Shown: positions 1-64,000 of the stretch, piece after piece
Position numbering within the stretch: position 1 is the first letter of the stretch
Layout of the letters: every line of letters starts with the position of its first letter
NCBI RefSeq assembly: GCF_001006305.1
Contig: NZ_LBHJ01000003.1
Span: 671,709 to 735,708, forward strand
Length of the DNA stretch: 64,000 nucleotides
Direction: 5' to 3'
From: Silvibacterium bohemicum
GTDB lineage: Bacteria > Acidobacteriota > Terriglobia > Terriglobales > Acidobacteriaceae
Made by a program: the position numbers and the translations under genes
Notes under the pieces: generated by a model
What the model saw: the letters and a program-made list of their open reading frames with translations, nothing else
What the model was told of the DNA's origin: nothing
Database searches by the model: none

Positions 1-854
1 AAGTTGCGGTTGTTACAGGTGCCTCAAAAGGCATCGGGGCCGGCATTGCAAAAGGTTTGGCCGCTGCAGGAGCGATGGTTGTTGTCAACTACGCCACAAG
101 CAGAGAAGGTGCCGACAGGGTGGTCGCGGATATCGTCGGCCAGGGCGGCAAAGCGATCGCAGTACAGGGAAGCATCGCCAACTCTTCGGATGTGGAGCGG
201 CTCTTCGAAGAGACCGTGAAGGCCTTCGGGACAGTCGATGTGCTTGTCAATAATGCGGGCGTGTACTCCTTCGGCCCCTTGGAGTCCGTCACGGAGCAGG
301 AGTTTCATAGGCAGTTCAATACCAACGTGCTCGGTATCTTCCTCAGCACACAGGAGGCAGTCAAGCGCTTCGGGGCAAACGGTGGCAGTGTCATCAATAT
401 TGGGACCGCGGGAACCCAGGTGACATCACCTGGGACGGTGCTCTATACCGCGACCAAAGGTGCCGTCGACTCCATAACGCAAGTACTTTCAAAGGAACTA
501 GGACCGAAGAAAATTCGGGTGAACTCGATTAATCCAGGCGGCACGGAGACCGAAGGCGCTCATGCAATTGGCGTCATAGGAAGTGATTTCGAAAAGCATC
601 TCGTCTCTCAGACGCCGCTTGGCCGCTTTGGGCAACCCTCGGACATTGCGCCGATTGCCGTTTTTCTGGCGTCAGATCAATCCGGCTGGCTTACCGGCGA
701 GACCCTGATCGCTTCGGGGGCATGCGATAACGGAAGCAAGGATGCGTTTCCGGCCGTTTGGCAGGCAAGAAACGTATCCTCCGCTGATTTATCTACCAAA
801 ACTTTTCTTCCCATTTCTGCAGGTACGTACCTCGTGCAAATCACAATCCGGTGA
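1..854 (+). CDS. SDR family oxidoreductase, 5'-partial, with a 3' frameshift
   Basis: Short-chain dehydrogenase/reductase using NAD(P)H, substrate unknown. The reading frame is open from base 3, so the start lies outside the window. Visible are the cofactor motif TGASKGIG, the NNAG motif, and the active-site Tyr and Lys in YTATKGAV. The body matches the classical family of about 245 residues, but the C-terminus is odd: after LIASG the frame runs on for about 46 unrelated residues and overlaps the convergent DUF417 gene. Adding one G to the G-run at 715-720 would give the standard ending SGGMR and a stop at 728-730. I infer a one-base deletion, either a real mutation or a sequencing error. The family assignment is firm; the 3' end is uncertain. 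Confidence 0.85.
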   Translation, partial: VAVVTGASKGIGAGIAKGLAAAGAMVVVNYATSREGADRVVADIVGQGGKAIAVQGSIANSSDVERLFEETVKAFGTVDVLVNNAGVYSFGPLESVTEQEFHRQFNTNVLGIFLSTQEAVKRFGANGGSVINIGTAGTQVTSPGTVLYTATKGAVDSITQVLSKELGPKKIRVNSINPGGTETEGAHAIGVIGSDFEKHLVSQTPLGRFGQPSDIAPIAVFLASDQSGWLTGETLIASGACDNGSKDAFPAVWQARNVSSADLSTKTFLPISAGTYLVQITIR

Positions 855-1452
855 GTGACAGCTTCTTCTTGGCTGCTTCCGCCATGGTGACCACGGCTGC
901 GCCTAACATGATCACGTCCTTAATGATGAGCCGACCCGCTATCGATAGATAGGGAAAGCCATGCGCTGAATCACCAAGGGCTGGAACCCATGCCTCGGGA
1001 GTAGTAATAAGGAACGACAATGTCGTGAACGACATCAGGATCAAAAGAAAACTGCCCACGGTTGCGACGCCCGGTGCAAAACCATAACAGGCGATCATGA
1101 GACCAATTGCCACGATCACACACCCAAGGACGTGCGCAAATGGGTAGGTTCCATTGCTGACTTGCCACTCCCGATTGCCGGGCTTCAATTCTCCCTCGTG
1201 ATTCATATGCTCGCGATAATCGGGCGCCGGGTGGTGGTAAAAGAAACTCATTAGTGGACTGTTTGCGACCAGCGGTACGATTCCGTCTGCTTCGTAATCT
1301 GCAAACTTTAGGCCTCCAATCCAGATCAACACGACAACAAGCGCGAAACGCAAGAGTCGCATTCCAACGACATTCGCTCCTGAAGCGAGAATCAGTGCTC
1401 GTGTAAATACGCTGGCCGCGTGATAGCCACCTTCACTGCTCATACGTTGCAC
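841..1452 (-). CDS. DUF417 family (YkgB/RclC-like) membrane protein
   Basis: Inner-membrane protein of about 203 residues with four hydrophobic segments, visible as VVLIWIGGLKF, a central GCVIVAIGLMIACYGF stretch, FLLILMSFTTLSFL and IIKDVIMLGAAVV. The pattern IGGLKFADYEADGIVPLVANSP, here split by hydrophobic and loop parts, is typical of DUF417, the family of E. coli RclC, which acts in reactive chlorine resistance. The biochemical role is unknown. The start is a GTG with AAAGGA upstream; an ATG three codons further in is an alternative. The tautomerase gene lies upstream on the same strand with a gap of about 114 bases. The overlap with the SDR disappears if that gene ends at 730. Confidence 0.85.
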   Translation of the reverse strand: MQRMSSEGGYHAASVFTRALILASGANVVGMRLLRFALVVVLIWIGGLKFADYEADGIVPLVANSPLMSFFYHHPAPDYREHMNHEGELKPGNREWQVSNGTYPFAHVLGCVIVAIGLMIACYGFAPGVATVGSFLLILMSFTTLSFLITTPEAWVPALGDSAHGFPYLSIAGRLIIKDVIMLGAAVVTMAEAAKKKLSLTGL

Positions 1453-1566
1453 TATGGCGTTCCTTTCGTTTCTCGTGAAGGGAGCAGACGGTCTTCTCGC
1501 CGGACTGAAATGGGAGAACTACACTCGGGCGCTCCTTGTCTTTGCCGCTGGGTAATTGCTCCCAAT

Positions 1567-2025
1567 CTATAAAACAAAGCTGTCCCGGTCAGTTCCAAGG
1601 TTGACAAGATAATCCTTGAGCGATTCGGGCAATCCGTTGAACCACTCCCGCTCCGCACCAGGTTCCGGCAACACGTGTCCGTACTCGACCATGTCGGTTG
1701 GTTCGAGATTGTTGAGATAGACCCAGATTGACTCCTCTTTGAGCCTTGCGATTTTGGCTACAGCCCGCATCATCCCAAGCATCATCTTCGTCTTTTGCTC
1801 TCTGGTCCTTCCGGAGCGGATATGACCGTAGATCCAAATATGATTCACGGTAAGCTTCCCTCCCAGGAACCTGTCCTCGGAGCCCCTTTCTTCAATGACG
1901 ACCTGAACAAAGAATGGAGGCGCCCCAGTCGCTTCACTGTGGCTGTGGGAAATCGCCTCTGCGATCGCCGCCTTCTGTGTGACGGTGAGCGAACCCGCCG
2001 GAACCTGGCAAACGTATGTAGGCAC
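1567..2025 (-). CDS. Tautomerase superfamily protein (cis-CaaD-like)
   Basis: Enzyme of the tautomerase/4-oxalocrotonate tautomerase superfamily, length 152 residues, close to cis-3-chloroacrylic acid dehalogenase-type members of about 150. The superfamily uses an N-terminal proline, exposed after removal of Met, as its catalytic base. An in-frame ATG exists at 2064, but I choose the GTG at 2025-2023 because the next codon is Pro (giving PTYVCQVP) and GGAG stands 8 bases upstream. The longer start would bury the proline and remove activity. The fold is supported by two repeated beta-alpha-beta halves, around residues 1-60 and 75-140. Physiological substrate unknown. It may be co-transcribed with the downstream DUF417 gene. 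Confidence 0.82.
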   Translation of the reverse strand: MPTYVCQVPAGSLTVTQKAAIAEAISHSHSEATGAPPFFVQVVIEERGSEDRFLGGKLTVNHIWIYGHIRSGRTREQKTKMMLGMMRAVAKIARLKEESIWVYLNNLEPTDMVEYGHVLPEPGAEREWFNGLPESLKDYLVNLGTDRDSFVL

Positions 2026-2341
2026 GAAAATGTCTCCGGAGACTTGGTAAGCAACAACTTCCAAGGGTTGTCGCGATTAGGGAGCCTCAAATATTTGATT
2101 CCGATTCTGCATCGACGCCGCCTGAAAAGTTTTCATATCTATCATTCCCAAAACGCAATTCTCCTCATTCATTGAGCATTGCTCACGGAGCCTGATAGTC
2201 GGCAGTCACCATGTTGCTTCGAAGTGACGCATACCCCATCTGCCTAAGGCTCTTGAGCATCCGCGCCTGGATCAGTCTTCAAGCGGCATGCTCATGGGTG
2301 GCTTGGATAGACCTGACAGTTCGCTTTAACGTTGGTGTAGG

Positions 2342-5332
2342 ATGTATACACACCGAGTGCGTGTCAAGGCCCGGGATGGTCTCCGGATGAACAGTACGTT
2401 CACACTTCGACGCTATGGACTAGCCACGATTTTCTGTGCACTGGCCACAGCGCTGGCGTTGGGTCTGGATGCGCCTGCATCCTGCTTTAGCCTCGCCATC
2501 GTGGTGAGCTGTTTATATGGCGGCCGAGGCCCGGGGTTACTGTCCATAGGACTGAGTACTCTGGCCTTTGATTATTTCTTCTTGTCACCGCGATTCCGCT
2601 TCTCCGTCGCACGCGAATCATACCTGCAATTATTTGCATTCCTCGTGGCGGGAATCGTTATCGCGATCGTGATCGACTCCAAACGGAGGATAGAGCAACG
2701 TCGAAAAGAAATCGCGGCGGAGTTACATAAGAGTCAATCCTTCCTTGAAGAAGCACAAAGAATCAGTCACGTCGGGAGCTTTGGTTGGAGCCCGCTCACC
2801 AACAAACTCTATTGGTCTGCGGAGACACTTCGAATCGCCGGTTACGACGTATCGGTCGTTCCTACTCTCGATCTGTTGTACGACCGAGTCCATCCAGATG
2901 ACAGAAGCGTGGCCGAAGAACTCCTAGAGAATGCCTCTCGAACCGGGTCGGACCTTGATTTCGAACACCGCTTCCAGCTAATGGATGGGACAGTTAAGTA
3001 CGTCCATGTCGTTGCCCATGCTCATCGAGATGACGCCGGAGACCTCCAGTACATCGGAACCGTTATGGATGTGACGTCGATGAGACGCTCAGACGCATCC
3101 TTGCGCGCGAGTGAGTTCAACTTTCGATTGATCGTTGACAGTCTGCCGGGCCAGGTCTGTAGTTTGACTCCATCTGGAGAAATCGAGCACGTCAATCAAG
3201 AGGTCCTCGATTATTTCGGCAAGACCTTCCAGGAGCTGAGAGGATGGGCTCACAACGACCTTGTCCATCCAGATGACCGAGCGCGGGTGATTAGCTCTCG
3301 GCTCAGCGCCTTCGAAAAAGGACAGCCCTACGATCTGGAACACCGACTGCGTCGTGCCGATGGCGTCTACCGTTGGTTCCACGTTCGAGGCATTCCTTTA
3401 CCCGACAAGAATGGAGGCGTTCTCCGCTGGTACAACCTGCTCTCTGACATCGATGAGCGAATCAAAGCAGAAGAAAGTGCGCGTGCGCGAGAAAACACGT
3501 TTCGCCTGATAGTGGACAGCATTCCAGGTCTTGTTTGCACGAATACCCCTGCCGGCGAACTTGAGTTCGTCAACCAACCTCTCCTCGACTACACAGGTAC
3601 CACTCTGGAGGCATTGAGAACCAGTTGGCCAATGCTCCTCCATCATGAAGACCGAGATGAAGTACTGAAGCTGTGGGGTCATTCGGTGCAAACCGGTGGA
3701 ACTCTCGACGTCGAATTCCGCTTACTCCGTGCGGACGGTGTATTCCGTTGGCTCCACGCTCGAGTCGTTCCACATTACGATATTGAAGGCAATATCGTGC
3801 GTTCCTATGGTCTCATTACTGACATCGAAGATCGAAAACGAGCGGAGCAAGCTCTCCAACGAACGGAACGTCGATATCGTCTTGTAGCCGATAGCATCCC
3901 AGGTCTGATATACACAACGACTGCCGCCGGCGAAATGCAATTCGTCAATCAGAAGATGCAAGAATTTCTGGGTGAGCCACTGGAAACAATTACAACCTGG
4001 ACACCATATCTGCATACGGACGACATCGTGAATTTCACAGATCTGTGGCGGCGTTCGGTAGAAACTGGAGAGTCCTTCGAGGCGGAGTGCCGAATGCGCC
4101 GAGCCGACGGCGTATACCGCTGGCTTGAAGTGCGCGGAAGTCCATTGCGGGATCCGAACGGGCGTATAGTTCGCTGGTACCATCTTGCCTCGGATATCGA
4201 AAATCGGAAGCGGATCGAGGAAGTGCTCGTTGCCAGTGAAAGCAGTCTCCACCAAACTATTAATGCAATTCCAGGGTTTGTATGGTCGACTCACGTCAAC
4301 GGCGAACCAGAATTCTATAACCAGCATTATCTTGACTACCTAGGCATCTCCGCCGAAGAGTTGCCAGGTTTGGACTGGAGAACTGATGTCTACCCGGAGG
4401 ACTTGCCCACTCTTGGAGCAGTATGGCAGTCCCTCAGGGCTTCGGGGAGCCCGGGCGAGTGCGAAACGCGACTGCGTAGATTTGATGGAGAATACAGGTG
4501 GCTACTGTTCCGTGCCAACCCGTTTCGAGATGCGGCCGGCAACATCCTTAGGTGGTACGGGATAGCTATAGATATCGACGACCGAAAGCGGTCAGAAGAG
4601 ATATTACGCAACACTGAATCTCGTTTGTCGCGGGCCACTCAGATCGCAACTATTGGGGAACTTGCGGCATCGATCGCGCACGAGATCAACCAACCGCTGG
4701 CCGCCCTAGTCGCCAACAGTCACGCTTGCCTCCGATGGCTTTCAGCAGAGCCGCCCAATCTAGTCAAGGCCTTTGAAACCGCCGAGATGCTCGTGCGGGA
4801 CGGCAAGAAGGCTGGAGACGTTGTAAAGAGATTACGCTCTCTTTTCACTCGCAGCGCAAAGATGGAGAGAATCGATGTCGACGTCAACGACGTCATTGGT
4901 GAAGTTCTTCGTCTTATTCAGAGCGAAGCGACGAGAAGAAAGATCCTCGTGGAGGCCGATTTGAGCCCAGACATGCCTTTCGTCTCAGGTGATCGCGTGC
5001 AGCTGCAACAGTTAGTCTTGAACCTGTTTATCAATGGGCTGGAAGCAATGGATCCTGTGCAGAATCGCCCTAAGAGACTCTTCGTCACCTCCAAGCTCGA
5101 TGACACTCACAACATCCTTGTTGAAATACGGGACAGTGGGATGGGGATCGACGATCCGAACAAAATCTTTGAGGCATTTTTCACTACAAAAGAGAACGGT
5201 ATGGGCATGGGTCTCGCGATCTGCCGATCCATCGTGGAGGCCCATGGAGGCAGGCTATGGGCAGTACCGGGTAATACCCTCGGTTCGACCTTCTTCTTCA
5301 CTCTCCCAGTCCAGTCTGGAGGTTCGGCATGA
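2342..5332 (+). CDS. Multi-PAS sensor histidine kinase with N-terminal membrane domain
   Basis: Large sensor kinase of 996 residues. Residues about 20-115 are hydrophobic and resemble the DUF4118 membrane module of KdpD-like sensors (YGGRGPGLLS, FDYFFLSPRF). Five consecutive PAS units of roughly 125 residues follow, about 135-765, each ending in a GxxxDIxxRK-like PAC segment (for example YGLITDIEDRK, YGIAIDIDDRK). The HisKA box has the phosphoacceptor His780 in IAHEINQPLAA, as in FixL-type kinases. The ATPase domain shows the N box near NLFINGLEAM, G1 in DSGMGIDD and G2 in GMGMGLAI. It overlaps the FixJ-like regulator by 4 bases (ATGA), so the two form a pair. The signal is unknown; I see no heme-binding PAS signature I would trust. 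The Met at residue 16 is an alternative start. Confidence 0.93.
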   Translation: MYTHRVRVKARDGLRMNSTFTLRRYGLATIFCALATALALGLDAPASCFSLAIVVSCLYGGRGPGLLSIGLSTLAFDYFFLSPRFRFSVARESYLQLFAFLVAGIVIAIVIDSKRRIEQRRKEIAAELHKSQSFLEEAQRISHVGSFGWSPLTNKLYWSAETLRIAGYDVSVVPTLDLLYDRVHPDDRSVAEELLENASRTGSDLDFEHRFQLMDGTVKYVHVVAHAHRDDAGDLQYIGTVMDVTSMRRSDASLRASEFNFRLIVDSLPGQVCSLTPSGEIEHVNQEVLDYFGKTFQELRGWAHNDLVHPDDRARVISSRLSAFEKGQPYDLEHRLRRADGVYRWFHVRGIPLPDKNGGVLRWYNLLSDIDERIKAEESARARENTFRLIVDSIPGLVCTNTPAGELEFVNQPLLDYTGTTLEALRTSWPMLLHHEDRDEVLKLWGHSVQTGGTLDVEFRLLRADGVFRWLHARVVPHYDIEGNIVRSYGLITDIEDRKRAEQALQRTERRYRLVADSIPGLIYTTTAAGEMQFVNQKMQEFLGEPLETITTWTPYLHTDDIVNFTDLWRRSVETGESFEAECRMRRADGVYRWLEVRGSPLRDPNGRIVRWYHLASDIENRKRIEEVLVASESSLHQTINAIPGFVWSTHVNGEPEFYNQHYLDYLGISAEELPGLDWRTDVYPEDLPTLGAVWQSLRASGSPGECETRLRRFDGEYRWLLFRANPFRDAAGNILRWYGIAIDIDDRKRSEEILRNTESRLSRATQIATIGELAASIAHEINQPLAALVANSHACLRWLSAEPPNLVKAFETAEMLVRDGKKAGDVVKRLRSLFTRSAKMERIDVDVNDVIGEVLRLIQSEATRRKILVEADLSPDMPFVSGDRVQLQQLVLNLFINGLEAMDPVQNRPKRLFVTSKLDDTHNILVEIRDSGMGIDDPNKIFEAFFTTKENGMGMGLAICRSIVEAHGGRLWAVPGNTLGSTFFFTLPVQSGGSA

Positions 5333-5958
5333 ACACGGATCAGTCATTTGTGCTGCTCGTCGATGACGACCTTAATGTCCGGGAGGCAGTATCCAATCTC
5401 CTCTCCTCGATGGGATTTTGGGTGACTTCATTTGGTTCCGCTGAAGAGTTTCTGGGATACCCTAAGCCAGAAGCCCCAACCTGTCTCATCCTGGATCTCG
5501 AACTTCCCAATATCAATGGCCTCGAACTCCAGCAGAGACTCGCAGCTTGCGTTCCGCCACCAATTATTTTCATTACAGGACACGGCGACGTCCCATCTTC
5601 GGTTCGCGCTATGAAGGCCGGCGCGATCGAGTTCTTGTCGAAACCGATCGGCGACCAGGAACTACTGGAAGCAGTGGAGCTGGGTATTGCCATCGATCGA
5701 AAGGCACGTGAGACAGCAACGAAAGTCGCGGACTTGCAAAAGCACTACGACAGTCTCACACCTCGCGAACGAGAGGTACTTCCTTTCGTCGTCGCGGGGT
5801 TCGCGAACAAGCTGACGGCTTCGGCTCTCGGAAAAAGCGAGATAACGATAGGCGTACTGCGAGGGAGGCTTATGCGCAAAATGGGGGCTCAGTCCTTGGC
5901 AGATCTGGTCAGAATGTCTGACAAACTTGGTGTGGCACGCGCTCTTAGGCCCTCGTAA
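5329..5958 (+). CDS. FixJ-family response regulator (receiver + LuxR-type HTH)
   Basis: Two-domain response regulator of 209 residues, the likely partner of the kinase whose stop codon it overlaps. The receiver shows acidic residues 12-14 (DDD), phosphoacceptor Asp56 in LILDLELP and the conserved Lys in FLSKPI. The output domain begins LTPREREVLPFV and belongs to the LuxR/FixJ HTH family. The recognition-helix region reads SEITIGVLRGRLMRKMGA, where close relatives usually have a Lys-Val-His pattern, so DNA preference may be changed. Expected to act as a dimeric transcription activator after phosphorylation; target genes are not evident from the sequence. Confidence 0.92.
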   Translation: MNTDQSFVLLVDDDLNVREAVSNLLSSMGFWVTSFGSAEEFLGYPKPEAPTCLILDLELPNINGLELQQRLAACVPPPIIFITGHGDVPSSVRAMKAGAIEFLSKPIGDQELLEAVELGIAIDRKARETATKVADLQKHYDSLTPREREVLPFVVAGFANKLTASALGKSEITIGVLRGRLMRKMGAQSLADLVRMSDKLGVARALRPS

Positions 5959-6024
5959 ATAAACCTATATATGGCCGCCCTTCTCTTTTCTGCCTACGAT
6001 GATCGGTAGTCGGGGGACTCTTGA

Positions 6025-6405
6025 ATGGGCGTACTGTCACAACATATCGTGGTTGGCGTAGACGACGACTATGGCGTCAGAGAGTCCCTTAGAAATCTGA
6101 TGGAGTCAGCCGGGTATGCACCCGAGGTCTTTCCTTCAGGAGAAAACTTTCTTCAGTCTGGAATACTTGCCAGCGCCAGCTGCCTAATCACCGACGCCCG
6201 GATGCCCGGAATGGACGGAATCGAGCTGCAGCGCCGCGTCAGGCTGGAGAGGCCCAAGCTGCCTGTCATCTTCATATCGGCACACAACGACAAGGAAACT
6301 CGACAGCGAGCGCTCAATGGGGGCGCCATCGATTTCCTTTTCAAGCCGTTCGATGGAGCAAACCTGCTGGAAACCATTTATAGGGCCGTGATGACGGGAG
6401 ATTAG
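6025..6405 (+). CDS. Single-domain response regulator (receiver only)
   Basis: Stand-alone receiver of 126 residues with the acidic pocket at 13-15, phosphoacceptor Asp57 in LITDARMPGMDG and the conserved Lys in FLFKPF. There is no output domain, so it probably works by protein-protein contact or as a phosphate sink. It lies 66 bases after the FixJ-like regulator and only 4 bases before the sigma factor gene, which points to co-transcription and possibly to control of that sigma factor or of the same kinase. A GGGGGAC-like ribosome site precedes the ATG. Confidence 0.9.
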   Translation: MGVLSQHIVVGVDDDYGVRESLRNLMESAGYAPEVFPSGENFLQSGILASASCLITDARMPGMDGIELQRRVRLERPKLPVIFISAHNDKETRQRALNGGAIDFLFKPFDGANLLETIYRAVMTGD

Positions 6406-6409
6406 TGCG

Positions 6410-7042
6410 ATGAATCCATACCACCCGATATTTGACGATCTTGATGCGGCTCGCAGTGACGACTGCCATATGACTGAGCAGCGCCTGCTCTCTGCAGCTC
6501 AGGCTGGCGATGAGCGTGCTTTCCTTGAACTGTGTAGAAGCAGTTCAAGACAGGTTCTGAGGTCGATCAATCGAATCACGAGGAACAAACACGATTCCGA
6601 AGACGTACTGCAGGAATCCTTGATGAAGGCCTTCGTTCATCTGAGTCGCTTCGATGCCCGCTCAAGCTTTGCTACCTGGCTGACGCGCATCGGCATCAAT
6701 TCGGCACTGCAGCTCCTGCGAAAAAGGAAGAAGAGTTTGGAAATCCCCGTGGAACGGTCGCTCGACGGAGGCGACACATGGGAAGACCGGGACATCCCCG
6801 ACACATCGTTGGATCCAGAGGCTCGGTACATGGCCTTCGAGCAAAGCGTGCGCCTTCAAAAAGCGATACGGGGACTTCCCATGGCGCTTCGTTGCGTTGT
6901 CAGGACACGACATTCCGAGAACTGCTCGATGCAGGAACTTGCAGACACAGTCGGCATTTCCGTCCCTGCTGCAAAATCCCGGTTGGTGCGGGCGCGGGCA
7001 GCATTGGGCAAGGCGCTCGTCTTGTCGACACCGAGGTGCTGA
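6410..7042 (+). CDS. ECF-type RNA polymerase sigma factor
   Basis: Sigma-70 family protein of 210 residues with region 2 (about 30-105: DSEDVLQESLMKAF, then a WLTRIGINSALQLLRK segment) and region 4 (about 140-205: LQKAIRGLPMALRCVV, then SMQELADTVGISVPAAKSRLVRAR). Regions 1 and 3 are absent, as in ECF sigmas. No anti-sigma factor gene is adjacent; the partner next door is the receiver protein 4 bases upstream, an unusual arrangement that suggests two-component input. Target promoters cannot be read from this window. Confidence 0.9.
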   Translation: MNPYHPIFDDLDAARSDDCHMTEQRLLSAAQAGDERAFLELCRSSSRQVLRSINRITRNKHDSEDVLQESLMKAFVHLSRFDARSSFATWLTRIGINSALQLLRKRKKSLEIPVERSLDGGDTWEDRDIPDTSLDPEARYMAFEQSVRLQKAIRGLPMALRCVVRTRHSENCSMQELADTVGISVPAAKSRLVRARAALGKALVLSTPRC

Positions 7043-7084
7043 AGGGAGTCGAGAGCCAGAACCATGGCTCAATAGGGGGGAAAG

Positions 7085-8092
7085 ATGAATCTCTTCGATT
7101 TGGAATCATTTGTTGCAGTTGTCGATAGTGGCTCGGTCATGGCAGCGGCGTCACGCCTACATCTGACGCAATCCGCGGTTTCCCGTCGTGTTCAAAGCCT
7201 TGAGGACGAGCTGGGCGTCTCTCTGCTCAATCGTCAGATGCGGCCGCTGCAGCCTACAAGGGCCGGGCAGACTGCTTATGATCTGGCGAAGCCGATCCTG
7301 GCGAATGTCATCAATCTCAAGTCAACGATGGTGCACAACGGCGAACCATCCGGAGAGTTTCGATTCGGTATGGTTCGCGGTCTGGGTGATCTCGCACTTC
7401 TGGATCCCGTAAAGTGTCTGCGAGATCAGTTCCCGCAACTGCAGCTTCATGCCTACGTCCAGGGGACAAAGACCCTTCTGGACCGTCTTCATAACAAGAC
7501 GATTGACGCAGCTGCTCTGCTCTTCTCTCAGGGCACCGAACCACCTACCAGTCTCATCACAGAATATCTCGGGAAACAGTCTGGCATCGTTGTAGCTTCA
7601 AATGCATTGTCGTACCCCGATGACCTGACACTCCGGGAGCTTACCTCGCATTCGTGGATTGTGAATGCGGAGGACTGCGGTACACGCCGATCATTAGAGG
7701 ATGCGTTCAGCCGCAAAAACATGGAGCTCCGGATAGCAATTGAGGCAGACGGCAAGGACTTTCAACTTTCAATGGCTTCTCGGGGCATGGGACTAGCGGT
7801 AATACCACCCCAGGTGTACCAAACATCGCCATATCGCGATCAGCTTCAGGTACTTCATATCAGCGACTTCTCGCCCGCGCAGGATGTGTGGATTGCGCAG
7901 TTGAAGTATATCGGGCATCAGGAAAAAGCAGTTGAATGCCTTCGCGACGCGGTGTTGCAGTATCTGCAAAGAATGGAAGAGGCCGCGCTGCTGAGTGAGG
8001 AGCGTCCGAGTTTTCTCAACTCTGAAGATGAGATATCCGACGATGTGAGCACCTCGCAAATCCTCGCGGCCACCTGCGGGGCCTCGGTATAA
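7085..8092 (+). CDS. LysR family transcriptional regulator
   Basis: LysR-type regulator of 335 residues. The N-terminal winged HTH is clear (FDLESFVAVVDSGSVMAAAS, then LTQSAVSRRVQSLEDELG). Residues about 90-300 form the periplasmic-binding-like effector domain. The start has an AGGGGGGAAAG ribosome site. It follows the sigma factor gene by 42 bases on the same strand and converges on the flavoprotein reductase gene at 8235-9626. The co-inducer is unknown. The C-terminal tail of about 35 residues is longer than usual. Confidence 0.93.
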   Translation: MNLFDLESFVAVVDSGSVMAAASRLHLTQSAVSRRVQSLEDELGVSLLNRQMRPLQPTRAGQTAYDLAKPILANVINLKSTMVHNGEPSGEFRFGMVRGLGDLALLDPVKCLRDQFPQLQLHAYVQGTKTLLDRLHNKTIDAAALLFSQGTEPPTSLITEYLGKQSGIVVASNALSYPDDLTLRELTSHSWIVNAEDCGTRRSLEDAFSRKNMELRIAIEADGKDFQLSMASRGMGLAVIPPQVYQTSPYRDQLQVLHISDFSPAQDVWIAQLKYIGHQEKAVECLRDAVLQYLQRMEEAALLSEERPSFLNSEDEISDDVSTSQILAATCGASV

Positions 8093-8234
8093 CGGCAAGC
8101 GTCGACGACATGGCCTCTTCAGCTGTCTTGCTCAGCCCCCTTCCCAGCTCTTGAGCAACGTTGGCTGTGAGGGCGGACCGAAATCAAGTCTGTTTAACTT
8201 CACATGGAGAGACTTATTTGGTGCCAAGAGCTAC

Positions 8235-9626
8235 TCACTTTTTGAGTGGCCCTGTAGAGAAAAGACTCTGCAGTCCCTCGGAGAAAGTGGGATGCGCTAT
8301 GATCAGCGATCCTATCGCGGTATAAGGCAGGCCAGCGCTCATGGCCAGTTGGACAACCGGCAGAAGATCGCCCGAGCCAACTCCGAAGCCTATAAATCCC
8401 AGGATTCGGTCGTCATCTGAAATGAGAGCCTTGAGAAACCCACGTGTCTCGCCAAGAGTCCGAGTGCGAAGAACCGCGAGCATCGGGATCTTGATCAGCC
8501 GATAGGAAATCCCTTTGCGTTTGGCTTCCGATTCATTGAGGCCCACCCGGGCCAGCTCGGGGTCAATGAAAATGCAAGACGGTGTCTGACGGCCGGTTGT
8601 GGAGCGCTGCCCACCGGCAAGGTTGTCGCGCACGATACGGAAGTCGTCAAAGGAAATATGTGTGAAATGAGGCGATCCTGCGCAGTCGCCCATTGCCCAC
8701 ACCCCGGGAACCGAGGTTTCCAGTCGCTCATTGACTTGAACATGACCGGAGGGAGTCGTCTTGATACCAACGACCTCAAGACCCATATTTTCAGTGTTGG
8801 GTGTGCGTCCGGTGGCTATCAATAAATGGGAACCCTGGACAGAGGTCTCACCATCACCTCGCTGGACGTGAAGTGTGACGGACTGGCCTGAGATTCCTTC
8901 AACGCAAGTAATTGTCGAACTGCTGAGTATTTCGATGCCCTCATCATGAAAAAGCTGTGCGATGCCATCGGATACGTCGGGATCTTCCCAATGGGCCAAG
9001 GCTTGGCTGCGTTCGATGATGGTAACGCGAGCACCAAAGCGACGCATGGCTTGCGCGAATTCAAGGCCTACAGGGCCACCGCCGAGAATCAAAAGGTGCT
9101 CTGGAACAACGTTGAGCTCGAGGACTTCTACATGCGTAAGAGGTCTCGATTCGATAAGCCCGGGAACGAGGTCGATGGTTGCACGCGAGCCAGTATCGAG
9201 AAAGATGCGGTTGGCCTTCAGGGCGCGGGTCCCTCCGGCTTTGAGCGTAACCTGTACCGTCTTCTCACCGACGAATCGACCGAAGCCCATGATGATCTCG
9301 GCGTGACTCTTCTCGTAGTTTGAGATATGAACCTGCCGAAGTCCGTTGACCATTTGTTTCCGGCGGGTGCTTACGGCAGACATGTCGACTTTCCCATTGT
9401 CCTGCGTCACTCCAAATTCCGCCCCGCGCCGGAAGTAAGAAGCGACTTTGGCGGAGTGGATGATGTTCTTGCTGGGTAGACACGCCACGTTCGGACACGC
9501 TCCCCCAACTTGCTTGTCCTCGACATTGGCGACCCGTTGACCTTTGGAGGCGAGATGCCAGGCCATGTATTTGCCTGCTTCACCGCTACCGATGACGATA
9601 GCGTCATATTCTTCCTGGATGGACAC
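8235..9626 (-). CDS. FAD-dependent pyridine nucleotide-disulfide oxidoreductase, paralogue 1
   Basis: Flavoprotein of 463 residues from the dihydrolipoamide dehydrogenase/mercuric reductase class. Features: FAD motif IGSGEAGKYMAWHLA, redox disulfide in GGACPNVACLPSKN (Cys-x4-Cys), NAD(P) motif LGGGPVGLEFAQ, second FAD motif WAMGDCAGSPHF, and the C-terminal dimerisation domain with AHPTFSEG supplying the catalytic His. The CPN-V-AC active-site string differs from the usual CVNVGC of mercuric reductase and from RclA. The true electron acceptor is unknown. A close paralogue with CPNIAC lies at 58422-59846. No N-terminal metal-binding domain is present. Confidence 0.9.
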   Translation of the reverse strand: MSIQEEYDAIVIGSGEAGKYMAWHLASKGQRVANVEDKQVGGACPNVACLPSKNIIHSAKVASYFRRGAEFGVTQDNGKVDMSAVSTRRKQMVNGLRQVHISNYEKSHAEIIMGFGRFVGEKTVQVTLKAGGTRALKANRIFLDTGSRATIDLVPGLIESRPLTHVEVLELNVVPEHLLILGGGPVGLEFAQAMRRFGARVTIIERSQALAHWEDPDVSDGIAQLFHDEGIEILSSSTITCVEGISGQSVTLHVQRGDGETSVQGSHLLIATGRTPNTENMGLEVVGIKTTPSGHVQVNERLETSVPGVWAMGDCAGSPHFTHISFDDFRIVRDNLAGGQRSTTGRQTPSCIFIDPELARVGLNESEAKRKGISYRLIKIPMLAVLRTRTLGETRGFLKALISDDDRILGFIGFGVGSGDLLPVVQLAMSAGLPYTAIGSLIIAHPTFSEGLQSLFSTGPLKK

Positions 9627-10108
9627 AGAACTACTCCTTTATCAGCTGAACCTAGGCGCTCGCAGGAACCACCGTTCGCCCGATCGTTTGAATCGAAACT
9701 CTTCTGTTCCGTAATGTCAGCGACACGGATGCAACGTCTCGGGAATGGCGCTGCATGTCGCTGAACTCGAAGTCTAAGACTGCGTTCTGATTGATTAGAT
9801 CAGTGATCGTGACTCCATCGGTAATACAATCTAGGACCACTTTTGATAAGCCCAAGAGCGGGCTTCGACGGCAGGCAGTGCGAAGTTCGCGCCCATCGTC
9901 TAATGGTGCCCTGTAGTCCCAGCCGTTCTGCCGGTCACATTTCACGATAAGTAGAGACAATCAAAACCTCCCTAACACAGTATTGGCCAAAGCCGCAGCC
10001 GGCGGCGCATGATCACTGCGAATCGAAAGCAGATCTGTCTTTGTTCTTAATCTTCGGTCAGTGGGTAGCACCGCCATCACAGTTAAGCCATACAGTGAGG
10101 AATTTACG
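9627..10108. other. Intergenic region between divergent reductase and cysteine hydrolase genes
   Basis: About 480 bases that must hold the promoters of two divergent genes. I see an imperfect dyad around 9795-9815 (GATCAGTGATC-like) that could be an operator, but nothing I can assign to a known regulator. The ORFs here have no recognisable product. Confidence 0.4.
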
Positions 10109-10747
10109 ATGAGTACACCGACATTTGAAAAGAATCTGACGGGACTTCTGGTAGTTGACCCGTACAACGATTTCATCTCCGAGGGTGGCATACTCTGGCC
10201 ACTCATTAAGGAAATAGCAGAAACCGTGAACTGCGTACCTAACATGCTTACGACTCTCCAGGCCGCTCGTGCCGCGGGTATACCGGTGTTCTTCGCCCCG
10301 CACCACCGGGACCAGGGACCTGAGGATGAAAGCAACACGTGGAAGTACATCGCACCGATTCAGACGTGGGGTCACGAACGACATCTCTTTACCGCCGGTT
10401 CGTGGGGCGGTACCTTTCGTGACGAATTTACGCCACTGCCTGGCGAAATCGTTGCCCAAGAGCACTGGTGCTCCAGCGGCTTCGCGAATACCGATCTGGA
10501 TCTTCAGCTCAAGCGGCATGGGGTACACAAGCTGATCGTGATCGGCCTCCGTGCGAATACCTGTATCGACTCGACAGTACGTTTCGCTGTAGAGCTCGGA
10601 TATGACGTGACCCTCGTCAAGGACGCGACCGCCAGCTATCAGTGGGAAGAAATGAAGATGACGCTCGAGGTCAACCTTCCTCTCTATGCCTGCCATATCA
10701 TCAGCGCTGCTGATACGATAGCCGCGCTCAAGCAGACGGCCGCATAG
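10109..10747 (+). CDS. Isochorismatase-like cysteine hydrolase (cytoplasmic)
   Basis: Cysteine hydrolase of the isochorismatase superfamily, 212 residues. The catalytic Asp is in LLVVDPYNDF, the nucleophile Cys in LRANTCIDST, and the region around EHWCSSGF gives the conserved non-prolyl cis-peptide area. The family includes nicotinamidases, N-carbamoylsarcosine hydrolases and isochorismatases; the sequence does not decide the substrate. I choose the ATG at 10109 because GAGGAA lies just upstream; the ATG at 10061 would add 16 residues with no family match. A second, Tat-exported member is at 49638-50444. The EthD gene follows 158 bases downstream. Confidence 0.88.
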   Translation: MSTPTFEKNLTGLLVVDPYNDFISEGGILWPLIKEIAETVNCVPNMLTTLQAARAAGIPVFFAPHHRDQGPEDESNTWKYIAPIQTWGHERHLFTAGSWGGTFRDEFTPLPGEIVAQEHWCSSGFANTDLDLQLKRHGVHKLIVIGLRANTCIDSTVRFAVELGYDVTLVKDATASYQWEEMKMTLEVNLPLYACHIISAADTIAALKQTAA

Positions 10748-10905
10748 TCTCAGAGTCTTTGCGGGACACTCGCTACCGATCTGTCAGGTCGTGACGCTGA
10801 GCCACCAAGAAGACCTGCAAGGTTCATCGGACTCCAGTTTCAGAACTGCTTCGCCCTAACAGGCATCACCCAAGTCAACTACTACTATCCGGAGAGGAAA
10901 CAACA

Positions 10906-11250
10906 ATGATCAAGCTAAGCATTCTTATGGTACGTCGAAGCGACCTGACATATGAGCAGTACATCGAGCATTGGCGCGATGTCCACGGTCCCCTTTTTGC
11001 CGCCCAGCCGGCATCGAAGCAGTACGTCCGGAAATATATCCAGAATCACGTCACGGGCGATGCGTTGCCGGGAACAACAGCCTCCAAGTTCGACGGCATC
11101 GCAGAGATCTGGTTCGATGACATCGCAGGCGCGAAAGCCTTCTTCGCATCGGACACCTACAGGCAAAACGTGATCCCAGACGAAGAAGCGTTTATGGATC
11201 GCAAGCGTTGCGAACTCTTATTTACCAATGAACACAACGTTATGCCATAG
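10906..11250 (+). CDS. EthD-domain protein
   Basis: Small dimeric alpha/beta-barrel protein of 114 residues. The EthD pattern is visible: a start of KLSILMVRRSDLTYEQYIEHW, here interrupted by no gap, then the RDVHGPLF motif and a terminal KRCELLFTNEHNVM segment. EthD proteins are linked to degradation of ethers and to polyketide-like cyclisation, but most have no proven reaction. A strong GGAGAGGAAACAACA leader precedes the ATG. It probably shares a transcript with the cysteine hydrolase before it. Confidence 0.85.
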   Translation: MIKLSILMVRRSDLTYEQYIEHWRDVHGPLFAAQPASKQYVRKYIQNHVTGDALPGTTASKFDGIAEIWFDDIAGAKAFFASDTYRQNVIPDEEAFMDRKRCELLFTNEHNVMP

Positions 11251-11715
11251 CGACGCAGTATCTCAATAGTCGCGGCCCGGATGTGGACCAGCGGCGCCTC
11301 GTTGTTCTGACGAAGGGCCGCACGGTCTCACGGTGCACCGCGACACATGCTAAAGGTGCTTAGGCGGAATGCCCAGCCGCCCCTGTATATCGCTCAGAGT
11401 GGGTTGGGTAACGGAATACACGCGCAATTCACTTCTCGCCCGTTCGTTGAACGCAGAGGGACGATGCCTCAATTCCATAGCGCGATATCAACGACAAGCA
11501 TGGGGGGCTCGGCTCTTCATGTCGGGGCCATTCATGTTCGCGACTCGAAGCCCAGTAGAAGAACGTAGATTCAATAGATTCCCCGGACGCCGGGCAGGTT
11601 ACTTGCAGACCGATTGCATCGAAATCCTCTAAATGCGCTGAAATTCAACCGGTAGTATGTCGAACCTTGTGGCCAATGAGCATGAGGACCCCACACAACT
11701 GACGGGAGAGCCCAT
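11251..11715. other. Gap without a recognisable gene
   Basis: About 465 bases. The open frames here do not resemble known families and lack ribosome sites. I see no tRNA, no repeat and no copy of the operator element described elsewhere. It may hold the promoter of the NTF2-like gene. Confidence 0.4.
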
Positions 11716-12099
11716 ATGACAGACGAACAAAAGAAGGCACTGGCAATCGATTTCGCGATGGCAGTAAAAACCTGCAATTCGGAAACGCTTCAATCTTTAG
11801 TCATGGACGATGTCATATGGAGTTTGCCTGGAACCAGTCTCATGTCTGGCGAAGTACACGGTGTCGACGGAATCTTAATGCGTGCGGAAATTTTGGACGC
11901 CTTTGAAGTAAACGTAAAAGTGGAGCATGTCGTCGTCGGCTACAAGAATATAGGTGTCCTCTTGCACAATACCGGAAGCAAAGGAGGGAAGATTCTTGAC
12001 GAGCATCTCACGACCATCTTCATTCTCCGCAGGAACAAAATTCATCGTATGGAGACGTTGATCTCAGATGTTCCGATGCTTAACGCATATTTCGTATAG
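11716..12099 (+). CDS. SnoaL/NTF2-like protein
   Basis: Protein of 127 residues with the cone-shaped NTF2-like fold, as suggested by the helical start (KALAIDFAMAVKTCNSETL), the VMDDVIWSLPGTS strand and the final strands TTIFILRRNKIHRMETLISD. Members act as isomerases, hydrolases or ligand binders; no catalytic set is clear here. A GGGAGAG ribosome site precedes the ATG. It stands alone between two gaps. Confidence 0.72.
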   Translation: MTDEQKKALAIDFAMAVKTCNSETLQSLVMDDVIWSLPGTSLMSGEVHGVDGILMRAEILDAFEVNVKVEHVVVGYKNIGVLLHNTGSKGGKILDEHLTTIFILRRNKIHRMETLISDVPMLNAYFV

Positions 12100-12643
12100 C
12101 ATCTGATAGCCATTGTGAATACAGTTCGCGTCATCAGGCGACCAGCCGCTACCTGCATCGTGACCCAGGAAGCATTCAGCGTTGCCACGATGTCCAGCGG
12201 CTCGCCAAGCTGTCAGATCGGACAGAGAGCGCCTGAGCAAAGTGCCGACCAGCGATCAGGATTTGTCCATGCGGCCACAGCCGCAAGTGTATCGAAAATG
12301 GGATGACGAGTGCAGTTTTACAATCTACCACCTTAATAACCGGCGGCGGCCAAGAGATCTCTCCCTGATCGCGATAGTGTGCAGGATCAGCAGCTAGAAG
12401 TCGCCTTCGGGAAGTAATTCGTCCATCTCAATGAGTGACTTGGCGATTTACCGTCAACTGAGAATCCTGAGCAGCTCACTGACGAAAAGAGCGTTTTGGG
12501 GATTTAGCCGAAGTGGGGAACCGACCACCCGGCGTGGGCTTACTTACTCCATTACCCTTCCCAACGCTGAATCCGTCCCTCCTGCTCACCACGAAGCCTC
12601 CATGTCACAGTTAATACCGCTCCCGCCATGGAACAATAGGCGC
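12100..12643. other. Gap before the TetR-epimerase pair
   Basis: About 540 bases. An open frame continues upstream of the TetR start to 12431, but its residues do not look like a TetR N-terminus and have no support. No repeat or RNA gene is recognised. The promoter of the TetR gene must lie here. Confidence 0.4.
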
Positions 12644-13210
12644 ATGGCATCCAAAACAAAGCCTAGCAAGCGTGACGCCATCCTCGATGCGATGCTGGAC
12701 GTCGTTGTGGAACGTGGCTTTCACGAGGCTCCCATGTCACTGATCGCCGAGCGTTCCAACACCAGTGCCGGCCTCATCTATCACCACTTCGCCAGCAAAG
12801 AAGAGATCATCCAGGCGCTCTACGAGCGCATACACACACTCAAGATGGCCAGCTTCCTCGATGGCTTCACCCTGGAAATGGACCCGCAGCAGGCCTTCGT
12901 CCACGGCTGCGAAAGGATGTATCTTTTCTATCGCAAGCACCAGAAGGAAATGCGCTTCCTGGAACAATACAAAAACGCCGGCTTCGCCTGCCAGCCTGAA
13001 CTTAATGCCACCGATCAGCGCGTCGCGGCCTTTCTCCAACGTTTCTCCAGCCGCTCCAAAGGCGGCGTCCTCAACGAGTGGCCCGCTGACGTCCTCCAGG
13101 AAATTACCATCGGCCTTATCGAGCGCCTCGCCCGACTGCCCCGTAAGCTATCCTCCGCCGTTCTGCGTGAGATCGCCGAAAGTCTGTGGGCGCAGGTCAA
13201 AGCAGAATAA
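12644..13210 (+). CDS. TetR family transcriptional regulator, copy 1
   Basis: Regulator of 188 residues. The N-terminal HTH reads KRDAILDAMLDVVVERGF and then MSLIAERSNTSAGLIYHHFASKEEII, the standard TetR pattern. The C-terminal part is helical and ligand-binding, ligand unknown. The ATG at 12644 places the HTH at the expected distance from the N-terminus, while the longer frame from 12431 would add 71 unrelated residues. It stands 28-40 bases before the epimerase gene on the same strand, so it probably controls that gene. The ribosome site is weak. Confidence 0.87.
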   Translation: MASKTKPSKRDAILDAMLDVVVERGFHEAPMSLIAERSNTSAGLIYHHFASKEEIIQALYERIHTLKMASFLDGFTLEMDPQQAFVHGCERMYLFYRKHQKEMRFLEQYKNAGFACQPELNATDQRVAAFLQRFSSRSKGGVLNEWPADVLQEITIGLIERLARLPRKLSSAVLREIAESLWAQVKAE

Positions 13211-13250
13211 AACAGAGTGAACGTTCGGTCTGTAGTGTATGCTCGTTCCT

Positions 13251-14284
13251 ATGAACGAAGATCTCGTACTCGTCACTGGCGGCTCCGGATTTGTGGGGGC
13301 CCACTGTATCGACCAGCTTCTCCGCGCAGGCTATCGTGTACGCACCACCGTCCGGTCCTTGAAGCGTGAAGCCGATGTCCGGGCCATGCTGAACGTTGCT
13401 GGCTCTCCCCGGCTGGATGCTCTCTCCTTCGTCGCAGCCGATCTCTCCGCTGACGCCGGATGGACTGAAGCGGTCCAAAGCTGCCGCTTCGTCCTCCATG
13501 TCGCGTCACCCTTCCCCGGCAAAGCCCCAAAGCACGAAGACGAGCTCATCGTTCCCGCGCGCGATGGCACCCTCCGCGTTCTTCGTGCCGCCCGCGCCGC
13601 CGCGTTGAGCGAGTCGTTCTCACCTCCTCCTTCGTCGCTATCGGCTACGGTCAGAAGCCGCGCACGGCTCCCTTCGACGAGCGCGACTGGACCGATCTGA
13701 ACGGTCCAGGCCTCACGGCTTACGCAAAGTCGAAGACCATCGCTGAGCGCGCGGCCTGGGACTTCATCGCAAACGAGGGCAACGGCCTCGAACTCTCTGT
13801 CATCAACCCTGTTGGGATCTTCGGCCCAGCCCTCGGTCCCGACTACGCAACCTCCGTTGAGATAGTGCAGCGTTTTCTCGATGGGGCCGTCCCAGTCTGT
13901 CCACGCATCTCCTTCGGTGGGGTAGACGTCCGCGACGTAGCTGACCTTCATCTGCGTGCGATGATAAGCCCCGCCGCCAAGGGAGAGCGCTTCCTCGCCG
14001 TCGCCGGAGATGTCATCAAGCTTATCGACGTGGCGATGATTCTGAAGCAGCGCCTCGGCCCCATCGCCCGTCGCGTACCGACCCGCGAGATGCCAGACTG
14101 GCTCGTCCGTCTTCTGGCCAGATTCATGCCCGACCTGCGGCTCATCGCACTCGAACTCGGCAACGTCCGAAACCTCACGAACGCCAAGGCAAAGCGCATC
14201 CTCAACTGGGCACCACGCTCCAACGAAGACTGCATCGTGGCGACAGCGGAAAGCCTCCAGCGCCTCGGTCTTCTGAAGGCCTAG
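13251..14284 (+). pseudogene. NAD-dependent epimerase/dihydroflavonol reductase-like gene with one frameshift
   Basis: Extended-SDR reductase, similar to dihydroflavonol-4-reductase or cinnamoyl-CoA reductase relatives. The first part (13251 to about 13600) has the cofactor motif LVTGGSGFVGAHCID. The second part continues in another frame from about 13604 to 14284, with VERVVLTSSFVAIGYG, the active-site YAKSK, and NPVGIFGPALGP. The junction is a missing G in a GC run near 13600-13602; restoring it gives AAGVERVV. Together the parts make a full-length enzyme of about 345 residues. It is either a fresh pseudogene or a sequencing error, since the rest of the second part is well conserved. It lies downstream of a TetR gene. 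Confidence 0.8.
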
Positions 14285-14315
14285 CACAAGTGGTACAGAC
14301 AGCGGAGTCGTTGTT

Positions 14316-14330
14316 GACTGGCTAGACGTT
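14316..14330. promoter_or_regulatory. Putative TetR operator upstream of tetR copy 2
   Basis: The sequence GACTGGCTAGACGTT shares ACTG-K-CTAGAC with the perfect palindrome in front of the SDR gene at 14976. It sits 19-33 bases before the TetR start, where autoregulation would act. Inferred from similarity of the two sites only. Confidence 0.45.
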
Positions 14331-14348
14331 TACCTATAGGCTGGGTAT

Positions 14349-14912
14349 ATGCCAAGGCCGAAGAGCGACGAGAAGAGGGCCGCGATTCTGGAGGCGGCGA
14401 CTCGCATCATCGTGATGCAGGGCCTGAGCGCGCCCACCATGGTCATCGCTAAAGAAGCTGGTGTCGCGAATGGATCGCTCTTCACCTACTTCGCGACCAA
14501 AACGGACCTCTTCAATCAGCTCTATCTTGAAATAAAAATGGAAATGGCGGCCGGTGCGATGAACTTTCCGGTGAACGCCGAAGTTCGTGAGCAGTTCTTC
14601 CACCTGTGGAGGAAATGGATGAACTGGGCAATCTCGAACCCGGATAAGCGGCGAGCGCTCGCACAGCTCAGCGTATCGGACGAGATCACTCCGGATACGC
14701 GTGCATCGGGACACGAGATGATGGCTCCTGTCGCCGACTTGCTGGAGCGTGCTCGCGCCCACGGATCTATGCAGAAAGTGTCAAAAGGTTTCCTGGTTGC
14801 GCTCATGAACTCTGTGGCGGAGGCAACGATGGATTTCATGACGCAGGATCCGGCCAATGCAAAGAAGCACAGCAAAGAGGGCTTCGATGCTTTATGGCGA
14901 ATGCTGAGTTGA
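14349..14912 (+). CDS. TetR family transcriptional regulator, copy 2
   Basis: Regulator of 187 residues with the TetR HTH at 12-55 (RAAILEAATRIIVMQG, then VIAKEAGVANGSLFTYFATK). The C-terminal domain is helical with an unknown ligand. It lies 63 bases before an SDR gene on the same strand, and a 12-bp palindrome in that gap, together with a related half-conserved site before the regulator itself, suggests that it represses both itself and the two SDR genes. Copy 1 at 12644 has little sequence in common outside the HTH. Confidence 0.9.
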   Translation: MPRPKSDEKRAAILEAATRIIVMQGLSAPTMVIAKEAGVANGSLFTYFATKTDLFNQLYLEIKMEMAAGAMNFPVNAEVREQFFHLWRKWMNWAISNPDKRRALAQLSVSDEITPDTRASGHEMMAPVADLLERARAHGSMQKVSKGFLVALMNSVAEATMDFMTQDPANAKKHSKEGFDALWRMLS

Positions 14913-14936
14913 TTTTTTTTGGCCCCCTAAGAACAA

Positions 14937-14948
14937 CTGTCTAGACAG
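14937..14948. promoter_or_regulatory. Putative TetR operator, perfect 12-bp palindrome
   Basis: CTGTCTAGACAG is a perfect inverted repeat in the gap between the TetR gene and the SDR gene it precedes. A related sequence occurs upstream of the TetR gene at 14316-14330. The position between regulator and target fits an operator; binding is inferred. Confidence 0.6.
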
Positions 14949-14975
14949 ACAACATAGAATCAGAATGGAGAGAAA

Positions 14976-15755
14976 ATGTCGATAGCAACGGATGCAGTTA
15001 TCCCACCGAAGATTGCGATTGTGACTGGTGGCAGTCGTGGAATTGGCCGCAGTACGGTTGAAAGCCTCGCGAGACGCGGCGTCAGAACGATTTTCACGTA
15101 TCACACGCATGGCACAGATGCGGAGGCGGTCGTTGCCGCAGCGAAAGACGCAGGAGCGGAAGCCATCGCCGTGCAACTGGACGCCGGCAACATTGCATCG
15201 TTGGGTGCCTTCGTAGAAAACGTGAAAGACGCTCTCGCTAAGCTCGGAGCGACGCGCTTTGATTTCCTGGTGAACAACGCCGGGAACAGCCATCGCAACA
15301 TGCCGTTTGAGACGGCGACGGAGGAAGAACTCGACCGCATCTACAACGTCCACTTCAAAGGCGTATTCTTCCTCACACAGACGCTTCTTCCTCTCATCAA
15401 CGATGGTGGCCGGATCGTCAACGTATCGACAGCTCGAACTCGCATGATCGGTCCAGGTGGTTCCGTTTACGCATCGATGAAGGGCGCGGTCGAGGTGCTA
15501 TCGAAGCACATGGCAAAGGAGCTCGGCCCGCGGAGGATTGCTGTCAATGTCGTGGCGCCGGGCGCAACAGAGACAGATTTCAGTGGTGGGATCGTCCGCG
15601 ACAATCCTGCCGTGAACAAGAGAGTGGCCGAGGGGACAGCACTGGGGCGAGCCGGTATTCCCGAGGACGTCGGTCGGATGATTGCGTCTCTGCTTTCTGA
15701 AGACAATCGCTGGATCAATGCGGAGCGTATCGAGGTAACGGGCGGCTACGTTTAG
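14976..15755 (+). CDS. SDR family oxidoreductase
   Basis: Classical short-chain dehydrogenase of 259 residues. Cofactor motif TGGSRGIGRSTVE, NNAG in the fourth strand, Ser in VNVSTART, and Tyr/Lys in YASMKGAVEVL. The C-terminal ITGG-type end is present as VTGGYV, so the gene is intact. It follows the TetR gene and its palindromic site and is followed 48 bases later by another SDR, forming a likely TetR-controlled unit. Substrate unknown. An AGAGAAA ribosome region precedes the ATG. Confidence 0.92.
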   Translation: MSIATDAVIPPKIAIVTGGSRGIGRSTVESLARRGVRTIFTYHTHGTDAEAVVAAAKDAGAEAIAVQLDAGNIASLGAFVENVKDALAKLGATRFDFLVNNAGNSHRNMPFETATEEELDRIYNVHFKGVFFLTQTLLPLINDGGRIVNVSTARTRMIGPGGSVYASMKGAVEVLSKHMAKELGPRRIAVNVVAPGATETDFSGGIVRDNPAVNKRVAEGTALGRAGIPEDVGRMIASLLSEDNRWINAERIEVTGGYV

Positions 15756-15803
15756 GCGGTCGATACACGTTAGCGATTTAGTTCCACAGAGAGGATTGCT
15801 TCA

Positions 15804-16673
15804 ATGAAAACAATTGTTATGACAGGCGGAACTGCCGGTTTCGGAGCAGTTGCCGCCATGAGAATCTTCGACACTCCAAACACGAGACTGATACTGGGTG
15901 CACGCAACAGTAGGAATTCGCCGATCGAGACCCTGCCATTGGATCTGGCGCGTCTTTCGAATGTTCGGTCTTTCGTTCAGTCACTCGTGAAGAAGTTGGA
16001 CGGCACAAAGATCGACAGCCTCATCATGAATGCCGGGGCTCAGTTCGGAAACACTAAGCAGCGGACAGGTGACGGATTCGAATCCACATTCGCAATCAAC
16101 CACCTCGCGCACTATCTTCTCCTCAGGCTTCTGCTATCCTGCCTCTCGAAGAATGCCACCATAGTCATCACCACGAGCGATGTCCACGATCCCAAGATGG
16201 TTCCATTCGGACCGAAGGAACTCGATTCCGAGTCGCTGGCTCATCCCAAAGCTAAGGGCAAAGGCTTCATTCCGGGAATCAAGGCTTATGCAAGCTCGAA
16301 ACTCTGTAATCTCCTTACTGCACGTGCCTTTGAGGCCTCAACCGATGCCCAGATGAATGGCATACGGGTCGTAGCCTACAATCCCGGACTCACGCCCGGC
16401 ACATCGTTGTTTCGCGCGTGGCCCTGGTGGGCAAAGTTGATGATGGGGGTCGCTTCTAAACTTCGCCCGGCAAATACGCTCGAGCAGGCAGGGAATGCGA
16501 TTGCCGATCTGGGGCTCGGAACGACTGTGCCGCCGTCTGGCCGCATATACGCCTCACTGGTGAAGGGCAAACTGACGTGGCCGGATCCTTCGGAACTGGC
16601 GCAAAGCGACACAGCAATGCGGGGGCTGTGGGTGGAAAGTGCGCAGATGCTTGGTCTGCCCGAACAAGCTTAA
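15804..16673 (+). CDS. SDR family protein, retinol dehydrogenase/WWOX-like
   Basis: SDR of 289 residues from the branch with a shortened cofactor motif (MTGGTAGFGAVAA), an NAG motif (SLIMNAGAQFG), FAINHLAHYLLL, and the active-site Tyr/Lys in YASSKLCNL. This pattern is typical of retinol dehydrogenase-like and protochlorophyllide reductase-like SDRs. Substrate unknown. It is the last gene of the TetR-SDR-SDR unit and is followed by an aldo/keto reductase remnant. Confidence 0.87.
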   Translation: MKTIVMTGGTAGFGAVAAMRIFDTPNTRLILGARNSRNSPIETLPLDLARLSNVRSFVQSLVKKLDGTKIDSLIMNAGAQFGNTKQRTGDGFESTFAINHLAHYLLLRLLLSCLSKNATIVITTSDVHDPKMVPFGPKELDSESLAHPKAKGKGFIPGIKAYASSKLCNLLTARAFEASTDAQMNGIRVVAYNPGLTPGTSLFRAWPWWAKLMMGVASKLRPANTLEQAGNAIADLGLGTTVPPSGRIYASLVKGKLTWPDPSELAQSDTAMRGLWVESAQMLGLPEQA

Positions 16674-16689
16674 GGGGAAACACTAACGC

Positions 16690-17185
16690 CCGCTAAATCC
16701 GCCGCATCTGCGACGCATATTGGAGATGCCCGCTCGGGGAAGGATGCAGAAGCGCTACGATCGGATCGGTACCGATATGTATGATCCGCCGCGCGACTGC
16801 AAGGGTTAGTTTGGGCGAGAAGACAAGTCTGCGCAAATGTATTCGGCCTTTGGTGGAGATCAGCTCTCCTGGCCACGATGAGTTGCGCGCGTGGCTAAGG
16901 CCGCAAAGACTGCTGACCTGCGGGGCTGGGTTCCGATCTCAGCGATTGAGGTGGAATACAGCCTCCTGCAACGCACCACAGAGCGAGAGATTCTTCCTAT
17001 GGCCGATGCCTTCGGGCTCGGCGTTTTGGGCTATTCCACGCTTGCAGCGGCATTCTGACGGCGAAATATCGGAAGGGCGAGAAGGGACGAGCCACGGACT
17101 TCAAGGCGAGTGTGCCTCACGCAGATGCTGACAATGACACGGTGCTCGACGTGCTGATTGCAGTCTCGGAAGAGTTGGCTACCGA
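16690..17185 (+). pseudogene. Aldo/keto reductase remnant, broken by frameshifts and by an IS element
   Basis: No single frame is open, but pieces of an aldo/keto reductase can be read in order. Near 16745-16785 is a piece like IGTDMYD. At about 16883-17034 comes AKTADLRGWVPISAIEVEYS followed by LLQRTTEREILPMADAFGLG and VLGYS. In another frame at about 17040-17185 are ILTAKYRKGEKGRATDFKAS and then DTVLDVLIAVSEELA. The family would continue here for about 60 residues, but the sequence switches to the truncated IS3-type element. So the gene lost its N-terminus and C-terminus and carries internal stops. Intact relatives lie at 55601 and 56644. Confidence 0.72.
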
Positions 17186-17870
17186 TCGTCAACGCCCGGA
17201 AGCGTGTCCCATCCTGCAACTGATCGGCGACGAAATCGATACTCCATGCCTGGTTCGGTGCTGTCGCGATGAAGCGTTCCTCCCGGTGCCGTACTGCTTT
17301 CCTCTTGCGCTGTGGCCTCTTCTTCAAGGCCAGGCCCTCTTCCTTGTACAGCCGATACACCAGATATTTCCCAACATTCCAGCCTTCGCGGTTTAGCAGC
17401 ACGCGGATCTTGCGATAACCGTAGCGCACTCGGCTCTGTGCGATCTCGCGCATCCGCATCCGTAACTCCGTCCATGGTTCTGGATGACAATGATAGCGAT
17501 ACGTGCCCCGCACCATCAGCAGAACCCGGCAGGCATGCCGCTCGCTGGCCCAATACTTGGCGCGTAAATGATCGACCATCGGATGCCGCCCCGAAGGCCT
17601 CAGAACTTTTTTCTCAGCACATCCTGGAGCATCGTCTTGTCCAAGCTCAGATCGGCGACCAACTGCTTCAACCGGCTGTTCTCGTCCTGGAGTTGCTTCA
17701 GCTGACGAGCCTGATCCGTCTCCATCCCGACATACTGCTCCTTCGCAGCGGTAGAAGGTCTGTTCACTGATCCCAACCTTCCGGATCACCTCCGCCACTG
17801 GTACACCGAGCTCCGCTTGCTTCAGCACCGCCACAATCTGTTCTACAGAAAAGCGCTTCTCTTCATGCAA
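17185..17870 (-). pseudogene. IS3-family transposase (orfA/orfB), frameshifted and 3'-truncated
   Basis: The N-terminus (KRFSVEQIVAVLKQAELG, then VGISEQTFYR) is the orfA HTH. Directly after it an extra C at about 17738 shifts the frame; removing it restores WKEQYVGME and the leucine-rich QLKQLQDENSRLKQL coiled coil. The orfB part then reads AKYWASERHACRVLLM, RVRYGYRKIRVLL and WSIDFVADQL, which carries the first catalytic Asp. The frame ends soon after RFRALT, so the second Asp and the Glu of the DDE triad are lost. The enzyme cannot be active. Confidence 0.8.
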
Positions 17871-17937
17871 AATCTCCTTCAGATTTTGCCGAAGACTAAC
17901 ATTTCAACTGGCTCAGAAAATACCAGGGCCGATCAAC
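17185..17937 (-). mobile_element. Truncated IS3-family insertion sequence
   Basis: The transposase remnant and its upstream end occupy this stretch. The 5' end of the element (right side here) carries the leader between 17871 and about 17937, including TGATCGGCCCTGG, which resembles IS3-type ends. The left side stops inside the catalytic domain and joins directly to the aldo/keto reductase remnant, so the distal end and its inverted repeat are missing. The outer boundary near 17937 is an estimate. Confidence 0.75.
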
Positions 17938-18197
17938 CAGTAAGACCATGACCATCCTCCGAGATGACGATTCTGGGAAGGACAGCAAATACATCAATAT
18001 GAGAGCGACCATACGCCGAATGCACGTAATTGTAATCCGGAATGGCAACGATTCGGATCACGACGTATACGGCGGTAATCCGTCGTCATTCCAATTTGGA
18101 ATGACGCTCTCCCTATATTTCATTGGACGATTCTGCTTTTAAGCGCGACTCTCGCTGATAAGCAAGACCAAACGAGATAGCTTTAGGAATTCAGCGT
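17938..18197. other. Gap between IS remnant and HTH gene
   Basis: About 260 bases, AT-richer than its neighbours, without a recognised gene. It may contain the far end of the integrase island, but I could not find a third copy of the TGGTGGAGGCGG core here. Confidence 0.35.
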
Positions 18198-18452
18198 ATG
18201 GGACTGAATGGATTCGAGAGAAAGCCGCCGCAGCGGGAAACGCTGCAATCCATCGCTTTGGAGCGTCACTACACCGTGCCGGAGGTTGCGGAGCTTTGGG
18301 GGATGAGCGAGAAGTCAGTTCGTAGGCTCTTTGCGGAAGAAAGCGGCGTCCTCAGATGGGGCACGCCCGAAACTCTTAGGAAGCGCGGGTATTGCAATCT
18401 ACGCATTCCTGAGAGCGTGCTGATTCGAGTACACCAGCGTCGGGCCAGTTGA
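18198..18452 (+). CDS. Small HTH protein, excisionase-like
   Basis: Protein of 84 residues with a winged-helix/MerR-type HTH (HYTVPEVAELWGMSEKSVRR, then a short wing ending LRIPESVLIRVHQRR). Such proteins beside tyrosine integrases often act as recombination directionality factors, or as substrate-independent helix-turn-helix proteins. It converges on the integrase and overlaps its last 54 bases. A TAGGAATT sequence lies before the ATG. Function inferred from context. Confidence 0.65.
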   Translation: MGLNGFERKPPQRETLQSIALERHYTVPEVAELWGMSEKSVRRLFAEESGVLRWGTPETLRKRGYCNLRIPESVLIRVHQRRAS

Positions 18453-19658
18453 CCGCACTAGGCGATTCTCTGTCGCCGGTTCGTCTGGTTCCGGCGTTTC
18501 TGGCTTCGGAGCCAAGTCTCCCCAAGCCTTGCGAACGCTCGCAGTCAGTTGTTCCTGCCTTGCCTTCACGAAAGGCGCATAGTGCTTTTCCGTGATCTTT
18601 ACGCTCTTATGGCCTAGCAAGAGCGAAACCTGGTCGATAGGAACTCCGGCCAGCAGATTTTCGACGGCAAAGGTATCGCGGAACATGTGCGGAAAACAGC
18701 GTTTCAGCGTCTCGTCTCCATTCTTCAGCGCAGCAACTTCAAACAGCCTCCGCAGGCCGCGTTGCCAATCTGCCACGGCGGATTTTGGCTCTCCATTGCC
18801 GCTCCAGAAGAAATAACGAGGATTCGGTTTGGGGCCGGGCGGCACGTTGCGAAGATCCTCAGAGACACTGTGGGGCAGAGGAACGTACACCGGCACTCCA
18901 GTCTTTGCCTGATAGAGAAAGAGGTCGTCGTTATCCAGCAGCCTGACCTTTTCAAGCGTAACGGCATCGCGGATTCGCAGGCCACTCCAGCGCAGTAGCC
19001 CCACCAATGCTCGTAGGCGCTGTCCGCGTTTCTCAATGTCATAGGCCCGTTCCATTCCTTCATCAAGCTGGTAAGTCGCCTCGATTATCCTTGCGTATTC
19101 GTCGCGGGGAAAATAGTCTGTCGGCTTTTGGCGAACGGTAATCCGCTTGAGATTGAGGGTCGGAGTGGTGGCAATCCATCCAGCCCGGATACAGAACCAG
19201 AAGAAGCCCGTCACACGTTCCTGCTTTTTCTTCTTTGCCATCCCGCCGTCTTTCCAGGTCGTACGGAACGACTGGACAGCACGAAGGTCCATTTCGCGCA
19301 GCAGGGTATAGCCCTCGGCTTTCGCCCAAGTCAAAAACTGCTTCTCGAAGATGGTGGTGAGCTTACTGAGGGTCGATTCGGCCAAGTCGCGGGCCTTGGC
19401 GTCGGCAAGGTATTCCTTGACGGCCTTCTCCAGCGTGACCGGATCCTCTTTCTTTGGGGGAGGAGCTTTGGGATCGTCGGCGGATTCGATCTCTTGAGCG
19501 AGTCCCTGTGCTCGTTCCCAACTCGCGGTCTGAAGGCTGCGCCGGATATAGGTGTCGTTGACCGTACCCTCCACCCACATGGGGCAGGAGCAGCGTTTCC
19601 AGTAGCGGTCATTGCCCTTCGAGCAACGCTTAAGGTGGCGTCGATACAGCGTCAACAT
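18399..19658 (-). CDS. Tyrosine-type site-specific integrase
   Basis: Tyrosine recombinase of 419 residues. An N-terminal zinc-ribbon-like stretch (HLKRCSKG, RCSCPMW) is followed by a SAM-like core-binding domain (about 70-165) and the catalytic domain. Active-site residues: Arg in LLRWSGLRIRDAV, His-x-x-Arg in PHMFRDTF, the LLGHKSVKIT box, and the nucleophile Tyr in EKHYAPF. All are present, so it may be active. The start is 77 bases from a partial copy of the tmRNA 3' end, which suggests that the element integrates at the tmRNA gene. The C-terminal tail of about 35 residues is unusual and overlaps the HTH gene. Confidence 0.92.
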   Translation of the reverse strand: MLTLYRRHLKRCSKGNDRYWKRCSCPMWVEGTVNDTYIRRSLQTASWERAQGLAQEIESADDPKAPPPKKEDPVTLEKAVKEYLADAKARDLAESTLSKLTTIFEKQFLTWAKAEGYTLLREMDLRAVQSFRTTWKDGGMAKKKKQERVTGFFWFCIRAGWIATTPTLNLKRITVRQKPTDYFPRDEYARIIEATYQLDEGMERAYDIEKRGQRLRALVGLLRWSGLRIRDAVTLEKVRLLDNDDLFLYQAKTGVPVYVPLPHSVSEDLRNVPPGPKPNPRYFFWSGNGEPKSAVADWQRGLRRLFEVAALKNGDETLKRCFPHMFRDTFAVENLLAGVPIDQVSLLLGHKSVKITEKHYAPFVKARQEQLTASVRKAWGDLAPKPETPEPDEPATENRLVRSTGPTLVYSNQHALRNA

Positions 19659-20207
19659 AGTGTAGCTATCGTACGCGTATCGTACACGGAAATGCCGCTA
19701 ATTTGTAAATTAAACAAATTAAACTATTTACATATGGTGGAGGCGGCGGGAGTCGGTCCGACATCACCCCATCATTCTAAGCAACTTATTGATTCTGCGA
19801 AGCTCAAATCTGTCATGATTCGCATCATTCTCAGATCTTGGCACAATCCGGTCACAAAATGGTCTTGCACTCGGAACCTGCCTGCTTCCAGAAGCATTCC
19901 CACACCTCGCAACCGGAATTTTCCATCCGAGTACGCTGAAGTGCACTTGAACCTTTATACATGACGAATCCAGCGTGACACGTTAGCTTCTTTGGGAGGT
20001 GCCGAGCCAGGACCTTCGACGTCTTGGTGCGATATTCCATTCGCAATGTTACGAAGTAGAGCCACCCCCGCACGATCCATCTGTCCCTGGATAGGGAACA
20101 CACCGTAAGCTGGTACAGCAACTTAACAGGACAATTTTCGTCGGCTAATCCGCAGTGGCGATTGCGGAACGCAACTGCTAACGTGCAGAGTTTGTTGCGG
20201 AGTCTCC
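19659..20207. other. Gap between integrase and gajA-like gene, with att-like remnant
   Basis: About 550 bases. It contains the integrase promoter (AT-rich at 19690-19732), the partial tmRNA 3'-end copy at 19735-19761, and the promoter of the defence genes. No credible gene is seen; the long minus-strand frame over 19852-20223 has no family match. Confidence 0.5.
19735..19761. repeat. Partial copy of the tmRNA 3' end, putative attachment site
   Basis: TGGTGGAGGCGG at 19735-19746 is identical to the 3' terminus of the intact tmRNA gene at 23989-24000, including the CCA end on the opposite strand. It is followed by CGGGAGTC and then GTCCGA, also found in the tmRNA T-arm region but with the loop deleted. 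It lies directly upstream of the integrase gene. I infer an attachment-site remnant left by integration at the tmRNA gene; the identical core is short. Confidence 0.55.
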
Positions 20208-22172
20208 ATGTTTCTTGAAGCACTGTGCCTGAAGAAGTTCCGGTCGTTTGAAGACGAGCGAATCTGTTTTGAAAAAGATCTCACGATACTGGTTGGAGAA
20301 AACAACGGCGGGAAGAGTAACGCCATTGACGCCCTCAGGCTCATCACCACCCCGTTGAGCGGCCGGCGCGAAATCTACTGCGAAACGGCAGACATCCGAT
20401 TCGGGAGCACCGAACCAAAGTTCGAACTCGAGGCCACATTTGCGGATCTCAGCGTTCCACAACAGGGAAGACTTATCTCTGCGGTAACCGATCATACCCT
20501 TCAGAAGGCGATCTTCGGGCTCAGCTATGACGAGAGCAAGAAGCGTCTTCCTGCTCGCCCAACGATCTGGGCCGGCCATCTCAAGTCCTCTCCGGAACCG
20601 GGATGTCAGGAGACCATCCGCCACGTATACCTCCCGCCATTGCGTGACGCTAAGCGCGCGCTTGCGTCCGGGAATCCGACCCGTATCTACACGCTGTTGC
20701 GCCATTTCCTGGGGGAGGAAGACCCCAAAGAGTTGGCTGGCCGATTGAAGCGCGACACCGATGAGCGAATTCTGAAGGATATCGGTATCGCTGTAGATGC
20801 GGGTCTGACCGCTCTTACCGCTGGGGTGCGGCGCCAGGGATCCTCCCTTGGGTTCAACAGCGAAGAGGCCTTGATCGACATCGCGCGTGACCTCCGCTTT
20901 AAGCTGGCTGACCACGGAATTGAGCCGGAAGACTTGCGGTACACCGGCCACGGCTACGCAAATCTCCTCTATATGGCAACGATCGCAGTTGAACTCGAAA
21001 AAGCAACGAACAGCGACCTAACTTTGTTTCTGGTCGAGGAGCCGGAAGCTCATCTTCATCCCCAACTGCAGGCGGCTGTGTTGTGCTTTCTGGAAGAGCA
21101 TGCCGAGAAGTCGAAGATCATCCGCCCTGGGTACCAGGGACCGGCAGGACAACTGCAGGTGGTTGTGGCAACGCACTCGCCAAACTTGTCCGCTTGGGTC
21201 TCAAGCAAGAATCTCGTGTTCTTCCGATCCGTCCACGCTTCAGACGGCAAGGCGGAGCCGATCGAACCCCCAAGCGAGACTGAATTAGTCGCTGTTGCAT
21301 CGGCCATTGCTGACTCCAATAGTGACAATCCGATGATGACGACGACGGAGGCGACTACCGTCGAGATGCCTCCTGAAACAGAACCAGCGATCGATGAGTT
21401 CAAGGATTCAAGTGCCGAACCGGCCGAAACAGCCAACGCAGCGACTTCGCCCTTACCTGTGCCGCGGCGTTCGACGCGTTGCATTCCGCTCAAGGAACTC
21501 GCTTTGTCAGACCCTGAGCGCCGAAAGATTGACCGTTATCTTGACGTGACAAAGTCCGCACTCTTGTTCGGTGGGAGGGTGCTTTTGGTGGAAGGAATTG
21601 CAGAGGCCTTGCTTCTTCCTGTCATCGCGAAAAAGTATGTCCTGAACCAAGATCAGGAGAAGTTCCGCATATTCCGGAGCGCAGTCTTTGTGCCGATTGA
21701 TGGCGTTGATTTCGAATGCTACTTGCGACTCTTGCTTACCGCTTACAACGATATTCGGATAGCTGACCGCGTGGTTGTGATCACCGACGGCGACAGAGTC
21801 GATCATGCTCCCGGTGTGGCCACGCCTGGCGAAATAAGAAAAGTCGCTTACGAAAACATCGCCAAAGCACTCCTTGCATCGGGCGTGTTGCATGTATCCA
21901 TCAACACGTATTCGCTTGAGACGGAGTTGGTCAATGCGGGAAACGGCGCGTTGCTGAAAGGCGTCTACCTGGAGCTTCATCCAAGGTCAGAAGCAAAGTG
22001 GGACGCGGCTGTGGCACTGAGTGGGGACGAGAGGGCAGCGGCCGTACAGGGGCTCTTTGATAACACCCCCAAAGGGGACTTCGCTCAACTGCTCGCGGAA
22101 GCAATCCAGGAAGGTGACAGCTTCAGTGTCCCGCCATATCTCAAAACAGCCATAGAGAACGTGGTGCAATGA
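20208..22172 (+). CDS. gajA: GajA-like OLD-family ATPase/TOPRIM nuclease
   Basis: Protein of 654 residues. The ABC-type ATPase half has Walker A at 30-37 (GENNGGKS) and a signature/Walker B region near residue 275 (LVEEPEAHLHPQL). The C-terminal half is a TOPRIM nuclease: Glu in VLLVEGIAEALLLP (about 462) and the DGD acidic pair in VVITDGD (about 524). GajA nicks DNA when nucleotide levels fall during phage infection and forms a complex with GajB. The next gene overlaps by 4 bases and is a UvrD-like helicase, the defining Gabija pair. Between ATPase and TOPRIM (about 365-425) lies a long Thr/Glu/Pro-rich linker that makes the protein longer than the 578-residue prototype. The start has GGAG 7 bases upstream. 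Confidence 0.85.
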   Translation: MFLEALCLKKFRSFEDERICFEKDLTILVGENNGGKSNAIDALRLITTPLSGRREIYCETADIRFGSTEPKFELEATFADLSVPQQGRLISAVTDHTLQKAIFGLSYDESKKRLPARPTIWAGHLKSSPEPGCQETIRHVYLPPLRDAKRALASGNPTRIYTLLRHFLGEEDPKELAGRLKRDTDERILKDIGIAVDAGLTALTAGVRRQGSSLGFNSEEALIDIARDLRFKLADHGIEPEDLRYTGHGYANLLYMATIAVELEKATNSDLTLFLVEEPEAHLHPQLQAAVLCFLEEHAEKSKIIRPGYQGPAGQLQVVVATHSPNLSAWVSSKNLVFFRSVHASDGKAEPIEPPSETELVAVASAIADSNSDNPMMTTTEATTVEMPPETEPAIDEFKDSSAEPAETANAATSPLPVPRRSTRCIPLKELALSDPERRKIDRYLDVTKSALLFGGRVLLVEGIAEALLLPVIAKKYVLNQDQEKFRIFRSAVFVPIDGVDFECYLRLLLTAYNDIRIADRVVVITDGDRVDHAPGVATPGEIRKVAYENIAKALLASGVLHVSINTYSLETELVNAGNGALLKGVYLELHPRSEAKWDAAVALSGDERAAAVQGLFDNTPKGDFAQLLAEAIQEGDSFSVPPYLKTAIENVVQ

Positions 22173-23914
22173 GCCGCAAACCATTCCTGCCGACCAATGA
22201 GCAAAAGGATGTGGTGCGCCACCCGCGCAGCGCCTTTATATCAGCGTGCCCTGGAGCCGGCAAAACGCAGGTCCTTATCGAACGTGCTCGGAGGGAACTC
22301 AGAACTAATCGCACCGGTCAAGGGTTGGCATTCCTCTCCTTCACGAATGCTGCCGTTGGAGAGCTGAGGAGCCGGCTGCAATTCGAAGGGGTACTTTCGA
22401 ATCCTGTCTTCCCGCACTACGTTGGCACCTTTGACGCATTCCTCTGGCAGTTCTTCATCGCTCCGCTGGGTATTCCCGGCCACGCGAAAGCTCCGCAGCT
22501 AATTCTCGACATGGATGATCGTTTGATAGCGCCCTACGATGGGGCGCAGTCAATTTCTCTCTCGTGCTTTGACCGTGATACAGGGAAGATGATTCCGGAC
22601 AAATCAAAACTCGAGGGCTTCGACCCCGCTGCTAATCCGGGAAGGACAGCCAAATACGAGGCAAGTGCCAAGGAGTGCCGCGGGCGCTTCATTGCGAGAG
22701 GAGAACTTGGTTTCAGCGACGTGCGAGCGCTCGTAAAGGGCCATCTCGCGAATATTTCTCTGTCGGCAAACCTTTCCAAAGCTCTGGCTGCGCGGTTTTG
22801 CGAAATAGTTGTAGATGAAGCTCAAGACTGCAACCCAGCTGACATTGACATCATCAACTGGTTTCGTTCCGCTGGCATTGCCACCAAGGTTATCTGCGAT
22901 CCTCATCAATCCATCTATGGGTTTCGTGGCGGCGTCTCAGAGGAGCTATTTGCTCTTCGCGATTCATTCGAAGCGAGCGACAGGCTCGTGATGACTGGTA
23001 ACTTTCGTTCAACTCCGAACATATGCAAAGCGATCGCGGCGTTTCGAGCACAAGGGGAACAACAGCCCACAGATCAATCGCTCGGCTCTTTGGCGAGCGA
23101 TGCCACCAAGATCCATATCCTGCACTATGGCGGGAATTCTACTCCGGCGACCATCGGACGGAAGTTCAAAGCGCTTGTTGAAGGCCTCGGCCTCTCGCTA
23201 CTTGATTGCCCAGTGCTCTCCTCCACAAGAGATGCTGCTTGCAAGGCAATTGGACAATCGGCGGATGCTAAAGCGCAGGACCGAACACTGCGTCTGGCGT
23301 ATGCCATCACTGGTTTTTATGCAGCTGCAGAAGTCAACGCCAGAAAGACGGCACTCGAGGCTTTGCACAGTATTACGCTTGAGCTCGGCGGTGCAATGGG
23401 AGAGAAGACCTATCATCAACACGTCGTGGCGATCGGAGCCAAGGTGGAAGAATGGCGCCCCTTGATGCTGGAATTATGCCAATCGCTTTCGTATGACGGG
23501 GGCCGCTACGCTAGTGCAGACGAATGGCTAAACACGGCGAGAACACTCCTGTTGCCTTACCTCGCGGTCAATGGCGTGACGATCGCACAGAAACTTAGGA
23601 ACAACGCTTTGCTTGGCTCAATTCTGACCTGCAAACCAATGTCCGGTCTCAACGCGCGAACAATTCACTCAGTAAAAGGTATGGAGTTTCCGGCCGTCTG
23701 CGTCGTCATGACCAAAACGACCTGTAAGGATATCGTCGACTACCTCTTGAGTGGGCAGCCCGAAGGCAGTGCGGAAGCGGCAAGGAAGCTATACGTAGCT
23801 GCCTCACGGGCAGAACGTTTGCTTGTAATTGCGTTGCCCAAGAGTCAGGGGAATCGGCTAGCTCAACATATCAGGAAAACCGGAGCCGCAGTGACGGAGA
23901 CGTTACTGACCTGA
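22169..23914 (+). CDS. gajB: GajB-like UvrD/Rep superfamily 1 helicase
   Basis: SF1 helicase of 581 residues. It shows a Q-motif (PTNEQKDVV), Walker A at 27-33 (CPGAGKT), Walker B DEAQD near 217, motif III region YGFRGG, motif IV GNFRSTPNIC, and motif V/VI parts (TIHSVKGMEFPAV; LYVAASRAERLLVI). In Gabija, GajB senses DNA ends produced by phage and activates GajA. Here it starts inside the gajA stop codon (ATGA), so translation is coupled. It is about 90 residues longer than the B. cereus protein. The alternative is a generic class 2 OLD nuclease/helicase pair, which is essentially the same system. Confidence 0.85.
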   Translation: MSRKPFLPTNEQKDVVRHPRSAFISACPGAGKTQVLIERARRELRTNRTGQGLAFLSFTNAAVGELRSRLQFEGVLSNPVFPHYVGTFDAFLWQFFIAPLGIPGHAKAPQLILDMDDRLIAPYDGAQSISLSCFDRDTGKMIPDKSKLEGFDPAANPGRTAKYEASAKECRGRFIARGELGFSDVRALVKGHLANISLSANLSKALAARFCEIVVDEAQDCNPADIDIINWFRSAGIATKVICDPHQSIYGFRGGVSEELFALRDSFEASDRLVMTGNFRSTPNICKAIAAFRAQGEQQPTDQSLGSLASDATKIHILHYGGNSTPATIGRKFKALVEGLGLSLLDCPVLSSTRDAACKAIGQSADAKAQDRTLRLAYAITGFYAAAEVNARKTALEALHSITLELGGAMGEKTYHQHVVAIGAKVEEWRPLMLELCQSLSYDGGRYASADEWLNTARTLLLPYLAVNGVTIAQKLRNNALLGSILTCKPMSGLNARTIHSVKGMEFPAVCVVMTKTTCKDIVDYLLSGQPEGSAEAARKLYVAASRAERLLVIALPKSQGNRLAQHIRKTGAAVTETLLT

Positions 23915-23988
23915 GACTCTGAACCTGTGGTGCCGGCCCAAGCCTGAATCGGCTTGCGTGAGGCGTATGTAATTGAAAGTAAAGGAAT

Positions 23989-24343
23989 TGGTGGAGGCGG
24001 GGAGAGTTGAACTCCCGTCCGAAGAAACTTCCAACAGAGAGCATTCATGCTTTTCCCAGGTTCATCTTTGTCTCGTCAATGGCGCTTAGAACGGGCGAAG
24101 ACGCGACACCGACCAGCCTGATTGATCTCGTCATTGCCGTCCAGACGGAACAGCTTTGACCAGCCTACTGTGCGACGATTGGTATCCGCCCGTAGGCGAA
24201 GCGGAAGCAATCGGCTACCTAATTAATTAAGCAGCAAGCGCGAATTGAGGTTCGGCACTTATAGTTTTGTGAGCGATTACGGGTGTCCACACCCCGGCAT
24301 GCCTCTCTGCCACAAGCAACCCCGTCGAAACCGTGACGCCCCC
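23989..24343 (-). ncRNA. ssrA: Transfer-messenger RNA
   Basis: tmRNA read on the minus strand. The 5' end GGGGGCG pairs with the 3' CGCCTCC before the terminal ACCA, giving a 7-bp acceptor stem with one G-U. The conserved start with GGTTTCGAC and the T-arm with GTTCAACTC are present. The tag frame begins at the GCT at 24274 and reads AHKTISAEPQFALAA, then a TAA stop at 24229-24227; the ALAA end is the classic proteolysis signal. The gene rescues stalled ribosomes and marks the nascent protein for degradation. Its 3' end is the likely target of the integrase, as the partial copy at 19735 shows. Confidence 0.93.
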
Positions 24344-24619
24344 ACTTGATGGAGCAGCTTCGAGCGTTGCACAATGCAGCGCTGTCAAAGAACTTCCTCC
24401 ATTGTAAGGCCTACTGAACTCTTATGCTCACGCACCAGTCAAAACTAGGAATAGGACGCGGGGCGAGAAATGAGCAACTCATCTGCAGAAACGTTGCAGT
24501 TGATCATTTCCGATGAGTCCTCATTTTGCAGTGGCCGCATCCAGGTTTCGTCGAAGATTTGGCAATTTAACTGGCACGACGCGAACTCCAACTTAGAATG
24601 ATTTGATCGGAGAGTTCGA

Positions 24620-26140
24620 ATGTGGCAAGTAACTGCGGTCTTTGAAGATCGCCGCCCGGAATATATCGATTTCACGCAATTTGAAGATCAGCATCAACTG
24701 TTTTCTGATCTTGTTCCGATAGCACGTGAGCGCTGGGGAGCAACCAAAGGCATTCCCTGGCATGTGCTGGAAGCTACCGCCGAGAATGGTCCGGCACCAT
24801 GGTCCGACCCTATCCCTCTGTGGGCAACAGAGGGGAGCCTTGAGACTGATAGCATCCGGATCGAGCGTGGTCCGGAAGGAGCAGTTGCTCTGTCTCTTCG
24901 AGAGTCCGGCCACCTGGTGTGGCAACATCCGACGGTCGTTTTGACGGTTATTCCAGAGGGGGCTGTCGAGCTGATACTCCAATATCGCTGGAATCTGCCC
25001 GGCTTTCAGCCGACATTTGTAGACTATGGAGTCGATGCTGTAGGTGAACTTCTGCCTGTCTTAGACGGAAGGCTCTATGGCGGAGCAGAGAGCGTCATCC
25101 TTGAGGTCAACGAGCCACCCGCCCACACCTGGATGAACCGTGCCGGTTCAATAGCTCGTGAGTGGGCACATTCATGGAAGATTGGAGTACGAAATCTAAG
25201 TGGATTGTTTGTGGGCAAGATCGCTCGCCGAGCCGTAGATCGTCCACGACCCCTTCTTCGCGACCCCGGGTACATTCCTCGACTCAGAGCTGAAGAAGCA
25301 CGGGACTCCCTGGGAGCTAGTTGCAAAGAACTTTCTAACTTCAAGACTAGTGATGTGAATCCCGCTGTACCGCTTGTTGTGGCAGTACATGGCTCATTCT
25401 CATGTTCCGTGGAGCTTGCTTCGCGCCTGAAAGTGGCCTCACCAATCGCTACCATCGTCCGCTTTGAACACGACACGTTCCGCCGGATTTCGGAGAACGT
25501 GAATGCTCTCGCTTCTGAACTTCAGCGTCTACATAGCAAGGGATTGCGTCGGGCGTTGCTCGTCTCCCATTCGCGAGGTGGGCTCGTCGCGTCTCAGGCG
25601 GCGCTCCGGTTAAAGCTCGTGTGCCCAGATCTGGAAGTAACAGTCTGGAGTGCAGGGACGCCGCATCAGGGGACGCCCATAGCCGGTTTCGGAGCCGGGG
25701 CGGCTTTTATTGCAGGCGCTGCTCAGGTCGGTATGAACGCCTACTATCGAACGTGCGCTCGCAAAGACGGAAATGCCCTTGGTGTGACAACCGCGGAGGG
25801 CGCCGCCTCATATCTGTACTCTTTTGATGCTCTGCCGCCTGGTATCTCCGCTATGGCCCCAGACTCACCCTTCATTGACATGCATAGCTTCCAAATCGAG
25901 CCAATCTCCCCGAGAACATGGGGCGGGATTTGCGATCCCGTCAGTAGCGGATCGTTTGGCCAAGGGTTGTTGGCAACTGCTGCGCAGAATTTTTTTGAGA
26001 ACCAGCCAAATGATCTAATCGTGGCTGCCGAGTCGTCTATCCTCGATGGCTCATCGCCTCTGCAGCAATGCAACCATTTTCAATACTTCTCGGAAATCGC
26101 GTTGCCTGACGCTTTGGCAAAATACCTGGCCGACCAATAA
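24620..26140 (+). CDS. Alpha/beta-hydrolase of DUF7379 type with N-terminal unknown domain
   Basis: Protein of 506 residues. Residues about 1-210 form an unrecognised domain. The C-terminal part has an alpha/beta-hydrolase core: first strand VPLVVAVHGSFSC, a FEHDTFRRISENVNALASEL helix, and the nucleophile elbow VSHSRGGLVAS with Ser near 318. Candidates for the other triad members are Asp near 467 (NDLIV) and His near 483 (CNHFQYF). The FEHDT/SHSRGG combination resembles lipase-like DUF7379 proteins, which are often found beside caspase-like or CHAT proteins; none is here. It lies just beyond the tmRNA gene. Ribosome site GGAGAG. Confidence 0.7.
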   Translation: MWQVTAVFEDRRPEYIDFTQFEDQHQLFSDLVPIARERWGATKGIPWHVLEATAENGPAPWSDPIPLWATEGSLETDSIRIERGPEGAVALSLRESGHLVWQHPTVVLTVIPEGAVELILQYRWNLPGFQPTFVDYGVDAVGELLPVLDGRLYGGAESVILEVNEPPAHTWMNRAGSIAREWAHSWKIGVRNLSGLFVGKIARRAVDRPRPLLRDPGYIPRLRAEEARDSLGASCKELSNFKTSDVNPAVPLVVAVHGSFSCSVELASRLKVASPIATIVRFEHDTFRRISENVNALASELQRLHSKGLRRALLVSHSRGGLVASQAALRLKLVCPDLEVTVWSAGTPHQGTPIAGFGAGAAFIAGAAQVGMNAYYRTCARKDGNALGVTTAEGAASYLYSFDALPPGISAMAPDSPFIDMHSFQIEPISPRTWGGICDPVSSGSFGQGLLATAAQNFFENQPNDLIVAAESSILDGSSPLQQCNHFQYFSEIALPDALAKYLADQ

Positions 26141-26236
26141 CTCGCTCACACGTATCAGCGAGATGGGTTCGAACCGTATTGGCCGGACAGAGCCTCTATG
26201 TTGAAACGCTCTCCTGCGAGTTCAATTTACACCGAA

Positions 26237-26284
26237 GCGTGAAGAGATCATTGAGTGCTAGAGCGCTCAATGATCTCTTCACGC
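26237..26284. terminator. Bidirectional hairpin terminator
   Basis: Perfect 19-bp arms at 26237-26255 and 26266-26284 around a 10-base loop, between the convergent hydrolase and DsrE genes. Very strong hairpin; it would work on both strands, although a long T-run is missing. Confidence 0.75.
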
Positions 26285-26329
26285 TAAGTAACGGGACCTG
26301 ATTTCACAACATAGGCTGAATGCTGTGTT

Positions 26330-26770
26330 TTAGACTTCCGAGATTTGGACAAAGCCCTGCTGTACGAGTTCGGTGACTCTCGCCATGGCATCTGTATTTA
26401 CCTTGATGCCCGGGATGGTGTCTTCATTGCCCCATCCGTGAGCAGCAGCGGTAGCGCCGCACAGTTCCACCGCGACGCCCTTATCCATGAGGTCGGTAAC
26501 GAGCTTTCGGTACGGATTCCCAGTATTGATATTGCGATCCTTGTTGTAGGCCTCGTCATGAAGAGTTACGTGTCCCGCATTTGTGTGAAAAACTGCAATG
26601 GCCTTAAGAGAGGCGTTCGAATCTGCTGCGTCCTTGACGATCAAGCCCATATGAAATGCGGCTGCGGGGAGGTCTCCCTCGAAGGAAAGAGAAGCGACGC
26701 TGAACAGAATCTTTACGTCCTTCAGTTTGACAGGAATATCGATATGGAGAGGCTTAGCTTGAGTAGACAT
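26330..26770 (-). CDS. DsrE family protein
   Basis: Protein of 146 residues with the DsrE/F-like Rossmann fold: an early strand DVKILFSVASLSFEG, NPYRKLVTDLMDKGVAVELCG, and the end VNTDAMARVTELVQQGFVQI, which is diagnostic. A cysteine at ELCGAT corresponds to the position used for sulfur transfer in active DsrE proteins. Partners of sulfur relay (DsrF, DsrH, TusA) are not nearby, so the role is open. A GGATCG ribosome region precedes the ATG. The DUF302 gene lies 125 bases upstream on the same strand. Confidence 0.85.
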   Translation of the reverse strand: MSTQAKPLHIDIPVKLKDVKILFSVASLSFEGDLPAAAFHMGLIVKDAADSNASLKAIAVFHTNAGHVTLHDEAYNKDRNINTGNPYRKLVTDLMDKGVAVELCGATAAAHGWGNEDTIPGIKVNTDAMARVTELVQQGFVQISEV

Positions 26771-26895
26771 TGATTCGATCCTTTGTGTGGGTGTAGCGGT
26801 TGAAGCTTATGAAGCCATGACCGGTGGCAGATGAAAAGCTATCCGTGTCTCGATCCTGATCTCAACTCAAAAACTGCGTCGTCTTGGTGGAGTGT

Positions 26896-27294
26896 TTAGG
26901 ATTGGACAGCGCTCTCGCAGAGAGCCTGTATTCCCGCGATATTGGAAAGAAGTTCGTCTGGAATACCGTGGCGCTCGGCCAAGTAGCTGGTGGAGTTGTA
27001 GGTGAGCCAGACACTGCCGTCGGAGTCTTGCCAAGCCAGAGCTTTTAGAGGCAGGTCTATGGCGAGTGTTGGTGCTGCCATCATGAGGGGAGTACCTGCC
27101 TTCGGACTCCCAAAGATAAGCAACTCCGTTGGATTCATTCGGAGGCCTACCTTCGCTGCATCGCCGCTGTGGTCGATTTTCGCCAGCAACGTTAACCCCT
27201 TCGCTCTGACTAAATCTGCAAGGCGCAAGATCGTGTCGGGAACGGAGCGAGGACTCTTGAGATGTACTAAACCTTGGCTTGCATCAAGCGTCAT
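26896..27294 (-). CDS. DUF302 family protein
   Basis: Protein of 132 residues with the DUF302 core: SPRSVPDTILRLADLVRAKG, LLAKIDHSGDAAKVGL, PTELLIFGSPKAGTPLM, APTLAIDLPLKALAWQD and VWLTYNS. Function unknown; the fold binds small ligands or protein partners. I choose the ATG at 27294, which has GGAGAT 6 bases upstream; the longer frame to 27342 adds 16 residues without family support. It diverges from the gene at 27507, and the shared gap contains operator element 1. Confidence 0.9.
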   Translation of the reverse strand: MTLDASQGLVHLKSPRSVPDTILRLADLVRAKGLTLLAKIDHSGDAAKVGLRMNPTELLIFGSPKAGTPLMMAAPTLAIDLPLKALAWQDSDGSVWLTYNSTSYLAERHGIPDELLSNIAGIQALCESAVQS

Positions 27295-27326
27295 CTTTGT
27301 ATCTCCTATGCCTCTTGCGCATCCTA

Positions 27327-27400
27327 AGATAGGAGACCTCATTGTCCGGATATCTGTCGACGAGGGATGCTCTAAATATCTTGCTCATTTCTGCAATTCA
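27327..27400 (+). promoter_or_regulatory. Operator element 1 (extended form) in the DUF302/27507 gap
   Basis: Half-site TCTAAATATC at 27371, inner block TTGCTCATTTC, and second half-site TGCAATTC at 27392, spaced 21 bp. The upstream block AGATAGGAGACCTCAT begins exactly 44 bp before the first half-site. It points to the gene starting at 27507, 107 bp away, and lies 33 bp from the divergent DUF302 start. Confidence 0.7.
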
Positions 27401-27506
27401 ATGGGCGATGGCATGGGAACATCGATGCGTTTGAATTATGGTCGCGGTTGGTGAGCTCCGCTCCAAGCCGGCTTGCGCCCGACCTAAAATAAACGCGGAG
27501 GGGTTC

Positions 27507-28418
27507 ATGAAGAGACGGAAAGTTGCAGGGCTTGTCGATTTGATTGAAGTCAGCGATCCGAATGAGATTGCGGCCCTGGCTCGCGATCCGAATCTCGATC
27601 GCAGATTTGAGACACCGACATGCCCTGTCAACTGGCTTCTTCTGAAACGGTCCCTTAAGGTGCTTTCTTTCCGCGGTCACCGTTTCCCGACGATGATGCC
27701 GCGGGACGATGCACAACGGACATCCAACCAGCAAGACCTATGGAACCTGTTGGGTGAGAAAGTAGCCTCGATAAAGACTGGCTCCGACGAACTGGAACCT
27801 CTAGCGGACTGGGTTCGAGGCATTGGGCCGGATGTTCAACTGGGTATCCTCGTACAGCAGCTGCTGGGCCAATTGTTCTCCAGCAAGTTCATGGCAACCG
27901 AGGCAAGTTGGGATGCTGCGAAGGTCCTTGTAGCGGCTCCCCGGTTGAATAACTTACCTCTAATGATGTGGTGGTTCGTCAGCGGCAAAGTCAGACGCGC
28001 GAAGCGTCTTCTTGCCGGCATGGTGAATGAGGATCTTTCTGCCGTCAACGCCATCGGCATTGCCGTGCACAATGTCGTTAAGAGTCTTCGTCAAATGAGG
28101 GTTCTTTACGCGAACGTTCAGACGAGGTCGGGCTTGTCGGCTGAGGCGGCTGCGGAGCAATGTCTGTTTGCACCTGCCAGCGTTTACCGCCAGGCGACTG
28201 CGGCGGGGCAGCTTGGAGACTGCCCATACTCTCGGCATTCTTTGTTTGTGCTCTCGATCGGAGAGGCGGCACGACACGCCGAAGGGCGGTCTCTTGTCTT
28301 TATGGAGGATAGCTGGAGTCGATGCCCCGCTAATCTCTGGATTCCTGCAATGCTGCAAGGTGTTTGGAATCGGGCCAGTGTTTTCTCCCAGTTCCATGAT
28401 GAAAAGCTCTCTGGCTGA
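27507..28418 (+). CDS. Conserved hypothetical protein, function unknown
   Basis: Protein of 303 residues that I cannot place in a named family. The composition is ordinary for a cytoplasmic, mostly helical protein: no signal peptide, no clear transmembrane segment. Possible functional spots are the FRGHRFPTMMPRDDA segment near 55-70 and two Cys-Pro pairs (CPYSRHS, RCPANLW) in the last third. The start at 27507 has GGAGGGG upstream; the in-frame ATG at 27438 adds 23 unlikely residues. Operator element 1 lies about 107 bases before the start, the same distance as element 2 has to oxalate decarboxylase 1, which suggests shared control. Confidence 0.72.
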   Translation: MKRRKVAGLVDLIEVSDPNEIAALARDPNLDRRFETPTCPVNWLLLKRSLKVLSFRGHRFPTMMPRDDAQRTSNQQDLWNLLGEKVASIKTGSDELEPLADWVRGIGPDVQLGILVQQLLGQLFSSKFMATEASWDAAKVLVAAPRLNNLPLMMWWFVSGKVRRAKRLLAGMVNEDLSAVNAIGIAVHNVVKSLRQMRVLYANVQTRSGLSAEAAAEQCLFAPASVYRQATAAGQLGDCPYSRHSLFVLSIGEAARHAEGRSLVFMEDSWSRCPANLWIPAMLQGVWNRASVFSQFHDEKLSG

Positions 28419-28512
28419 CGCGAAACCGACTCACGATGCCGAAACTCTCGCGCGGCTGGTCTGCTGCGGGCATTAGAGGTGTGATCTTCACCGACAGCCG
28501 AGCCGAATGGCC

Positions 28513-29319
28513 TCAGCGGGCGAACTCGCGCCGGTAGCCCGTCGGTGTGGCCTTCAGAAGTCTTTGAAAGACCTTTGCGAGTTGTTGAGGACTTTGAAAG
28601 CCGCACGCCATTGCCACCTCGATGATTGTCCAATCGGTCGTTCGCAGCAATTCCTTTGCTCGCTCAACACGTGCCCGCACAACAAACTGGTGAGGAGGAT
28701 ATCCTGTAGCGCCTCGAAACGCTTCTGAGAAGTATGCGGCACTGAGTCCCGCCGTCTCTGCAAGCTCCGCTACTGTTAAATCTCGCTCGATATGAACATG
28801 GATCTGTTCTATGACCCTTCGTAACTGAGCAGTCGATAATGCTGTTGTGTAAGACCTGAGCGATCGCTGCAGGACACCTCGTGTCTGCATGAGCGTTGCC
28901 GCCAAAGCCCTTCCAATCCCGTCAAGAAAGATCCTGCCAGCAGGGAATCCACTTACCTGTTCGGCCTCCAGGGCCTCGACAAGAGCCGAGATGCGCTGGT
29001 CTCTGAGATTGGCCGTTCCCTGGATCTCGAGCTCGCTCGTCCCAGTAGAGTCCGCGACATCTCGGAATGCACTGTCCGGCAACTCAAGCATTAACATGTC
29101 CGAGTCGCTGATCCAATGAACCCACTCTTCCGTCCCTTTGCGAGCGAGGATTAGATCTCCAGGACCGTACTGATATCGAGTCATGGAGTCCGGCTTGAGT
29201 CCGTGGTCGAATGTCCCCGCCTTGATGACCTTGAAGAGACACTGCTTGCTGAGCGTCTGAGACATAACTCCAACAAGAGGCGTCGCAATTACTCGGTCAA
29301 GTCTCAGCACATCGTTCAT
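28513..29319 (-). CDS. AraC family transcriptional regulator
   Basis: Regulator of 268 residues. The C-terminal AraC/XylS double HTH is clear: first HTH LTVAELAETAGLSAAYFSEAF, and the second WTIIEVAMACGFQSPQQLAKVFQRLLKATPTGYRREF. The N-terminal domain of about 160 residues is probably a ligand-binding cupin-like fold (YGPGDLILARKG). It diverges from a cupin gene at 29439. It is the only AraC protein in the window and so the first candidate for binding the nine 21-bp-spaced direct repeats described here; AraC proteins bind such repeats with their two HTH units. This link is an inference. Confidence 0.92.
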   Translation of the reverse strand: MNDVLRLDRVIATPLVGVMSQTLSKQCLFKVIKAGTFDHGLKPDSMTRYQYGPGDLILARKGTEEWVHWISDSDMLMLELPDSAFRDVADSTGTSELEIQGTANLRDQRISALVEALEAEQVSGFPAGRIFLDGIGRALAATLMQTRGVLQRSLRSYTTALSTAQLRRVIEQIHVHIERDLTVAELAETAGLSAAYFSEAFRGATGYPPHQFVVRARVERAKELLRTTDWTIIEVAMACGFQSPQQLAKVFQRLLKATPTGYRREFAR

Positions 29320-29320
29320 A

Positions 29321-29348
29321 GAAATATTTTAGTCACTGAAGATATTTC
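29321..29348. promoter_or_regulatory. Inverted repeat between araC-type and cupin genes
   Basis: GAAATAT at 29321-29327 and ATATTTC at 29342-29348 form a dyad spaced 21 bp between arm starts, directly at the 5' end of the AraC gene. It could be an autoregulatory site. It does not match the TGCAAAT elements. Confidence 0.4.
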
Positions 29349-29438
29349 CGGAGGTTTGGGAACGAAATCAAAGGATCGGACACGCAGCTTGCCTGGCATG
29401 CGAGTTTCATCAGAAGAGGATTCGTCTCTGGAGAAACA

Positions 29439-29951
29439 ATGACCATCAGCAACGCAAATCCCATTCCTTCCCAAACCGCAGATCAGATATTCGACGTGTT
29501 GGGTGTTCAAATCGAGTTTCTTGTCTCTCCCGAGGAGACAGGCGTACAGGCAAGCATCTACAAGGGCACCCTTCCACCTGGAATCGTGATCCCTCTCCAC
29601 AGCCACCCAGACTCGGAGGTCTTCTATGTGCTCGAGGGAGCGCTCGAACTCTACCAGGAGAGTGGCGAACACAAAGGCTGGCAGACTGTTCCTTCAGGTA
29701 AGGCCGTGGCAGTAAAGCCTCACGTGAAGCACGCGTTGCGCAACAGCTCATCGTCGCCGTCCACGACGGTTGCCGTGACACAGCAAGGCCTCTACGATTT
29801 CTTCAGGCAGATAGCGAACCCTGCGAAACAGGGACCACCGTCGCCACCGACACCAGAGGACATGTTGCACCTGTTCGCAGTCGCAGCGGAATACTCCTAC
29901 TGGCTTGGATCACCAGACGAGAACGCAGCCATCGGTATACATCTTCAGTAG
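29439..29951 (+). CDS. Cupin-domain protein
   Basis: Single-cupin protein of 170 residues. Motif 1 is seen in PLHSHPDSEVFYVLEGALEL with the His-x-His...Glu metal set (HSH, E), and motif 2 in KPHVKHALRN with the fourth His. So it can bind a metal such as Mn, Fe or Ni. Reaction unknown; such proteins include isomerases, dioxygenases and ligand sensors. It diverges from the AraC regulator. Ribosome site CTGGAGAAACA. A strong hairpin follows 48 bases after its stop. Confidence 0.87.
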   Translation: MTISNANPIPSQTADQIFDVLGVQIEFLVSPEETGVQASIYKGTLPPGIVIPLHSHPDSEVFYVLEGALELYQESGEHKGWQTVPSGKAVAVKPHVKHALRNSSSSPSTTVAVTQQGLYDFFRQIANPAKQGPPSPPTPEDMLHLFAVAAEYSYWLGSPDENAAIGIHLQ

Positions 29952-29999
29952 GTTGCTTTTCTCTTAGGGACTTCATCGCTATCATCTCGGATCGAAGCA

Positions 30000-30035
30000 C
30001 ATGAGGTCTCCATCTCCACAGATGGAGACCTCATG
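30000..30035. terminator. Hairpin with 16-bp perfect arms after the cupin gene
   Basis: Arms 30000-30015 and 30020-30035 around the loop CCAC. The stem is strong but no T-run follows. Its right arm (AGATGGAGACCTCATG) is at the same time the upstream block of operator element 2, so it may also be part of a control site for the oxalate decarboxylase gene. Confidence 0.65.
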
Positions 30036-30092
30036 CAACGAATAGCCGTCTATGTTAGTTCCTGCAAATCTCTTGCTCAATACTGCAATATC
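30020..30092 (+). promoter_or_regulatory. Operator element 2 (extended form) before oxalate decarboxylase 1
   Basis: Half-sites TGCAAATCTC at 30063 and TGCAATATC at 30084, spaced 21 bp, with inner TTGCTCAATAC. The upstream block AGATGGAGACCTCAT starts 43 bp before the first half-site (one base shorter than in element 1). The start codon at 30200 lies 107 bp downstream. Confidence 0.72.
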
Positions 30093-30199
30093 GCGGACTA
30101 ACACTCAAGCTTCACGCAACGGACTTGTGATCACGGTCACCACTGATCTGCATCAGCGACGTTATGATTATGAAACCTCGCAAGGCTCAGGAGATCCAG

Positions 30200-31351
30200 A
30201 TGTCCGAGAAAGAAGTAAGGCAACCGATTCGCGGCGACAAGGGAGCAACGGACCCTGGTCCCCGTAATGTGCTGCTTGATGAGCAGAACCCCGATGTCCT
30301 CATCCCTCCGGCAACCGACAGCGGGTCCATTCCCAATCTCAAGTTCTCCTTTGCCATGGCGCACAATCGTCTTGAAGATGGCGGCTGGGCCAGAGAGGTT
30401 ACGGTGCGGGAACTGCCCGTTGCCACGTCGATGGCCGGTGTGGACATGCGTCTCGACTCCGGTGTCGTACGCGAGCTCCACTGGCACAAAGAGGCGGAAT
30501 GGGCCTATATCCTTCAGGGGAACGTCCGACTGACGGTAGTCGATCAGGATCGCAATGTCTGCATCGAGGATTTGAAACCTGGCGACATCTGGCTGGTTCC
30601 GGCTGGCGTACCGCACTCCATACAGGGACTTGAGGGCGGCACTGAGTTCCTGCTCGTATTCGATGACGGCAATTTTTCCGAGAACCAGACTCTGTTGATC
30701 ACCGAGTTCATGGCGCATCTGCCGCCTGAGGTTCTTGCTAAAAACTTCGGCGTGAGTGCAGAAAAATTCGCAGGCATTCCGAAGTCGGAGAAGTACATCT
30801 TCACCCTGCCTGTACCTCCGCCGCTGGACGTTGTCCGTAAGCAGCTGCCTGACAGTCCTCCCAAGTTTTCCTACGTGTACCACGCTTCGGAGCAGCCCTC
30901 TACAAGTTACTCCGGTGGGGCAATCAAGGTAATCGACTCCGAGAATTTTCCGGTGACGAACCTCTCGGCACTGGTGATGGAAATAGAGCCAGGCGGCATG
31001 CGTGAGATTCATTGGCATCCGGGTGCAGACGAGTGGCAGTACTACATGGAGGGCAGCGCCAGAATGACTGTCTTCGACGCTACATCAAAGGCGCGGACCT
31101 TCAACTACACGGCGGGAGATGTTGGCTTTGTGCCACGCACACTGGGGCACTACATCGAGAACACAGGCGATTCGATGCTTCGCATCATCAATGTGTTCAA
31201 TACTCCCGTGTACAAAGACATATCGCTGGCCAACTGGATGGCTCTAACACCGAAAGAACTTGTGCGCGGCCACCTCAATCTCGATGATGACGTGATCGAA
31301 GGGCTGCGGCGTGATCGTGACGCGGTCGTGCTAAGCAGGCCGTCTCGCTGA
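30200..31351 (+). CDS. oxdC: Oxalate decarboxylase, bicupin, cytoplasmic form
   Basis: Bicupin of 383 residues, expected to convert oxalate to formate and CO2 with Mn and oxygen. Cupin 1: ELHWHKEAEW and PAGVPHSI supply three His and one Glu. Cupin 2: EIHWHPGADEWQYY and GHYIENTG supply the second site. The lid loop reads FSENQT; the Glu in SEN-x-T is the general acid that separates decarboxylases from oxalate oxidases. No signal peptide. I choose the ATG at 30200 with AGGAGATCC just upstream rather than the one at 30164. Operator element 2 is 107 bp before the start. A Tat-exported paralogue is at 59882. Confidence 0.92.
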   Translation: MSEKEVRQPIRGDKGATDPGPRNVLLDEQNPDVLIPPATDSGSIPNLKFSFAMAHNRLEDGGWAREVTVRELPVATSMAGVDMRLDSGVVRELHWHKEAEWAYILQGNVRLTVVDQDRNVCIEDLKPGDIWLVPAGVPHSIQGLEGGTEFLLVFDDGNFSENQTLLITEFMAHLPPEVLAKNFGVSAEKFAGIPKSEKYIFTLPVPPPLDVVRKQLPDSPPKFSYVYHASEQPSTSYSGGAIKVIDSENFPVTNLSALVMEIEPGGMREIHWHPGADEWQYYMEGSARMTVFDATSKARTFNYTAGDVGFVPRTLGHYIENTGDSMLRIINVFNTPVYKDISLANWMALTPKELVRGHLNLDDDVIEGLRRDRDAVVLSRPSR

Positions 31352-31693
31352 GTGAACGGTGTGTGCGATAAATTCGGGTGCTCATCAAGCGCAGGTTATG
31401 GTCGTTACTCTGATGACTCACGGTGGATAGGCATCAGATTCCTCTGACGTCTGTCCGCAGTTTTGTGCGCATAGTAAGCAACTCGATATATTCATAGTAT
31501 TCGGCCAGCACAGGCTTAATGAGTGAGACGGATCGTTGTGGATTAGATAAGGGCGCGAGCGGGGAGATCCCTGAGCCCAGCCCATCTTCTCTGTGAGAAT
31601 TCGTGCCATGGAAGCCGCGGCAAAAAGAACTTCACATCAGCGAGTGCGCACAACATAAGCGAGCTAAAGTGAAAATCCAATATCGCTTGCGCC
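31352..31693. other. Gap between convergent oxdC and cydB
   Basis: About 340 bases with no recognised gene between convergent genes. No small cydX-like frame was found after cydB. No clear terminator hairpin with T-run was seen. Confidence 0.4.
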
Positions 31694-32740
31694 CTAGTGG
31701 CCGTATCCTTCGGCATCCGTAGGGACCTTGCCTCGGAACAGCCAGTACACAATCCCAAAATAAAGAAGCGCAAGGCAGACCCCTATAGACCACCATGCCA
31801 GACCGACACGAAGAGTATGGGGTCCGGCGATGGCCCGCGCGACTGTAAGATCGCGGCCTCGTGTTCCTACGGCAGGAAGCAGTACAGGGAAGAGTCCGGT
31901 GGCGGCCCCGACGAGCATAGCAAGCAGGTAGCCGCAGGAGGCGAGGAAGGATGGGAGACGAGACTTGATGGCCATGGTGAGACGCATCGTGATCACGCAG
32001 GCGATGACAGCGAGCGGAACAAGGAATGCAATCGGGTGACCGCGATAGTTATCGAGTGAAGCGGGCCGAGCGAAAACTGTGGCGGGGATTCCGATGGCGG
32101 TAAGGGCAACGCTGGCGATCCAGATGCGGCGAGAGAAATAGAGTGCGCGACGCTCGAGATGGCCTTCGGTCTTGAGAGCCAGGTAGAGAGCTCCGTGCAG
32201 CGACAGGGCGGCCAGGGCCAAGATGCTGCCGAGGATCGTGTACCAGTCGAGGATGCCGGGATTTGGACCAGTGCGCCAGTTGGTCCAGAGCGGTAGGAAG
32301 AAGTAGTCGTCTGGACCAATTGGGACACCACGAACGACGTTGCCGAGAGCTGCGCCGAAGAAGACGATGAGCAGGATGCTCGAGAAGCTAAAGAGACCGT
32401 CAAAGAAGGTGCGCCAGAGAGGATCGTCGGAGTGGCCGCGGAGCTCTACGCTGATGCCGCGCAGGATAAGGAGCCAGAGGACCATCATCAGCGGCAGATA
32501 GAAGCCACTGAAGGCCGAGGCATAGAGAAGAGGGAAGGCGAAGAAGAGCGTGCCTCCCGCGGCGAGCAGCCATACTTCGTTGCCGTCCCACACGGGGCCG
32601 ATCGAACGAAGGGTCTGGACGCGCTCGGATTCGTTTCGGGCAACAAAGAGATAAATGGCGCCTACGCCGAGGTCAAAGCCATCCAGGACGATATAGGCGG
32701 CGAGCATCAGCGCGACGATCCAGAACCAAAGCGTTCCCAT
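31694..32740 (-). CDS. cydB: Cytochrome bd ubiquinol oxidase subunit II
   Basis: Subunit of 348 residues with the CydB pattern: LWFWIVALMLAAYIVLDGFD at the N-terminus, VWDGNEVWLLAAGGTLFFAFP, and about eight further membrane segments. Together with CydA it reduces oxygen to water using quinol, without proton pumping. It starts 12 bases after cydA, with GGAGAGG as ribosome site, so the two form an operon. No CydX and no cydCD assembly genes are in the window. Confidence 0.95.
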   Translation of the reverse strand: MGTLWFWIVALMLAAYIVLDGFDLGVGAIYLFVARNESERVQTLRSIGPVWDGNEVWLLAAGGTLFFAFPLLYASAFSGFYLPLMMVLWLLILRGISVELRGHSDDPLWRTFFDGLFSFSSILLIVFFGAALGNVVRGVPIGPDDYFFLPLWTNWRTGPNPGILDWYTILGSILALAALSLHGALYLALKTEGHLERRALYFSRRIWIASVALTAIGIPATVFARPASLDNYRGHPIAFLVPLAVIACVITMRLTMAIKSRLPSFLASCGYLLAMLVGAATGLFPVLLPAVGTRGRDLTVARAIAGPHTLRVGLAWWSIGVCLALLYFGIVYWLFRGKVPTDAEGYGH

Positions 32741-32752
32741 GTGAGCCTCTCC

Positions 32753-34117
32753 TTAGACAGTGATGGACTGAGTATGCAAGGCATGCTTGGGAGCCGATGG
32801 TCCGGCCTGGATGTGGTTGTAGACGATGATGATCCATAGGAGTGAAAGGACGGTATACATACCAAGGAAGCCAAGCAGGGAGAAGAGGCTGTTGCTGGCC
32901 GAAACATGCATCGAAGAACCTTCCGCGGTGCGGATGAGTCCGTAGACAAGCCAGGGTTGGCGGCCGATTTCCGCGGTCATCCAACCGGCGGCTGTGGCAA
33001 TGTATGGCAAAGGCCAACTTAAGAGAATGGGCCAGAGAATCCAGCGGGCGGAATATAGCTTGCCGCGCCAAAGCAAGAACGCGGCAACTGCCATGAGCGC
33101 GCCAAACCAGGTTCCGAGTCCAGCCATGATGTGGTAGCTGTAGAACAGGAGCGGGAGCGTGGAGGGCCATTGATCCTTGGGGAAGTGGTCGAGGCCTTCG
33201 ACTTCAGCGGCGGTCGTCCCATAGATAAGGAAGCTCAGGACTTTGTTGACTATCAGAGGATTGTCGATCGTTTGCGTTTTGTAGTTGGGTTGGCCCAGAA
33301 GGATCATCCCCGCACCCTTCTCCGAATGGAAGAGGCCCTCCATGCCTGCTATAGCGGTGGGCTGATGCTTCGCCGTGTATTTGCCATGCAGGTCGCCTGT
33401 CGGGAAGACCTGGAGAACACAGGAGATGATCCCCGCAATGACACCAAGTTTGAGGAAGATGCGTCCATAGGGGCCATCCCGCCGCTGGAGCAGGTAGAGA
33501 GCCCCGACTGCAGCCATAACGAAGGAGGCTGTAACGACCGCAGCACACATGTTGTGCGAGTACTCGATCCAAGCCCATGGGTTGAAGATGAGTTCACGAA
33601 AACTGCCAACTTCGTAAACACCATTCGGCAAAAGTTTGTAACCCACCGGGTGTTGCATCCACGCGTTGGTAACGATGATGAAGAAGCCGGAGATCCAGGA
33701 ACCGACGAAGACCAGTACGGCAGAAAGCCAGTGCATGCGTCGGGATAGGCGTTTCTCACCGAAGAGAAAGAGGCCGAGAAAGGCCGACTCAAGAAAGAAA
33801 GAGAAGATGCCTTCCATGGCGAGGGGCATGCCGATCACGGCGCCGGTCCGGCGCGAGAACTCTGACCAGTTGGTTCCGAACTGGAACTCCATCGGGATAC
33901 CGGTGACAACTCCGAGAAGGAAGTTGATTGCGAAGATCTTCGCCCAGAAACGGGAGGAGATGTCGTAGTTAACCGAATCGTCGTGATCTGCCGTGCGCAA
34001 AGCCAGTGTCTTGAGGACGACGATAAGCAGAGACAATCCCATCGTGAGCTGCGGAAATAGATAGTGATACGTGATAGTGAACGCGAAGTGAAGACGGTGA
34101 AGCGTGAGGGCGTCCAT
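32753..34117 (-). CDS. cydA: Cytochrome bd ubiquinol oxidase subunit I
   Basis: Heme-bearing subunit of 454 residues. The heme ligand His near residue 19-20 is in FAFTITYHYLFPQLTMG, and the GRQPW motif of the quinol-binding side is in WMTAEIGRQPWLVYG. The protein is short compared with E. coli CydA (522), which suggests the short-Q-loop type, including cyanide-insensitive oxidases. The upstream gap of about 600 bases to fdhD contains operator element 3, which points toward cydA from about 405 bases away. Ribosome site GAAGGAG. Confidence 0.95.
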   Translation of the reverse strand: MDALTLHRLHFAFTITYHYLFPQLTMGLSLLIVVLKTLALRTADHDDSVNYDISSRFWAKIFAINFLLGVVTGIPMEFQFGTNWSEFSRRTGAVIGMPLAMEGIFSFFLESAFLGLFLFGEKRLSRRMHWLSAVLVFVGSWISGFFIIVTNAWMQHPVGYKLLPNGVYEVGSFRELIFNPWAWIEYSHNMCAAVVTASFVMAAVGALYLLQRRDGPYGRIFLKLGVIAGIISCVLQVFPTGDLHGKYTAKHQPTAIAGMEGLFHSEKGAGMILLGQPNYKTQTIDNPLIVNKVLSFLIYGTTAAEVEGLDHFPKDQWPSTLPLLFYSYHIMAGLGTWFGALMAVAAFLLWRGKLYSARWILWPILLSWPLPYIATAAGWMTAEIGRQPWLVYGLIRTAEGSSMHVSASNSLFSLLGFLGMYTVLSLLWIIIVYNHIQAGPSAPKHALHTQSITV

Positions 34118-34713
34118 GACACTACTCCTTCTAGCCTGCGCAAAGGCCAGCCCTGCAGTTAGTCAATCGCTCCAACCGAGGTGTAAGCGAAGGGCCTATC
34201 CAATAGGCACGCATGACATTCGGCAAGCGGTTGTGGCGCATTGGAATAAACGAACAATCTTTTAGGGGACAAACCCGAAAAGCGAACTCCGTTCGTATCG
34301 GAATCCCTCACCCAGCCGCAGGGGCAGCGGATTGATCACGTGGTCCAAGGAGGTCCCATATTTTTCCAATTCGCCTTGAGAAACCGAGATGTCACGGCTG
34401 CTCCGCCTCGCCAAAGGCGTTCCGTATTATGCACCCCTCAAACGGCTGGCATGCACTGAATTTAATCTGACCAGCTATCTATAGATACGACACTTTGGCT
34501 TGTGTCGACTGAGCCGCAGATGACTTTCGCAGAAACGGGCAAGAGATTTGGAGTATTGCGTATATACGACGATCCGATGGATGGCGTCCTCTATCTTTAT
34601 GTCTCATTAGCTCCGAGTATTCTTATAGATCATGGAACGTCGGCTTATGTCGAGCAGTGGGTTGCCGCAAGTTCAGAAACGTTACATCACTGAATGCGGA
34701 GTGCAAGTTGGCA
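34118..34713. other. Long gap between divergent cydA and fdhD
   Basis: About 600 bases that contain the promoters of cydAB and fdhD and operator element 3. A 63-codon frame over 34502-34693 looks like a gene but is explained by the element. I see no RNA gene. Confidence 0.5.
34523..34596 (-). promoter_or_regulatory. Operator element 3 (extended form) between cydA and fdhD
   Basis: Read on the minus strand: half-site TCCAAATCTC, inner TTGCCCGTTTC, second half-site TGCGAAAGT, spaced 21 bp. The upstream block AGATAGAGGACGCCATCC starts exactly 44 bp before the first half-site. It points to cydA (405 bp) and ends about 117 bp from the fdhD start on the other side. Confidence 0.68.
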
Positions 34714-35658
34714 ATGAATGAAGAACTGATGACATTGAGTAATCGATCGACGGAGCAAGGGGCAAGGTCTACCTCTCAAACTGTGGTGAACCGGTTTATT
34801 GGGGATCAAGTCCATCCGGTAACAGACACTCTGGCGGTCGAAGAACCGCTTGAATTGCAGCTTGCTTACGGGCCCTCCAGCTCACGTCGAGTGAAGTCGA
34901 TCTCTGTCACGATGCGGACTCCCGGCCACGACTTCGAGCTGGCCGCGGGATTTCTCCTGACCGAGGGTATCGTCGGCGATTCTGCCGACATAAGCGAGAT
35001 CAGCTATGTCGTAGGCTCTGCGAATGAAGTCCGCCTCACTCCGCCGGCTCCGAATGCGATAGTGTTGCCTTACCAACCGGAGCGCAATGTCGTTCGCGTC
35101 GAGCTTGCCGCGGATGTAGCGGTCAGCATGGCGAACCTCGAACGCAACTTCTACACAACCTCCAGTTGCGGTATTTGCGGAAAAGCATCCCTGTTGGCTT
35201 TGCGTACGGTCTGCCCGCCGCGCGCAGCGAATAGTCTCAAGGTTGCAGCCAATCTGCTCTATTCGCTCCCTGACAGACTTAGAGCGGGCCAGGATGTATT
35301 CGAAAGAACGGGCGGTCTCCATGCTTCGGGGCTGTTTGATTCTGACGGAGACCTTCACGCCATTCGGGAGGATGTTGGGCGTCATAACGCGGTGGACAAG
35401 CTCATTGGAGCGGAGTTCCTTGCCGACCGGACCCCACTTCGCGACCGCATACTTTTGCTATCTGGCAGGGCCAGTTTCGAACTGCTGCAAAAAGCACTCA
35501 TGGGCGGCATTCCAATGGTTGTCTCGGTTGGAGCACCTTCGAGTCTCGCGGTTCAGGTAGCGAAGGAGTTTGACATCACTCTGATCGGCTTCCTGAGAGG
35601 CGATCATTTCAACGTCTATAACGGAACAGAACGCATCTCTGGGGCCATCGCAAAATAG
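34714..35658 (+). CDS. fdhD: Formate dehydrogenase accessory sulfurtransferase FdhD
   Basis: Protein of 314 residues that transfers sulfur from the desulfurase IscS to the molybdenum cofactor of formate dehydrogenase. The catalytic CxxC is in TTSSCGICGKASL; other family marks are TPGHDFELAAGFLLTEGI, REDVGRHNAVDKLIG and SGRASFELLQKAL. It is separated by about 9 kb from the formate dehydrogenase operon at 43521-48984, yet both have operator elements upstream. I choose the ATG at 34714; the frame is open to 34657 but those 19 residues are not conserved in type. Confidence 0.93.
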   Translation: MNEELMTLSNRSTEQGARSTSQTVVNRFIGDQVHPVTDTLAVEEPLELQLAYGPSSSRRVKSISVTMRTPGHDFELAAGFLLTEGIVGDSADISEISYVVGSANEVRLTPPAPNAIVLPYQPERNVVRVELAADVAVSMANLERNFYTTSSCGICGKASLLALRTVCPPRAANSLKVAANLLYSLPDRLRAGQDVFERTGGLHASGLFDSDGDLHAIREDVGRHNAVDKLIGAEFLADRTPLRDRILLLSGRASFELLQKALMGGIPMVVSVGAPSSLAVQVAKEFDITLIGFLRGDHFNVYNGTERISGAIAK

Positions 35659-35668
35659 GAGGAACAAC

Positions 35669-36052
35669 ATGAAGCTGCGTATCAAAGGGAATTCAGTGCG
35701 CCTAAGGTTGTTGCGTTCTGAAGTGAATACGCTCATTGAAACCGGTCGTCTCGAAGAGAAGATCCATTTCGGTTCAGCCGAGGACGCTTTCTTGATATAC
35801 CGATTGGAACATGAGGCCGGTTTGGCGAATGTTGAAGTTCGCCATGAACAGTCAGAGGTCACAATCATTCTTCCGACGCAGCAGACCGTCGCATGGGCTG
35901 AGACCAATCAGATCGGCATTTATTCCGCGGTCGATCTTGGCGGACATGGAACTCTGGACGTCATCGTCGAGAAGGACTTCGCCTGCTTGGACCTGAGTGA
36001 CGCAGACAATCATGACACATTTCCTAACCCTCAAATTGGAGCTGTCTGCTGA
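35669..36052 (+). CDS. DUF7009-like small protein next to fdhD
   Basis: Protein of 127 residues beginning MKLRIKGNSVRLRLLRSEV and ending with VEKDFACLDLSDAD. I recognise this pattern from small proteins that often follow fdhD or molybdenum-enzyme genes, named DUF7009; the role is unknown. It starts 10 bases after fdhD with GGAGGAACAAC as ribosome site, so it is co-transcribed and probably works with formate dehydrogenase maturation. Confidence 0.75.
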   Translation: MKLRIKGNSVRLRLLRSEVNTLIETGRLEEKIHFGSAEDAFLIYRLEHEAGLANVEVRHEQSEVTIILPTQQTVAWAETNQIGIYSAVDLGGHGTLDVIVEKDFACLDLSDADNHDTFPNPQIGAVC

Positions 36053-36145
36053 CCGTAGCCCCCTGAATGAGGGGCAACTCTGGGCGCAGCGCATAAAACC
36101 GCGCGACTCTCTACGACCAGAGCTGCACTGCACGCGTGGGAAAGC

Positions 36146-37120
36146 CTACGGTATGGTGACCACAATGCGTGGTCTTCCTGGAGCATTCCAAGCCACTTCA
36201 ATCTCCTGGAGCGGCAGAACCCTCGTCACAATCTGCAGTCCGGCAGGTACGACTGCATCGAATACGTGCCTGATGGCGTCGAGTAGCTTCATCATTGGAA
36301 CACTCTTTACGCCGCTGCCCATTAGCTGAATGGCGGAAGACCGGAGAGCAGACCCGGTGAGATCAATCTTATCCTCGCCACTTGATGCTCCTACGTGGAC
36401 GAAACGGACGGGCGTCGCATCCTCCACCGACTTCGCGATGGCGGTGATTATCACTGTGGCGCTCTCACCCCACAGGTAGTCGATCACCACATCGATTCCG
36501 CCACCGAACTCTTTTTTGAGCGCCTGTTCATATTCATCCGCCCCCTGCGGGTTGGACGTGTCCAGCGAGAACGGGATCACCACGTCCGCACCCACAGACT
36601 GCAAAGCTTTAAGGTCGGCTTCACTGCGGCCCGTTGCAATTACTTTGCTCGCTCCGAGGTACTTGGCGAGTTGTACTGCCAGAGTCCCCGCCGATCCTGT
36701 CGCGCCGTTGATCAGTACTGTTTCTCCCGACCTCAGCTGTGCTCGTTCCACTAACGCCGCCCAGGCTGACATTCCGGGATTCGCTATAGCGGCCGCTGTG
36801 ACATCATCGAGTCCATCCGGTACCGGAACGCACAGTTCCTTACGAACGAGGGATTTCTCGGCCAGCGCTCCATAAGGAGCTTCCGGGAGGACGAAGTACA
36901 CGCGACGTCCGTCTGTAGTGCGGCCTACTCCATCGGCACCAGCTACGGACGGGAAGATGCCTTGCGCACTATAGTGGGAACCTGAGGAGCGCGACTTGCT
37001 GAATGGGCTGAGTGCCGATGCGCTGACCGTGACGACCTCCAGACGCTCCGTACCGGTGGGCTCAGGGAAATGACTGAATACTGGTGTCTCGCCGGCTGCC
37101 GCGATCACTGCTGCTTTCAT
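36146..37120 (-). CDS. Zinc-independent quinone oxidoreductase/alcohol dehydrogenase-like (MDR)
   Basis: Medium-chain dehydrogenase/reductase of 324 residues, resembling NADPH:quinone reductase (Qor). The cofactor motif is in VLINGATGSAGTLAVQLAKY, and the catalytic zinc ligands of true alcohol dehydrogenases are absent. Substrate unknown, likely a quinone or enone. I choose the ATG at 37120 with GGAGATTGTT before it; a frame to 37174 adds 18 residues. Operator element 4 is 121 bp upstream in the right orientation. Confidence 0.87.
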   Translation of the reverse strand: MKAAVIAAAGETPVFSHFPEPTGTERLEVVTVSASALSPFSKSRSSGSHYSAQGIFPSVAGADGVGRTTDGRRVYFVLPEAPYGALAEKSLVRKELCVPVPDGLDDVTAAAIANPGMSAWAALVERAQLRSGETVLINGATGSAGTLAVQLAKYLGASKVIATGRSEADLKALQSVGADVVIPFSLDTSNPQGADEYEQALKKEFGGGIDVVIDYLWGESATVIITAIAKSVEDATPVRFVHVGASSGEDKIDLTGSALRSSAIQLMGSGVKSVPMMKLLDAIRHVFDAVVPAGLQIVTRVLPLQEIEVAWNAPGRPRIVVTIP

Positions 37121-37857
37121 AACAATCTCCTTGTATTCGCCTGCAGATAAAGTTTCGTCTGCCGCGATTGTCAAACAGCGCCAGAATAAATTGAACTACG
37201 TTCTTCGTTGCCGGAATCAACGCGAAGCGTATGAGTCCGCCGAAATGCAGAAACGAGCAAGAGTTTTAGACGAGTTGGCATGGCGCTTCCTTCCAAGATT
37301 CATTTCAGATGGGTCTAGCCGACTGTTTATCGCGTTGGTTGGCATCACTCTGCCAACGCCTGACCAAAGGGGCTGGGGCGCTATCTGCATCACCCTGGTT
37401 TTAGCAAGTTCGGTAGGAGTTACTTTGCTATTTGGATTGCTTATGTCTCGTCTTTTTTGAGATAGCGTCTTCATCTGACTAGTCCAGATACAGGCTCTAC
37501 TTCTTAGCGAACTGCGAGGAACTGCGATGAGGGAGCTTCGAAAATATCGAATATTGGGTACAGCAGTTGAAGTTTTCTGCAGTTTCATATGTTTTCTGGG
37601 AGTCCGATCGATTCGACTTCGCATGCATGAGGAACGCGAGTTTCGCCGATGAAAGCTGGATGTACCAGTCGGGTCGCCACGTACCACCGCGTCGCGCGCC
37701 TGCTCACGATATTCCCTGTGCCCGTATGGGCGCAAAGGAAACGTCGAAATCAGCGCGTAGCAACAGTGATGCTCAACTCGGTGTGTCTTCGCCGGGCTAA
37801 ACAGCCGTGGAGTGACAGCCCACACCCCATTAACCAGGAACACCCCACGGAGACAAG
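37121..37857. other. Gap of about 740 bases with operator element 4
   Basis: Contains the core-only element at 37241-37270. A frame ending at 37460 would give a small protein with two hydrophobic segments (RLFIALVGITL, LVLASSVGVTLLFGLLM), but the element lies inside it and there is no ribosome site; I do not call it. The rest shows no recognisable gene. Confidence 0.45.
37241..37270 (-). promoter_or_regulatory. Operator element 4 (core only) before the quinone reductase
   Basis: On the minus strand: TCTAAAACTC, inner TTGCTCGTTTC, then TGCATTTCG, half-sites spaced 21 bp. It is 121 bp upstream of the ATG of the quinone reductase. The 44-bp upstream block of other elements is not in register here. 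Confidence 0.65.
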
Positions 37858-38841
37858 ATGAAGGAAGCAACTCTTGAAATTACCCGCCGTCACGCGATCC
37901 TCGGAGGTACAGCGTTTGCCTTGGCGGCAAGTTTGCCGGCGATGGCAAACGCGGCGACGCCGTACGAAGCACCCGGAAGCAGTCCAGCTTCCACCAACAA
38001 CGATCACGGAGATTCCGATATGAATACCTTTAAGACCAAAGACGGCGTATCCATCTATTTCAAAGACTGGGGCACTGGTCCGATTGTCACATTCTCACAC
38101 GGCTGGCCTCTGCAGGCGGATGCCTGGGATGCCCAGATGCTCTTCCTCGGCAAGCAAGGATATCGAGTGATTGCCCACGATCGCCGCGGCCATGGTCGCT
38201 CGTCCCAGACCTGGGGCGGGAATGACCTCGACACGTACGCGGACGATCTCGCGGAACTCTTTGATCATCTCAATGTCAAGGAAGCTACGATGGTCGGTCA
38301 CTCGACGGGTGGTGGTGAGGTCGTTCGATACATCGCCCGGCACGGGAACAAGCGTGTGAAGAAAGCTGTCCTGATCGGCGCTATTCCTCCGATCATGGTC
38401 AAAAGCGACAAGAATCCGGGTGGCCTGCCGATATCCGTATTCGACGGTCTCCGGAGTGGCGTCGCCGAAAATCGCGCGCAGTTCTTCCTCGATCTAAGTC
38501 TCCCCTTCTACGGATACAACAAACCTGACGCCAAGGTCTCCGAGGGTGCACGGCAGCAGTTCGTCAGTCAGGGCATGCAGTCTTCTGTCATCGCCTCTTA
38601 CGACTGCATCAAAGCATTCTCGGAGACAGACCAGACAGAGGATCTCAAGAAGATCGAGGTCCCAACCTTGATTCTGCAAGGTGACGCGGATCAGATCGTT
38701 CCGATCTCCGATTCAGGGATGCTCTCCGTCAAGATCATCAAGAACGCGACGCTGAAGGTGATCCCCGGCGCGCCTCACGGCATGTGTACAACTATTCCAG
38801 ATCAAGTCAATCAGGAACTTCTGACTTTCTTGAAGGCGTAG
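37858..38841 (+). CDS. Tat-exported alpha/beta hydrolase, non-heme haloperoxidase/esterase type
   Basis: Protein of 327 residues. A twin-arginine signal ([19 protein letters not shown], cleavage near ANA) sends it out of the cytoplasm. The mature part has [17 protein letters not shown], nucleophile Ser in GHSTGGGEV, Asp in [11 protein letters not shown] and His in GAPHGM, matching cofactor-free haloperoxidases and aryl esterases. Natural substrate is unknown. An internal ATG at 38020 ([11 protein letters not shown]) would give the cytoplasmic form seen in relatives; the GGAGA-like site at 37853 supports the long form. A hairpin follows the stop. Confidence 0.88.
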
Positions 38842-38843
38842 TC

Positions 38844-38877
38844 GAGATGCTGGGCGGGGAAGCTCGCCCAGCATCTC
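38844..38877. terminator. Hairpin terminator after the haloperoxidase-like gene
   Basis: Arms GAGATGCTGGGCG at 38844-38856 and its complement at 38865-38877 around an 8-base loop, 2 bases after the stop. The following A-rich stretch means there is no T-run on this strand. Confidence 0.65.
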
Positions 38878-38928
38878 AAAGTGATCGATGAATGGCCGAC
38901 GCGGCAAGCTTTGCAAGAAGGAACAAAG

Positions 38929-40617
38929 ATGATCACAGCAGATGAACTTGCGAAGGTGCCGCTTTTCTCTCTCCTTTCAAAAATTCAGCGAGAAAGAGTG
39001 GGTCGCACGGCGGCCGATCTTCACGTGCGCGCCGGAGACTGGCTTACTCGCGAAGGAGATATGCCTTGCTTCTTTGTCGTCATCGAAGGGGGCGTCGAGT
39101 TCCTAAAAGAGATCGGTGGGGTAGCGCGCCCACTAGGCGTATATGAGTCAGAAGAGTGCTTCGGAGAAGTCCCTCTCCTGCTCGGTGCCAGGGTACTCGT
39201 CGGTCTTCGAGCCAGGGTCGACTCCCGAATCCTGAGGATGGACGGGCCTCTCTTCTACGAGCTCATCTCGGAATCGAAGAGGTGGAGCGAGCGCATTTTA
39301 GAGATTATGGCCACTCGCGTAGGCGGTGTCCAGGAGATGGTCTGCAAAACAAAAACTACCCGCGTTGTCGTCGTCGGGGACGAGAACCATTCACGTTGCC
39401 GGGACATTTTAAGCTTCCTCTCGCGCAGCCGAATTCCTTACTCCTGGGTCGATAGGATCTTCGACAGAGACCGCCTTCCCAGCGATTTGTCCATCCCCCT
39501 AGCAGGGTTGACCGCTATCATCGACGGGCAAACTGTACTCCATGAGCCAACCGAGCGTGAGCTGGCCGAAGCTCTCGGCATACAAACCAAACCACGTTTA
39601 CCTGCCTATGATGTCGTCATCGTTGGGGGCGGCCCAGCCGGTTTAGCCGCCGCAGTCTGCGGAGCCTCCGAAGGACTTAAAGTGCTGATGATCGAACAAG
39701 CCACGCCCGGTGGCCAGGCAGGAACCTCTTCACGAATCGAGAATTATCTGGGCTTTCCAGGAGGCATCTCTGGAGAAGAACTCAGCCAGCGAGCGCTCCA
39801 GCAGGCAAGCCGCTTCGGCTCGGAGATCGTGGTCTCGAGAAAGGTAGAGCAGATCGTGTTCTCCGGCGAAAAAAAGACTTTGACGCTGAACGGCGGAACA
39901 AGGATCGATGCACGCTCCATCATTCTCGCCATAGGGGTCGAGTGGCGATTGCTCGATGCAGCAGGAATCGACAGGCTCAGCGGACGTGGTGTTCTCTACG
40001 GTGCTTCTCGAACCGAGGCCATGGCAGTCGTAGGAAAACACATCTTCATCGTAGGTGGAGGAAACTCGGCAGGGCAGGCGGCTCTCTTCTTTTCGGGCTA
40101 TGCGGCTCGTGTTACTGTTCTCGTCCGCGGGGAAAGTCTCTCGCTAAGCATGTCGCAGTACCTTATCACCGAGATCGGCAACAAAGCCAATATCGCCGTA
40201 GAGGCCCACACCGAGGTCGTCTCCGTGGATGGCGCCAACAACCTTGAAACGATCCAGACACGGAATCGCCAGACAGGCGTAATCAGTCCCCGCGCAGCAG
40301 GCGCTCTCTTTATCATGATTGGCGCAACCGCCAATACCTCCTGGCTGCCTCACGAGATCCATCACGACGAACACGGCTATCTCTGCACCGGTCGCGATAT
40401 CGATGATATGTGGCGGCTCTCGCGTTTAGCCTATCCGTTGGAGACCAGCGTTCCCGGAGTATTTTGCGTCGGCGATATCCGCCACGGATCCATCAAGCGC
40501 GTTGCCTCCGGTGTCGGCGAAGGGAGTATGGTGATCTCATTCGTCCACCAGTATCTGTCCCTTTCCAATCACACCCCTGCCTTGGAATCGGCCTGTGACA
40601 TGCAAACGGGAAATTGA
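38929..40617 (+). CDS. Cyclic-nucleotide-binding domain fused to thioredoxin-reductase-like flavoprotein
   Basis: Fusion of 562 residues. Residues about 10-130 form a CRP/CNB-type domain (VPLFSLLSKIQRERV, GDMPCFFVVIEGGVEFL, ECFGEVPLLLG). About 145-225 is a linker with a glutaredoxin-like look. From about 235 comes the flavoprotein: FAD motif YDVVIVGGGPAGLAAAV, TPGGQAGTSSRIENYLGFPGG, NAD(P) motif IFIVGGGNSAGQAAL and CVGDIRHGSIKRVA. The redox CxxC of thioredoxin reductase is replaced in VLYGASRTEA, so it is not a disulfide reductase. It may be a redox enzyme controlled by a nucleotide. Start ATG 38929 has AAGGAAC upstream. Confidence 0.88.
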   Translation: MITADELAKVPLFSLLSKIQRERVGRTAADLHVRAGDWLTREGDMPCFFVVIEGGVEFLKEIGGVARPLGVYESEECFGEVPLLLGARVLVGLRARVDSRILRMDGPLFYELISESKRWSERILEIMATRVGGVQEMVCKTKTTRVVVVGDENHSRCRDILSFLSRSRIPYSWVDRIFDRDRLPSDLSIPLAGLTAIIDGQTVLHEPTERELAEALGIQTKPRLPAYDVVIVGGGPAGLAAAVCGASEGLKVLMIEQATPGGQAGTSSRIENYLGFPGGISGEELSQRALQQASRFGSEIVVSRKVEQIVFSGEKKTLTLNGGTRIDARSIILAIGVEWRLLDAAGIDRLSGRGVLYGASRTEAMAVVGKHIFIVGGGNSAGQAALFFSGYAARVTVLVRGESLSLSMSQYLITEIGNKANIAVEAHTEVVSVDGANNLETIQTRNRQTGVISPRAAGALFIMIGATANTSWLPHEIHHDEHGYLCTGRDIDDMWRLSRLAYPLETSVPGVFCVGDIRHGSIKRVASGVGEGSMVISFVHQYLSLSNHTPALESACDMQTGN

Positions 40618-40682
40618 CCGGATGGCGGTCGATCTCCCGCGCACGAAACAGGTGAAGGCCAAAATGAGGATCAGGGCCAGCA

Positions 40683-42341
40683 TTGGATTGGCCCGTCCCT
40701 TTCACGTTCGCGAACGCCCCAACTCTTGTGAAGACATTATTAGTTCCCAAATCGCATGTCGCGCCACCCTGTACGCAGGTAGGCTTCTCCACCGCAACTT
40801 CGCCGTGTTCGCCCACTGATCGTAAATGGATACTGGTGGCCACGATTCTGGGGTCTTCTCTTGCTTTTATGGACGGGTCGGTGGTCAATGTTGCGCTTCC
40901 GACTTTGCAAGCGAACTTCAAGGCAACCTCCGCTGGTATCCAGTGGGTCGTCCAGAGCTATGCCTTGTTCAGTGCAGCGTTACTACTACTCGGCGGCGCG
41001 ATCGGTGACCGATACGGACGGCGGCGAGCATTTCTCTGGGGAGTGATGCTCTTTGCACTGGCTTCAGCGGCCTGCGCAGCTTCGATTTCGATTGCCCAAC
41101 TCATAACGGCCCGGGCGGTGCAGGGGATTGGCGCAGCACTGTTGATCCCGCAAGGGCTCTCGATCCTATCCGCGTCTTTCGAGCCCGACCGCCGCGGTAG
41201 GGCCATCGGCACCTGGTCTGCATGGACGAGTGTCTTTGCCGCGCTTGGCCCAGTCGCTGGGGGTTGGCTTATGCAGGCGTGGTCCTGGCGGCTTATCTTC
41301 CTGTTGAATCTACCGCTCGCTCTTATAGTGATCCTCCTGGCGCCTCGGATTCCAGAGAGTCGCGCGGTTTATGAAGGTAAACCGGCGCAGCCACTAGATC
41401 GTCTGGGAGCTACTCTCGCTACTTCAGCGTTTGCCGCCATTATTTATGCGCTATCGTTCGCGCCCGAGTTCGGTTGGAGAGACCCAAGGGTCTTATGGCT
41501 TTTCGTCACCGGCTTGGCACTTTTGGCAGCGTTTCTCAGATCTCAGTCAGGGCGGGCGAGCGCTATGATGCCGCTGTCGCTCTTTCGAATTCCGCGCTTT
41601 CTCGCAGCCAACCTTCTTACGTTCCTGCTATACGGAGCACTGGTCGGAGCCCTTTATGTCACACCGTTCTATCTGATCCAGATACGACATTATGCTCCGG
41701 CTAAGGCCGGCGCAGTCTTTCTCCCGCTGATCGCTCTCATGTTTATCTTTTCGACCCGCGTTGGGGCACTCATTCCCAGAATAGGCGAATCGGTATTGCT
41801 ATCTGTCGGGGCAACACTCGCGGGGGCAGGCTTCGTCGCTTTCGCACTATCAGATCGACAGAACGGATACGTCCGGGCGATTTTACCCGGAGTGCTGCTT
41901 CTTGGCGCTGGAATGACTTGCGTAGTCGCGCCTCTCACGACCGCCGTCATGTCTTCGGTTCCCGAGAATTCTACAGGAATCGCGTCGGCAGTAAACAACG
42001 CATTCTCTCGACTCGCAGGACTGATATCCGTGTCCTTGCTCTCGCTCGTTCTAGCGCACGGATTCGCTACGAATCTAAGTGTCCGTCTTGGGTATTCCGG
42101 ATTGCCGCTAGAGGCACGCGCAGAGATGCTCACAAACCGATCTCGTCTGCATGCAGCTCCCATACCTTTAGGCCTCACACCGAACCAACGGAACGAGGCT
42201 GAATCGCTGCTTGACGCTGCCTTCCTGTCGGGGTTTCGTTCGGTCATGTTTGCCTGTGCTGCCGGGGCATGGGTCGGGGCGTTTGCAGTGCTTGTCCTAT
42301 TGCGGAAGCCGGCCCTTGAGACTGATGGCCTGCATCTCTGA
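40683..42341 (+). CDS. MFS transporter, DHA2 (EmrB/QacA) type
   Basis: Drug/proton antiporter of up to 552 residues with about 14 membrane segments. Motif D-like LAFMDGSVVNVALPTL, motif A in GGAIGDRYGRRRAFLWG and the long central segments VTILGSS and GWLMQAWSWRLIFLLNLPLAL fit the DHA2 family. No membrane-fusion partner (EmrA) is nearby. The first 45 residues are not typical, so the true start may lie further in, near residue 45 before DRKWILVATILG. A 9-bp hairpin overlaps the stop codon. Confidence 0.88.
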   Translation: MDWPVPFTFANAPTLVKTLLVPKSHVAPPCTQVGFSTATSPCSPTDRKWILVATILGSSLAFMDGSVVNVALPTLQANFKATSAGIQWVVQSYALFSAALLLLGGAIGDRYGRRRAFLWGVMLFALASAACAASISIAQLITARAVQGIGAALLIPQGLSILSASFEPDRRGRAIGTWSAWTSVFAALGPVAGGWLMQAWSWRLIFLLNLPLALIVILLAPRIPESRAVYEGKPAQPLDRLGATLATSAFAAIIYALSFAPEFGWRDPRVLWLFVTGLALLAAFLRSQSGRASAMMPLSLFRIPRFLAANLLTFLLYGALVGALYVTPFYLIQIRHYAPAKAGAVFLPLIALMFIFSTRVGALIPRIGESVLLSVGATLAGAGFVAFALSDRQNGYVRAILPGVLLLGAGMTCVVAPLTTAVMSSVPENSTGIASAVNNAFSRLAGLISVSLLSLVLAHGFATNLSVRLGYSGLPLEARAEMLTNRSRLHAAPIPLGLTPNQRNEAESLLDAAFLSGFRSVMFACAAGAWVGAFAVLVLLRKPALETDGLHL

Positions 42342-42857
42342 GATGCAGACTGCTCACGCGTCAGTCGCACGCGCAGTGCGCGACCGCGGGAACGTGGATC
42401 TCGCGATATTTGGTTCAACAGCCTATCGAGGGATGCAGCCGGGATCTTACCCGGTCCTCGTTGTTCATAGTTGTCATTAGGACGGAAGGTGACGAGATGT
42501 TGACGGCGATTGAGCGGACTTCGTCCTCTATTCCAATGAAGTTATTGATTCTCTAAATCTCAAATTTTGCAAATGCTTCAACTAGGCATGTGGTGACTGT
42601 GGCATGGGAATCTTTTGTAGCAATATGCAAACGATTTGGAGCATCGCGCATAGACGACTATCCAATGGATAACGTCTTCTATCTTCACGTATCGGTAGCT
42701 ACGACAAACGCTCGAGGCTTTGTAGGGCAAAATGCGAGGCCTGTAAATAGGGCCTTAAGTCATGAAGGCCGTGTATCGGAACAGATAGCGTTCTCTTTGG
42801 ACCGCGTTGAACGTAGTCGCCGCGGCAGCAGACAATTCATAAGAATCAAGGGGAAAG
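42342..42857. other. Gap between MFS gene and YceI pseudogene
   Basis: About 515 bases. It carries operator element 5. The 107-codon frame at 42590-42913 resembles the false frame at element 3 because both read through the same DNA element; I do not call it. Confidence 0.5.
42611..42684 (-). promoter_or_regulatory. Operator element 5 (extended form)
   Basis: Minus strand: TCCAAATCGT, inner TTGCATATTGC, then TACAAAAGA, 21-bp spacing; less perfect core than the others. The upstream block AGATAGAAGACGTTATCC starts exactly 44 bp before. It points away from the YceI pseudogene at 42858 and toward the 3' end of the MFS gene, so it may be a leftover with no target or act on the dead gene. Confidence 0.6.
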
Positions 42858-43407
42858 ATAAGCATCACGAACGCAACAACGCAAACAGCCTCAACGATCA
42901 CATGAACCATTGATCCTGCGCACTCACAAGCAGAGTTCAAGATCAGACCCATGATGATCTCGAACGTAAAAGATAGTTTCAGCGGCCTGAGCGGCAGGCT
43001 CATCGTAAACACCGCCGATGAGACCCTGAGCAGTATCGAGGCTTCTGTAGATATCGATAAGTTGGATACCGGCGACGGAAAACGCGATGCTCATCTCAAG
43101 AGCGCTGACTTCTTTCATCAGGAGCAGCATCCGAAGATGACTTTCAAGTCGACAATGGTCGAGAAAAAGGGGCGTTGAAGCATACTCGGTCACCGGTGAC
43201 CTCACCATCCACGGCGTCACGAAGCCAGTCACCTTTGCGGTTGAGGGTCCCAGTGCGCCCGGGAAAGACCCATTCGGCAACACCCGCATCGGCCTACCGG
43301 CTACGACGAAGATCAATCGGAGGCACTTTGGCTTGGCCTGGAATGCTGCGCTGGAAACAGGGGGCGTTTTGATCGGAGAGGACGTACAACTCGTTCTCGA
43401 TGTTTAG
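42858..43407 (+). pseudogene. YceI family protein, decayed
   Basis: The lipocalin-like YceI family is readable in order: TIDPAHSQAEFKIRP, MMISNVKDSFSGLSG, then VEAYSVTGDLTIHGVTKPV, and the end FGLAWNAALETGGVLIGED. Three lesions are seen. The start codon position reads ATA after AGGGGAAAG at 42858. The Trp expected before TIDPAH is TGA at 42903. One extra G in the run at 43168-43172 shifts the frame before VEAYS. Two lesions are G-to-A changes, so this is true decay and not a sequencing artefact. Confidence 0.78.
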
Positions 43408-43520
43408 TTCATCAGAGCTAGTTGAGTCAATCGACGCGCAGCGGAGCACGGCCAATTCGGCACTGTGTTCCGTTGCGTATCGTTGAATGTAACTGTCCAG
43501 TGGCCGCATCTGGATTCGAG

Positions 43521-44606
43521 CTACCCTGGCTGTTGGAGTGCCTTGCTTTTCTGCTGAATAGCATTCAGCAGCTTTGCCCAAGAGTCGCTGAATGCCTTAG
43601 CGCCTTCACTTTGGAGGTCGGCGGCGAGTTTGGTTAGGTCAATCCCTACCTTTTCAAAATCAACCAGGACCTCCTCGCAATCTCCGCCGTTGCGGGGAAT
43701 TGCCCCACTCAACGTTCCGTGTTTCTCAAAAGCGACGAGGGTCTCCTCCGGCATCGTATCGACTGTGTTTGGTGCGGCAAGCGCGCTGACATAAAGGACG
43801 TCCGACGCCTTGGGGTCCTTTGTGCCGGTACTGGCGAACAGTAATCGCTGGGGGTGGGCACCGAGATTTGCCAGCCGTTGCCAGCGCCCGGACTCCAGAA
43901 GGTCCCGGTATGCTTTATAGACCTGCCGTCCGACAGCGATGCCAAGTTTGTCGTGCAGCGGCTCCGGTACGTCGTCAAGTGTAGCTTTGTCCCAACGGCT
44001 GACGAACAAGGAAGCTACCGAGCGGACATCTGGAGACAGGCCTTTGGAGACACGCCGCTCCAAACCCCGCATATAAGCCTCCGCGGAGGCCAAATACTGT
44101 TCCCTGGAAAAGAGCAGGGTTACATTCACTGGAATGCCCACTGCAATCGACTCCTCGATCGCAGGCACTCCCTCCTTCGTGCCTGGAATCTTGATGAACA
44201 GATTTGGACGCTCGGCTCCGCCATGTAGAGCTGCAGCCTCGCGAACCGTACTTTGGGTGTCATAAGCCAATAACGGCGATACCTCGAGCGACACAAAACC
44301 ATCGACAGTGGCTGTGCGCTTATAAACCGGAGCGAACAGGTCAGCGGCTCTCCTCAGGTCTTCTATTGCAAGTTTGAAGAAGAGATCCTCACCTGAGAGG
44401 CCCGCTCCTGTCAAACGCAGGATCTCAGCGTCGTAGGAGCTACTCCGCGAGATTGCGTGCTCAAAGATGGTCGGATTCGACGTGAGACCCGTGATCGAAA
44501 ACTCGTCGATGTAGCGCTTTAATGTTCCGCTGTCGAGCAGATCTCTAGTAATGTTGTCGAGCCACAGGCTTTGACCTAGATCGTGAAGTTCCTGGGTTGC
44601 TCTCAT
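43521..44606 (-). CDS. tal: Transaldolase
   Basis: Enzyme of 361 residues that moves dihydroxyacetone units in the pentose phosphate pathway. Signatures: SLWLDNITRDLLDSG, FSITGLTSNPTIF, and the Schiff-base Lys in LFIKIPGTKEGVPA; PVNVTLLFSREQY follows. The length and pattern fit the transaldolase class that occurs alone or fused to phosphoglucose isomerase in many bacteria. It is the last gene of the protoglobin-formate dehydrogenase-DUF1641 operon, 105 bases after DUF1641, and may supply pentose precursors or NADPH balance. Ribosome site GGGAGGAAG. Confidence 0.94.
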   Translation of the reverse strand: MRATQELHDLGQSLWLDNITRDLLDSGTLKRYIDEFSITGLTSNPTIFEHAISRSSSYDAEILRLTGAGLSGEDLFFKLAIEDLRRAADLFAPVYKRTATVDGFVSLEVSPLLAYDTQSTVREAAALHGGAERPNLFIKIPGTKEGVPAIEESIAVGIPVNVTLLFSREQYLASAEAYMRGLERRVSKGLSPDVRSVASLFVSRWDKATLDDVPEPLHDKLGIAVGRQVYKAYRDLLESGRWQRLANLGAHPQRLLFASTGTKDPKASDVLYVSALAAPNTVDTMPEETLVAFEKHGTLSGAIPRNGGDCEEVLVDFEKVGIDLTKLAADLQSEGAKAFSDSWAKLLNAIQQKSKALQQPG

Positions 44607-44710
44607 AGCTTCCTCCCTGTATGTCTCTTCCCTCGGCGGTCTGTTCCAATACTCAGTAATCCATGCTGGCTGACTGTTGGAGTACTTGTCTATAAGACAA
44701 TAAAGTTGCC

Positions 44711-45172
44711 TCAGTCCTTTTGATCGGGCTTTTTTTGGCCCGCCAATGCGGAGCCGAAGACTGCCAATAAAGCCAGGCCAGTTGCCATTCCACGTCGAAC
44801 ATCTTTGCTTGTGGCAAGTCTGGCGATGGCGAGCAGTGAGGGTGGTTTTTCTTCTTCCGAACCCTTGAGGGCCGCGCTGACCTGATTGGCGTCCACCGAA
44901 CTGAGCAGGCCGCCGAGCATCAGTGCTATACGAGTCGCGCTCACGGCCTCCTTAGAACTCACGATGTCGACAGCTTGGTTGATGAGTGTTTCGCTGGCAC
45001 CCAATGCACCGTTCAGAGCAGAGAGAAGCCCCTTCTTGTGAAGATTGTCGAGGAGATCAAAGGCCTCAAGCACTGCGTCCGCGTGCGTCTGTGGCGAATC
45101 TTCAATTCGCCGGACGAGATCTTCCCGTGAATTCGCGGGTTTGAAATGACGAAACTCTACAGCTTTAGCCAT
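44711..45172 (-). CDS. DUF1641 family protein, formate dehydrogenase-linked
   Basis: Protein of 153 residues with the DUF1641 core (AVLEAFDLLDNLHKKGLLSAL, then LINQAVDIVSSKEAVSATRI, then LGGLLSSVDANQVSAAL). It occurs beside FdhA-type formate dehydrogenases, for example YjgD/YjgC in Bacillus, and may be a small electron-transfer or assembly partner; this is not proven. It starts 24 bases after fdhA with AAAGGAG as ribosome site. A hydrophobic C-terminal segment (MATGLALLAVFGSALAG) could touch the membrane. Confidence 0.87.
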   Translation of the reverse strand: MAKAVEFRHFKPANSREDLVRRIEDSPQTHADAVLEAFDLLDNLHKKGLLSALNGALGASETLINQAVDIVSSKEAVSATRIALMLGGLLSSVDANQVSAALKGSEEEKPPSLLAIARLATSKDVRRGMATGLALLAVFGSALAGQKKPDQKD

Positions 45173-45195
45173 GGAACCAGACTCCTTTATCGCGA

Positions 45196-48100
45196 CTATT
45201 TCCTCGTCTCAATCTCGACTAGCTTTGCCGTGCCGGGCAGATAGTAGTCTTTTCGCTTCCACTTGCGTTCGACCTCGACGCCCATTTGCGGAGTCGGCTT
45301 TGCGTTATAGCGGAAGTTCAAAGGCTTCAGCGGATTATCGCCTTTTTCGTTGAGGACAATCATCTTTACAGCGGTCTCTTTATATGCCGGCGTATTCGTG
45401 GCATCGTCAACATGTGAACCAGTGAGGACATTGAGCGGTCCCTCCTGCGAAAGGAGAGGAAGGTAAACCTGGTGGCCTTCAACGCGGGAGGTGACGAGCA
45501 CCTTGATCCTGATTGAGCCGTGGCGGCTTGTGATTCTCACCCAGCTACCCGATTCGACACCCCGCTCTTTCGCGAGTTCCGGTGATACTTCGATGTAACG
45601 CTCCGGAGTCTCTTCCTGGATACCATGGACGCGAAGCGTCATGTTGCCTTCGTGAAAGTGCTCCAGTTGGCGGCCGTTGTTCAGAAACAGATCGAACTCG
45701 GCGTCTAGCGGCTCGAGGGGCTCAGTGAAGGAGACGGGGTAGAATCGCGCCTTCCCATCGGGGAAGGGAAAACCGTCGAGGTAGAGGACGGCCTGATCGA
45801 CACCCTCCTCGGAAATCGGCCACTGCTGGGTGCTATAGCCTTCAAGACGCGTATAGCTGGCCCCTGCGTGGATCGGACTTAGGGTGGCGATCTCGTCCAT
45901 GATCTCCGAAGGATGCGAGTAGTTCCAATCCGTGCCCATTCGTTTGGCGATCTCCTGCGTGATCTTCCAGTCTGCCATGGAGTCACCAAGTTCGGGCAGG
46001 CTTTGATATGTCCGTTGGATACGGCGTTCGGTATTGGTGAAGGTGCCATCCTTCTCGAGAGCAGGGGAGGCAGGCAAAACAACATCGGCATAACGGCAGG
46101 TCTCCGTGAAGAAGATGTCCTGCAGTACCATGAAGTCAAGTTTCTCAAAGGCGGCGGCGACATGGTTGGAGTTTGAATCGGCTCCGATCATGTCTTCACC
46201 GGCGATGTACATTGCGCGGAGTTTGCCTTCGATCGCAGCCTCCACCATTTGATGATTGTCCATGCCTCGTTCGGGAGGTAGTTTTACTCCCCAGCCCTTC
46301 TCGAACTTGGCTCGCACTTCGGGATCATTAACGAGCTGATAGCCGGGATAATAGTTCGGCGCAGCTCCCATGTCTCCAGCACCCTGCACATTGTTGTGCC
46401 CGCGCAGGGGATACGCGCCACCTCCTCTGCGACCGTAGTTACCGGTCGTCAGGAGAAAGTTCGAGATCGCGGTGGATATGTCGGAGCCGCGGATGTGTTG
46501 CGTCACCCCCATGGCCCAGCAGATCGCGATGGTTTCGGCTGCCACAAGTTCCTGGGCAAGTTTTTCAAGCGTCGCAAGCGGTATCCCGCAGACTTTCGAC
46601 GCGTACTCCATGGTGAAAGGCTCAAGACTCTTCTTGAATTCGTCGAGATTGTTCACCCACTTATCGATAAAGTCGAGCTTTGCGTGGCCCTGATCGAACA
46701 TGTAACGACTCATCGCGCAAAGCCAGACAATGTCGGTGCCAGGGCGCGGCCGGAAGTGAAGATCGGCGCGATGGGCCAACTCATTCACGCGTGGGTCAGC
46801 TACAACCAACCTCGTCCCAAAGAATTTGTGTGCCCGCTTCATTCGTGCTGCAAGTACCGGGTGCGCCTCTGCGGAGTTTGCTCCAACAATGAGGATGAGC
46901 TTAGAAAATACAAGGTCTTCAAAAGAGCCCGAATCTCCGCCGTAGCCAACGGTACGGAAGAGGCCCGTGGTGGCAGGCGACTGACAGTAACGGGAACAGT
47001 TATCGATGTTTTGCGTACCAATGACTTGGCGCCCAAACTTTTGCATCAGGTAAACGTCTTCGTTTGTTGTCTTCGATGAAGCAATCACCGCGATGGAGTC
47101 GGGTCCGGACTCGGCTTTGATCTGAGACAGCCTGGATGCAATCAGATTGAGAGCTTCCTCCATGCTGGCTTCTCGGAAGCCGTTACCCTCACGAATGAGT
47201 GGTTTCTGGAGGCGGTCTTCGTGATTCACGAAATCCCAACCGAATTTACCTTTCACGCAGGTGGAGATCTGGTTTGCATCGCCATGTCCAGGGACAACTT
47301 TGAGGATCTTACGATCCTTCGTCCAGACATCGTAGCTGCAGCCCACCGAGCAATAGGTACAGACCGTCTTAGTCTTCTTAGTACGTGATTCGCGCATGTG
47401 CGCCTCGACTTCAGAGACCTTCATGATCGCGCCGTAGCCCATCTCTGGCTCGACATCTTTCACTACATCGATTAACTTTTCAAGGGCCTGATGAGGGAGA
47501 TCCGACATAAAACCAGCCTCGCCGAGCATGGACTTCTCCATGAGAGCATTGCAGGGACAGACGGTTACACATTGCCCACAGGAGACACAGCTCGATCCAC
47601 CGATCTGCATACCACCATCCCACAGGACACGCGGACGATCGAGCTCCCAGCCTATCGAGAGCGTTTCATTGACCTGAACGGTCTGGCAGGCCTGGACACA
47701 TTGACCACACAGAATGCACTGGCTCGGGTCGTAGCGATAGAAGGGGTTGGACATGTCCACTTCATAAGGCTTGGGTGTAAAGGGTATCGTTTGATGCTCG
47801 ATGCCGAGCATCCTCGTCGTATTGTGGACACGGCAGTTTTCGTTGTTGTTGTCGCACACCGTGCAATACAACATGTGATTGCCGAGGATTCTATCGAAGC
47901 CCTCTGTCCGCGCACTTTTGGCACGTTCGGAGTCCGTGACAACCTTCATGCCAGCATTAATCTTTGTGCCGCAGGACCGCGCCAGTTGCCCATCGACCTC
48001 GACTAAACATGTGTCGCAGGTCTGGATAGGTCCCATGAGCGGGGAGTGGTAACAGACGTGCGGGATATCCTGCAGGCGCAGGACGGCATCGATCAGCAAT

Positions 48101-48267
48101 TCGCCCTCGTGGGCTTGAACTGGCTTGCCATCAATCGAAATGCTAACTTCGGTCGGAGGAGTAGCAGGGGCGGGACGGAATGCTGAAAATTTTTGCTCCG
48201 GAAACCGGTGATGACTCGGTCCTAGCCGATCATGTACGACGCTCGTCTCAGTTTCTTGAATGCTCAT
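45196..48267 (-). CDS. fdhA: Formate dehydrogenase alpha subunit with NuoG-like N-terminus
   Basis: Molybdopterin enzyme of 1023 residues oxidising formate to CO2. From the N-terminus: 2Fe-2S ferredoxin domain (CYHSPLMGPIQTCDTC), NuoG-like His-Cys cluster (RILGNHMLYCTVCDNNNENC), two 4Fe-4S clusters (CILCGQCVQACQ, CVSCGQCVTVCPC), and the Mo-domain cluster (CTYCSVGCSYD ... CVKGKFG). The active-site residue is a Cys, not selenocysteine, in NCSRYCQSPA near residue 427. The C-terminal MopB domain is complete. NuoE/F-like diaphorase subunits are absent, so the electron acceptor is unclear; DUF1641 may help. Ribosome site GGGAGGAAC. Confidence 0.94.
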   Translation of the reverse strand: MSIQETETSVVHDRLGPSHHRFPEQKFSAFRPAPATPPTEVSISIDGKPVQAHEGELLIDAVLRLQDIPHVCYHSPLMGPIQTCDTCLVEVDGQLARSCGTKINAGMKVVTDSERAKSARTEGFDRILGNHMLYCTVCDNNNENCRVHNTTRMLGIEHQTIPFTPKPYEVDMSNPFYRYDPSQCILCGQCVQACQTVQVNETLSIGWELDRPRVLWDGGMQIGGSSCVSCGQCVTVCPCNALMEKSMLGEAGFMSDLPHQALEKLIDVVKDVEPEMGYGAIMKVSEVEAHMRESRTKKTKTVCTYCSVGCSYDVWTKDRKILKVVPGHGDANQISTCVKGKFGWDFVNHEDRLQKPLIREGNGFREASMEEALNLIASRLSQIKAESGPDSIAVIASSKTTNEDVYLMQKFGRQVIGTQNIDNCSRYCQSPATTGLFRTVGYGGDSGSFEDLVFSKLILIVGANSAEAHPVLAARMKRAHKFFGTRLVVADPRVNELAHRADLHFRPRPGTDIVWLCAMSRYMFDQGHAKLDFIDKWVNNLDEFKKSLEPFTMEYASKVCGIPLATLEKLAQELVAAETIAICWAMGVTQHIRGSDISTAISNFLLTTGNYGRRGGGAYPLRGHNNVQGAGDMGAAPNYYPGYQLVNDPEVRAKFEKGWGVKLPPERGMDNHQMVEAAIEGKLRAMYIAGEDMIGADSNSNHVAAAFEKLDFMVLQDIFFTETCRYADVVLPASPALEKDGTFTNTERRIQRTYQSLPELGDSMADWKITQEIAKRMGTDWNYSHPSEIMDEIATLSPIHAGASYTRLEGYSTQQWPISEEGVDQAVLYLDGFPFPDGKARFYPVSFTEPLEPLDAEFDLFLNNGRQLEHFHEGNMTLRVHGIQEETPERYIEVSPELAKERGVESGSWVRITSRHGSIRIKVLVTSRVEGHQVYLPLLSQEGPLNVLTGSHVDDATNTPAYKETAVKMIVLNEKGDNPLKPLNFRYNAKPTPQMGVEVERKWKRKDYYLPGTAKLVEIETRK

Positions 48268-48384
48268 AATGTTCCTCCCAGTCAGCCCGCATTACCCGAT
48301 CGCTAGCCCTCGGGATCATGCCGGTGTCGCTACAAATCGAACCGTTACATTCCATGCCATACGCCAAAACATCCATCGAAGAGT

Positions 48385-48984
48385 TCAACCCGCTTTGTTT
48401 TTTTGACTCTCTTCGTATGCCTCTGTCCAGATCGCCATTTGAATCAGCATCGACTTCGACCAGGCCCGATGCATACATTCGACTTCATCCTGAGTGTGCC
48501 CCTTCCTTCCCAGAAATGGCTTCATCGTTTCATTGATGACAGGGATGAATGAAAGCACATCTCGGAATGGAATATGCGAGGTCGACGATACGTGGTCAAC
48601 CTGGTTCTTCTTGGGGGCGGTGTGCCTCAACCCAATCTCATGCTGATAATCAAGCCACGTGCGGTCGTATGGGCGAAGGCAGGTGTCGAGGATCCATTGC
48701 TCGAACCGGCGATTTGATCTTGCCAGATAGTCTGGAAGTGAACCTCCGTCAAGAGAGCGAGAATGCTTCGCCAGGTGGGGGATGTGGGCAATAATCTCGG
48801 ATCTCCACAGATGCACTATCTCAGTCGTTTGACCCTGCAGAACCTCGCCAGCCATCCGGAGGTAGCGAACATCTTCCTCCGTAAAGCGGGCACCGACTTT
48901 CAAATCTTCAAGCTCTTCTTCGGAGAGAGAGGAATGGCCGATCTCTCGATCTCCGTAGCTGTATCCTGCAATGTCATTGCTCAC
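48385..48984 (-). CDS. Protoglobin-like heme protein
   Basis: Globin-fold protein of 199 residues, close to archaeal protoglobin: IAGYSYGDREIGHSSLSEEE, FTEEDVRYLRMAGEVL, and the proximal heme His in TWLDYQHEIGLRHT. It has no kinase, cyclase or methyl-accepting domain, so it is a single-domain gas binder or sensor. It is the first gene of the unit that continues with formate dehydrogenase 118 bases downstream. Operator element 6 lies 137 bp upstream. Heme and gas binding are inferred from the family. Confidence 0.85.
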   Translation of the reverse strand: MSNDIAGYSYGDREIGHSSLSEEELEDLKVGARFTEEDVRYLRMAGEVLQGQTTEIVHLWRSEIIAHIPHLAKHSRSLDGGSLPDYLARSNRRFEQWILDTCLRPYDRTWLDYQHEIGLRHTAPKKNQVDHVSSTSHIPFRDVLSFIPVINETMKPFLGRKGHTQDEVECMHRAWSKSMLIQMAIWTEAYEESQKNKAG

Positions 48985-49120
48985 GTGTCTTCGCCTCTCC
49001 TCGTGGAGCGGTTAATTCTGGAAGAACGGGTCGCCTCTGGATGCAATAGCGGCACGCAAAAATAGGCTACCAATCGTACAAGTATTGCAGTCGGATCGAG
49101 GTAATGCGCTCGAGCAGATA

Positions 49121-49194
49121 TCTTTTGCAGAAACGAGCACGTCATTTAGAGCATTGAGCATGGACGCGCATCCGAAGGATGGCGTCTCCTAGCT
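49121..49194 (-). promoter_or_regulatory. Operator element 6 (extended form) before the protoglobin-fdh operon
   Basis: Minus strand: TCTAAATGAC, inner GTGCTCGTTTC, then TGCAAAAGA, spaced 21 bp. The upstream block AGCTAGGAGACGCCATCC starts exactly 44 bp before the first half-site. The protoglobin start is 137 bp downstream. Confidence 0.7.
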
Positions 49195-49299
49195 CCATGC
49201 ATCAACGATTCTGACGGACACGTCTGGTTCGGAAACCTATCCGGCGTATGCGCTCATCGAAATCGCCGGTCGAGATAACCGCAGATCGGAACAAATCAG

Positions 49300-49485
49300 A
49301 TGGGAGAGATTATGTCCACGCAACGAGCAAGCAAAGCAAACATCATTCTCACGATGGTTGACGGCAATACCGTCGTACTGATCGGTGAGGACGGCAGATT
49401 GCACGTCGACGCGGGTTTTCCCGTGTCCAGGTCGAGGCATTTGGCTGGAACTGTCAGCAGCGCATCATCCCCCGCTCGCCGCTGA
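49300..49485 (+). pseudogene. N-terminal fragment of an MBL-fold hydrolase (uncertain)
   Basis: A frame of 61 codons with a possible GGGAGAG ribosome site. The part NTVVLIGEDGRLHVDAGFPV resembles the N-terminal beta strands of MBL-fold hydrolases, but the HxHxDH metal motif that must follow is absent. It is at best a remnant. Confidence 0.35.
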
Positions 49486-49637
49486 AGAGACTCACGCGGC
49501 CCTGTATGCGATCGAGGAACAGTCCCCGCTTTCGACGCCGAACACGAGAAGTTACGGCGAGAGCTGGCTGGTAAATCGAAACGCGAGACAAACAAGATTA
49601 TGGATACATAACCGGCCTCACTATGCAAGGAGAACAC

Positions 49638-50444
49638 ATGGAATCTATTGATCTGTTGAACACGACCCGGCGCCGCTTCTTGACCACTGCAAGCGCATCC
49701 GCTGCCACACTCCTCACATCGACTCTCACCGCGCAAGGCGCTGGGATCCAGGCCGATAAAACTCAGCATGAGGGAACTTCCCACGGCTTGACCCTCAATA
49801 GATCAGATACGGCAGTCGTGATCATCGACCCACAGAATGATGTGCTCAGCGAGAAAGGTCTTGCGTGGCCTTTGCTTCACGAAAGTCTTAAGGAAAACAA
49901 TACCGTCGAAAACATTGAGAGGATCTTCAAAGCGGCTAAGGCGCATGGCTACGAGGTATTCATCTCTCCGCACTACTTTTTCCCCGAGGATAAAGGCTGG
50001 AAGTTTAATGGACCGCTTGAAACGGTCGAAGCGACCGAGAACATGTTCGCAAGGAAGGGCAGATTGAGTCTCGAGGGGCTCAAGGGTTCCGGCGCGGACT
50101 GGCTGGAGCGGTATAAGCCCTACATCGAGGACGGAAAAACCGTCGTGGTTTCGCCACACCGTGTCTGGGGGCCGGAAACCAACGATCTTGTCCTGCAATT
50201 GCGGAAATATCGGATCAGCAAAGTCATACTGGGGGGAATGCTTGCCAACATGTGCGTTGAATCTCATCTTCGCGAATTGCTTGAACAGGGATTTGAAGTT
50301 GCCGTAGTGAAAGATGCCACCGCGGCGCCGAAGCATCCGGAATGGGGGTATGGCTACACGGCAGCGTTGATCAACTATGCTTTTCTTGCCCACGCCGTTC
50401 TAACGACGACCGAAGCAGTAGAAATCATGGGGCGTAATACATAG
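49638..50444 (+). CDS. Tat-exported isochorismatase-like cysteine hydrolase
   Basis: Protein of 268 residues. The N-terminus has a twin-arginine signal (TTRRRFLTTASASAATLLTS). The catalytic domain shows Asp in VVIIDPQNDVLSE, Lys in the region ENMFARKGR, and nucleophile Cys in LGGMLANMCVESHLREL. Export is uncommon for this superfamily, which is mostly cytoplasmic. Substrate unknown. The ATG at 49638 has AAGGAGAACAC directly upstream; the one at 49623 lacks this. A palindromic terminator follows at 50501. Confidence 0.88.
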   Translation: MESIDLLNTTRRRFLTTASASAATLLTSTLTAQGAGIQADKTQHEGTSHGLTLNRSDTAVVIIDPQNDVLSEKGLAWPLLHESLKENNTVENIERIFKAAKAHGYEVFISPHYFFPEDKGWKFNGPLETVEATENMFARKGRLSLEGLKGSGADWLERYKPYIEDGKTVVVSPHRVWGPETNDLVLQLRKYRISKVILGGMLANMCVESHLRELLEQGFEVAVVKDATAAPKHPEWGYGYTAALINYAFLAHAVLTTTEAVEIMGRNT

Positions 50445-50500
50445 TAGTCAGCAAGTTCCGGCCATCTGGCGATTAAATGCCTTATGCAGCTTTCCGGAGT

Positions 50501-50535
50501 AATGCCGCGGAGCCTGGTCCAGGCTCCGCGGCATT
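50501..50535. terminator. Palindromic terminator after the exported cysteine hydrolase
   Basis: Perfect palindrome of 17-base arms (50501-50517 and 50519-50535) with AATGCCGCGGAGCC in the left arm. It stands 56 bases after the stop and also marks the end of the aldehyde dehydrogenase remnant coming from the other strand. Confidence 0.7.
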
Positions 50536-50567
50536 GCATCTATCGACCGTCAAGATAGCGGAGGCTG

Positions 50568-50817
50568 TCACCGCGGTGTTGCAGCAGCCCAGGCAATTTG
50601 GGCAGATGCAGCATCGCGGTAGGCTTGATCGAGGCCGTCCTTGTTGGCCTGAACGATCTCTGCCAGGACTTCGCCGGAGTAAGGATCGATGTCGGAAAGC
50701 TTCGATCCATGCTTACCGGGGCGCCATGCTCCATCAATGAATTGGCCGTCGAAGCCCCCCTTATTTAAGCTTCGCTGCGGACTGTGCAGGTATCGGTGAG
50801 ACTTGTGCGACTGCCAT
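50568..50817 (-). pseudogene. Aldehyde dehydrogenase N-terminal remnant
   Basis: An ATG at 50817 with GGAGAACAA upstream opens MAVAQVSPIPAQSAAKL and then hits a stop. One frame over, the text continues GGFDGQFIDGAWRPGKHGSK and LSDIDPYSGEVLAEI, then DLDQAYRDAA-like residues and ends at ATPR. This is the first 75 or so residues of an aldehyde dehydrogenase; about 400 residues with the catalytic Cys and Glu are missing. So it has both a frameshift near 50765 and a large 3' deletion, which implies past expression from a good start site. Confidence 0.75.
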
Positions 50818-50874
50818 TTGTTCTCCTTTGATCTGCGGGGTCCGTGTTTACACTCCAGTGTTGAACGCAAAAGT

Positions 50875-50900
50875 TAAGCCCGCTCATCCGAGCGGGCTTA
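50875..50900. terminator. Hairpin terminator
   Basis: TAAGCCCGCTC and its complement with the loop ATCC, just after the stop (3' side on the minus strand) of the epoxide-hydrolase-like gene. Compact GC-rich stem ending in A/T bases, typical of a Rho-independent terminator without a full T-run. Confidence 0.72.
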
Positions 50901-50903
50901 CGG

Positions 50904-51761
50904 TTACCCTTGCCAGGGATTTAAGAAATCCAACAAGGCCGCATTTGTGGCCTCCGGCTGCTCCGCCTGTGGGAAATGACCGGAGAAGGGGATCTCACAT
51001 GTCGACAGGTCATCCGCCATACCTTTCCAAACGGCGGCCATATCGACAACCTTGGCGCCTACGAAATCTCTCCCCCACAGAGCAAGTGTCGGACAGGTGA
51101 TTTTGACGTCGCGATCAACCTGATCTTGTTCGAGGTCCTGGCGCCATGCGCGATAATCTGCGAATGGGCCGCGAAGCCCCCCTGGCTGGGAATATGCCTT
51201 CACGTACTCGGCAATATCCGCGTCGTTAAACGCATCGAGACGGTATGCCCAAGAGTTTATGGTGTAGCGGAGCCACATCTCTTCTCTCCCATGGATCAGG
51301 GCCTCGGGGAGATCAGGAACGGAATTGAAGAAGAAGAACCAAGCTCCCTGCGCCAGGTTCGCGTTCACGTTTTCGAAGATGACCCGAGTGGGGATGTTAT
51401 CGAGTGCACCAAAACGAGCCACAACCTCGGGATGGTCCTTCACAAGGCGGGTTGCTACGCGAACCCCTCGATCATGCCCGATGATCGCAGCCTTCTCAAT
51501 CCCAAGCTTTGACATCAACGCTACGATGTCATTCGCCATGGTGCGTTTGTCATAACCTGTATCTGGCTTTTCCGTTGCACCATAGCCCCGCAAGTCAGGG
51601 ATGATCAGACGGTATGACTGACCGAGAACGGGAATCTGGTGGCGCCACGCATAGCTCGTTTCAGGAAAGCCGTGCAGCAGGATGACCGCTGGCCCCGAAC
51701 CGGCATCGACGTAGTGCTGGTTCAGGCCGTTTGCAGTAATGCGATGGTGTTCAATCTTCAT
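50904..51761 (-). CDS. Alpha/beta hydrolase, epoxide hydrolase/haloacetate dehalogenase-like
   Basis: Enzyme of 285 residues. Oxyanion motif LLHGFPETSYAWR (HGxP), nucleophile Asp in IIGHDRGVRVATR, and His in FSGHFPQAEQPE give the Asp-His pair typical of epoxide hydrolases and haloacetate dehalogenases. The cap domain shows WFFFFNSVPDLPEAL. The sequence alone does not decide between the two activities. I choose the ATG at 51761; the frame from 51803 adds 14 unlikely residues. A hairpin at 51806-51828 separates it from the DUF1348 gene upstream. Confidence 0.87.
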   Translation of the reverse strand: MKIEHHRITANGLNQHYVDAGSGPAVILLHGFPETSYAWRHQIPVLGQSYRLIIPDLRGYGATEKPDTGYDKRTMANDIVALMSKLGIEKAAIIGHDRGVRVATRLVKDHPEVVARFGALDNIPTRVIFENVNANLAQGAWFFFFNSVPDLPEALIHGREEMWLRYTINSWAYRLDAFNDADIAEYVKAYSQPGGLRGPFADYRAWRQDLEQDQVDRDVKITCPTLALWGRDFVGAKVVDMAAVWKGMADDLSTCEIPFSGHFPQAEQPEATNAALLDFLNPWQG

Positions 51762-51805
51762 AATGCGGACACTATCTTTCTTTGGGGAATTGCAATGAAA
51801 CATAA

Positions 51806-51828
51806 GGCGGGGGCATTGTGCCCCCGCC
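51806..51828. terminator. Hairpin terminator of the DUF1348 gene
   Basis: GGCGGGGGCA and its complement around the loop TTG. It lies between two minus-strand genes, 11 bases after the stop of the upstream one, so it probably ends that transcript. Confidence 0.68.
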
Positions 51829-51839
51829 CAGGCCTGAAG

Positions 51840-52319
51840 CTAGAGGCCGAGGTCGCTCAATCCGGGGTGATCATCTGGGCGTCGTCCCAGAGGCCAGTGA
51901 AAGAGTCGTTCTTCTGGCGTAATTCGCTTGTCATTGATTGAGGCGTAACGGTAGACCATGATTCCCTGGGGATTGAAGTCCCAGTTTTCATTGCCGTAGG
52001 ACCGATACCACTGGTTAGAGTCGTCGCGATATTCATAGGCGAAACGAACTGCAATGCGGTTATCGGTAAACGCCCAGAGCTCCTTGATGAGTCTGTAGTC
52101 AAGCTCCCGATCCCACTTCCGGGTGAGGAACTCGATGATCTGCTCGCGCCCGACCGGGAACTCAGCGCGGTTACGCCAATGGCAGTCGATAGAGTAAGAG
52201 AGGCAAACCCGCTTAGGGTCACGAGAGTTCCAGCCATCTTCGGCCTTACGGACCTTTAATAGCGCTGTTTCACGAGTGAATGGGGGGACTGGTGGAATTA
52301 TTTCCTGAGTCGATTCCAT
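51840..52319 (-). CDS. DUF1348 (NTF2-like) family protein
   Basis: Protein of 159 residues with the strongly conserved DUF1348 pattern: [56 protein letters not shown] and [13 protein letters not shown]. The fold is NTF2-like; function is unknown, although it is common near redox and stress genes. Ribosome site AAAGGAGAAG. It has its own terminator. Confidence 0.92.
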
Positions 52320-52470
52320 GCTTCTTCTCCTTTATGTCATGCTTGGGTGAAATATGACGGCGAGTTCATGAATCCCGCGACGTCGATAAACTGTGTGATC
52401 GTCTAACGATCAAAAAACGGGCGTGGTCTCAGCCTCTTCCGAGTGCTCAGAGAAACGATCTATGCGAGTG

Positions 52471-52683
52471 TTATGTGCTTCCCAGCCTGATACGGTTTTT
52501 GTGTAACCGTTCCTCGACCTCTCGCATCTCTGAAAGCAGATGGGCCCTCGAGCTCGCCGAGGGAAAACCAACGCTGGAAATGTGATCGAGAATCTCGGCC
52601 TCTTCCTTTCTGATCCGAGCGAGGATCTCCTCGTCAGATCGAATCAATTCCCGAAGCTCATTCGCTGTTTCAAAATCACTCAT
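52471..52683 (-). CDS. Small coiled-coil protein, unknown
   Basis: Protein of 70 residues from the ATG at 52683, with GGAG 8 bases upstream. Almost all of it is charged helix (ELIRSDEEILARIRKEEAEI, LSEMREVEERLHKNRIRL) that could form an antiparallel coiled coil. No family recognised. It may be a real small gene, since the start site is good and nothing else covers the stretch, but the evidence is limited. Confidence 0.5.
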   Translation of the reverse strand: MSDFETANELRELIRSDEEILARIRKEEAEILDHISSVGFPSASSRAHLLSEMREVEERLHKNRIRLGST

Positions 52684-52791
52684 GTCATGAGCTCCACTGC
52701 ACAATTCGTACAGTCTGCTGTGACCAATGAACCCGAGGCGCTACGACCGCCTTCGCATAACCAGTACGCACACGACTTCGTATAGCTCTCG

Positions 52792-54333
52792 TCACGTTCT
52801 GCTGGCACCGACCTCTCTTCTGCGCTCAAATTGAAGCTCCGCGAGCAGGTTCTCCCTATCTCGGCCGATGGTAGCGATGGCTCTGAGCACGCCATTTGCG
52901 CTGAATCGGATCTCGCAGTTTCGACCCGATAGAGAGCCATCGATCACGATCTCGTCATAAGGTTCTGCGTGACCAACGTAGTTGACCGTGACGTCGTAAT
53001 GCTGGCTCCAAAAGAACGGGGCGGCATCGAACGGCACCTTCATTCCCAGGATGTTCTTAGCGGCCGTCTGTCCCTGTCGTTGTGCCACAGCGAAGTGCTC
53101 TACCCGGATCGATTGGCCGGAGTGCGGATCGGGCCACCGGGCGATATCGCCGGCAGCATAGATGTTCGGGTCATTGGTGGCAAGATAGGGATCAACGATA
53201 ACACCACGATCCACCTGAAGGCCGGCCTGTGTAGCCAGTTCCAGCGATGGACGCACTCCAATTCCTGCCACGATCAGATCGACGTCATCGATCTGGGAGT
53301 TATCACTAAGCGTGATGACCCGGCCGTCTGCCCGGCTCAGAAGGCGACCGAGATGAAAATGCACTCCGTGAGACTCGTGGAGCTCACGTATGAATCGGCC
53401 AACCTCCGTCCCTAAGACCTTCGCCAAAGGTTCAGAATCGGGAGCAACTACATGAACATCGACTCCACGGGTACGAAGAGAGGCTGCTGTCTCTAGGCCG
53501 ATAAAACTTGCACCGACCACGACTACCCGTTTTGCGGTTGCTGTAGCAGCTGCCAGTCTCCTCGCGTCGTGAAATGACCGCAGGTAATAGATGTTGGCAG
53601 GGTCTACTCCTTCAATTGTGAGCGGGACCGGGCGCGCTCCGGTGGCGATCAGCAGCGCGTCGTATGGGTGGAACTTTCCATTCTCCAGCTGAAGCCGTTT
53701 CTGTTCCCGGTCGATCGAGGTGACACGGGTCTGCAGCACCAGGTCGATCTTGTGCGTTGCGTAATAGTCTGGCACGCGCAGGGGCATCCATTCCGGAGGT
53801 GTTGCACCGGCGAGGTAATCCTTCGAAAGGTTAGGCCGGTCGTACGGAGCGTCATCATCGGCGCTGAGCATCGTGAGAGGGCCGCCATATCCTTCGCGGC
53901 GTAACATCTCCGCAGCTGCCAGCCCTGCGGCTCCTCCGCCTATGATGACGACCGACTTCGGTACTTGTGGAAGGGTTCGCGATAGCACCGGAGCTTTGAG
54001 AACCTCGCGGACGAAGACCAGATCACCAACTACCTCTGTTCTCCAGCATTTGAGAGTGTCTAGGGCAGGAGCTGCGATAGCCTCGCCAGTCTTGAGATCA
54101 AAGCAAGCGTGATGTAACGGACACCGGATGGTGTCATTGACAACAATCCCATTCTTCAAAGGGGAGTGATAGTGCGAGCAAAGGCCGTCCACCGCAAAGA
54201 GATTCGAGCCATTCTTGACTACCACAATCTCCTGGCCGCCCATGTTCCCAGCGACGGGCTGACCTTCCAGGATATTTTCGAGGGGCACTCCGCGACCGAA
54301 GTCAGTGGTGAATTCTGCAGGCATAGTTGTCAT
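52792..54333 (-). CDS. Rieske 2Fe-2S / FAD-dependent ferredoxin reductase fusion
   Basis: Protein of 513 residues of the AIFM3-like type. The Rieske domain (about 5-105) holds Cys-x-His in GLCSHYHSPL and Cys-x2-His in RCPLHHACFD. From about 125 comes the reductase: FAD motif SVVIIGGGAAGLAAAEML, PYDRPNLSKDYLAG, NAD motif VVVVGASFIGLETAASL and YAAGDIARWPDP. Such fusions pass electrons between NAD(P)H, FAD and the Rieske cluster; the partner is unknown. Operator element 7 lies within 25-98 bp upstream, but points the other way. Confidence 0.92.
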   Translation of the reverse strand: MTTMPAEFTTDFGRGVPLENILEGQPVAGNMGGQEIVVVKNGSNLFAVDGLCSHYHSPLKNGIVVNDTIRCPLHHACFDLKTGEAIAAPALDTLKCWRTEVVGDLVFVREVLKAPVLSRTLPQVPKSVVIIGGGAAGLAAAEMLRREGYGGPLTMLSADDDAPYDRPNLSKDYLAGATPPEWMPLRVPDYYATHKIDLVLQTRVTSIDREQKRLQLENGKFHPYDALLIATGARPVPLTIEGVDPANIYYLRSFHDARRLAAATATAKRVVVVGASFIGLETAASLRTRGVDVHVVAPDSEPLAKVLGTEVGRFIRELHESHGVHFHLGRLLSRADGRVITLSDNSQIDDVDLIVAGIGVRPSLELATQAGLQVDRGVIVDPYLATNDPNIYAAGDIARWPDPHSGQSIRVEHFAVAQRQGQTAAKNILGMKVPFDAAPFFWSQHYDVTVNYVGHAEPYDEIVIDGSLSGRNCEIRFSANGVLRAIATIGRDRENLLAELQFERRREVGASRT

Positions 54334-54356
54334 CCCAATGTGCGAAGATACTCCCC

Positions 54357-54430
54357 CAATAGGAGATCGCGGAGGGTGTCATTTCGTCCATGCTCCATAC
54401 TGCAAATATCTTGCTCGTTTCTACAAAATA
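54357..54430 (+). promoter_or_regulatory. Operator element 7 (extended form)
   Basis: Half-site TGCAAATATC at 54401, inner TTGCTCGTTTC, second half-site TACAAAATATC at 54422, spaced 21 bp. The upstream block CAATAGGAGATC begins 44 bp before. It is 24 bases from the divergent Rieske gene and about 437 bases from the RibD-like gene. Confidence 0.68.
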
Positions 54431-54732
54431 TCTCCCGCCATTGGTTTAGCGTGGCAATATTCGACTCACCTTCATGCCATCTGTAACTTCGCTGAAATAC
54501 AGTGACATCATGGCGCCGTTAGTTTCCCGCCGGTCATGGCTTTGAGAGGTTGAGTATGCTCAGAAGACGCATCGGTATCCAGTAGGCTCTGGAACTACCC
54601 CGATTGCACTCAAATTGAGTTCCCTCGATGGCCACGTGAACAATCTCACACGCTCCTGACGTCACACTCTTCAATTGCAGATAATCTAGTTCCCGCCATC
54701 CGTTCTAGCCGCACCGCGCATTTGCGCAATTC

Positions 54733-54763
54733 TGCAAATCTCGTGCTGCTTTCTGCAAATGTT
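54733..54763 (+). promoter_or_regulatory. Operator element 8 (core only) before the RibD-like gene
   Basis: Half-sites TGCAAATCTC at 54733 and TGCAAATGTTC at 54754: an almost perfect direct repeat spaced 21 bp with inner GTGCTGCTTTC. The gene at 54867 starts 104 bp downstream. GCCATCC is present upstream but 5 bases out of register. Confidence 0.7.
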
Positions 54764-54866
54764 CTCTTGGCAAGCGTTATGACCGTTTTCCTGTCACTAC
54801 ACTCACCCTTAAAGGGCCGTCCAGAGCATTGCCAAAAAGCTTGGATCACAGGGGTCGGAGAGTCTC

Positions 54867-55583
54867 ATGAGGCCGCACGTAATCAGTCACATACTTACTA
54901 CGGTCGATGGACGAATCGATGAGCCTGCTCTCGAATTTGTGACCGCTTGTCGAGAGTATGAGGCAATCCATAGACATTTTGGAGGCAATGCATGGCTGGG
55001 GAGCGAAGCCATCATGCGGAAGTATTCCGCTGCTTCAGGGCCCTTCGTTGGTGACACTGAGCGCGGTGTTCCGGCTGGACCTCAATCCGTGTTTGTTGCC
55101 AGGCAGACGGAATCGTATGCGATTTCGGTTGATCCAAATGGAGTCCGAAACTGGATCACGAATGAACTCGCTGGCGATCACCTCATTTGCCTGCTGTCTG
55201 AGCAGGTTTCTCAGGACTATCTGGAGCTACTTCACCGACTCGGAATATCCTATGTGGTCTCCGGGCACAAAGACGTTGATATCGAGGCAGCCCTAAGTGA
55301 GCTATCTACTCATTTCGGCATCCACACCCTCCTTCTTAAAGGGGACAGCCAGGTCAACCAATCTGCCATGCAGGCTGGTTGGGTGGATGAAGTGAGTCTG
55401 CTGATTGTGCCAGCCATCGCGTCAAGCAATATTGCTCCCTCGTCCCGCGATGTGCTGCACGTTCAAGGCAACGCAACGATGCTCAAGCTGAAGTTCGTGG
55501 AAAGACGCAATCACGACATTCTCTGGGTCCGTTATGACGTCGTTCGACGTGGCGGTGACGATCGTTCGGCAATTCCAACCTAA
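54867..55583 (+). CDS. RibD C-terminal/dihydrofolate reductase-like protein
   Basis: Protein of 238 residues with the RibD C-terminal (DHFR-like) fold: VISHILTTVDGRIDEPALEF, NAWLGSEAIMRKYS, ISYVVSGHKDVD and the end LLLKGDSQVNQSAMQAGWVDEVSLLIVPAI (shown here only in parts in the sequence as two adjoining strands). In riboflavin synthesis this domain reduces the pyrimidine; stand-alone copies are usually uncharacterised NADPH reductases. It is the first gene of a plus-strand cluster with aldo/keto reductases. Ribosome site GGAGAG. Operator element 8 is 104 bp upstream. Confidence 0.85.
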   Translation: MRPHVISHILTTVDGRIDEPALEFVTACREYEAIHRHFGGNAWLGSEAIMRKYSAASGPFVGDTERGVPAGPQSVFVARQTESYAISVDPNGVRNWITNELAGDHLICLLSEQVSQDYLELLHRLGISYVVSGHKDVDIEAALSELSTHFGIHTLLLKGDSQVNQSAMQAGWVDEVSLLIVPAIASSNIAPSSRDVLHVQGNATMLKLKFVERRNHDILWVRYDVVRRGGDDRSAIPT

Positions 55584-55600
55584 TCAAACCTGGAGGATAG

Positions 55601-57642
<2,042 letters not shown>

Positions 57643-57670
57643 ACGCGGAGGCATCCATTGGCAACTCTTT

Positions 57671-57690
57671 GACGGCCTGGCTGGGCCGTC
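57671..57690. terminator. Short hairpin after aldo/keto reductase 2
   Basis: GACGGCC and GGCCGTC around a 6-base loop, 28 bases after the stop and 64 bases before the Dps start. It may be a weak terminator or attenuator between the two genes. Confidence 0.5.
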
Positions 57691-57753
57691 TCGATACCAA
57701 AACCAATCCTCACCGCAATACGCACTATGGTGAGCGTCACAAACGAGGATCCC

Positions 57754-58272
57754 ATGACTACTCAAAAGCAATCTCCGTTGCAGCATCGAGCTGGCAGCAC
57801 GACTGACCTGTCGCCAGAAGCGACCAAAGACATCAGCGCTGCCCTCGAAGCTCTCCTTGCAGACGTTTTCGTGTTGTATGTGAAGACGAAGAACTTCCAC
57901 TGGCACATGAGTGGCCCGCATTTTCGGGACTATCACCTGCTGCTTGATGATCACGGCGATCAGATTTTCGCCATGACAGACGATATCGCCGAACGAGCGC
58001 GGAAAGTGGGCGGAACGACGATTCGCTCCATCGGTCACATCGCCCGCGTGCGGCGCATCGCAGACAATGACGCAACATACGTGGAACCTCTGGATATGTT
58101 GGCAGAGTTGCTTGAAGACAATCGCCAACTTCTCGCCGAGATGCGCCAGATGCACAATACCTGCGACGAGTACCACGATGTGGCGACGGCAAGCCTGCTT
58201 GAGAACTGGATCGATCAGACCGAACGCAGAATCTGGTTCCTGTACGAGACATCTCGTAAGGGCTCCAACTAG
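57754..58272 (+). CDS. dps: Dps family ferritin-like DNA-protection protein
   Basis: Protein of 172 residues forming 12-mer shells that bind DNA and store iron. The ferroxidase site spans dimers: His and Asp residues in KTKNFHWHMSGPHFRDYH and DDHGDQIFAMTDDIAERARK are conserved. It detoxifies peroxide through iron oxidation. The ATG at 57754 with GAGGATCC upstream is chosen; an earlier ATG at 57727 would add 9 residues. A strong terminator with A and T tracts follows. Confidence 0.93.
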   Translation: MTTQKQSPLQHRAGSTTDLSPEATKDISAALEALLADVFVLYVKTKNFHWHMSGPHFRDYHLLLDDHGDQIFAMTDDIAERARKVGGTTIRSIGHIARVRRIADNDATYVEPLDMLAELLEDNRQLLAEMRQMHNTCDEYHDVATASLLENWIDQTERRIWFLYETSRKGSN

Positions 58273-58285
58273 ATCGTCAGTTGCG

Positions 58286-58321
58286 AAAACATTCCGCGCC
58301 GGGGATGGCGCGGAATGTTTT
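58286..58321. terminator. Rho-independent terminator after dps
   Basis: Arms 58286-58300 (AAAACATTCCGCGCC) and 58307-58321 around GGGGAT, ending in TTTT and followed by CTATAAG. The A-tract and T-tract make it a good bidirectional terminator. Confidence 0.78.
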
Positions 58322-58421
58322 CTATAAGGACTGGGGACACGCAGATGCTCTTCTTCATTCGTTTGGTGCAATGTGACTTTTCCGGGCGAGAGAGGGCAAG
58401 GAGCAGGGTGGAGAGGATGAC

Positions 58422-59846
58422 GTGAAGGACGAGCAATTCTCGCAGAATCAAGACATCGAAGAGTACGACCTGGTCATACTCGGCAGCGGCGAAGGAGGCA
58501 AGTATCTCTCCTGGACCTTAGCCAAGGAAGGCAAGAAAGTTGCGGTCGTCGAGCGCAAATACATTGGAGGCTCCTGTCCGAACATTGCTTGTCTCCCAAG
58601 CAAGAATGTGATTCACAGCGCGAAGGTCGCGTCCCTGGTGAGCCGTGGAGCAGAATTCGGCATATGTATCCATGGATACTCTATCGACGGTTCCGCCGTC
58701 CGTGATCGCAAGAGGAAGATGGTTGATGGGCTTATCGATCTTCACCTCAAGAACTACGCCGGAAGCGGTGCTGAGTTGATTATGGGGACCGGACGATTTG
58801 TAGCTCAGAAGACCGTTGAAGTGACAATGAACGAAGGTGGAAGGCGCAGACTCCGTGGAAAGGATGTCGTGATCGGAACGGGTACCCATGCCACCTTGGG
58901 CGATATACCCGGGATGTCTCATGTTCAGCCCTGGACGCACGTCGAAGCTCTCGATTCGGGAGTCATCCCGGAAAGGCTTCTTGTTCTTGGGGGAGGCTAC
59001 GTGGGGCTTGAGCTTGCTCAGGCTGCCCTCCGATTCGGGAGCAAGGTGACCATCATCGAACATGCGCCTCGTCTCCTGCCAAGAGAAGACGAGGATATGT
59101 CGCAGGCAATTGAGTCTCTCCTCCGAGACGAAGGGGCAGAAGTTCTCCTGGGCTGCGAGGTGATGTCAGTCTCCGGAATTAACGGAGACAGCGTCGGTGT
59201 CTTTATCGGTTGGGATGGACGGAAAGAAACGATCGTCGGAACTCACTTGCTGGTAGCTCTGGGAAGAACACCAAATACCGCCGAGCTCAATCTTGACGCG
59301 GCGGGCGTCGAGCTCACTCCCAGTGGATATGTCAAGGTGAATGAGCACCTCCAAACGACTGCACCAGGAGTCTGGGCGATTGGGGAGGTGGCAGGAAGTC
59401 CACAGTTCACACACATATCCTTCGACGATTTCAGGGTGATCCGCGACAATCTTGCCGGTAAGTCCCGCACAACGACGGGGCGACAGGTTCCCTATGCTCT
59501 GTTTACCGATCCGGAACTCGCCCGTATCGGCCTGAACGAGCAGGAGGCCAAGGTCGCCGGAGTCAGTTACCGTCTCTTTAAGCTGCCGATGATAGCGGAT
59601 CTGCGCGCGCGCACGCTGTCCGAGACTCGCGGATCCATGAAGGCGCTGGTCTCAGATGATGATCAGATTCTGGGTTTCACAGTTTTTGGGGTGGGGGCCG
59701 GCGAAATTATGGGAGCCGTCCAGATGGCAATGCTCGGGAAGCTCCCCTACACCGCGGTTCGCGACGCCATTGTCACCCATCCCACGTTGCTCGAGGGGCT
59801 AGTCGGCCTATTTTCGAGTAAACCAACCGAAGTCAGCAATTCTTAA
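58422..59846 (+). CDS. FAD-dependent pyridine nucleotide-disulfide oxidoreductase, paralogue 2
   Basis: Flavoprotein of 474 residues, close to the gene at 8235-9626. FAD motif ILGSGEGGKYLSWTLAKEG, redox disulfide in GGSCPNIACLPSKN, NAD(P) motif VLGGGYVGLELAQ, WAIGEVAGSPQF and the C-terminal THPTLLEG. The start is a GTG with GGAGAGG upstream. It is followed 35 bases later by oxalate decarboxylase 2, so the two are probably co-transcribed. Substrate unknown; the CPNIAC string marks the same unusual active-site clade as paralogue 1. Confidence 0.9.
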   Translation: MKDEQFSQNQDIEEYDLVILGSGEGGKYLSWTLAKEGKKVAVVERKYIGGSCPNIACLPSKNVIHSAKVASLVSRGAEFGICIHGYSIDGSAVRDRKRKMVDGLIDLHLKNYAGSGAELIMGTGRFVAQKTVEVTMNEGGRRRLRGKDVVIGTGTHATLGDIPGMSHVQPWTHVEALDSGVIPERLLVLGGGYVGLELAQAALRFGSKVTIIEHAPRLLPREDEDMSQAIESLLRDEGAEVLLGCEVMSVSGINGDSVGVFIGWDGRKETIVGTHLLVALGRTPNTAELNLDAAGVELTPSGYVKVNEHLQTTAPGVWAIGEVAGSPQFTHISFDDFRVIRDNLAGKSRTTTGRQVPYALFTDPELARIGLNEQEAKVAGVSYRLFKLPMIADLRARTLSETRGSMKALVSDDDQILGFTVFGVGAGEIMGAVQMAMLGKLPYTAVRDAIVTHPTLLEGLVGLFSSKPTEVSNS

Positions 59847-59881
59847 CCGGCCGTAGGACCAAATCTATGGAGGATGCGACG

Positions 59882-61168
59882 ATGAGCAATGAAATAGAAG
59901 AAGTTCGTGAAGAGGGTAACGAACAATCTCAGGAATCATCAGCAGGTGTCTCTCGCAGAAAATTTGTCGGGACTGCAGCTCTTGTCGGCGCCAGCCTTGC
60001 AACACTGTCAGCAGGCGCCCAGACACAACAGACCTTGCTTGCTGCGCGCAGCGACGACAGCGCAAGCAATCCAGGTCCCAAGAACGAGCTGCTGATGCAA
60101 GAGAACCCAGACTCCAATCTTCCGCCCTTTACAGATCATGGCGATCCAGGGGTAACCTGGTTCTCTTTTGATCTCACCTCACGCAGAGTGCAGGATGGTG
60201 GCTGGACGCATCAGGTCACGGAGAGAGAGTTTCCTACCAGCAGAGATATCGCCGGCGTAAATATGCGACTGACGGCAGGCTCTATCCGTGAGTTGCACTG
60301 GCATACTTCAAACGAATGGGCCATCGTCCTCACCGGTACCTCGCGGATCACGGTAATGCAACCAGACGGAAAGATGTACATCGATGATGTCGGCCCCGGA
60401 GACTTGTGGTATTTCCCCGCCGGTTTCCCCCATTCGATCCAGGCCATGGGCGGGCAGGGAACAGAGTTTCTTTTGGTGTTCGATGACGGTAAATTCTCCG
60501 AGAACGACACTTTCCTGATTTCGGAAACACTGGTCCACACGCCGCCAGAGATCATTCAGAAGAATATGGGCTGGTCTCGGGACGACTTCAACAAACTTCC
60601 GCAGAGTCAGCTCTACATTTTCCCGTCCTCCGTTCCCGGATCTCTTGAGGCAGAGAAACGAGCTTTAGGAGATCGCCTCGAAACAAAGAACAAATATACA
60701 TACAAACTTAGCGAACAGCGTTCGGCCCCAGACAATGCCGGGGGCAGCGTTAAGGTCATAGATGTCGACAAATTCCCGGTCGCTACAGGGCTTTGCGCCG
60801 CTCAGGTAACTCTGAAGCCCGGCGCGATTCGCGAGATGCACTGGCATCCACATTCCAGTGAATGGCAATACTATATGCAGGGCAACGGACGTATGACGAT
60901 CTCCACTACCGGAGGTCGAGCGCGGACGATGAATTTCAATGCCAACGACGTGGGCTACGTGCCGATTATGGCGACTCACTATATCGAGAACACCGGTACG
61001 GAAGATCTGATCTTCCTTGAGATTCTGAAGGCTGCGCACTTCTACGATGTATCGGTGAACGAGTGGATCGCTCGCCTCCCGGATAACCTCGCTGAAGCGC
61101 ATATCAAGCTCCCGCTATCGACAATCCGCAAAGCTCCACAGACCCGCACCACAATCATTCCAAAGTAG
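59882..61168 (+). CDS. oxdC: Oxalate decarboxylase, Tat-exported bicupin
   Basis: Bicupin of 428 residues with a twin-arginine signal (SRRKFVGTAALVGASLATLS), so it works outside the cytoplasm. Cupin 1: ELHWHTSNEW and AGFPHSIQA; lid FSENDT with the decarboxylase Glu; cupin 2: EMHWHPHSSEWQYY and THYIENTG. It would convert external oxalate to formate and CO2, raising pH. The ATG at 59882 has GGAGGATGCGACG upstream; the earlier ATG at 59867 lies on top of that site. A paralogue without signal is at 30200. A convergent terminator follows. Confidence 0.92.
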   Translation: MSNEIEEVREEGNEQSQESSAGVSRRKFVGTAALVGASLATLSAGAQTQQTLLAARSDDSASNPGPKNELLMQENPDSNLPPFTDHGDPGVTWFSFDLTSRRVQDGGWTHQVTEREFPTSRDIAGVNMRLTAGSIRELHWHTSNEWAIVLTGTSRITVMQPDGKMYIDDVGPGDLWYFPAGFPHSIQAMGGQGTEFLLVFDDGKFSENDTFLISETLVHTPPEIIQKNMGWSRDDFNKLPQSQLYIFPSSVPGSLEAEKRALGDRLETKNKYTYKLSEQRSAPDNAGGSVKVIDVDKFPVATGLCAAQVTLKPGAIREMHWHPHSSEWQYYMQGNGRMTISTTGGRARTMNFNANDVGYVPIMATHYIENTGTEDLIFLEILKAAHFYDVSVNEWIARLPDNLAEAHIKLPLSTIRKAPQTRTTIIPK

Positions 61169-61174
61169 GGAAGT

Positions 61175-61209
61175 GGCCCATGCTGAAAGGTTGCCCTTCG
61201 GCATGGGCC
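61175..61209. terminator. Hairpin between convergent oxdC2 and multicopper oxidase genes
   Basis: GGCCCATGC at 61175-61183 pairs with GCATGGGCC at 61201-61209; the inner bases extend the stem with one mismatch. It stands 6 bases after the oxdC2 stop. Confidence 0.65.
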
Positions 61210-61252
61210 TCACACCTGTGAGGCGCCCAAGCATCGGCACCCCTTTGCTAGA

Positions 61253-62794
61253 TCACTTGAAGAGTATCTTCGCCATCATCCCTTTGTCTTCATGGCTCAA
61301 TAAGTGGCAATGGAACAGTGACACGCCACGAATGATAGGGTCCGTGAAGTCCATGACGAGGTCGATGCTGTTTCCACCAGGGACATTGACTGTATCCAGC
61401 CATTCCGGTTGAGCCTCGGGTTTCCCGTTTTGTGCATAGACGAGAAAATGCACCTGATGGATATGGAACGGATGCACCTCTCGGGTATCATTCACGACCC
61501 GCCAATGGAAGAAAGAACCGACAGTGGCAGTTGTCATAGGCGGATCTTCAGGGCCGTACTTCTTGCCATTGATGTAAAAGCCATGCTTGTCTTCTGTGAA
61601 CTTGACGGTATAGTCAGGCGCACGGCTCTCAACATCGCTCAGCGTTGCATGGGGGATGGGCTTGTAGACTGGCGCGAGGCGACCCACCCGTTCCGATGAA
61701 ACTGTGGGGCGTGATGGGAGGCTCACCAGGTCGGCGATCACCATGGCCGGGTTCGGATCTCCATCGGGTCCGGTATCGAAGCAGCGGCTCCGAAGAGATA
61801 CTTTCGCACCACCGACTGGCCCGGCAACTATCGCTTCAACGCGTCCTGCGGGGGGTACAAGGACGTGGTCCACGAGTTCCGTCTGTCGATGTGGATCGTG
61901 AAACGTCAGTGGCATTCCATCGCGCGCGATAATCTCAAGTCTTTCACCATCGACTTCAAGGTCTGCATACAGGTCCGGAGATGCATTGACGATGCGCCAA
62001 AACTGGCGACCGCCTGAAGCAATCGGAATGCGAGGACGAAGCGATCCGTTAACCGTAAACACTCGCTGTGGCACGCCGGACGCTGCGCCACAACCTGCTG
62101 ATGAGGCACCAACCGCTTTCCTTATTGCAGGCGCGTTCGGGTCATGTTCCCCGGCTACACGATCCCGCAAGATCAAGATGCGTTGCCGCAGGTGTCGAAC
62201 TTCGGGTGCGTATCGCTGGATTCCATCCACAACGATCGCGCCGGACATGCCATCAAGGCTCTGTTGATAGCTCTCTCCGTGAGGATGGGTGTGGTACCAG
62301 TACAAACCTGGTGGTTGATCCAATGGAACGGTGACGGCGTAGTGCAAGGTCGTTCCTGGGTTTGCCATCATCGAGATCACATCGTCCTGCGGCGAATCCG
62401 GCGAAACATGGAGGCCATGAAAGTGAAGATTGCTCATGTTCATGCATGGCCCGTCGATGCAGCGTTCTCCCGAATGAGCCGACATTGAGTTGATGTAACT
62501 GAGATGAAGGACTGTCCCCGGGAGAACATGAATTACCGGCGGCGTCTCACGTCCCTGAAACTGGAAAGCAGACTTCCCGCTGTTCGGATCCGTGATGGCG
62601 TGCAGAACCACCGGAGAGGATGTCTCAGGCGGGTCCGAGATAATGGTCGATGTATCTGACCGCGGATGATGAGTAGTATCCTGCGCTTCCACCCATTGAG
62701 GTGATGCTACAGAAATGAAGAGTGCGAAGAGAACCCTAACCGCAAGAGCAGACTCGTCGGAAACAATTAGTCGGGGGAATAGTCTATTGCCCAT
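61253..62794 (-). CDS. Exported multicopper oxidase
   Basis: Laccase-type protein of 513 residues. An N-terminal hydrophobic segment (VLFALFISVASPQWVEA) looks like a Sec signal. All four copper boxes are present: HFHGLH, WYHTHPHGES, HPFHIHQVHF and HCHLLSHEDKGMM; the last carries the type 1 Met ligand. It oxidises a phenolic or metal substrate such as Cu(I) or Mn(II) and reduces oxygen to water; the sequence does not show which. The gene stands alone, with no copper regulator next to it. Confidence 0.91.
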   Translation of the reverse strand: MGNRLFPRLIVSDESALAVRVLFALFISVASPQWVEAQDTTHHPRSDTSTIISDPPETSSPVVLHAITDPNSGKSAFQFQGRETPPVIHVLPGTVLHLSYINSMSAHSGERCIDGPCMNMSNLHFHGLHVSPDSPQDDVISMMANPGTTLHYAVTVPLDQPPGLYWYHTHPHGESYQQSLDGMSGAIVVDGIQRYAPEVRHLRQRILILRDRVAGEHDPNAPAIRKAVGASSAGCGAASGVPQRVFTVNGSLRPRIPIASGGRQFWRIVNASPDLYADLEVDGERLEIIARDGMPLTFHDPHRQTELVDHVLVPPAGRVEAIVAGPVGGAKVSLRSRCFDTGPDGDPNPAMVIADLVSLPSRPTVSSERVGRLAPVYKPIPHATLSDVESRAPDYTVKFTEDKHGFYINGKKYGPEDPPMTTATVGSFFHWRVVNDTREVHPFHIHQVHFLVYAQNGKPEAQPEWLDTVNVPGGNSIDLVMDFTDPIIRGVSLFHCHLLSHEDKGMMAKILFK

Positions 62795-62944
62795 GATTGA
62801 GTTTGTGTCCTCAAAGTCAGTCTGAGCGGGAGCAGGCGGAGCCTGTCCGGGTTAGTTGTCGCGGGTTTAGGGGGCAGACTTCTCCCGATGAACTTTTATG
62901 CTTTTGTCCGGAGCTGCAGAGCTAACGCTCGAATTCATCTGTGC

Positions 62945-63370
62945 TCAGTGAGCTTCGTCAAGACGTTCGATCATGACATCGGTGGATTTAATGAGCGCTC
63001 CCACATGATCGCCTTTCTTCAAGCCTAGCTCCCGAACTGCGCTGGCCGTTATGATCGCCGTGATGTGTGAGTCGACTGCGGCGATTACGACCTCGGCAAG
63101 AAATCCCTCGACACGGATGCTGACAACTTTTCCCGGAATCTGATTCCGTCCACTTACCTTGCGATATCGTTCGCGTGATTCAGCAATTGGCTTTTTGCGG
63201 TCTTTCTCCAGAAAGGGTTTGAGTGCCGACTCCCTGATTCGGTGATGGCCTCCAGGGGTCGTTGTCGTTGCCAGCTTTCCATCCAGAATCCATTGCTTGA
63301 TCGCCGGGTAACTGATGCCGAGGAGTCGGGCAGCTTCGCGCGGAGTAAAGACTGAATCGAGTTTAGCCAT
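62945..63370 (-). CDS. HTH-TOBE molybdate-responsive type regulator
   Basis: Protein of 141 residues. Residues 5-55 are a MerR/excisionase-type HTH (FTPREAARLLGISYPAIKQW, then TTTPGGHHRIRESAL). Residues about 72-140 are a TOBE/Mop domain (LSGRNQIPG-like SGRNQIPGKVV, then VDSHITAIITASAVRELGLK, then GDHVGALIKSTDVMI) that binds molybdate or tungstate. This pairing is known from molybdenum-linked regulators, and it fits a region with formate dehydrogenase and fdhD. Targets are not seen directly; operator element 9 lies about 204 bases upstream. Confidence 0.82.
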   Translation of the reverse strand: MAKLDSVFTPREAARLLGISYPAIKQWILDGKLATTTTPGGHHRIRESALKPFLEKDRKKPIAESRERYRKVSGRNQIPGKVVSIRVEGFLAEVVIAAVDSHITAIITASAVRELGLKKGDHVGALIKSTDVMIERLDEAH

Positions 63371-63799
63371 GAAATATATTTAGCCCTTTCGTCAGAGAAT
63401 GTGTCTTCAGCTTCAGGTGCCATGCAACGCGATGCTTAGAGAATGGTGCGCATCCGCGCGTCGAATAGATGACTTTGTCAGTTCCGCGCGCTTCCATACT
63501 TTCGACGAGAACTTATCGTCTCTATGTTATTCGCAACCCTCATCGACAGCCACTAGCCAACCATGTCTAGTCCTCTAATTCTCTTGCCCGTTTCTGCATT
63601 TCAGGATGCGGGTTCGTCAGGTAACGATTTTAAACATATAAAGTCGTTATAGAGCTACTTCCTCAAGGCACATGAATCGCGGCGACTACGTGACAGCTTG
63701 TGCCCTCTGACCGTTGGAACTATGTTCCGTCAAATGCCTCTTCATTTGGCCCTTGATTGATACGTCGAGGGCGAAAGAGTACCGCCTTCAAGGAGCGCG
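63371..63799. other. Gap with operator element 9
   Basis: About 430 bases between divergent genes. It contains element 9; otherwise nothing is recognised. Confidence 0.5.
63574..63603 (+). promoter_or_regulatory. Operator element 9 (core)
   Basis: Half-site TCTAATTCTC at 63574, inner TTGCCCGTTTC, second half-site TGCATTTCAGG at 63595, spaced 21 bp. The core is almost identical to element 4. The upstream block is only weakly similar (CCTCAT two bases out of register). The TonB-type gene starts 197 bp downstream. Confidence 0.65.
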
Positions 63800-64000
63800 A
63801 TGTTTATTTCTTCTGTTGTTCGTCTGCGCATTAGCGCTTTCGCAAGTTTCAGCGGGCTGATCTGCTCCTTCCTCCTTTTGGGATCGTTGCAAGCGATCGC
63901 ACAGTCAGTCCAACTGAGCGGTACGGTCAGGGATCCCGACCAGTCGCTGGTGGCAGATGCAATCGTAACGCTTACAAATGTGCAGACTGCTTCAACATTG
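63800..64000 (+). CDS. Start of a carboxypeptidase-regulatory-like/TonB-dependent receptor-type protein (partial)
   Basis: Only 67 residues are in the window. A signal peptide with a hydrophobic core (FSGLICSFLLLGSLQAIAQS) is followed by VQLSGTVRDPDQSLVADAIV, the start of the carboxypeptidase-regulatory-like domain that opens the large TonB-receptor-like proteins abundant in Acidobacteria. AGGAGCGCG precedes the ATG. Function cannot be fixed without the rest. Confidence 0.78.
   Translation, partial: MFISSVVRLRISAFASFSGLICSFLLLGSLQAIAQSVQLSGTVRDPDQSLVADAIVTLTNVQTASTL

Follow-up and report, generated by a model that had tools for sequence, protein, structure and literature searches.

Apparent regional expansion of a YqhC-type direct-repeat operator into a putative stress regulon with four AraC_N paralogues in Silvibacterium bohemicum

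The window, a 64,000-nucleotide stretch of S. bohemicum DNA, contains nine copies of a direct-repeat site that are very probably operators of YqhC-type regulators carrying the AraC_N domain (PF06719), because a matrix built from them picks out the yqhC-yqhD region of Escherichia coli and a 21-bp repeat precedes AraC_N genes in two phyla. Judged from the DNA and its predicted proteins, the YqhC-type switch appears to have expanded regionally here, forming a stress regulon of at least 14 sites and four sister regulators.

All nine sites of the preliminary description were located, and their gapless alignment over 38 bp revealed that the 21-bp spacing is exact. The direct repeat proposed there was confirmed, while its TGCAAAT half-sites turned out to be fragments of a longer unit; each operator carries a 13-bp unit, TGCYCnTTTCTGC, twice in direct orientation at a 21-bp period, and the consensus of the own-genome operators is TGCYCGTTTCTGCAAA. 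Unit-to-unit identity was highest at period 21 in all three sets tested. The operators, numbered by window position, are as follows.

27361..27398, + strand: operator, 112 bp before the start of the 27507 gene and 66 bp from the predicted start (27294) of a divergent DUF302 gene
30053..30090, + strand: operator, 77 bp before the oxdC start
34525..34562, - strand: operator between cydAB (start 34117, 411 bp) and the divergent fdhD (start 34657 or 34714)
37243..37280, - strand: operator upstream of a zinc-type quinone reductase gene, 126 bp ahead of its predicted start (37120)
42613..42650, - strand: operator with no gene start downstream in its own direction
49123..49160, - strand: operator, 142 bp before the protoglobin-formate dehydrogenase genes
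54391..54428, + strand: operator that opens a tandem pair; a divergent Rieske/FAD reductase gene has its predicted start 66 bp away
54723..54760, + strand: operator that closes the tandem pair, with the RibD-like gene starting 110 bp further on
63564..63601, + strand: operator flanked by a ModE-like gene (start 63370, at 193 bp) and by a gene for a TonB receptor (start 63800, at 202 bp)

Leave-one-out matrix scores of the nine sites ranged from 28.6 to 45.6 bits. Four first-order Markov copies of the 243-kb region around the window gave one match in all at or above 9 bits, scoring 10.8, so the sites are not at chance level. Gene calls made here cover ~85% of this region, and eight of the nine sites fall outside predicted genes; the ninth (34552), also described earlier as intergenic, overlaps just a doubtful, low-scoring call of a 57-aa ORF.

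The genes flanking these operators, listed below, are presumed or possible targets.

27507..28418, + strand: presumed target, a 303-aa protein
30164..31351, + strand: presumed target, a bicupin of the oxalate decarboxylase family (oxdC)
31694..34117, - strand: possible target, cytochrome bd subunits I and II (cydAB)
34657..35658, + strand: possible target, FdhD
36146..37174, - strand: presumed target, a zinc-binding dehydrogenase nearest PIG3-type quinone reductases, below the NCBIfam cut-off
43521..48984, - strand: presumed target run of protoglobin, formate dehydrogenase alpha, DUF1641 and transaldolase
52792..54333, - strand: presumed target, a Rieske ferredoxin/FAD reductase, divergent from the tandem operators
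54867..59846, + strand: presumed target run (putative single transcript) of a RibD-like protein, two aldo/keto reductases, a ferritin-like protein and a pyridine nucleotide-disulphide reductase

The 27507 protein gave no match in Pfam, NCBIfam or PDB at the thresholds used. On the other side of operator 42613..42650, the nearest predicted gene is a truncated YceI-type ORF (42951-43178), and the ModE-like protein encoded beside operator 63564..63601 combines an HTH with TOBE/Mop domains. Five target genes had been placed 104-137 bp from their sites, which holds loosely; from operator end to predicted start codon we measured 112, 77, 126, 142, and 110 bp.

Orientation and distance relative to the presumed targets vary, and no promoter box at a fixed distance from the operators was seen by eye. 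Variation of this kind speaks against reading the box as a promoter recognised by an alternative sigma factor, such as the sigma-70-like factor encoded at C12:747126-747815 on the contig that holds the window. That gene does lie inside the site cluster and some sites stand 77-142 bp before genes; however, the element is an internal direct repeat of 21-bp period, and its relatives precede AraC_N genes. Given the varying distance and orientation we judged a sigma-factor promoter unlikely, to the point of being hardly credible. The sigma-70-like gene is beside one site and is, by our own reading, of the ECF type.

Another possibility is that the sites derive from a small mobile or dispersed repeat that multiplied by duplication and has no regulatory role. 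The copies are clustered, and over ~66-70 bp a subset is 61-71% identical, with a GGAGAC-like block further upstream as part of the shared stretch. Yet among the 12 strongest own sites the conserved columns concentrate on the operator (-3 to +36), with two more further upstream, the 21-bp direct repeat is also found at AraC_N genes elsewhere, and the copy at the Rieske gene is kept in place in another genus. The column pattern and the conservation in other genomes led us to reject this explanation as highly improbable.

Beyond the window, the count of nine proved incomplete: model R2 (E<=0.05) found 14 sites in the genome, all within 160 kb of one contig (14 of 14 on C12:699,035-860,068), model R1 (E<=10) placed 17 of its 18 genome matches in the same interval, and weaker sites exist besides the 14. 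The 6.46-Mb genome encodes four AraC_N proteins, and all four genes lie inside the site cluster, at C12:739,572-756,700, ~4-21 kb to the right of the window, which ends at 735,708. Each protein scored above the curated cut-off and couples an N-terminal AraC_N domain to a C-terminal AraC HTH pair. Compared with YqhC, the four are 32-43% identical over 271-289 residues, with near-identical HTH helices. A strong site (739114) lies left of the 739572 regulator gene, which is followed by an aldo/keto reductase gene like the two behind operator 54723, and weaker sites (746357 and 756953) precede two other AraC_N regulator genes; directly before the 744195 regulator gene no site was found. The position of some operators next to regulator genes suggests autoregulation.

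The four paralogues form one clade, with SH-aLRT values of 99 and 100, and therefore probably arose by duplication, as far as their sequences tell. In the first tree they grouped with Proteobacteria; adding acidobacterial YqhC-like rows shifted branches, and long branches remain. Only the clade of four was used from the trees, from which the proteins of genome G684, discussed below, were left out.

The preliminary description was right to propose a direct-repeat operator of an AraC/XylS-type regulator serving a multi-site regulon, in agreement with the YqhC-type evidence, but it assigned the sites to an AraC-family protein encoded in the window itself:

28513..29319, - strand: AraC-family protein, HTH present, no AraC_N domain

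This gene sits between two sites and its product carries the AraC HTH. Such proximity alone is weak evidence, since the genome has 27 HTH_18 domain matches; moreover, the recognition helices of the protein differ, and in genomes of two phyla the operator precedes AraC_N genes. On the domain and helix evidence we rejected this protein, a very unlikely owner of the operators, and regard the four AraC_N proteins as far better candidates.

Applied to ~106 kb of E. coli MG1655, the nine-site window matrix scored 26.7 bits at the yqhC-yqhD intergenic site and at best 8.6 elsewhere. Among 80 named AraC_N loci, the best match lay within 450 bp upstream of the AraC_N match on the same strand in 37, where the chance expectation for such placement was estimated at ~2%; in 35, neither the best nor the second-best match was upstream. 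Scores exceeded 20 in 13 of the 80 loci, and per-locus scores from the column-permuted matrix had their 95th percentile at 6.5 and peaked at 21.3. An inverted third half stood at the same offset in 15 of 17 enterobacterial loci examined, a count taken without a chance baseline. For acidobacteria, model R3 was built from 22 acidobacterial sites and returned 101 matches in 82 of 349 genomes, training sites included. At least 81 of the 101 lay 140-321 bp upstream of a PF06719 domain on the same strand, and 20 were not upstream of any AraC_N gene among those listed. R3 had no match in the own genome, whose operators have a different consensus. YqhC-like proteins are encoded at eight further acidobacterial loci; six of these (L190-L195) had own-matrix matches of 11.4-28.0 bits upstream of the gene, and the other two (L196 and L197) had none over 3. 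Matches of R2 (E<=0.05) occurred in 19 other genomes of the class, about the chance expectation; those in G367 and G396 sit just upstream of AraC_N genes. Overall, the same predicted operator architecture is present upstream of AraC_N genes in two phyla, Proteobacteria and Acidobacteria. In the de novo motif build, the coding regions used as a control scored as high as the signal; this reflects homology among those genes and makes the control uninformative. A scan of viral contigs for the core pattern gave 10 matches.

Conservation of the operator system among relatives is patchy, given that eight same-genus genomes had no R1 or R2 match at E<=0.01. R1 found, across 40 relatives and besides the own genome, one weak match (G017, E=0.003). 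In a search of 388 family genomes, the own included, multiple sites at E<=0.01 turned up in one other, which belongs to a different genus; the expanded operator set is thus unusual in the family. The conservation expected by the preliminary description was seen in another genus, in G684, which carries two AraC_N genes that most resemble two of the four paralogues, operators beside both, and the operator of the Rieske gene (54391..54428) conserved in place. Two G684 matches were not counted as intergenic: the one at 625940 falls within a gene, and the one at 575479 within a doubtful call of a 71-aa ORF. Formate dehydrogenase is present in eight of nine genomes of the genus, own included. In the four same-genus formate dehydrogenase loci inspected, neither protoglobin nor an operator was found (the best own-type match scored 10.6 and did not lie upstream of the gene), and the link of protoglobin and operator to formate dehydrogenase is therefore lineage-specific.

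We infer an electrophile or redox stress regulon comprising oxalate decarboxylase, formate dehydrogenase, protoglobin, reductases, ferritin, and perhaps cytochrome bd. A regulator dimer would bind the operator with one subunit per 13-bp unit, both HTH motifs of each subunit contacting one unit, while the N-terminal domain may sense reactive carbonyls, or electrophile or redox stress of a related kind, and sensing would lead to activation of the flanking genes. Reductases, ferritin, the oxidation of oxalate and formate, and perhaps cytochrome bd would then be joined in a single response. A tentative extension, plausible but short of probable, is a transferable regulatory island: a pair of AraC_N genes with their own operator variant could have been transferred from one genus to another along with stress genes; the regulators would then have been duplicated, and resident genes (formate dehydrogenase, perhaps also cytochrome bd and oxalate decarboxylase) would have joined an electrophile-redox response as they gained operators.

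These results give the AraC_N regulators a testable operator; the family is widespread, and the literature searched deals with few of its members. The YqhC site is described here as a direct repeat of 21-bp period that is shared by two phyla. The results also offer a case of an E. coli switch with one known target apparently grown into a regional four-paralogue regulon, useful for studies of regulon expansion and spread. Our literature search found no description of this expanded regulon, as had been presumed at the outset; the operator type itself has a precedent in E. coli YqhC.

Tandem operators of XylS/Pm and AraC I1-I2 likewise present two direct repeats to an AraC/XylS-type dimer, and their repeat period is also 21 bp. 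The regulators, boxes, and ligands differ from those described here; the likeness noted is one of architecture. XylS is outlined in a portion of PMC5481539 as a dimer with two HTH motifs per subunit that binds two direct repeats. The AraC_N operators of other acidobacteria (R3) share the 21-bp direct repeat and lie just upstream of the AraC_N gene, but the own consensus TGCYCGTTTCTGCAAA differs in letters from their TGCCTATTCCT type, and their genomes hold one to three sites each (one in 68, two in 9, and three in 5 of the 82 genomes with a match), compared with at least 14 here. Closest is the E. coli YqhC system, which has the same AraC_N regulator architecture, HTH recognition helices, and two direct 13-bp units with a 21-bp period, and in which the operator of yqhC/yqhD-dkgA likewise adjoins the regulator gene with aldo/keto reductase genes nearby. 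A figure legend in PMC6115493 describes the E. coli promoter with a SoxS-like sequence and a 24-bp palindrome, and a passage of PMC5297802 reports activation of YqhC by glyoxal, furfural, or other aldehydes. For YqhC, a section of PMC8249747 gives one binding site by genomic SELEX and an excerpt of PMC8464067 a limited number by ChIP-exo. Having a single target is thus a trait reported of E. coli YqhC and does not characterise the family; in contrast to that one reported site, the system described here has at least 14 operators and four paralogues.

All nine sites proposed in the preliminary description were found where it placed them, and they align without gaps. Its direct repeat with a 21-bp period held as well, though the repeat unit is 13 bp, longer than the half-sites it had proposed; the operator reads TGCnCnATnCTGC, 8 bases, TGCYCGTTTCTGC, AAA, a pair of 13-bp units in direct orientation with a 21-bp period. 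Leave-one-out scores of the nine sites with a 38-column matrix ranged from 28.6 to 45.6 bits, compared with a best score of 10.8 for the same matrix across four Markov shuffles of the 243-kb region around the window. Among 14 sites of the S. bohemicum genome, the two units agreed at 7.1 of 13 positions at spacing 21 versus 2.2–4.1 at spacings 13–20, and a spacing of 21 also gave the highest unit identity among acidobacterial sites (26) and among proteobacterial sites (56), counting those scoring >20. In a subset of the S. bohemicum sites, similarity extends beyond the operator on its upstream side. Several of the S. bohemicum sites have a GGAGAC-like block on that side (window 27332–27337 and equivalents) and a CGTC(C/T)ATG-like block abutting the operator start, which possibly provide a further contact; by eye, neither appeared at the E. 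coli site.

In the 6.46-Mb genome, a model built from the nine sites (R1) gave 18 matches at E ≤ 10, and 17 fall within 699,035–860,068 of the contig NZ_LBHJ01000003.1 (C12). Five sites outside the window were first detected with R1 and the window matrix. The 14 matches of a second model (R2) are its own training sites, since R2 was built from 14 sites of this genome. Across the 243-kb region, 22 matrix matches reached ≥9 bits and 18 lay outside predicted genes, a loose test in which site 858193 counts as outside despite overlapping a predicted gene start by ~22 bp. Of the other four, two are in doubtful gene calls, one a 57-aa ORF (34520) and one an N-terminal extension (739114), and two are weak matches (15.9 and 11.3 bits).

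Further features of the window are as follows:
23989–24343 (−), tmRNA gene scoring 157.6 bits against Rfam RF00023; the first operator lies ~3 kb to its right
26236–26285, inverted repeat (24 bp, 96% complementary, 2-bp loop), perhaps a terminator, soon after a gene whose end is at 26140
42951–43178 (+), 75-aa ORF matching positions 17–88 of the 150-position YceI domain, truncated in appearance; operator 42613–42650 may be left over from its control region
50568–50870 (−), 100-aa ORF with a weak match, under the Pfam cut-off, to the beginning of aldehyde dehydrogenase; a possible gene remnant

The AraC-family product of 28513–29319, previously suggested as the regulator, has no match to AraC_N (PF06719), the domain of E. 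coli YqhC. The genome encodes 27 AraC-type HTH matches and four PF06719 proteins, and all four PF06719 genes lie at C12:739.6–756.6 kb, within the site cluster. These paralogues share 42–66% identity with one another and 32–43% with YqhC over 271–289 residues, and the HTH helices of all four are near-identical to those of YqhC. Also within the cluster, right of the window, a NikR-like regulator gene and a NicO nickel transporter gene are in convergent orientation (C12:749199–750687; L011:14200–15688).

An association of operator and AraC_N was also seen in other bacteria. The nine-site matrix scored 26.7 in the yqhC–yqhD intergenic region and ≤8.6 elsewhere in ~106 kb of MG1655. Among the 80 best of 588 confirmed AraC_N loci (all named, mostly proteobacterial and many closely related to one another), the best matrix match lay on the same strand as the AraC_N match and ≤450 bp upstream of it in 37 and the second-best in 8 more; neither was so placed in 35. 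Refined de novo, the motif reached 32.7 bits for 80 proteobacterial upstream regions and 44.0 bits for 30 acidobacterial ones, with shuffles at 9.7–12.4; a coding-region control reached 41.5 and 42.7 bits and does not discriminate, because those genes are homologous. A model from 22 acidobacterial sites (R3) matched 101 times in 82 of 349 class genomes, and 81 of these 101 lie directly upstream of PF06719 domains among the matches listed, R3 training sites included.

The genes neighboring the operators are:
oxalate decarboxylase
cydAB or fdhD
quinone reductase
protoglobin–formate dehydrogenase
Rieske/FAD reductase
RibD–aldo/keto reductase–ferritin run
ModE-like gene or TonB receptor
WtpA/ModA-like binding protein
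DUF417 gene
DUF4331 gene

YqhC is reported to activate yqhD-dkgA upon exposure to glyoxal and furfural (PMC5297802). We infer that the operator set is a putative reactive-carbonyl or redox stress regulon with these presumed targets.

PF06719 occurs in at least 117 of 399 class genomes, S. bohemicum counted, and genomes with R3 matches carry one site in 68 cases, two in 9, and three in 5. With R2, run under stricter filters that lose weak matches, no other genome of the 399 had more than two matches at E ≤ 0.05, and of 388 family genomes only G684, from another genus, had more than one at E ≤ 0.01 (five) besides S. bohemicum. In the titles, abstract openings and passages covered, we recognized no earlier account of this operator for Acidobacteria, nor one of an AraC_N regulon expanded in this way, most subscription papers and RegPrecise lying outside that coverage.

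A formate dehydrogenase gene is present in eight of nine genus genomes, S. bohemicum included, at 60–66% identity in the others; at the four such loci inspected, neither protoglobin nor operator was found. Five window genes stand nearer to their G684 relatives than formate dehydrogenase does to its counterparts within the genus: identity is 92% for isochorismatase, 83% for ferritin, 74% for both pyridine nucleotide reductase and protoglobin, and 68% for the Rieske reductase. This hints that the cluster may have moved by transfer, although these percentages compare different genes, which evolve at different rates.

In G684, eight matrix matches exceeded 11 bits in 80 kb, and under the loose test used above six fell outside predicted genes. 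Operator 54391, the first of the tandem pair, is, by eye, the most conserved block of the Rieske-gene intergenic region shared by the two genomes; 54723 and the second match of the G684 pair did not align with each other. Behind S. bohemicum site 843134 lies a multicopper oxidase gene whose relative in G684 (66%) is near an operator and not directly behind one. Both AraC_N genes of G684 lie within its site cluster. The first product shares 58.5% identity with the 739572 protein; the second shares 58.5% with the 744195 protein and 56.6% with the 745318 protein, its gene being absent from the gene prediction and recognized by similarity to these paralogues and by its AraC_N match. Operators adjoin both of these genes, as they also stand beside AraC_N genes in S. 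bohemicum.
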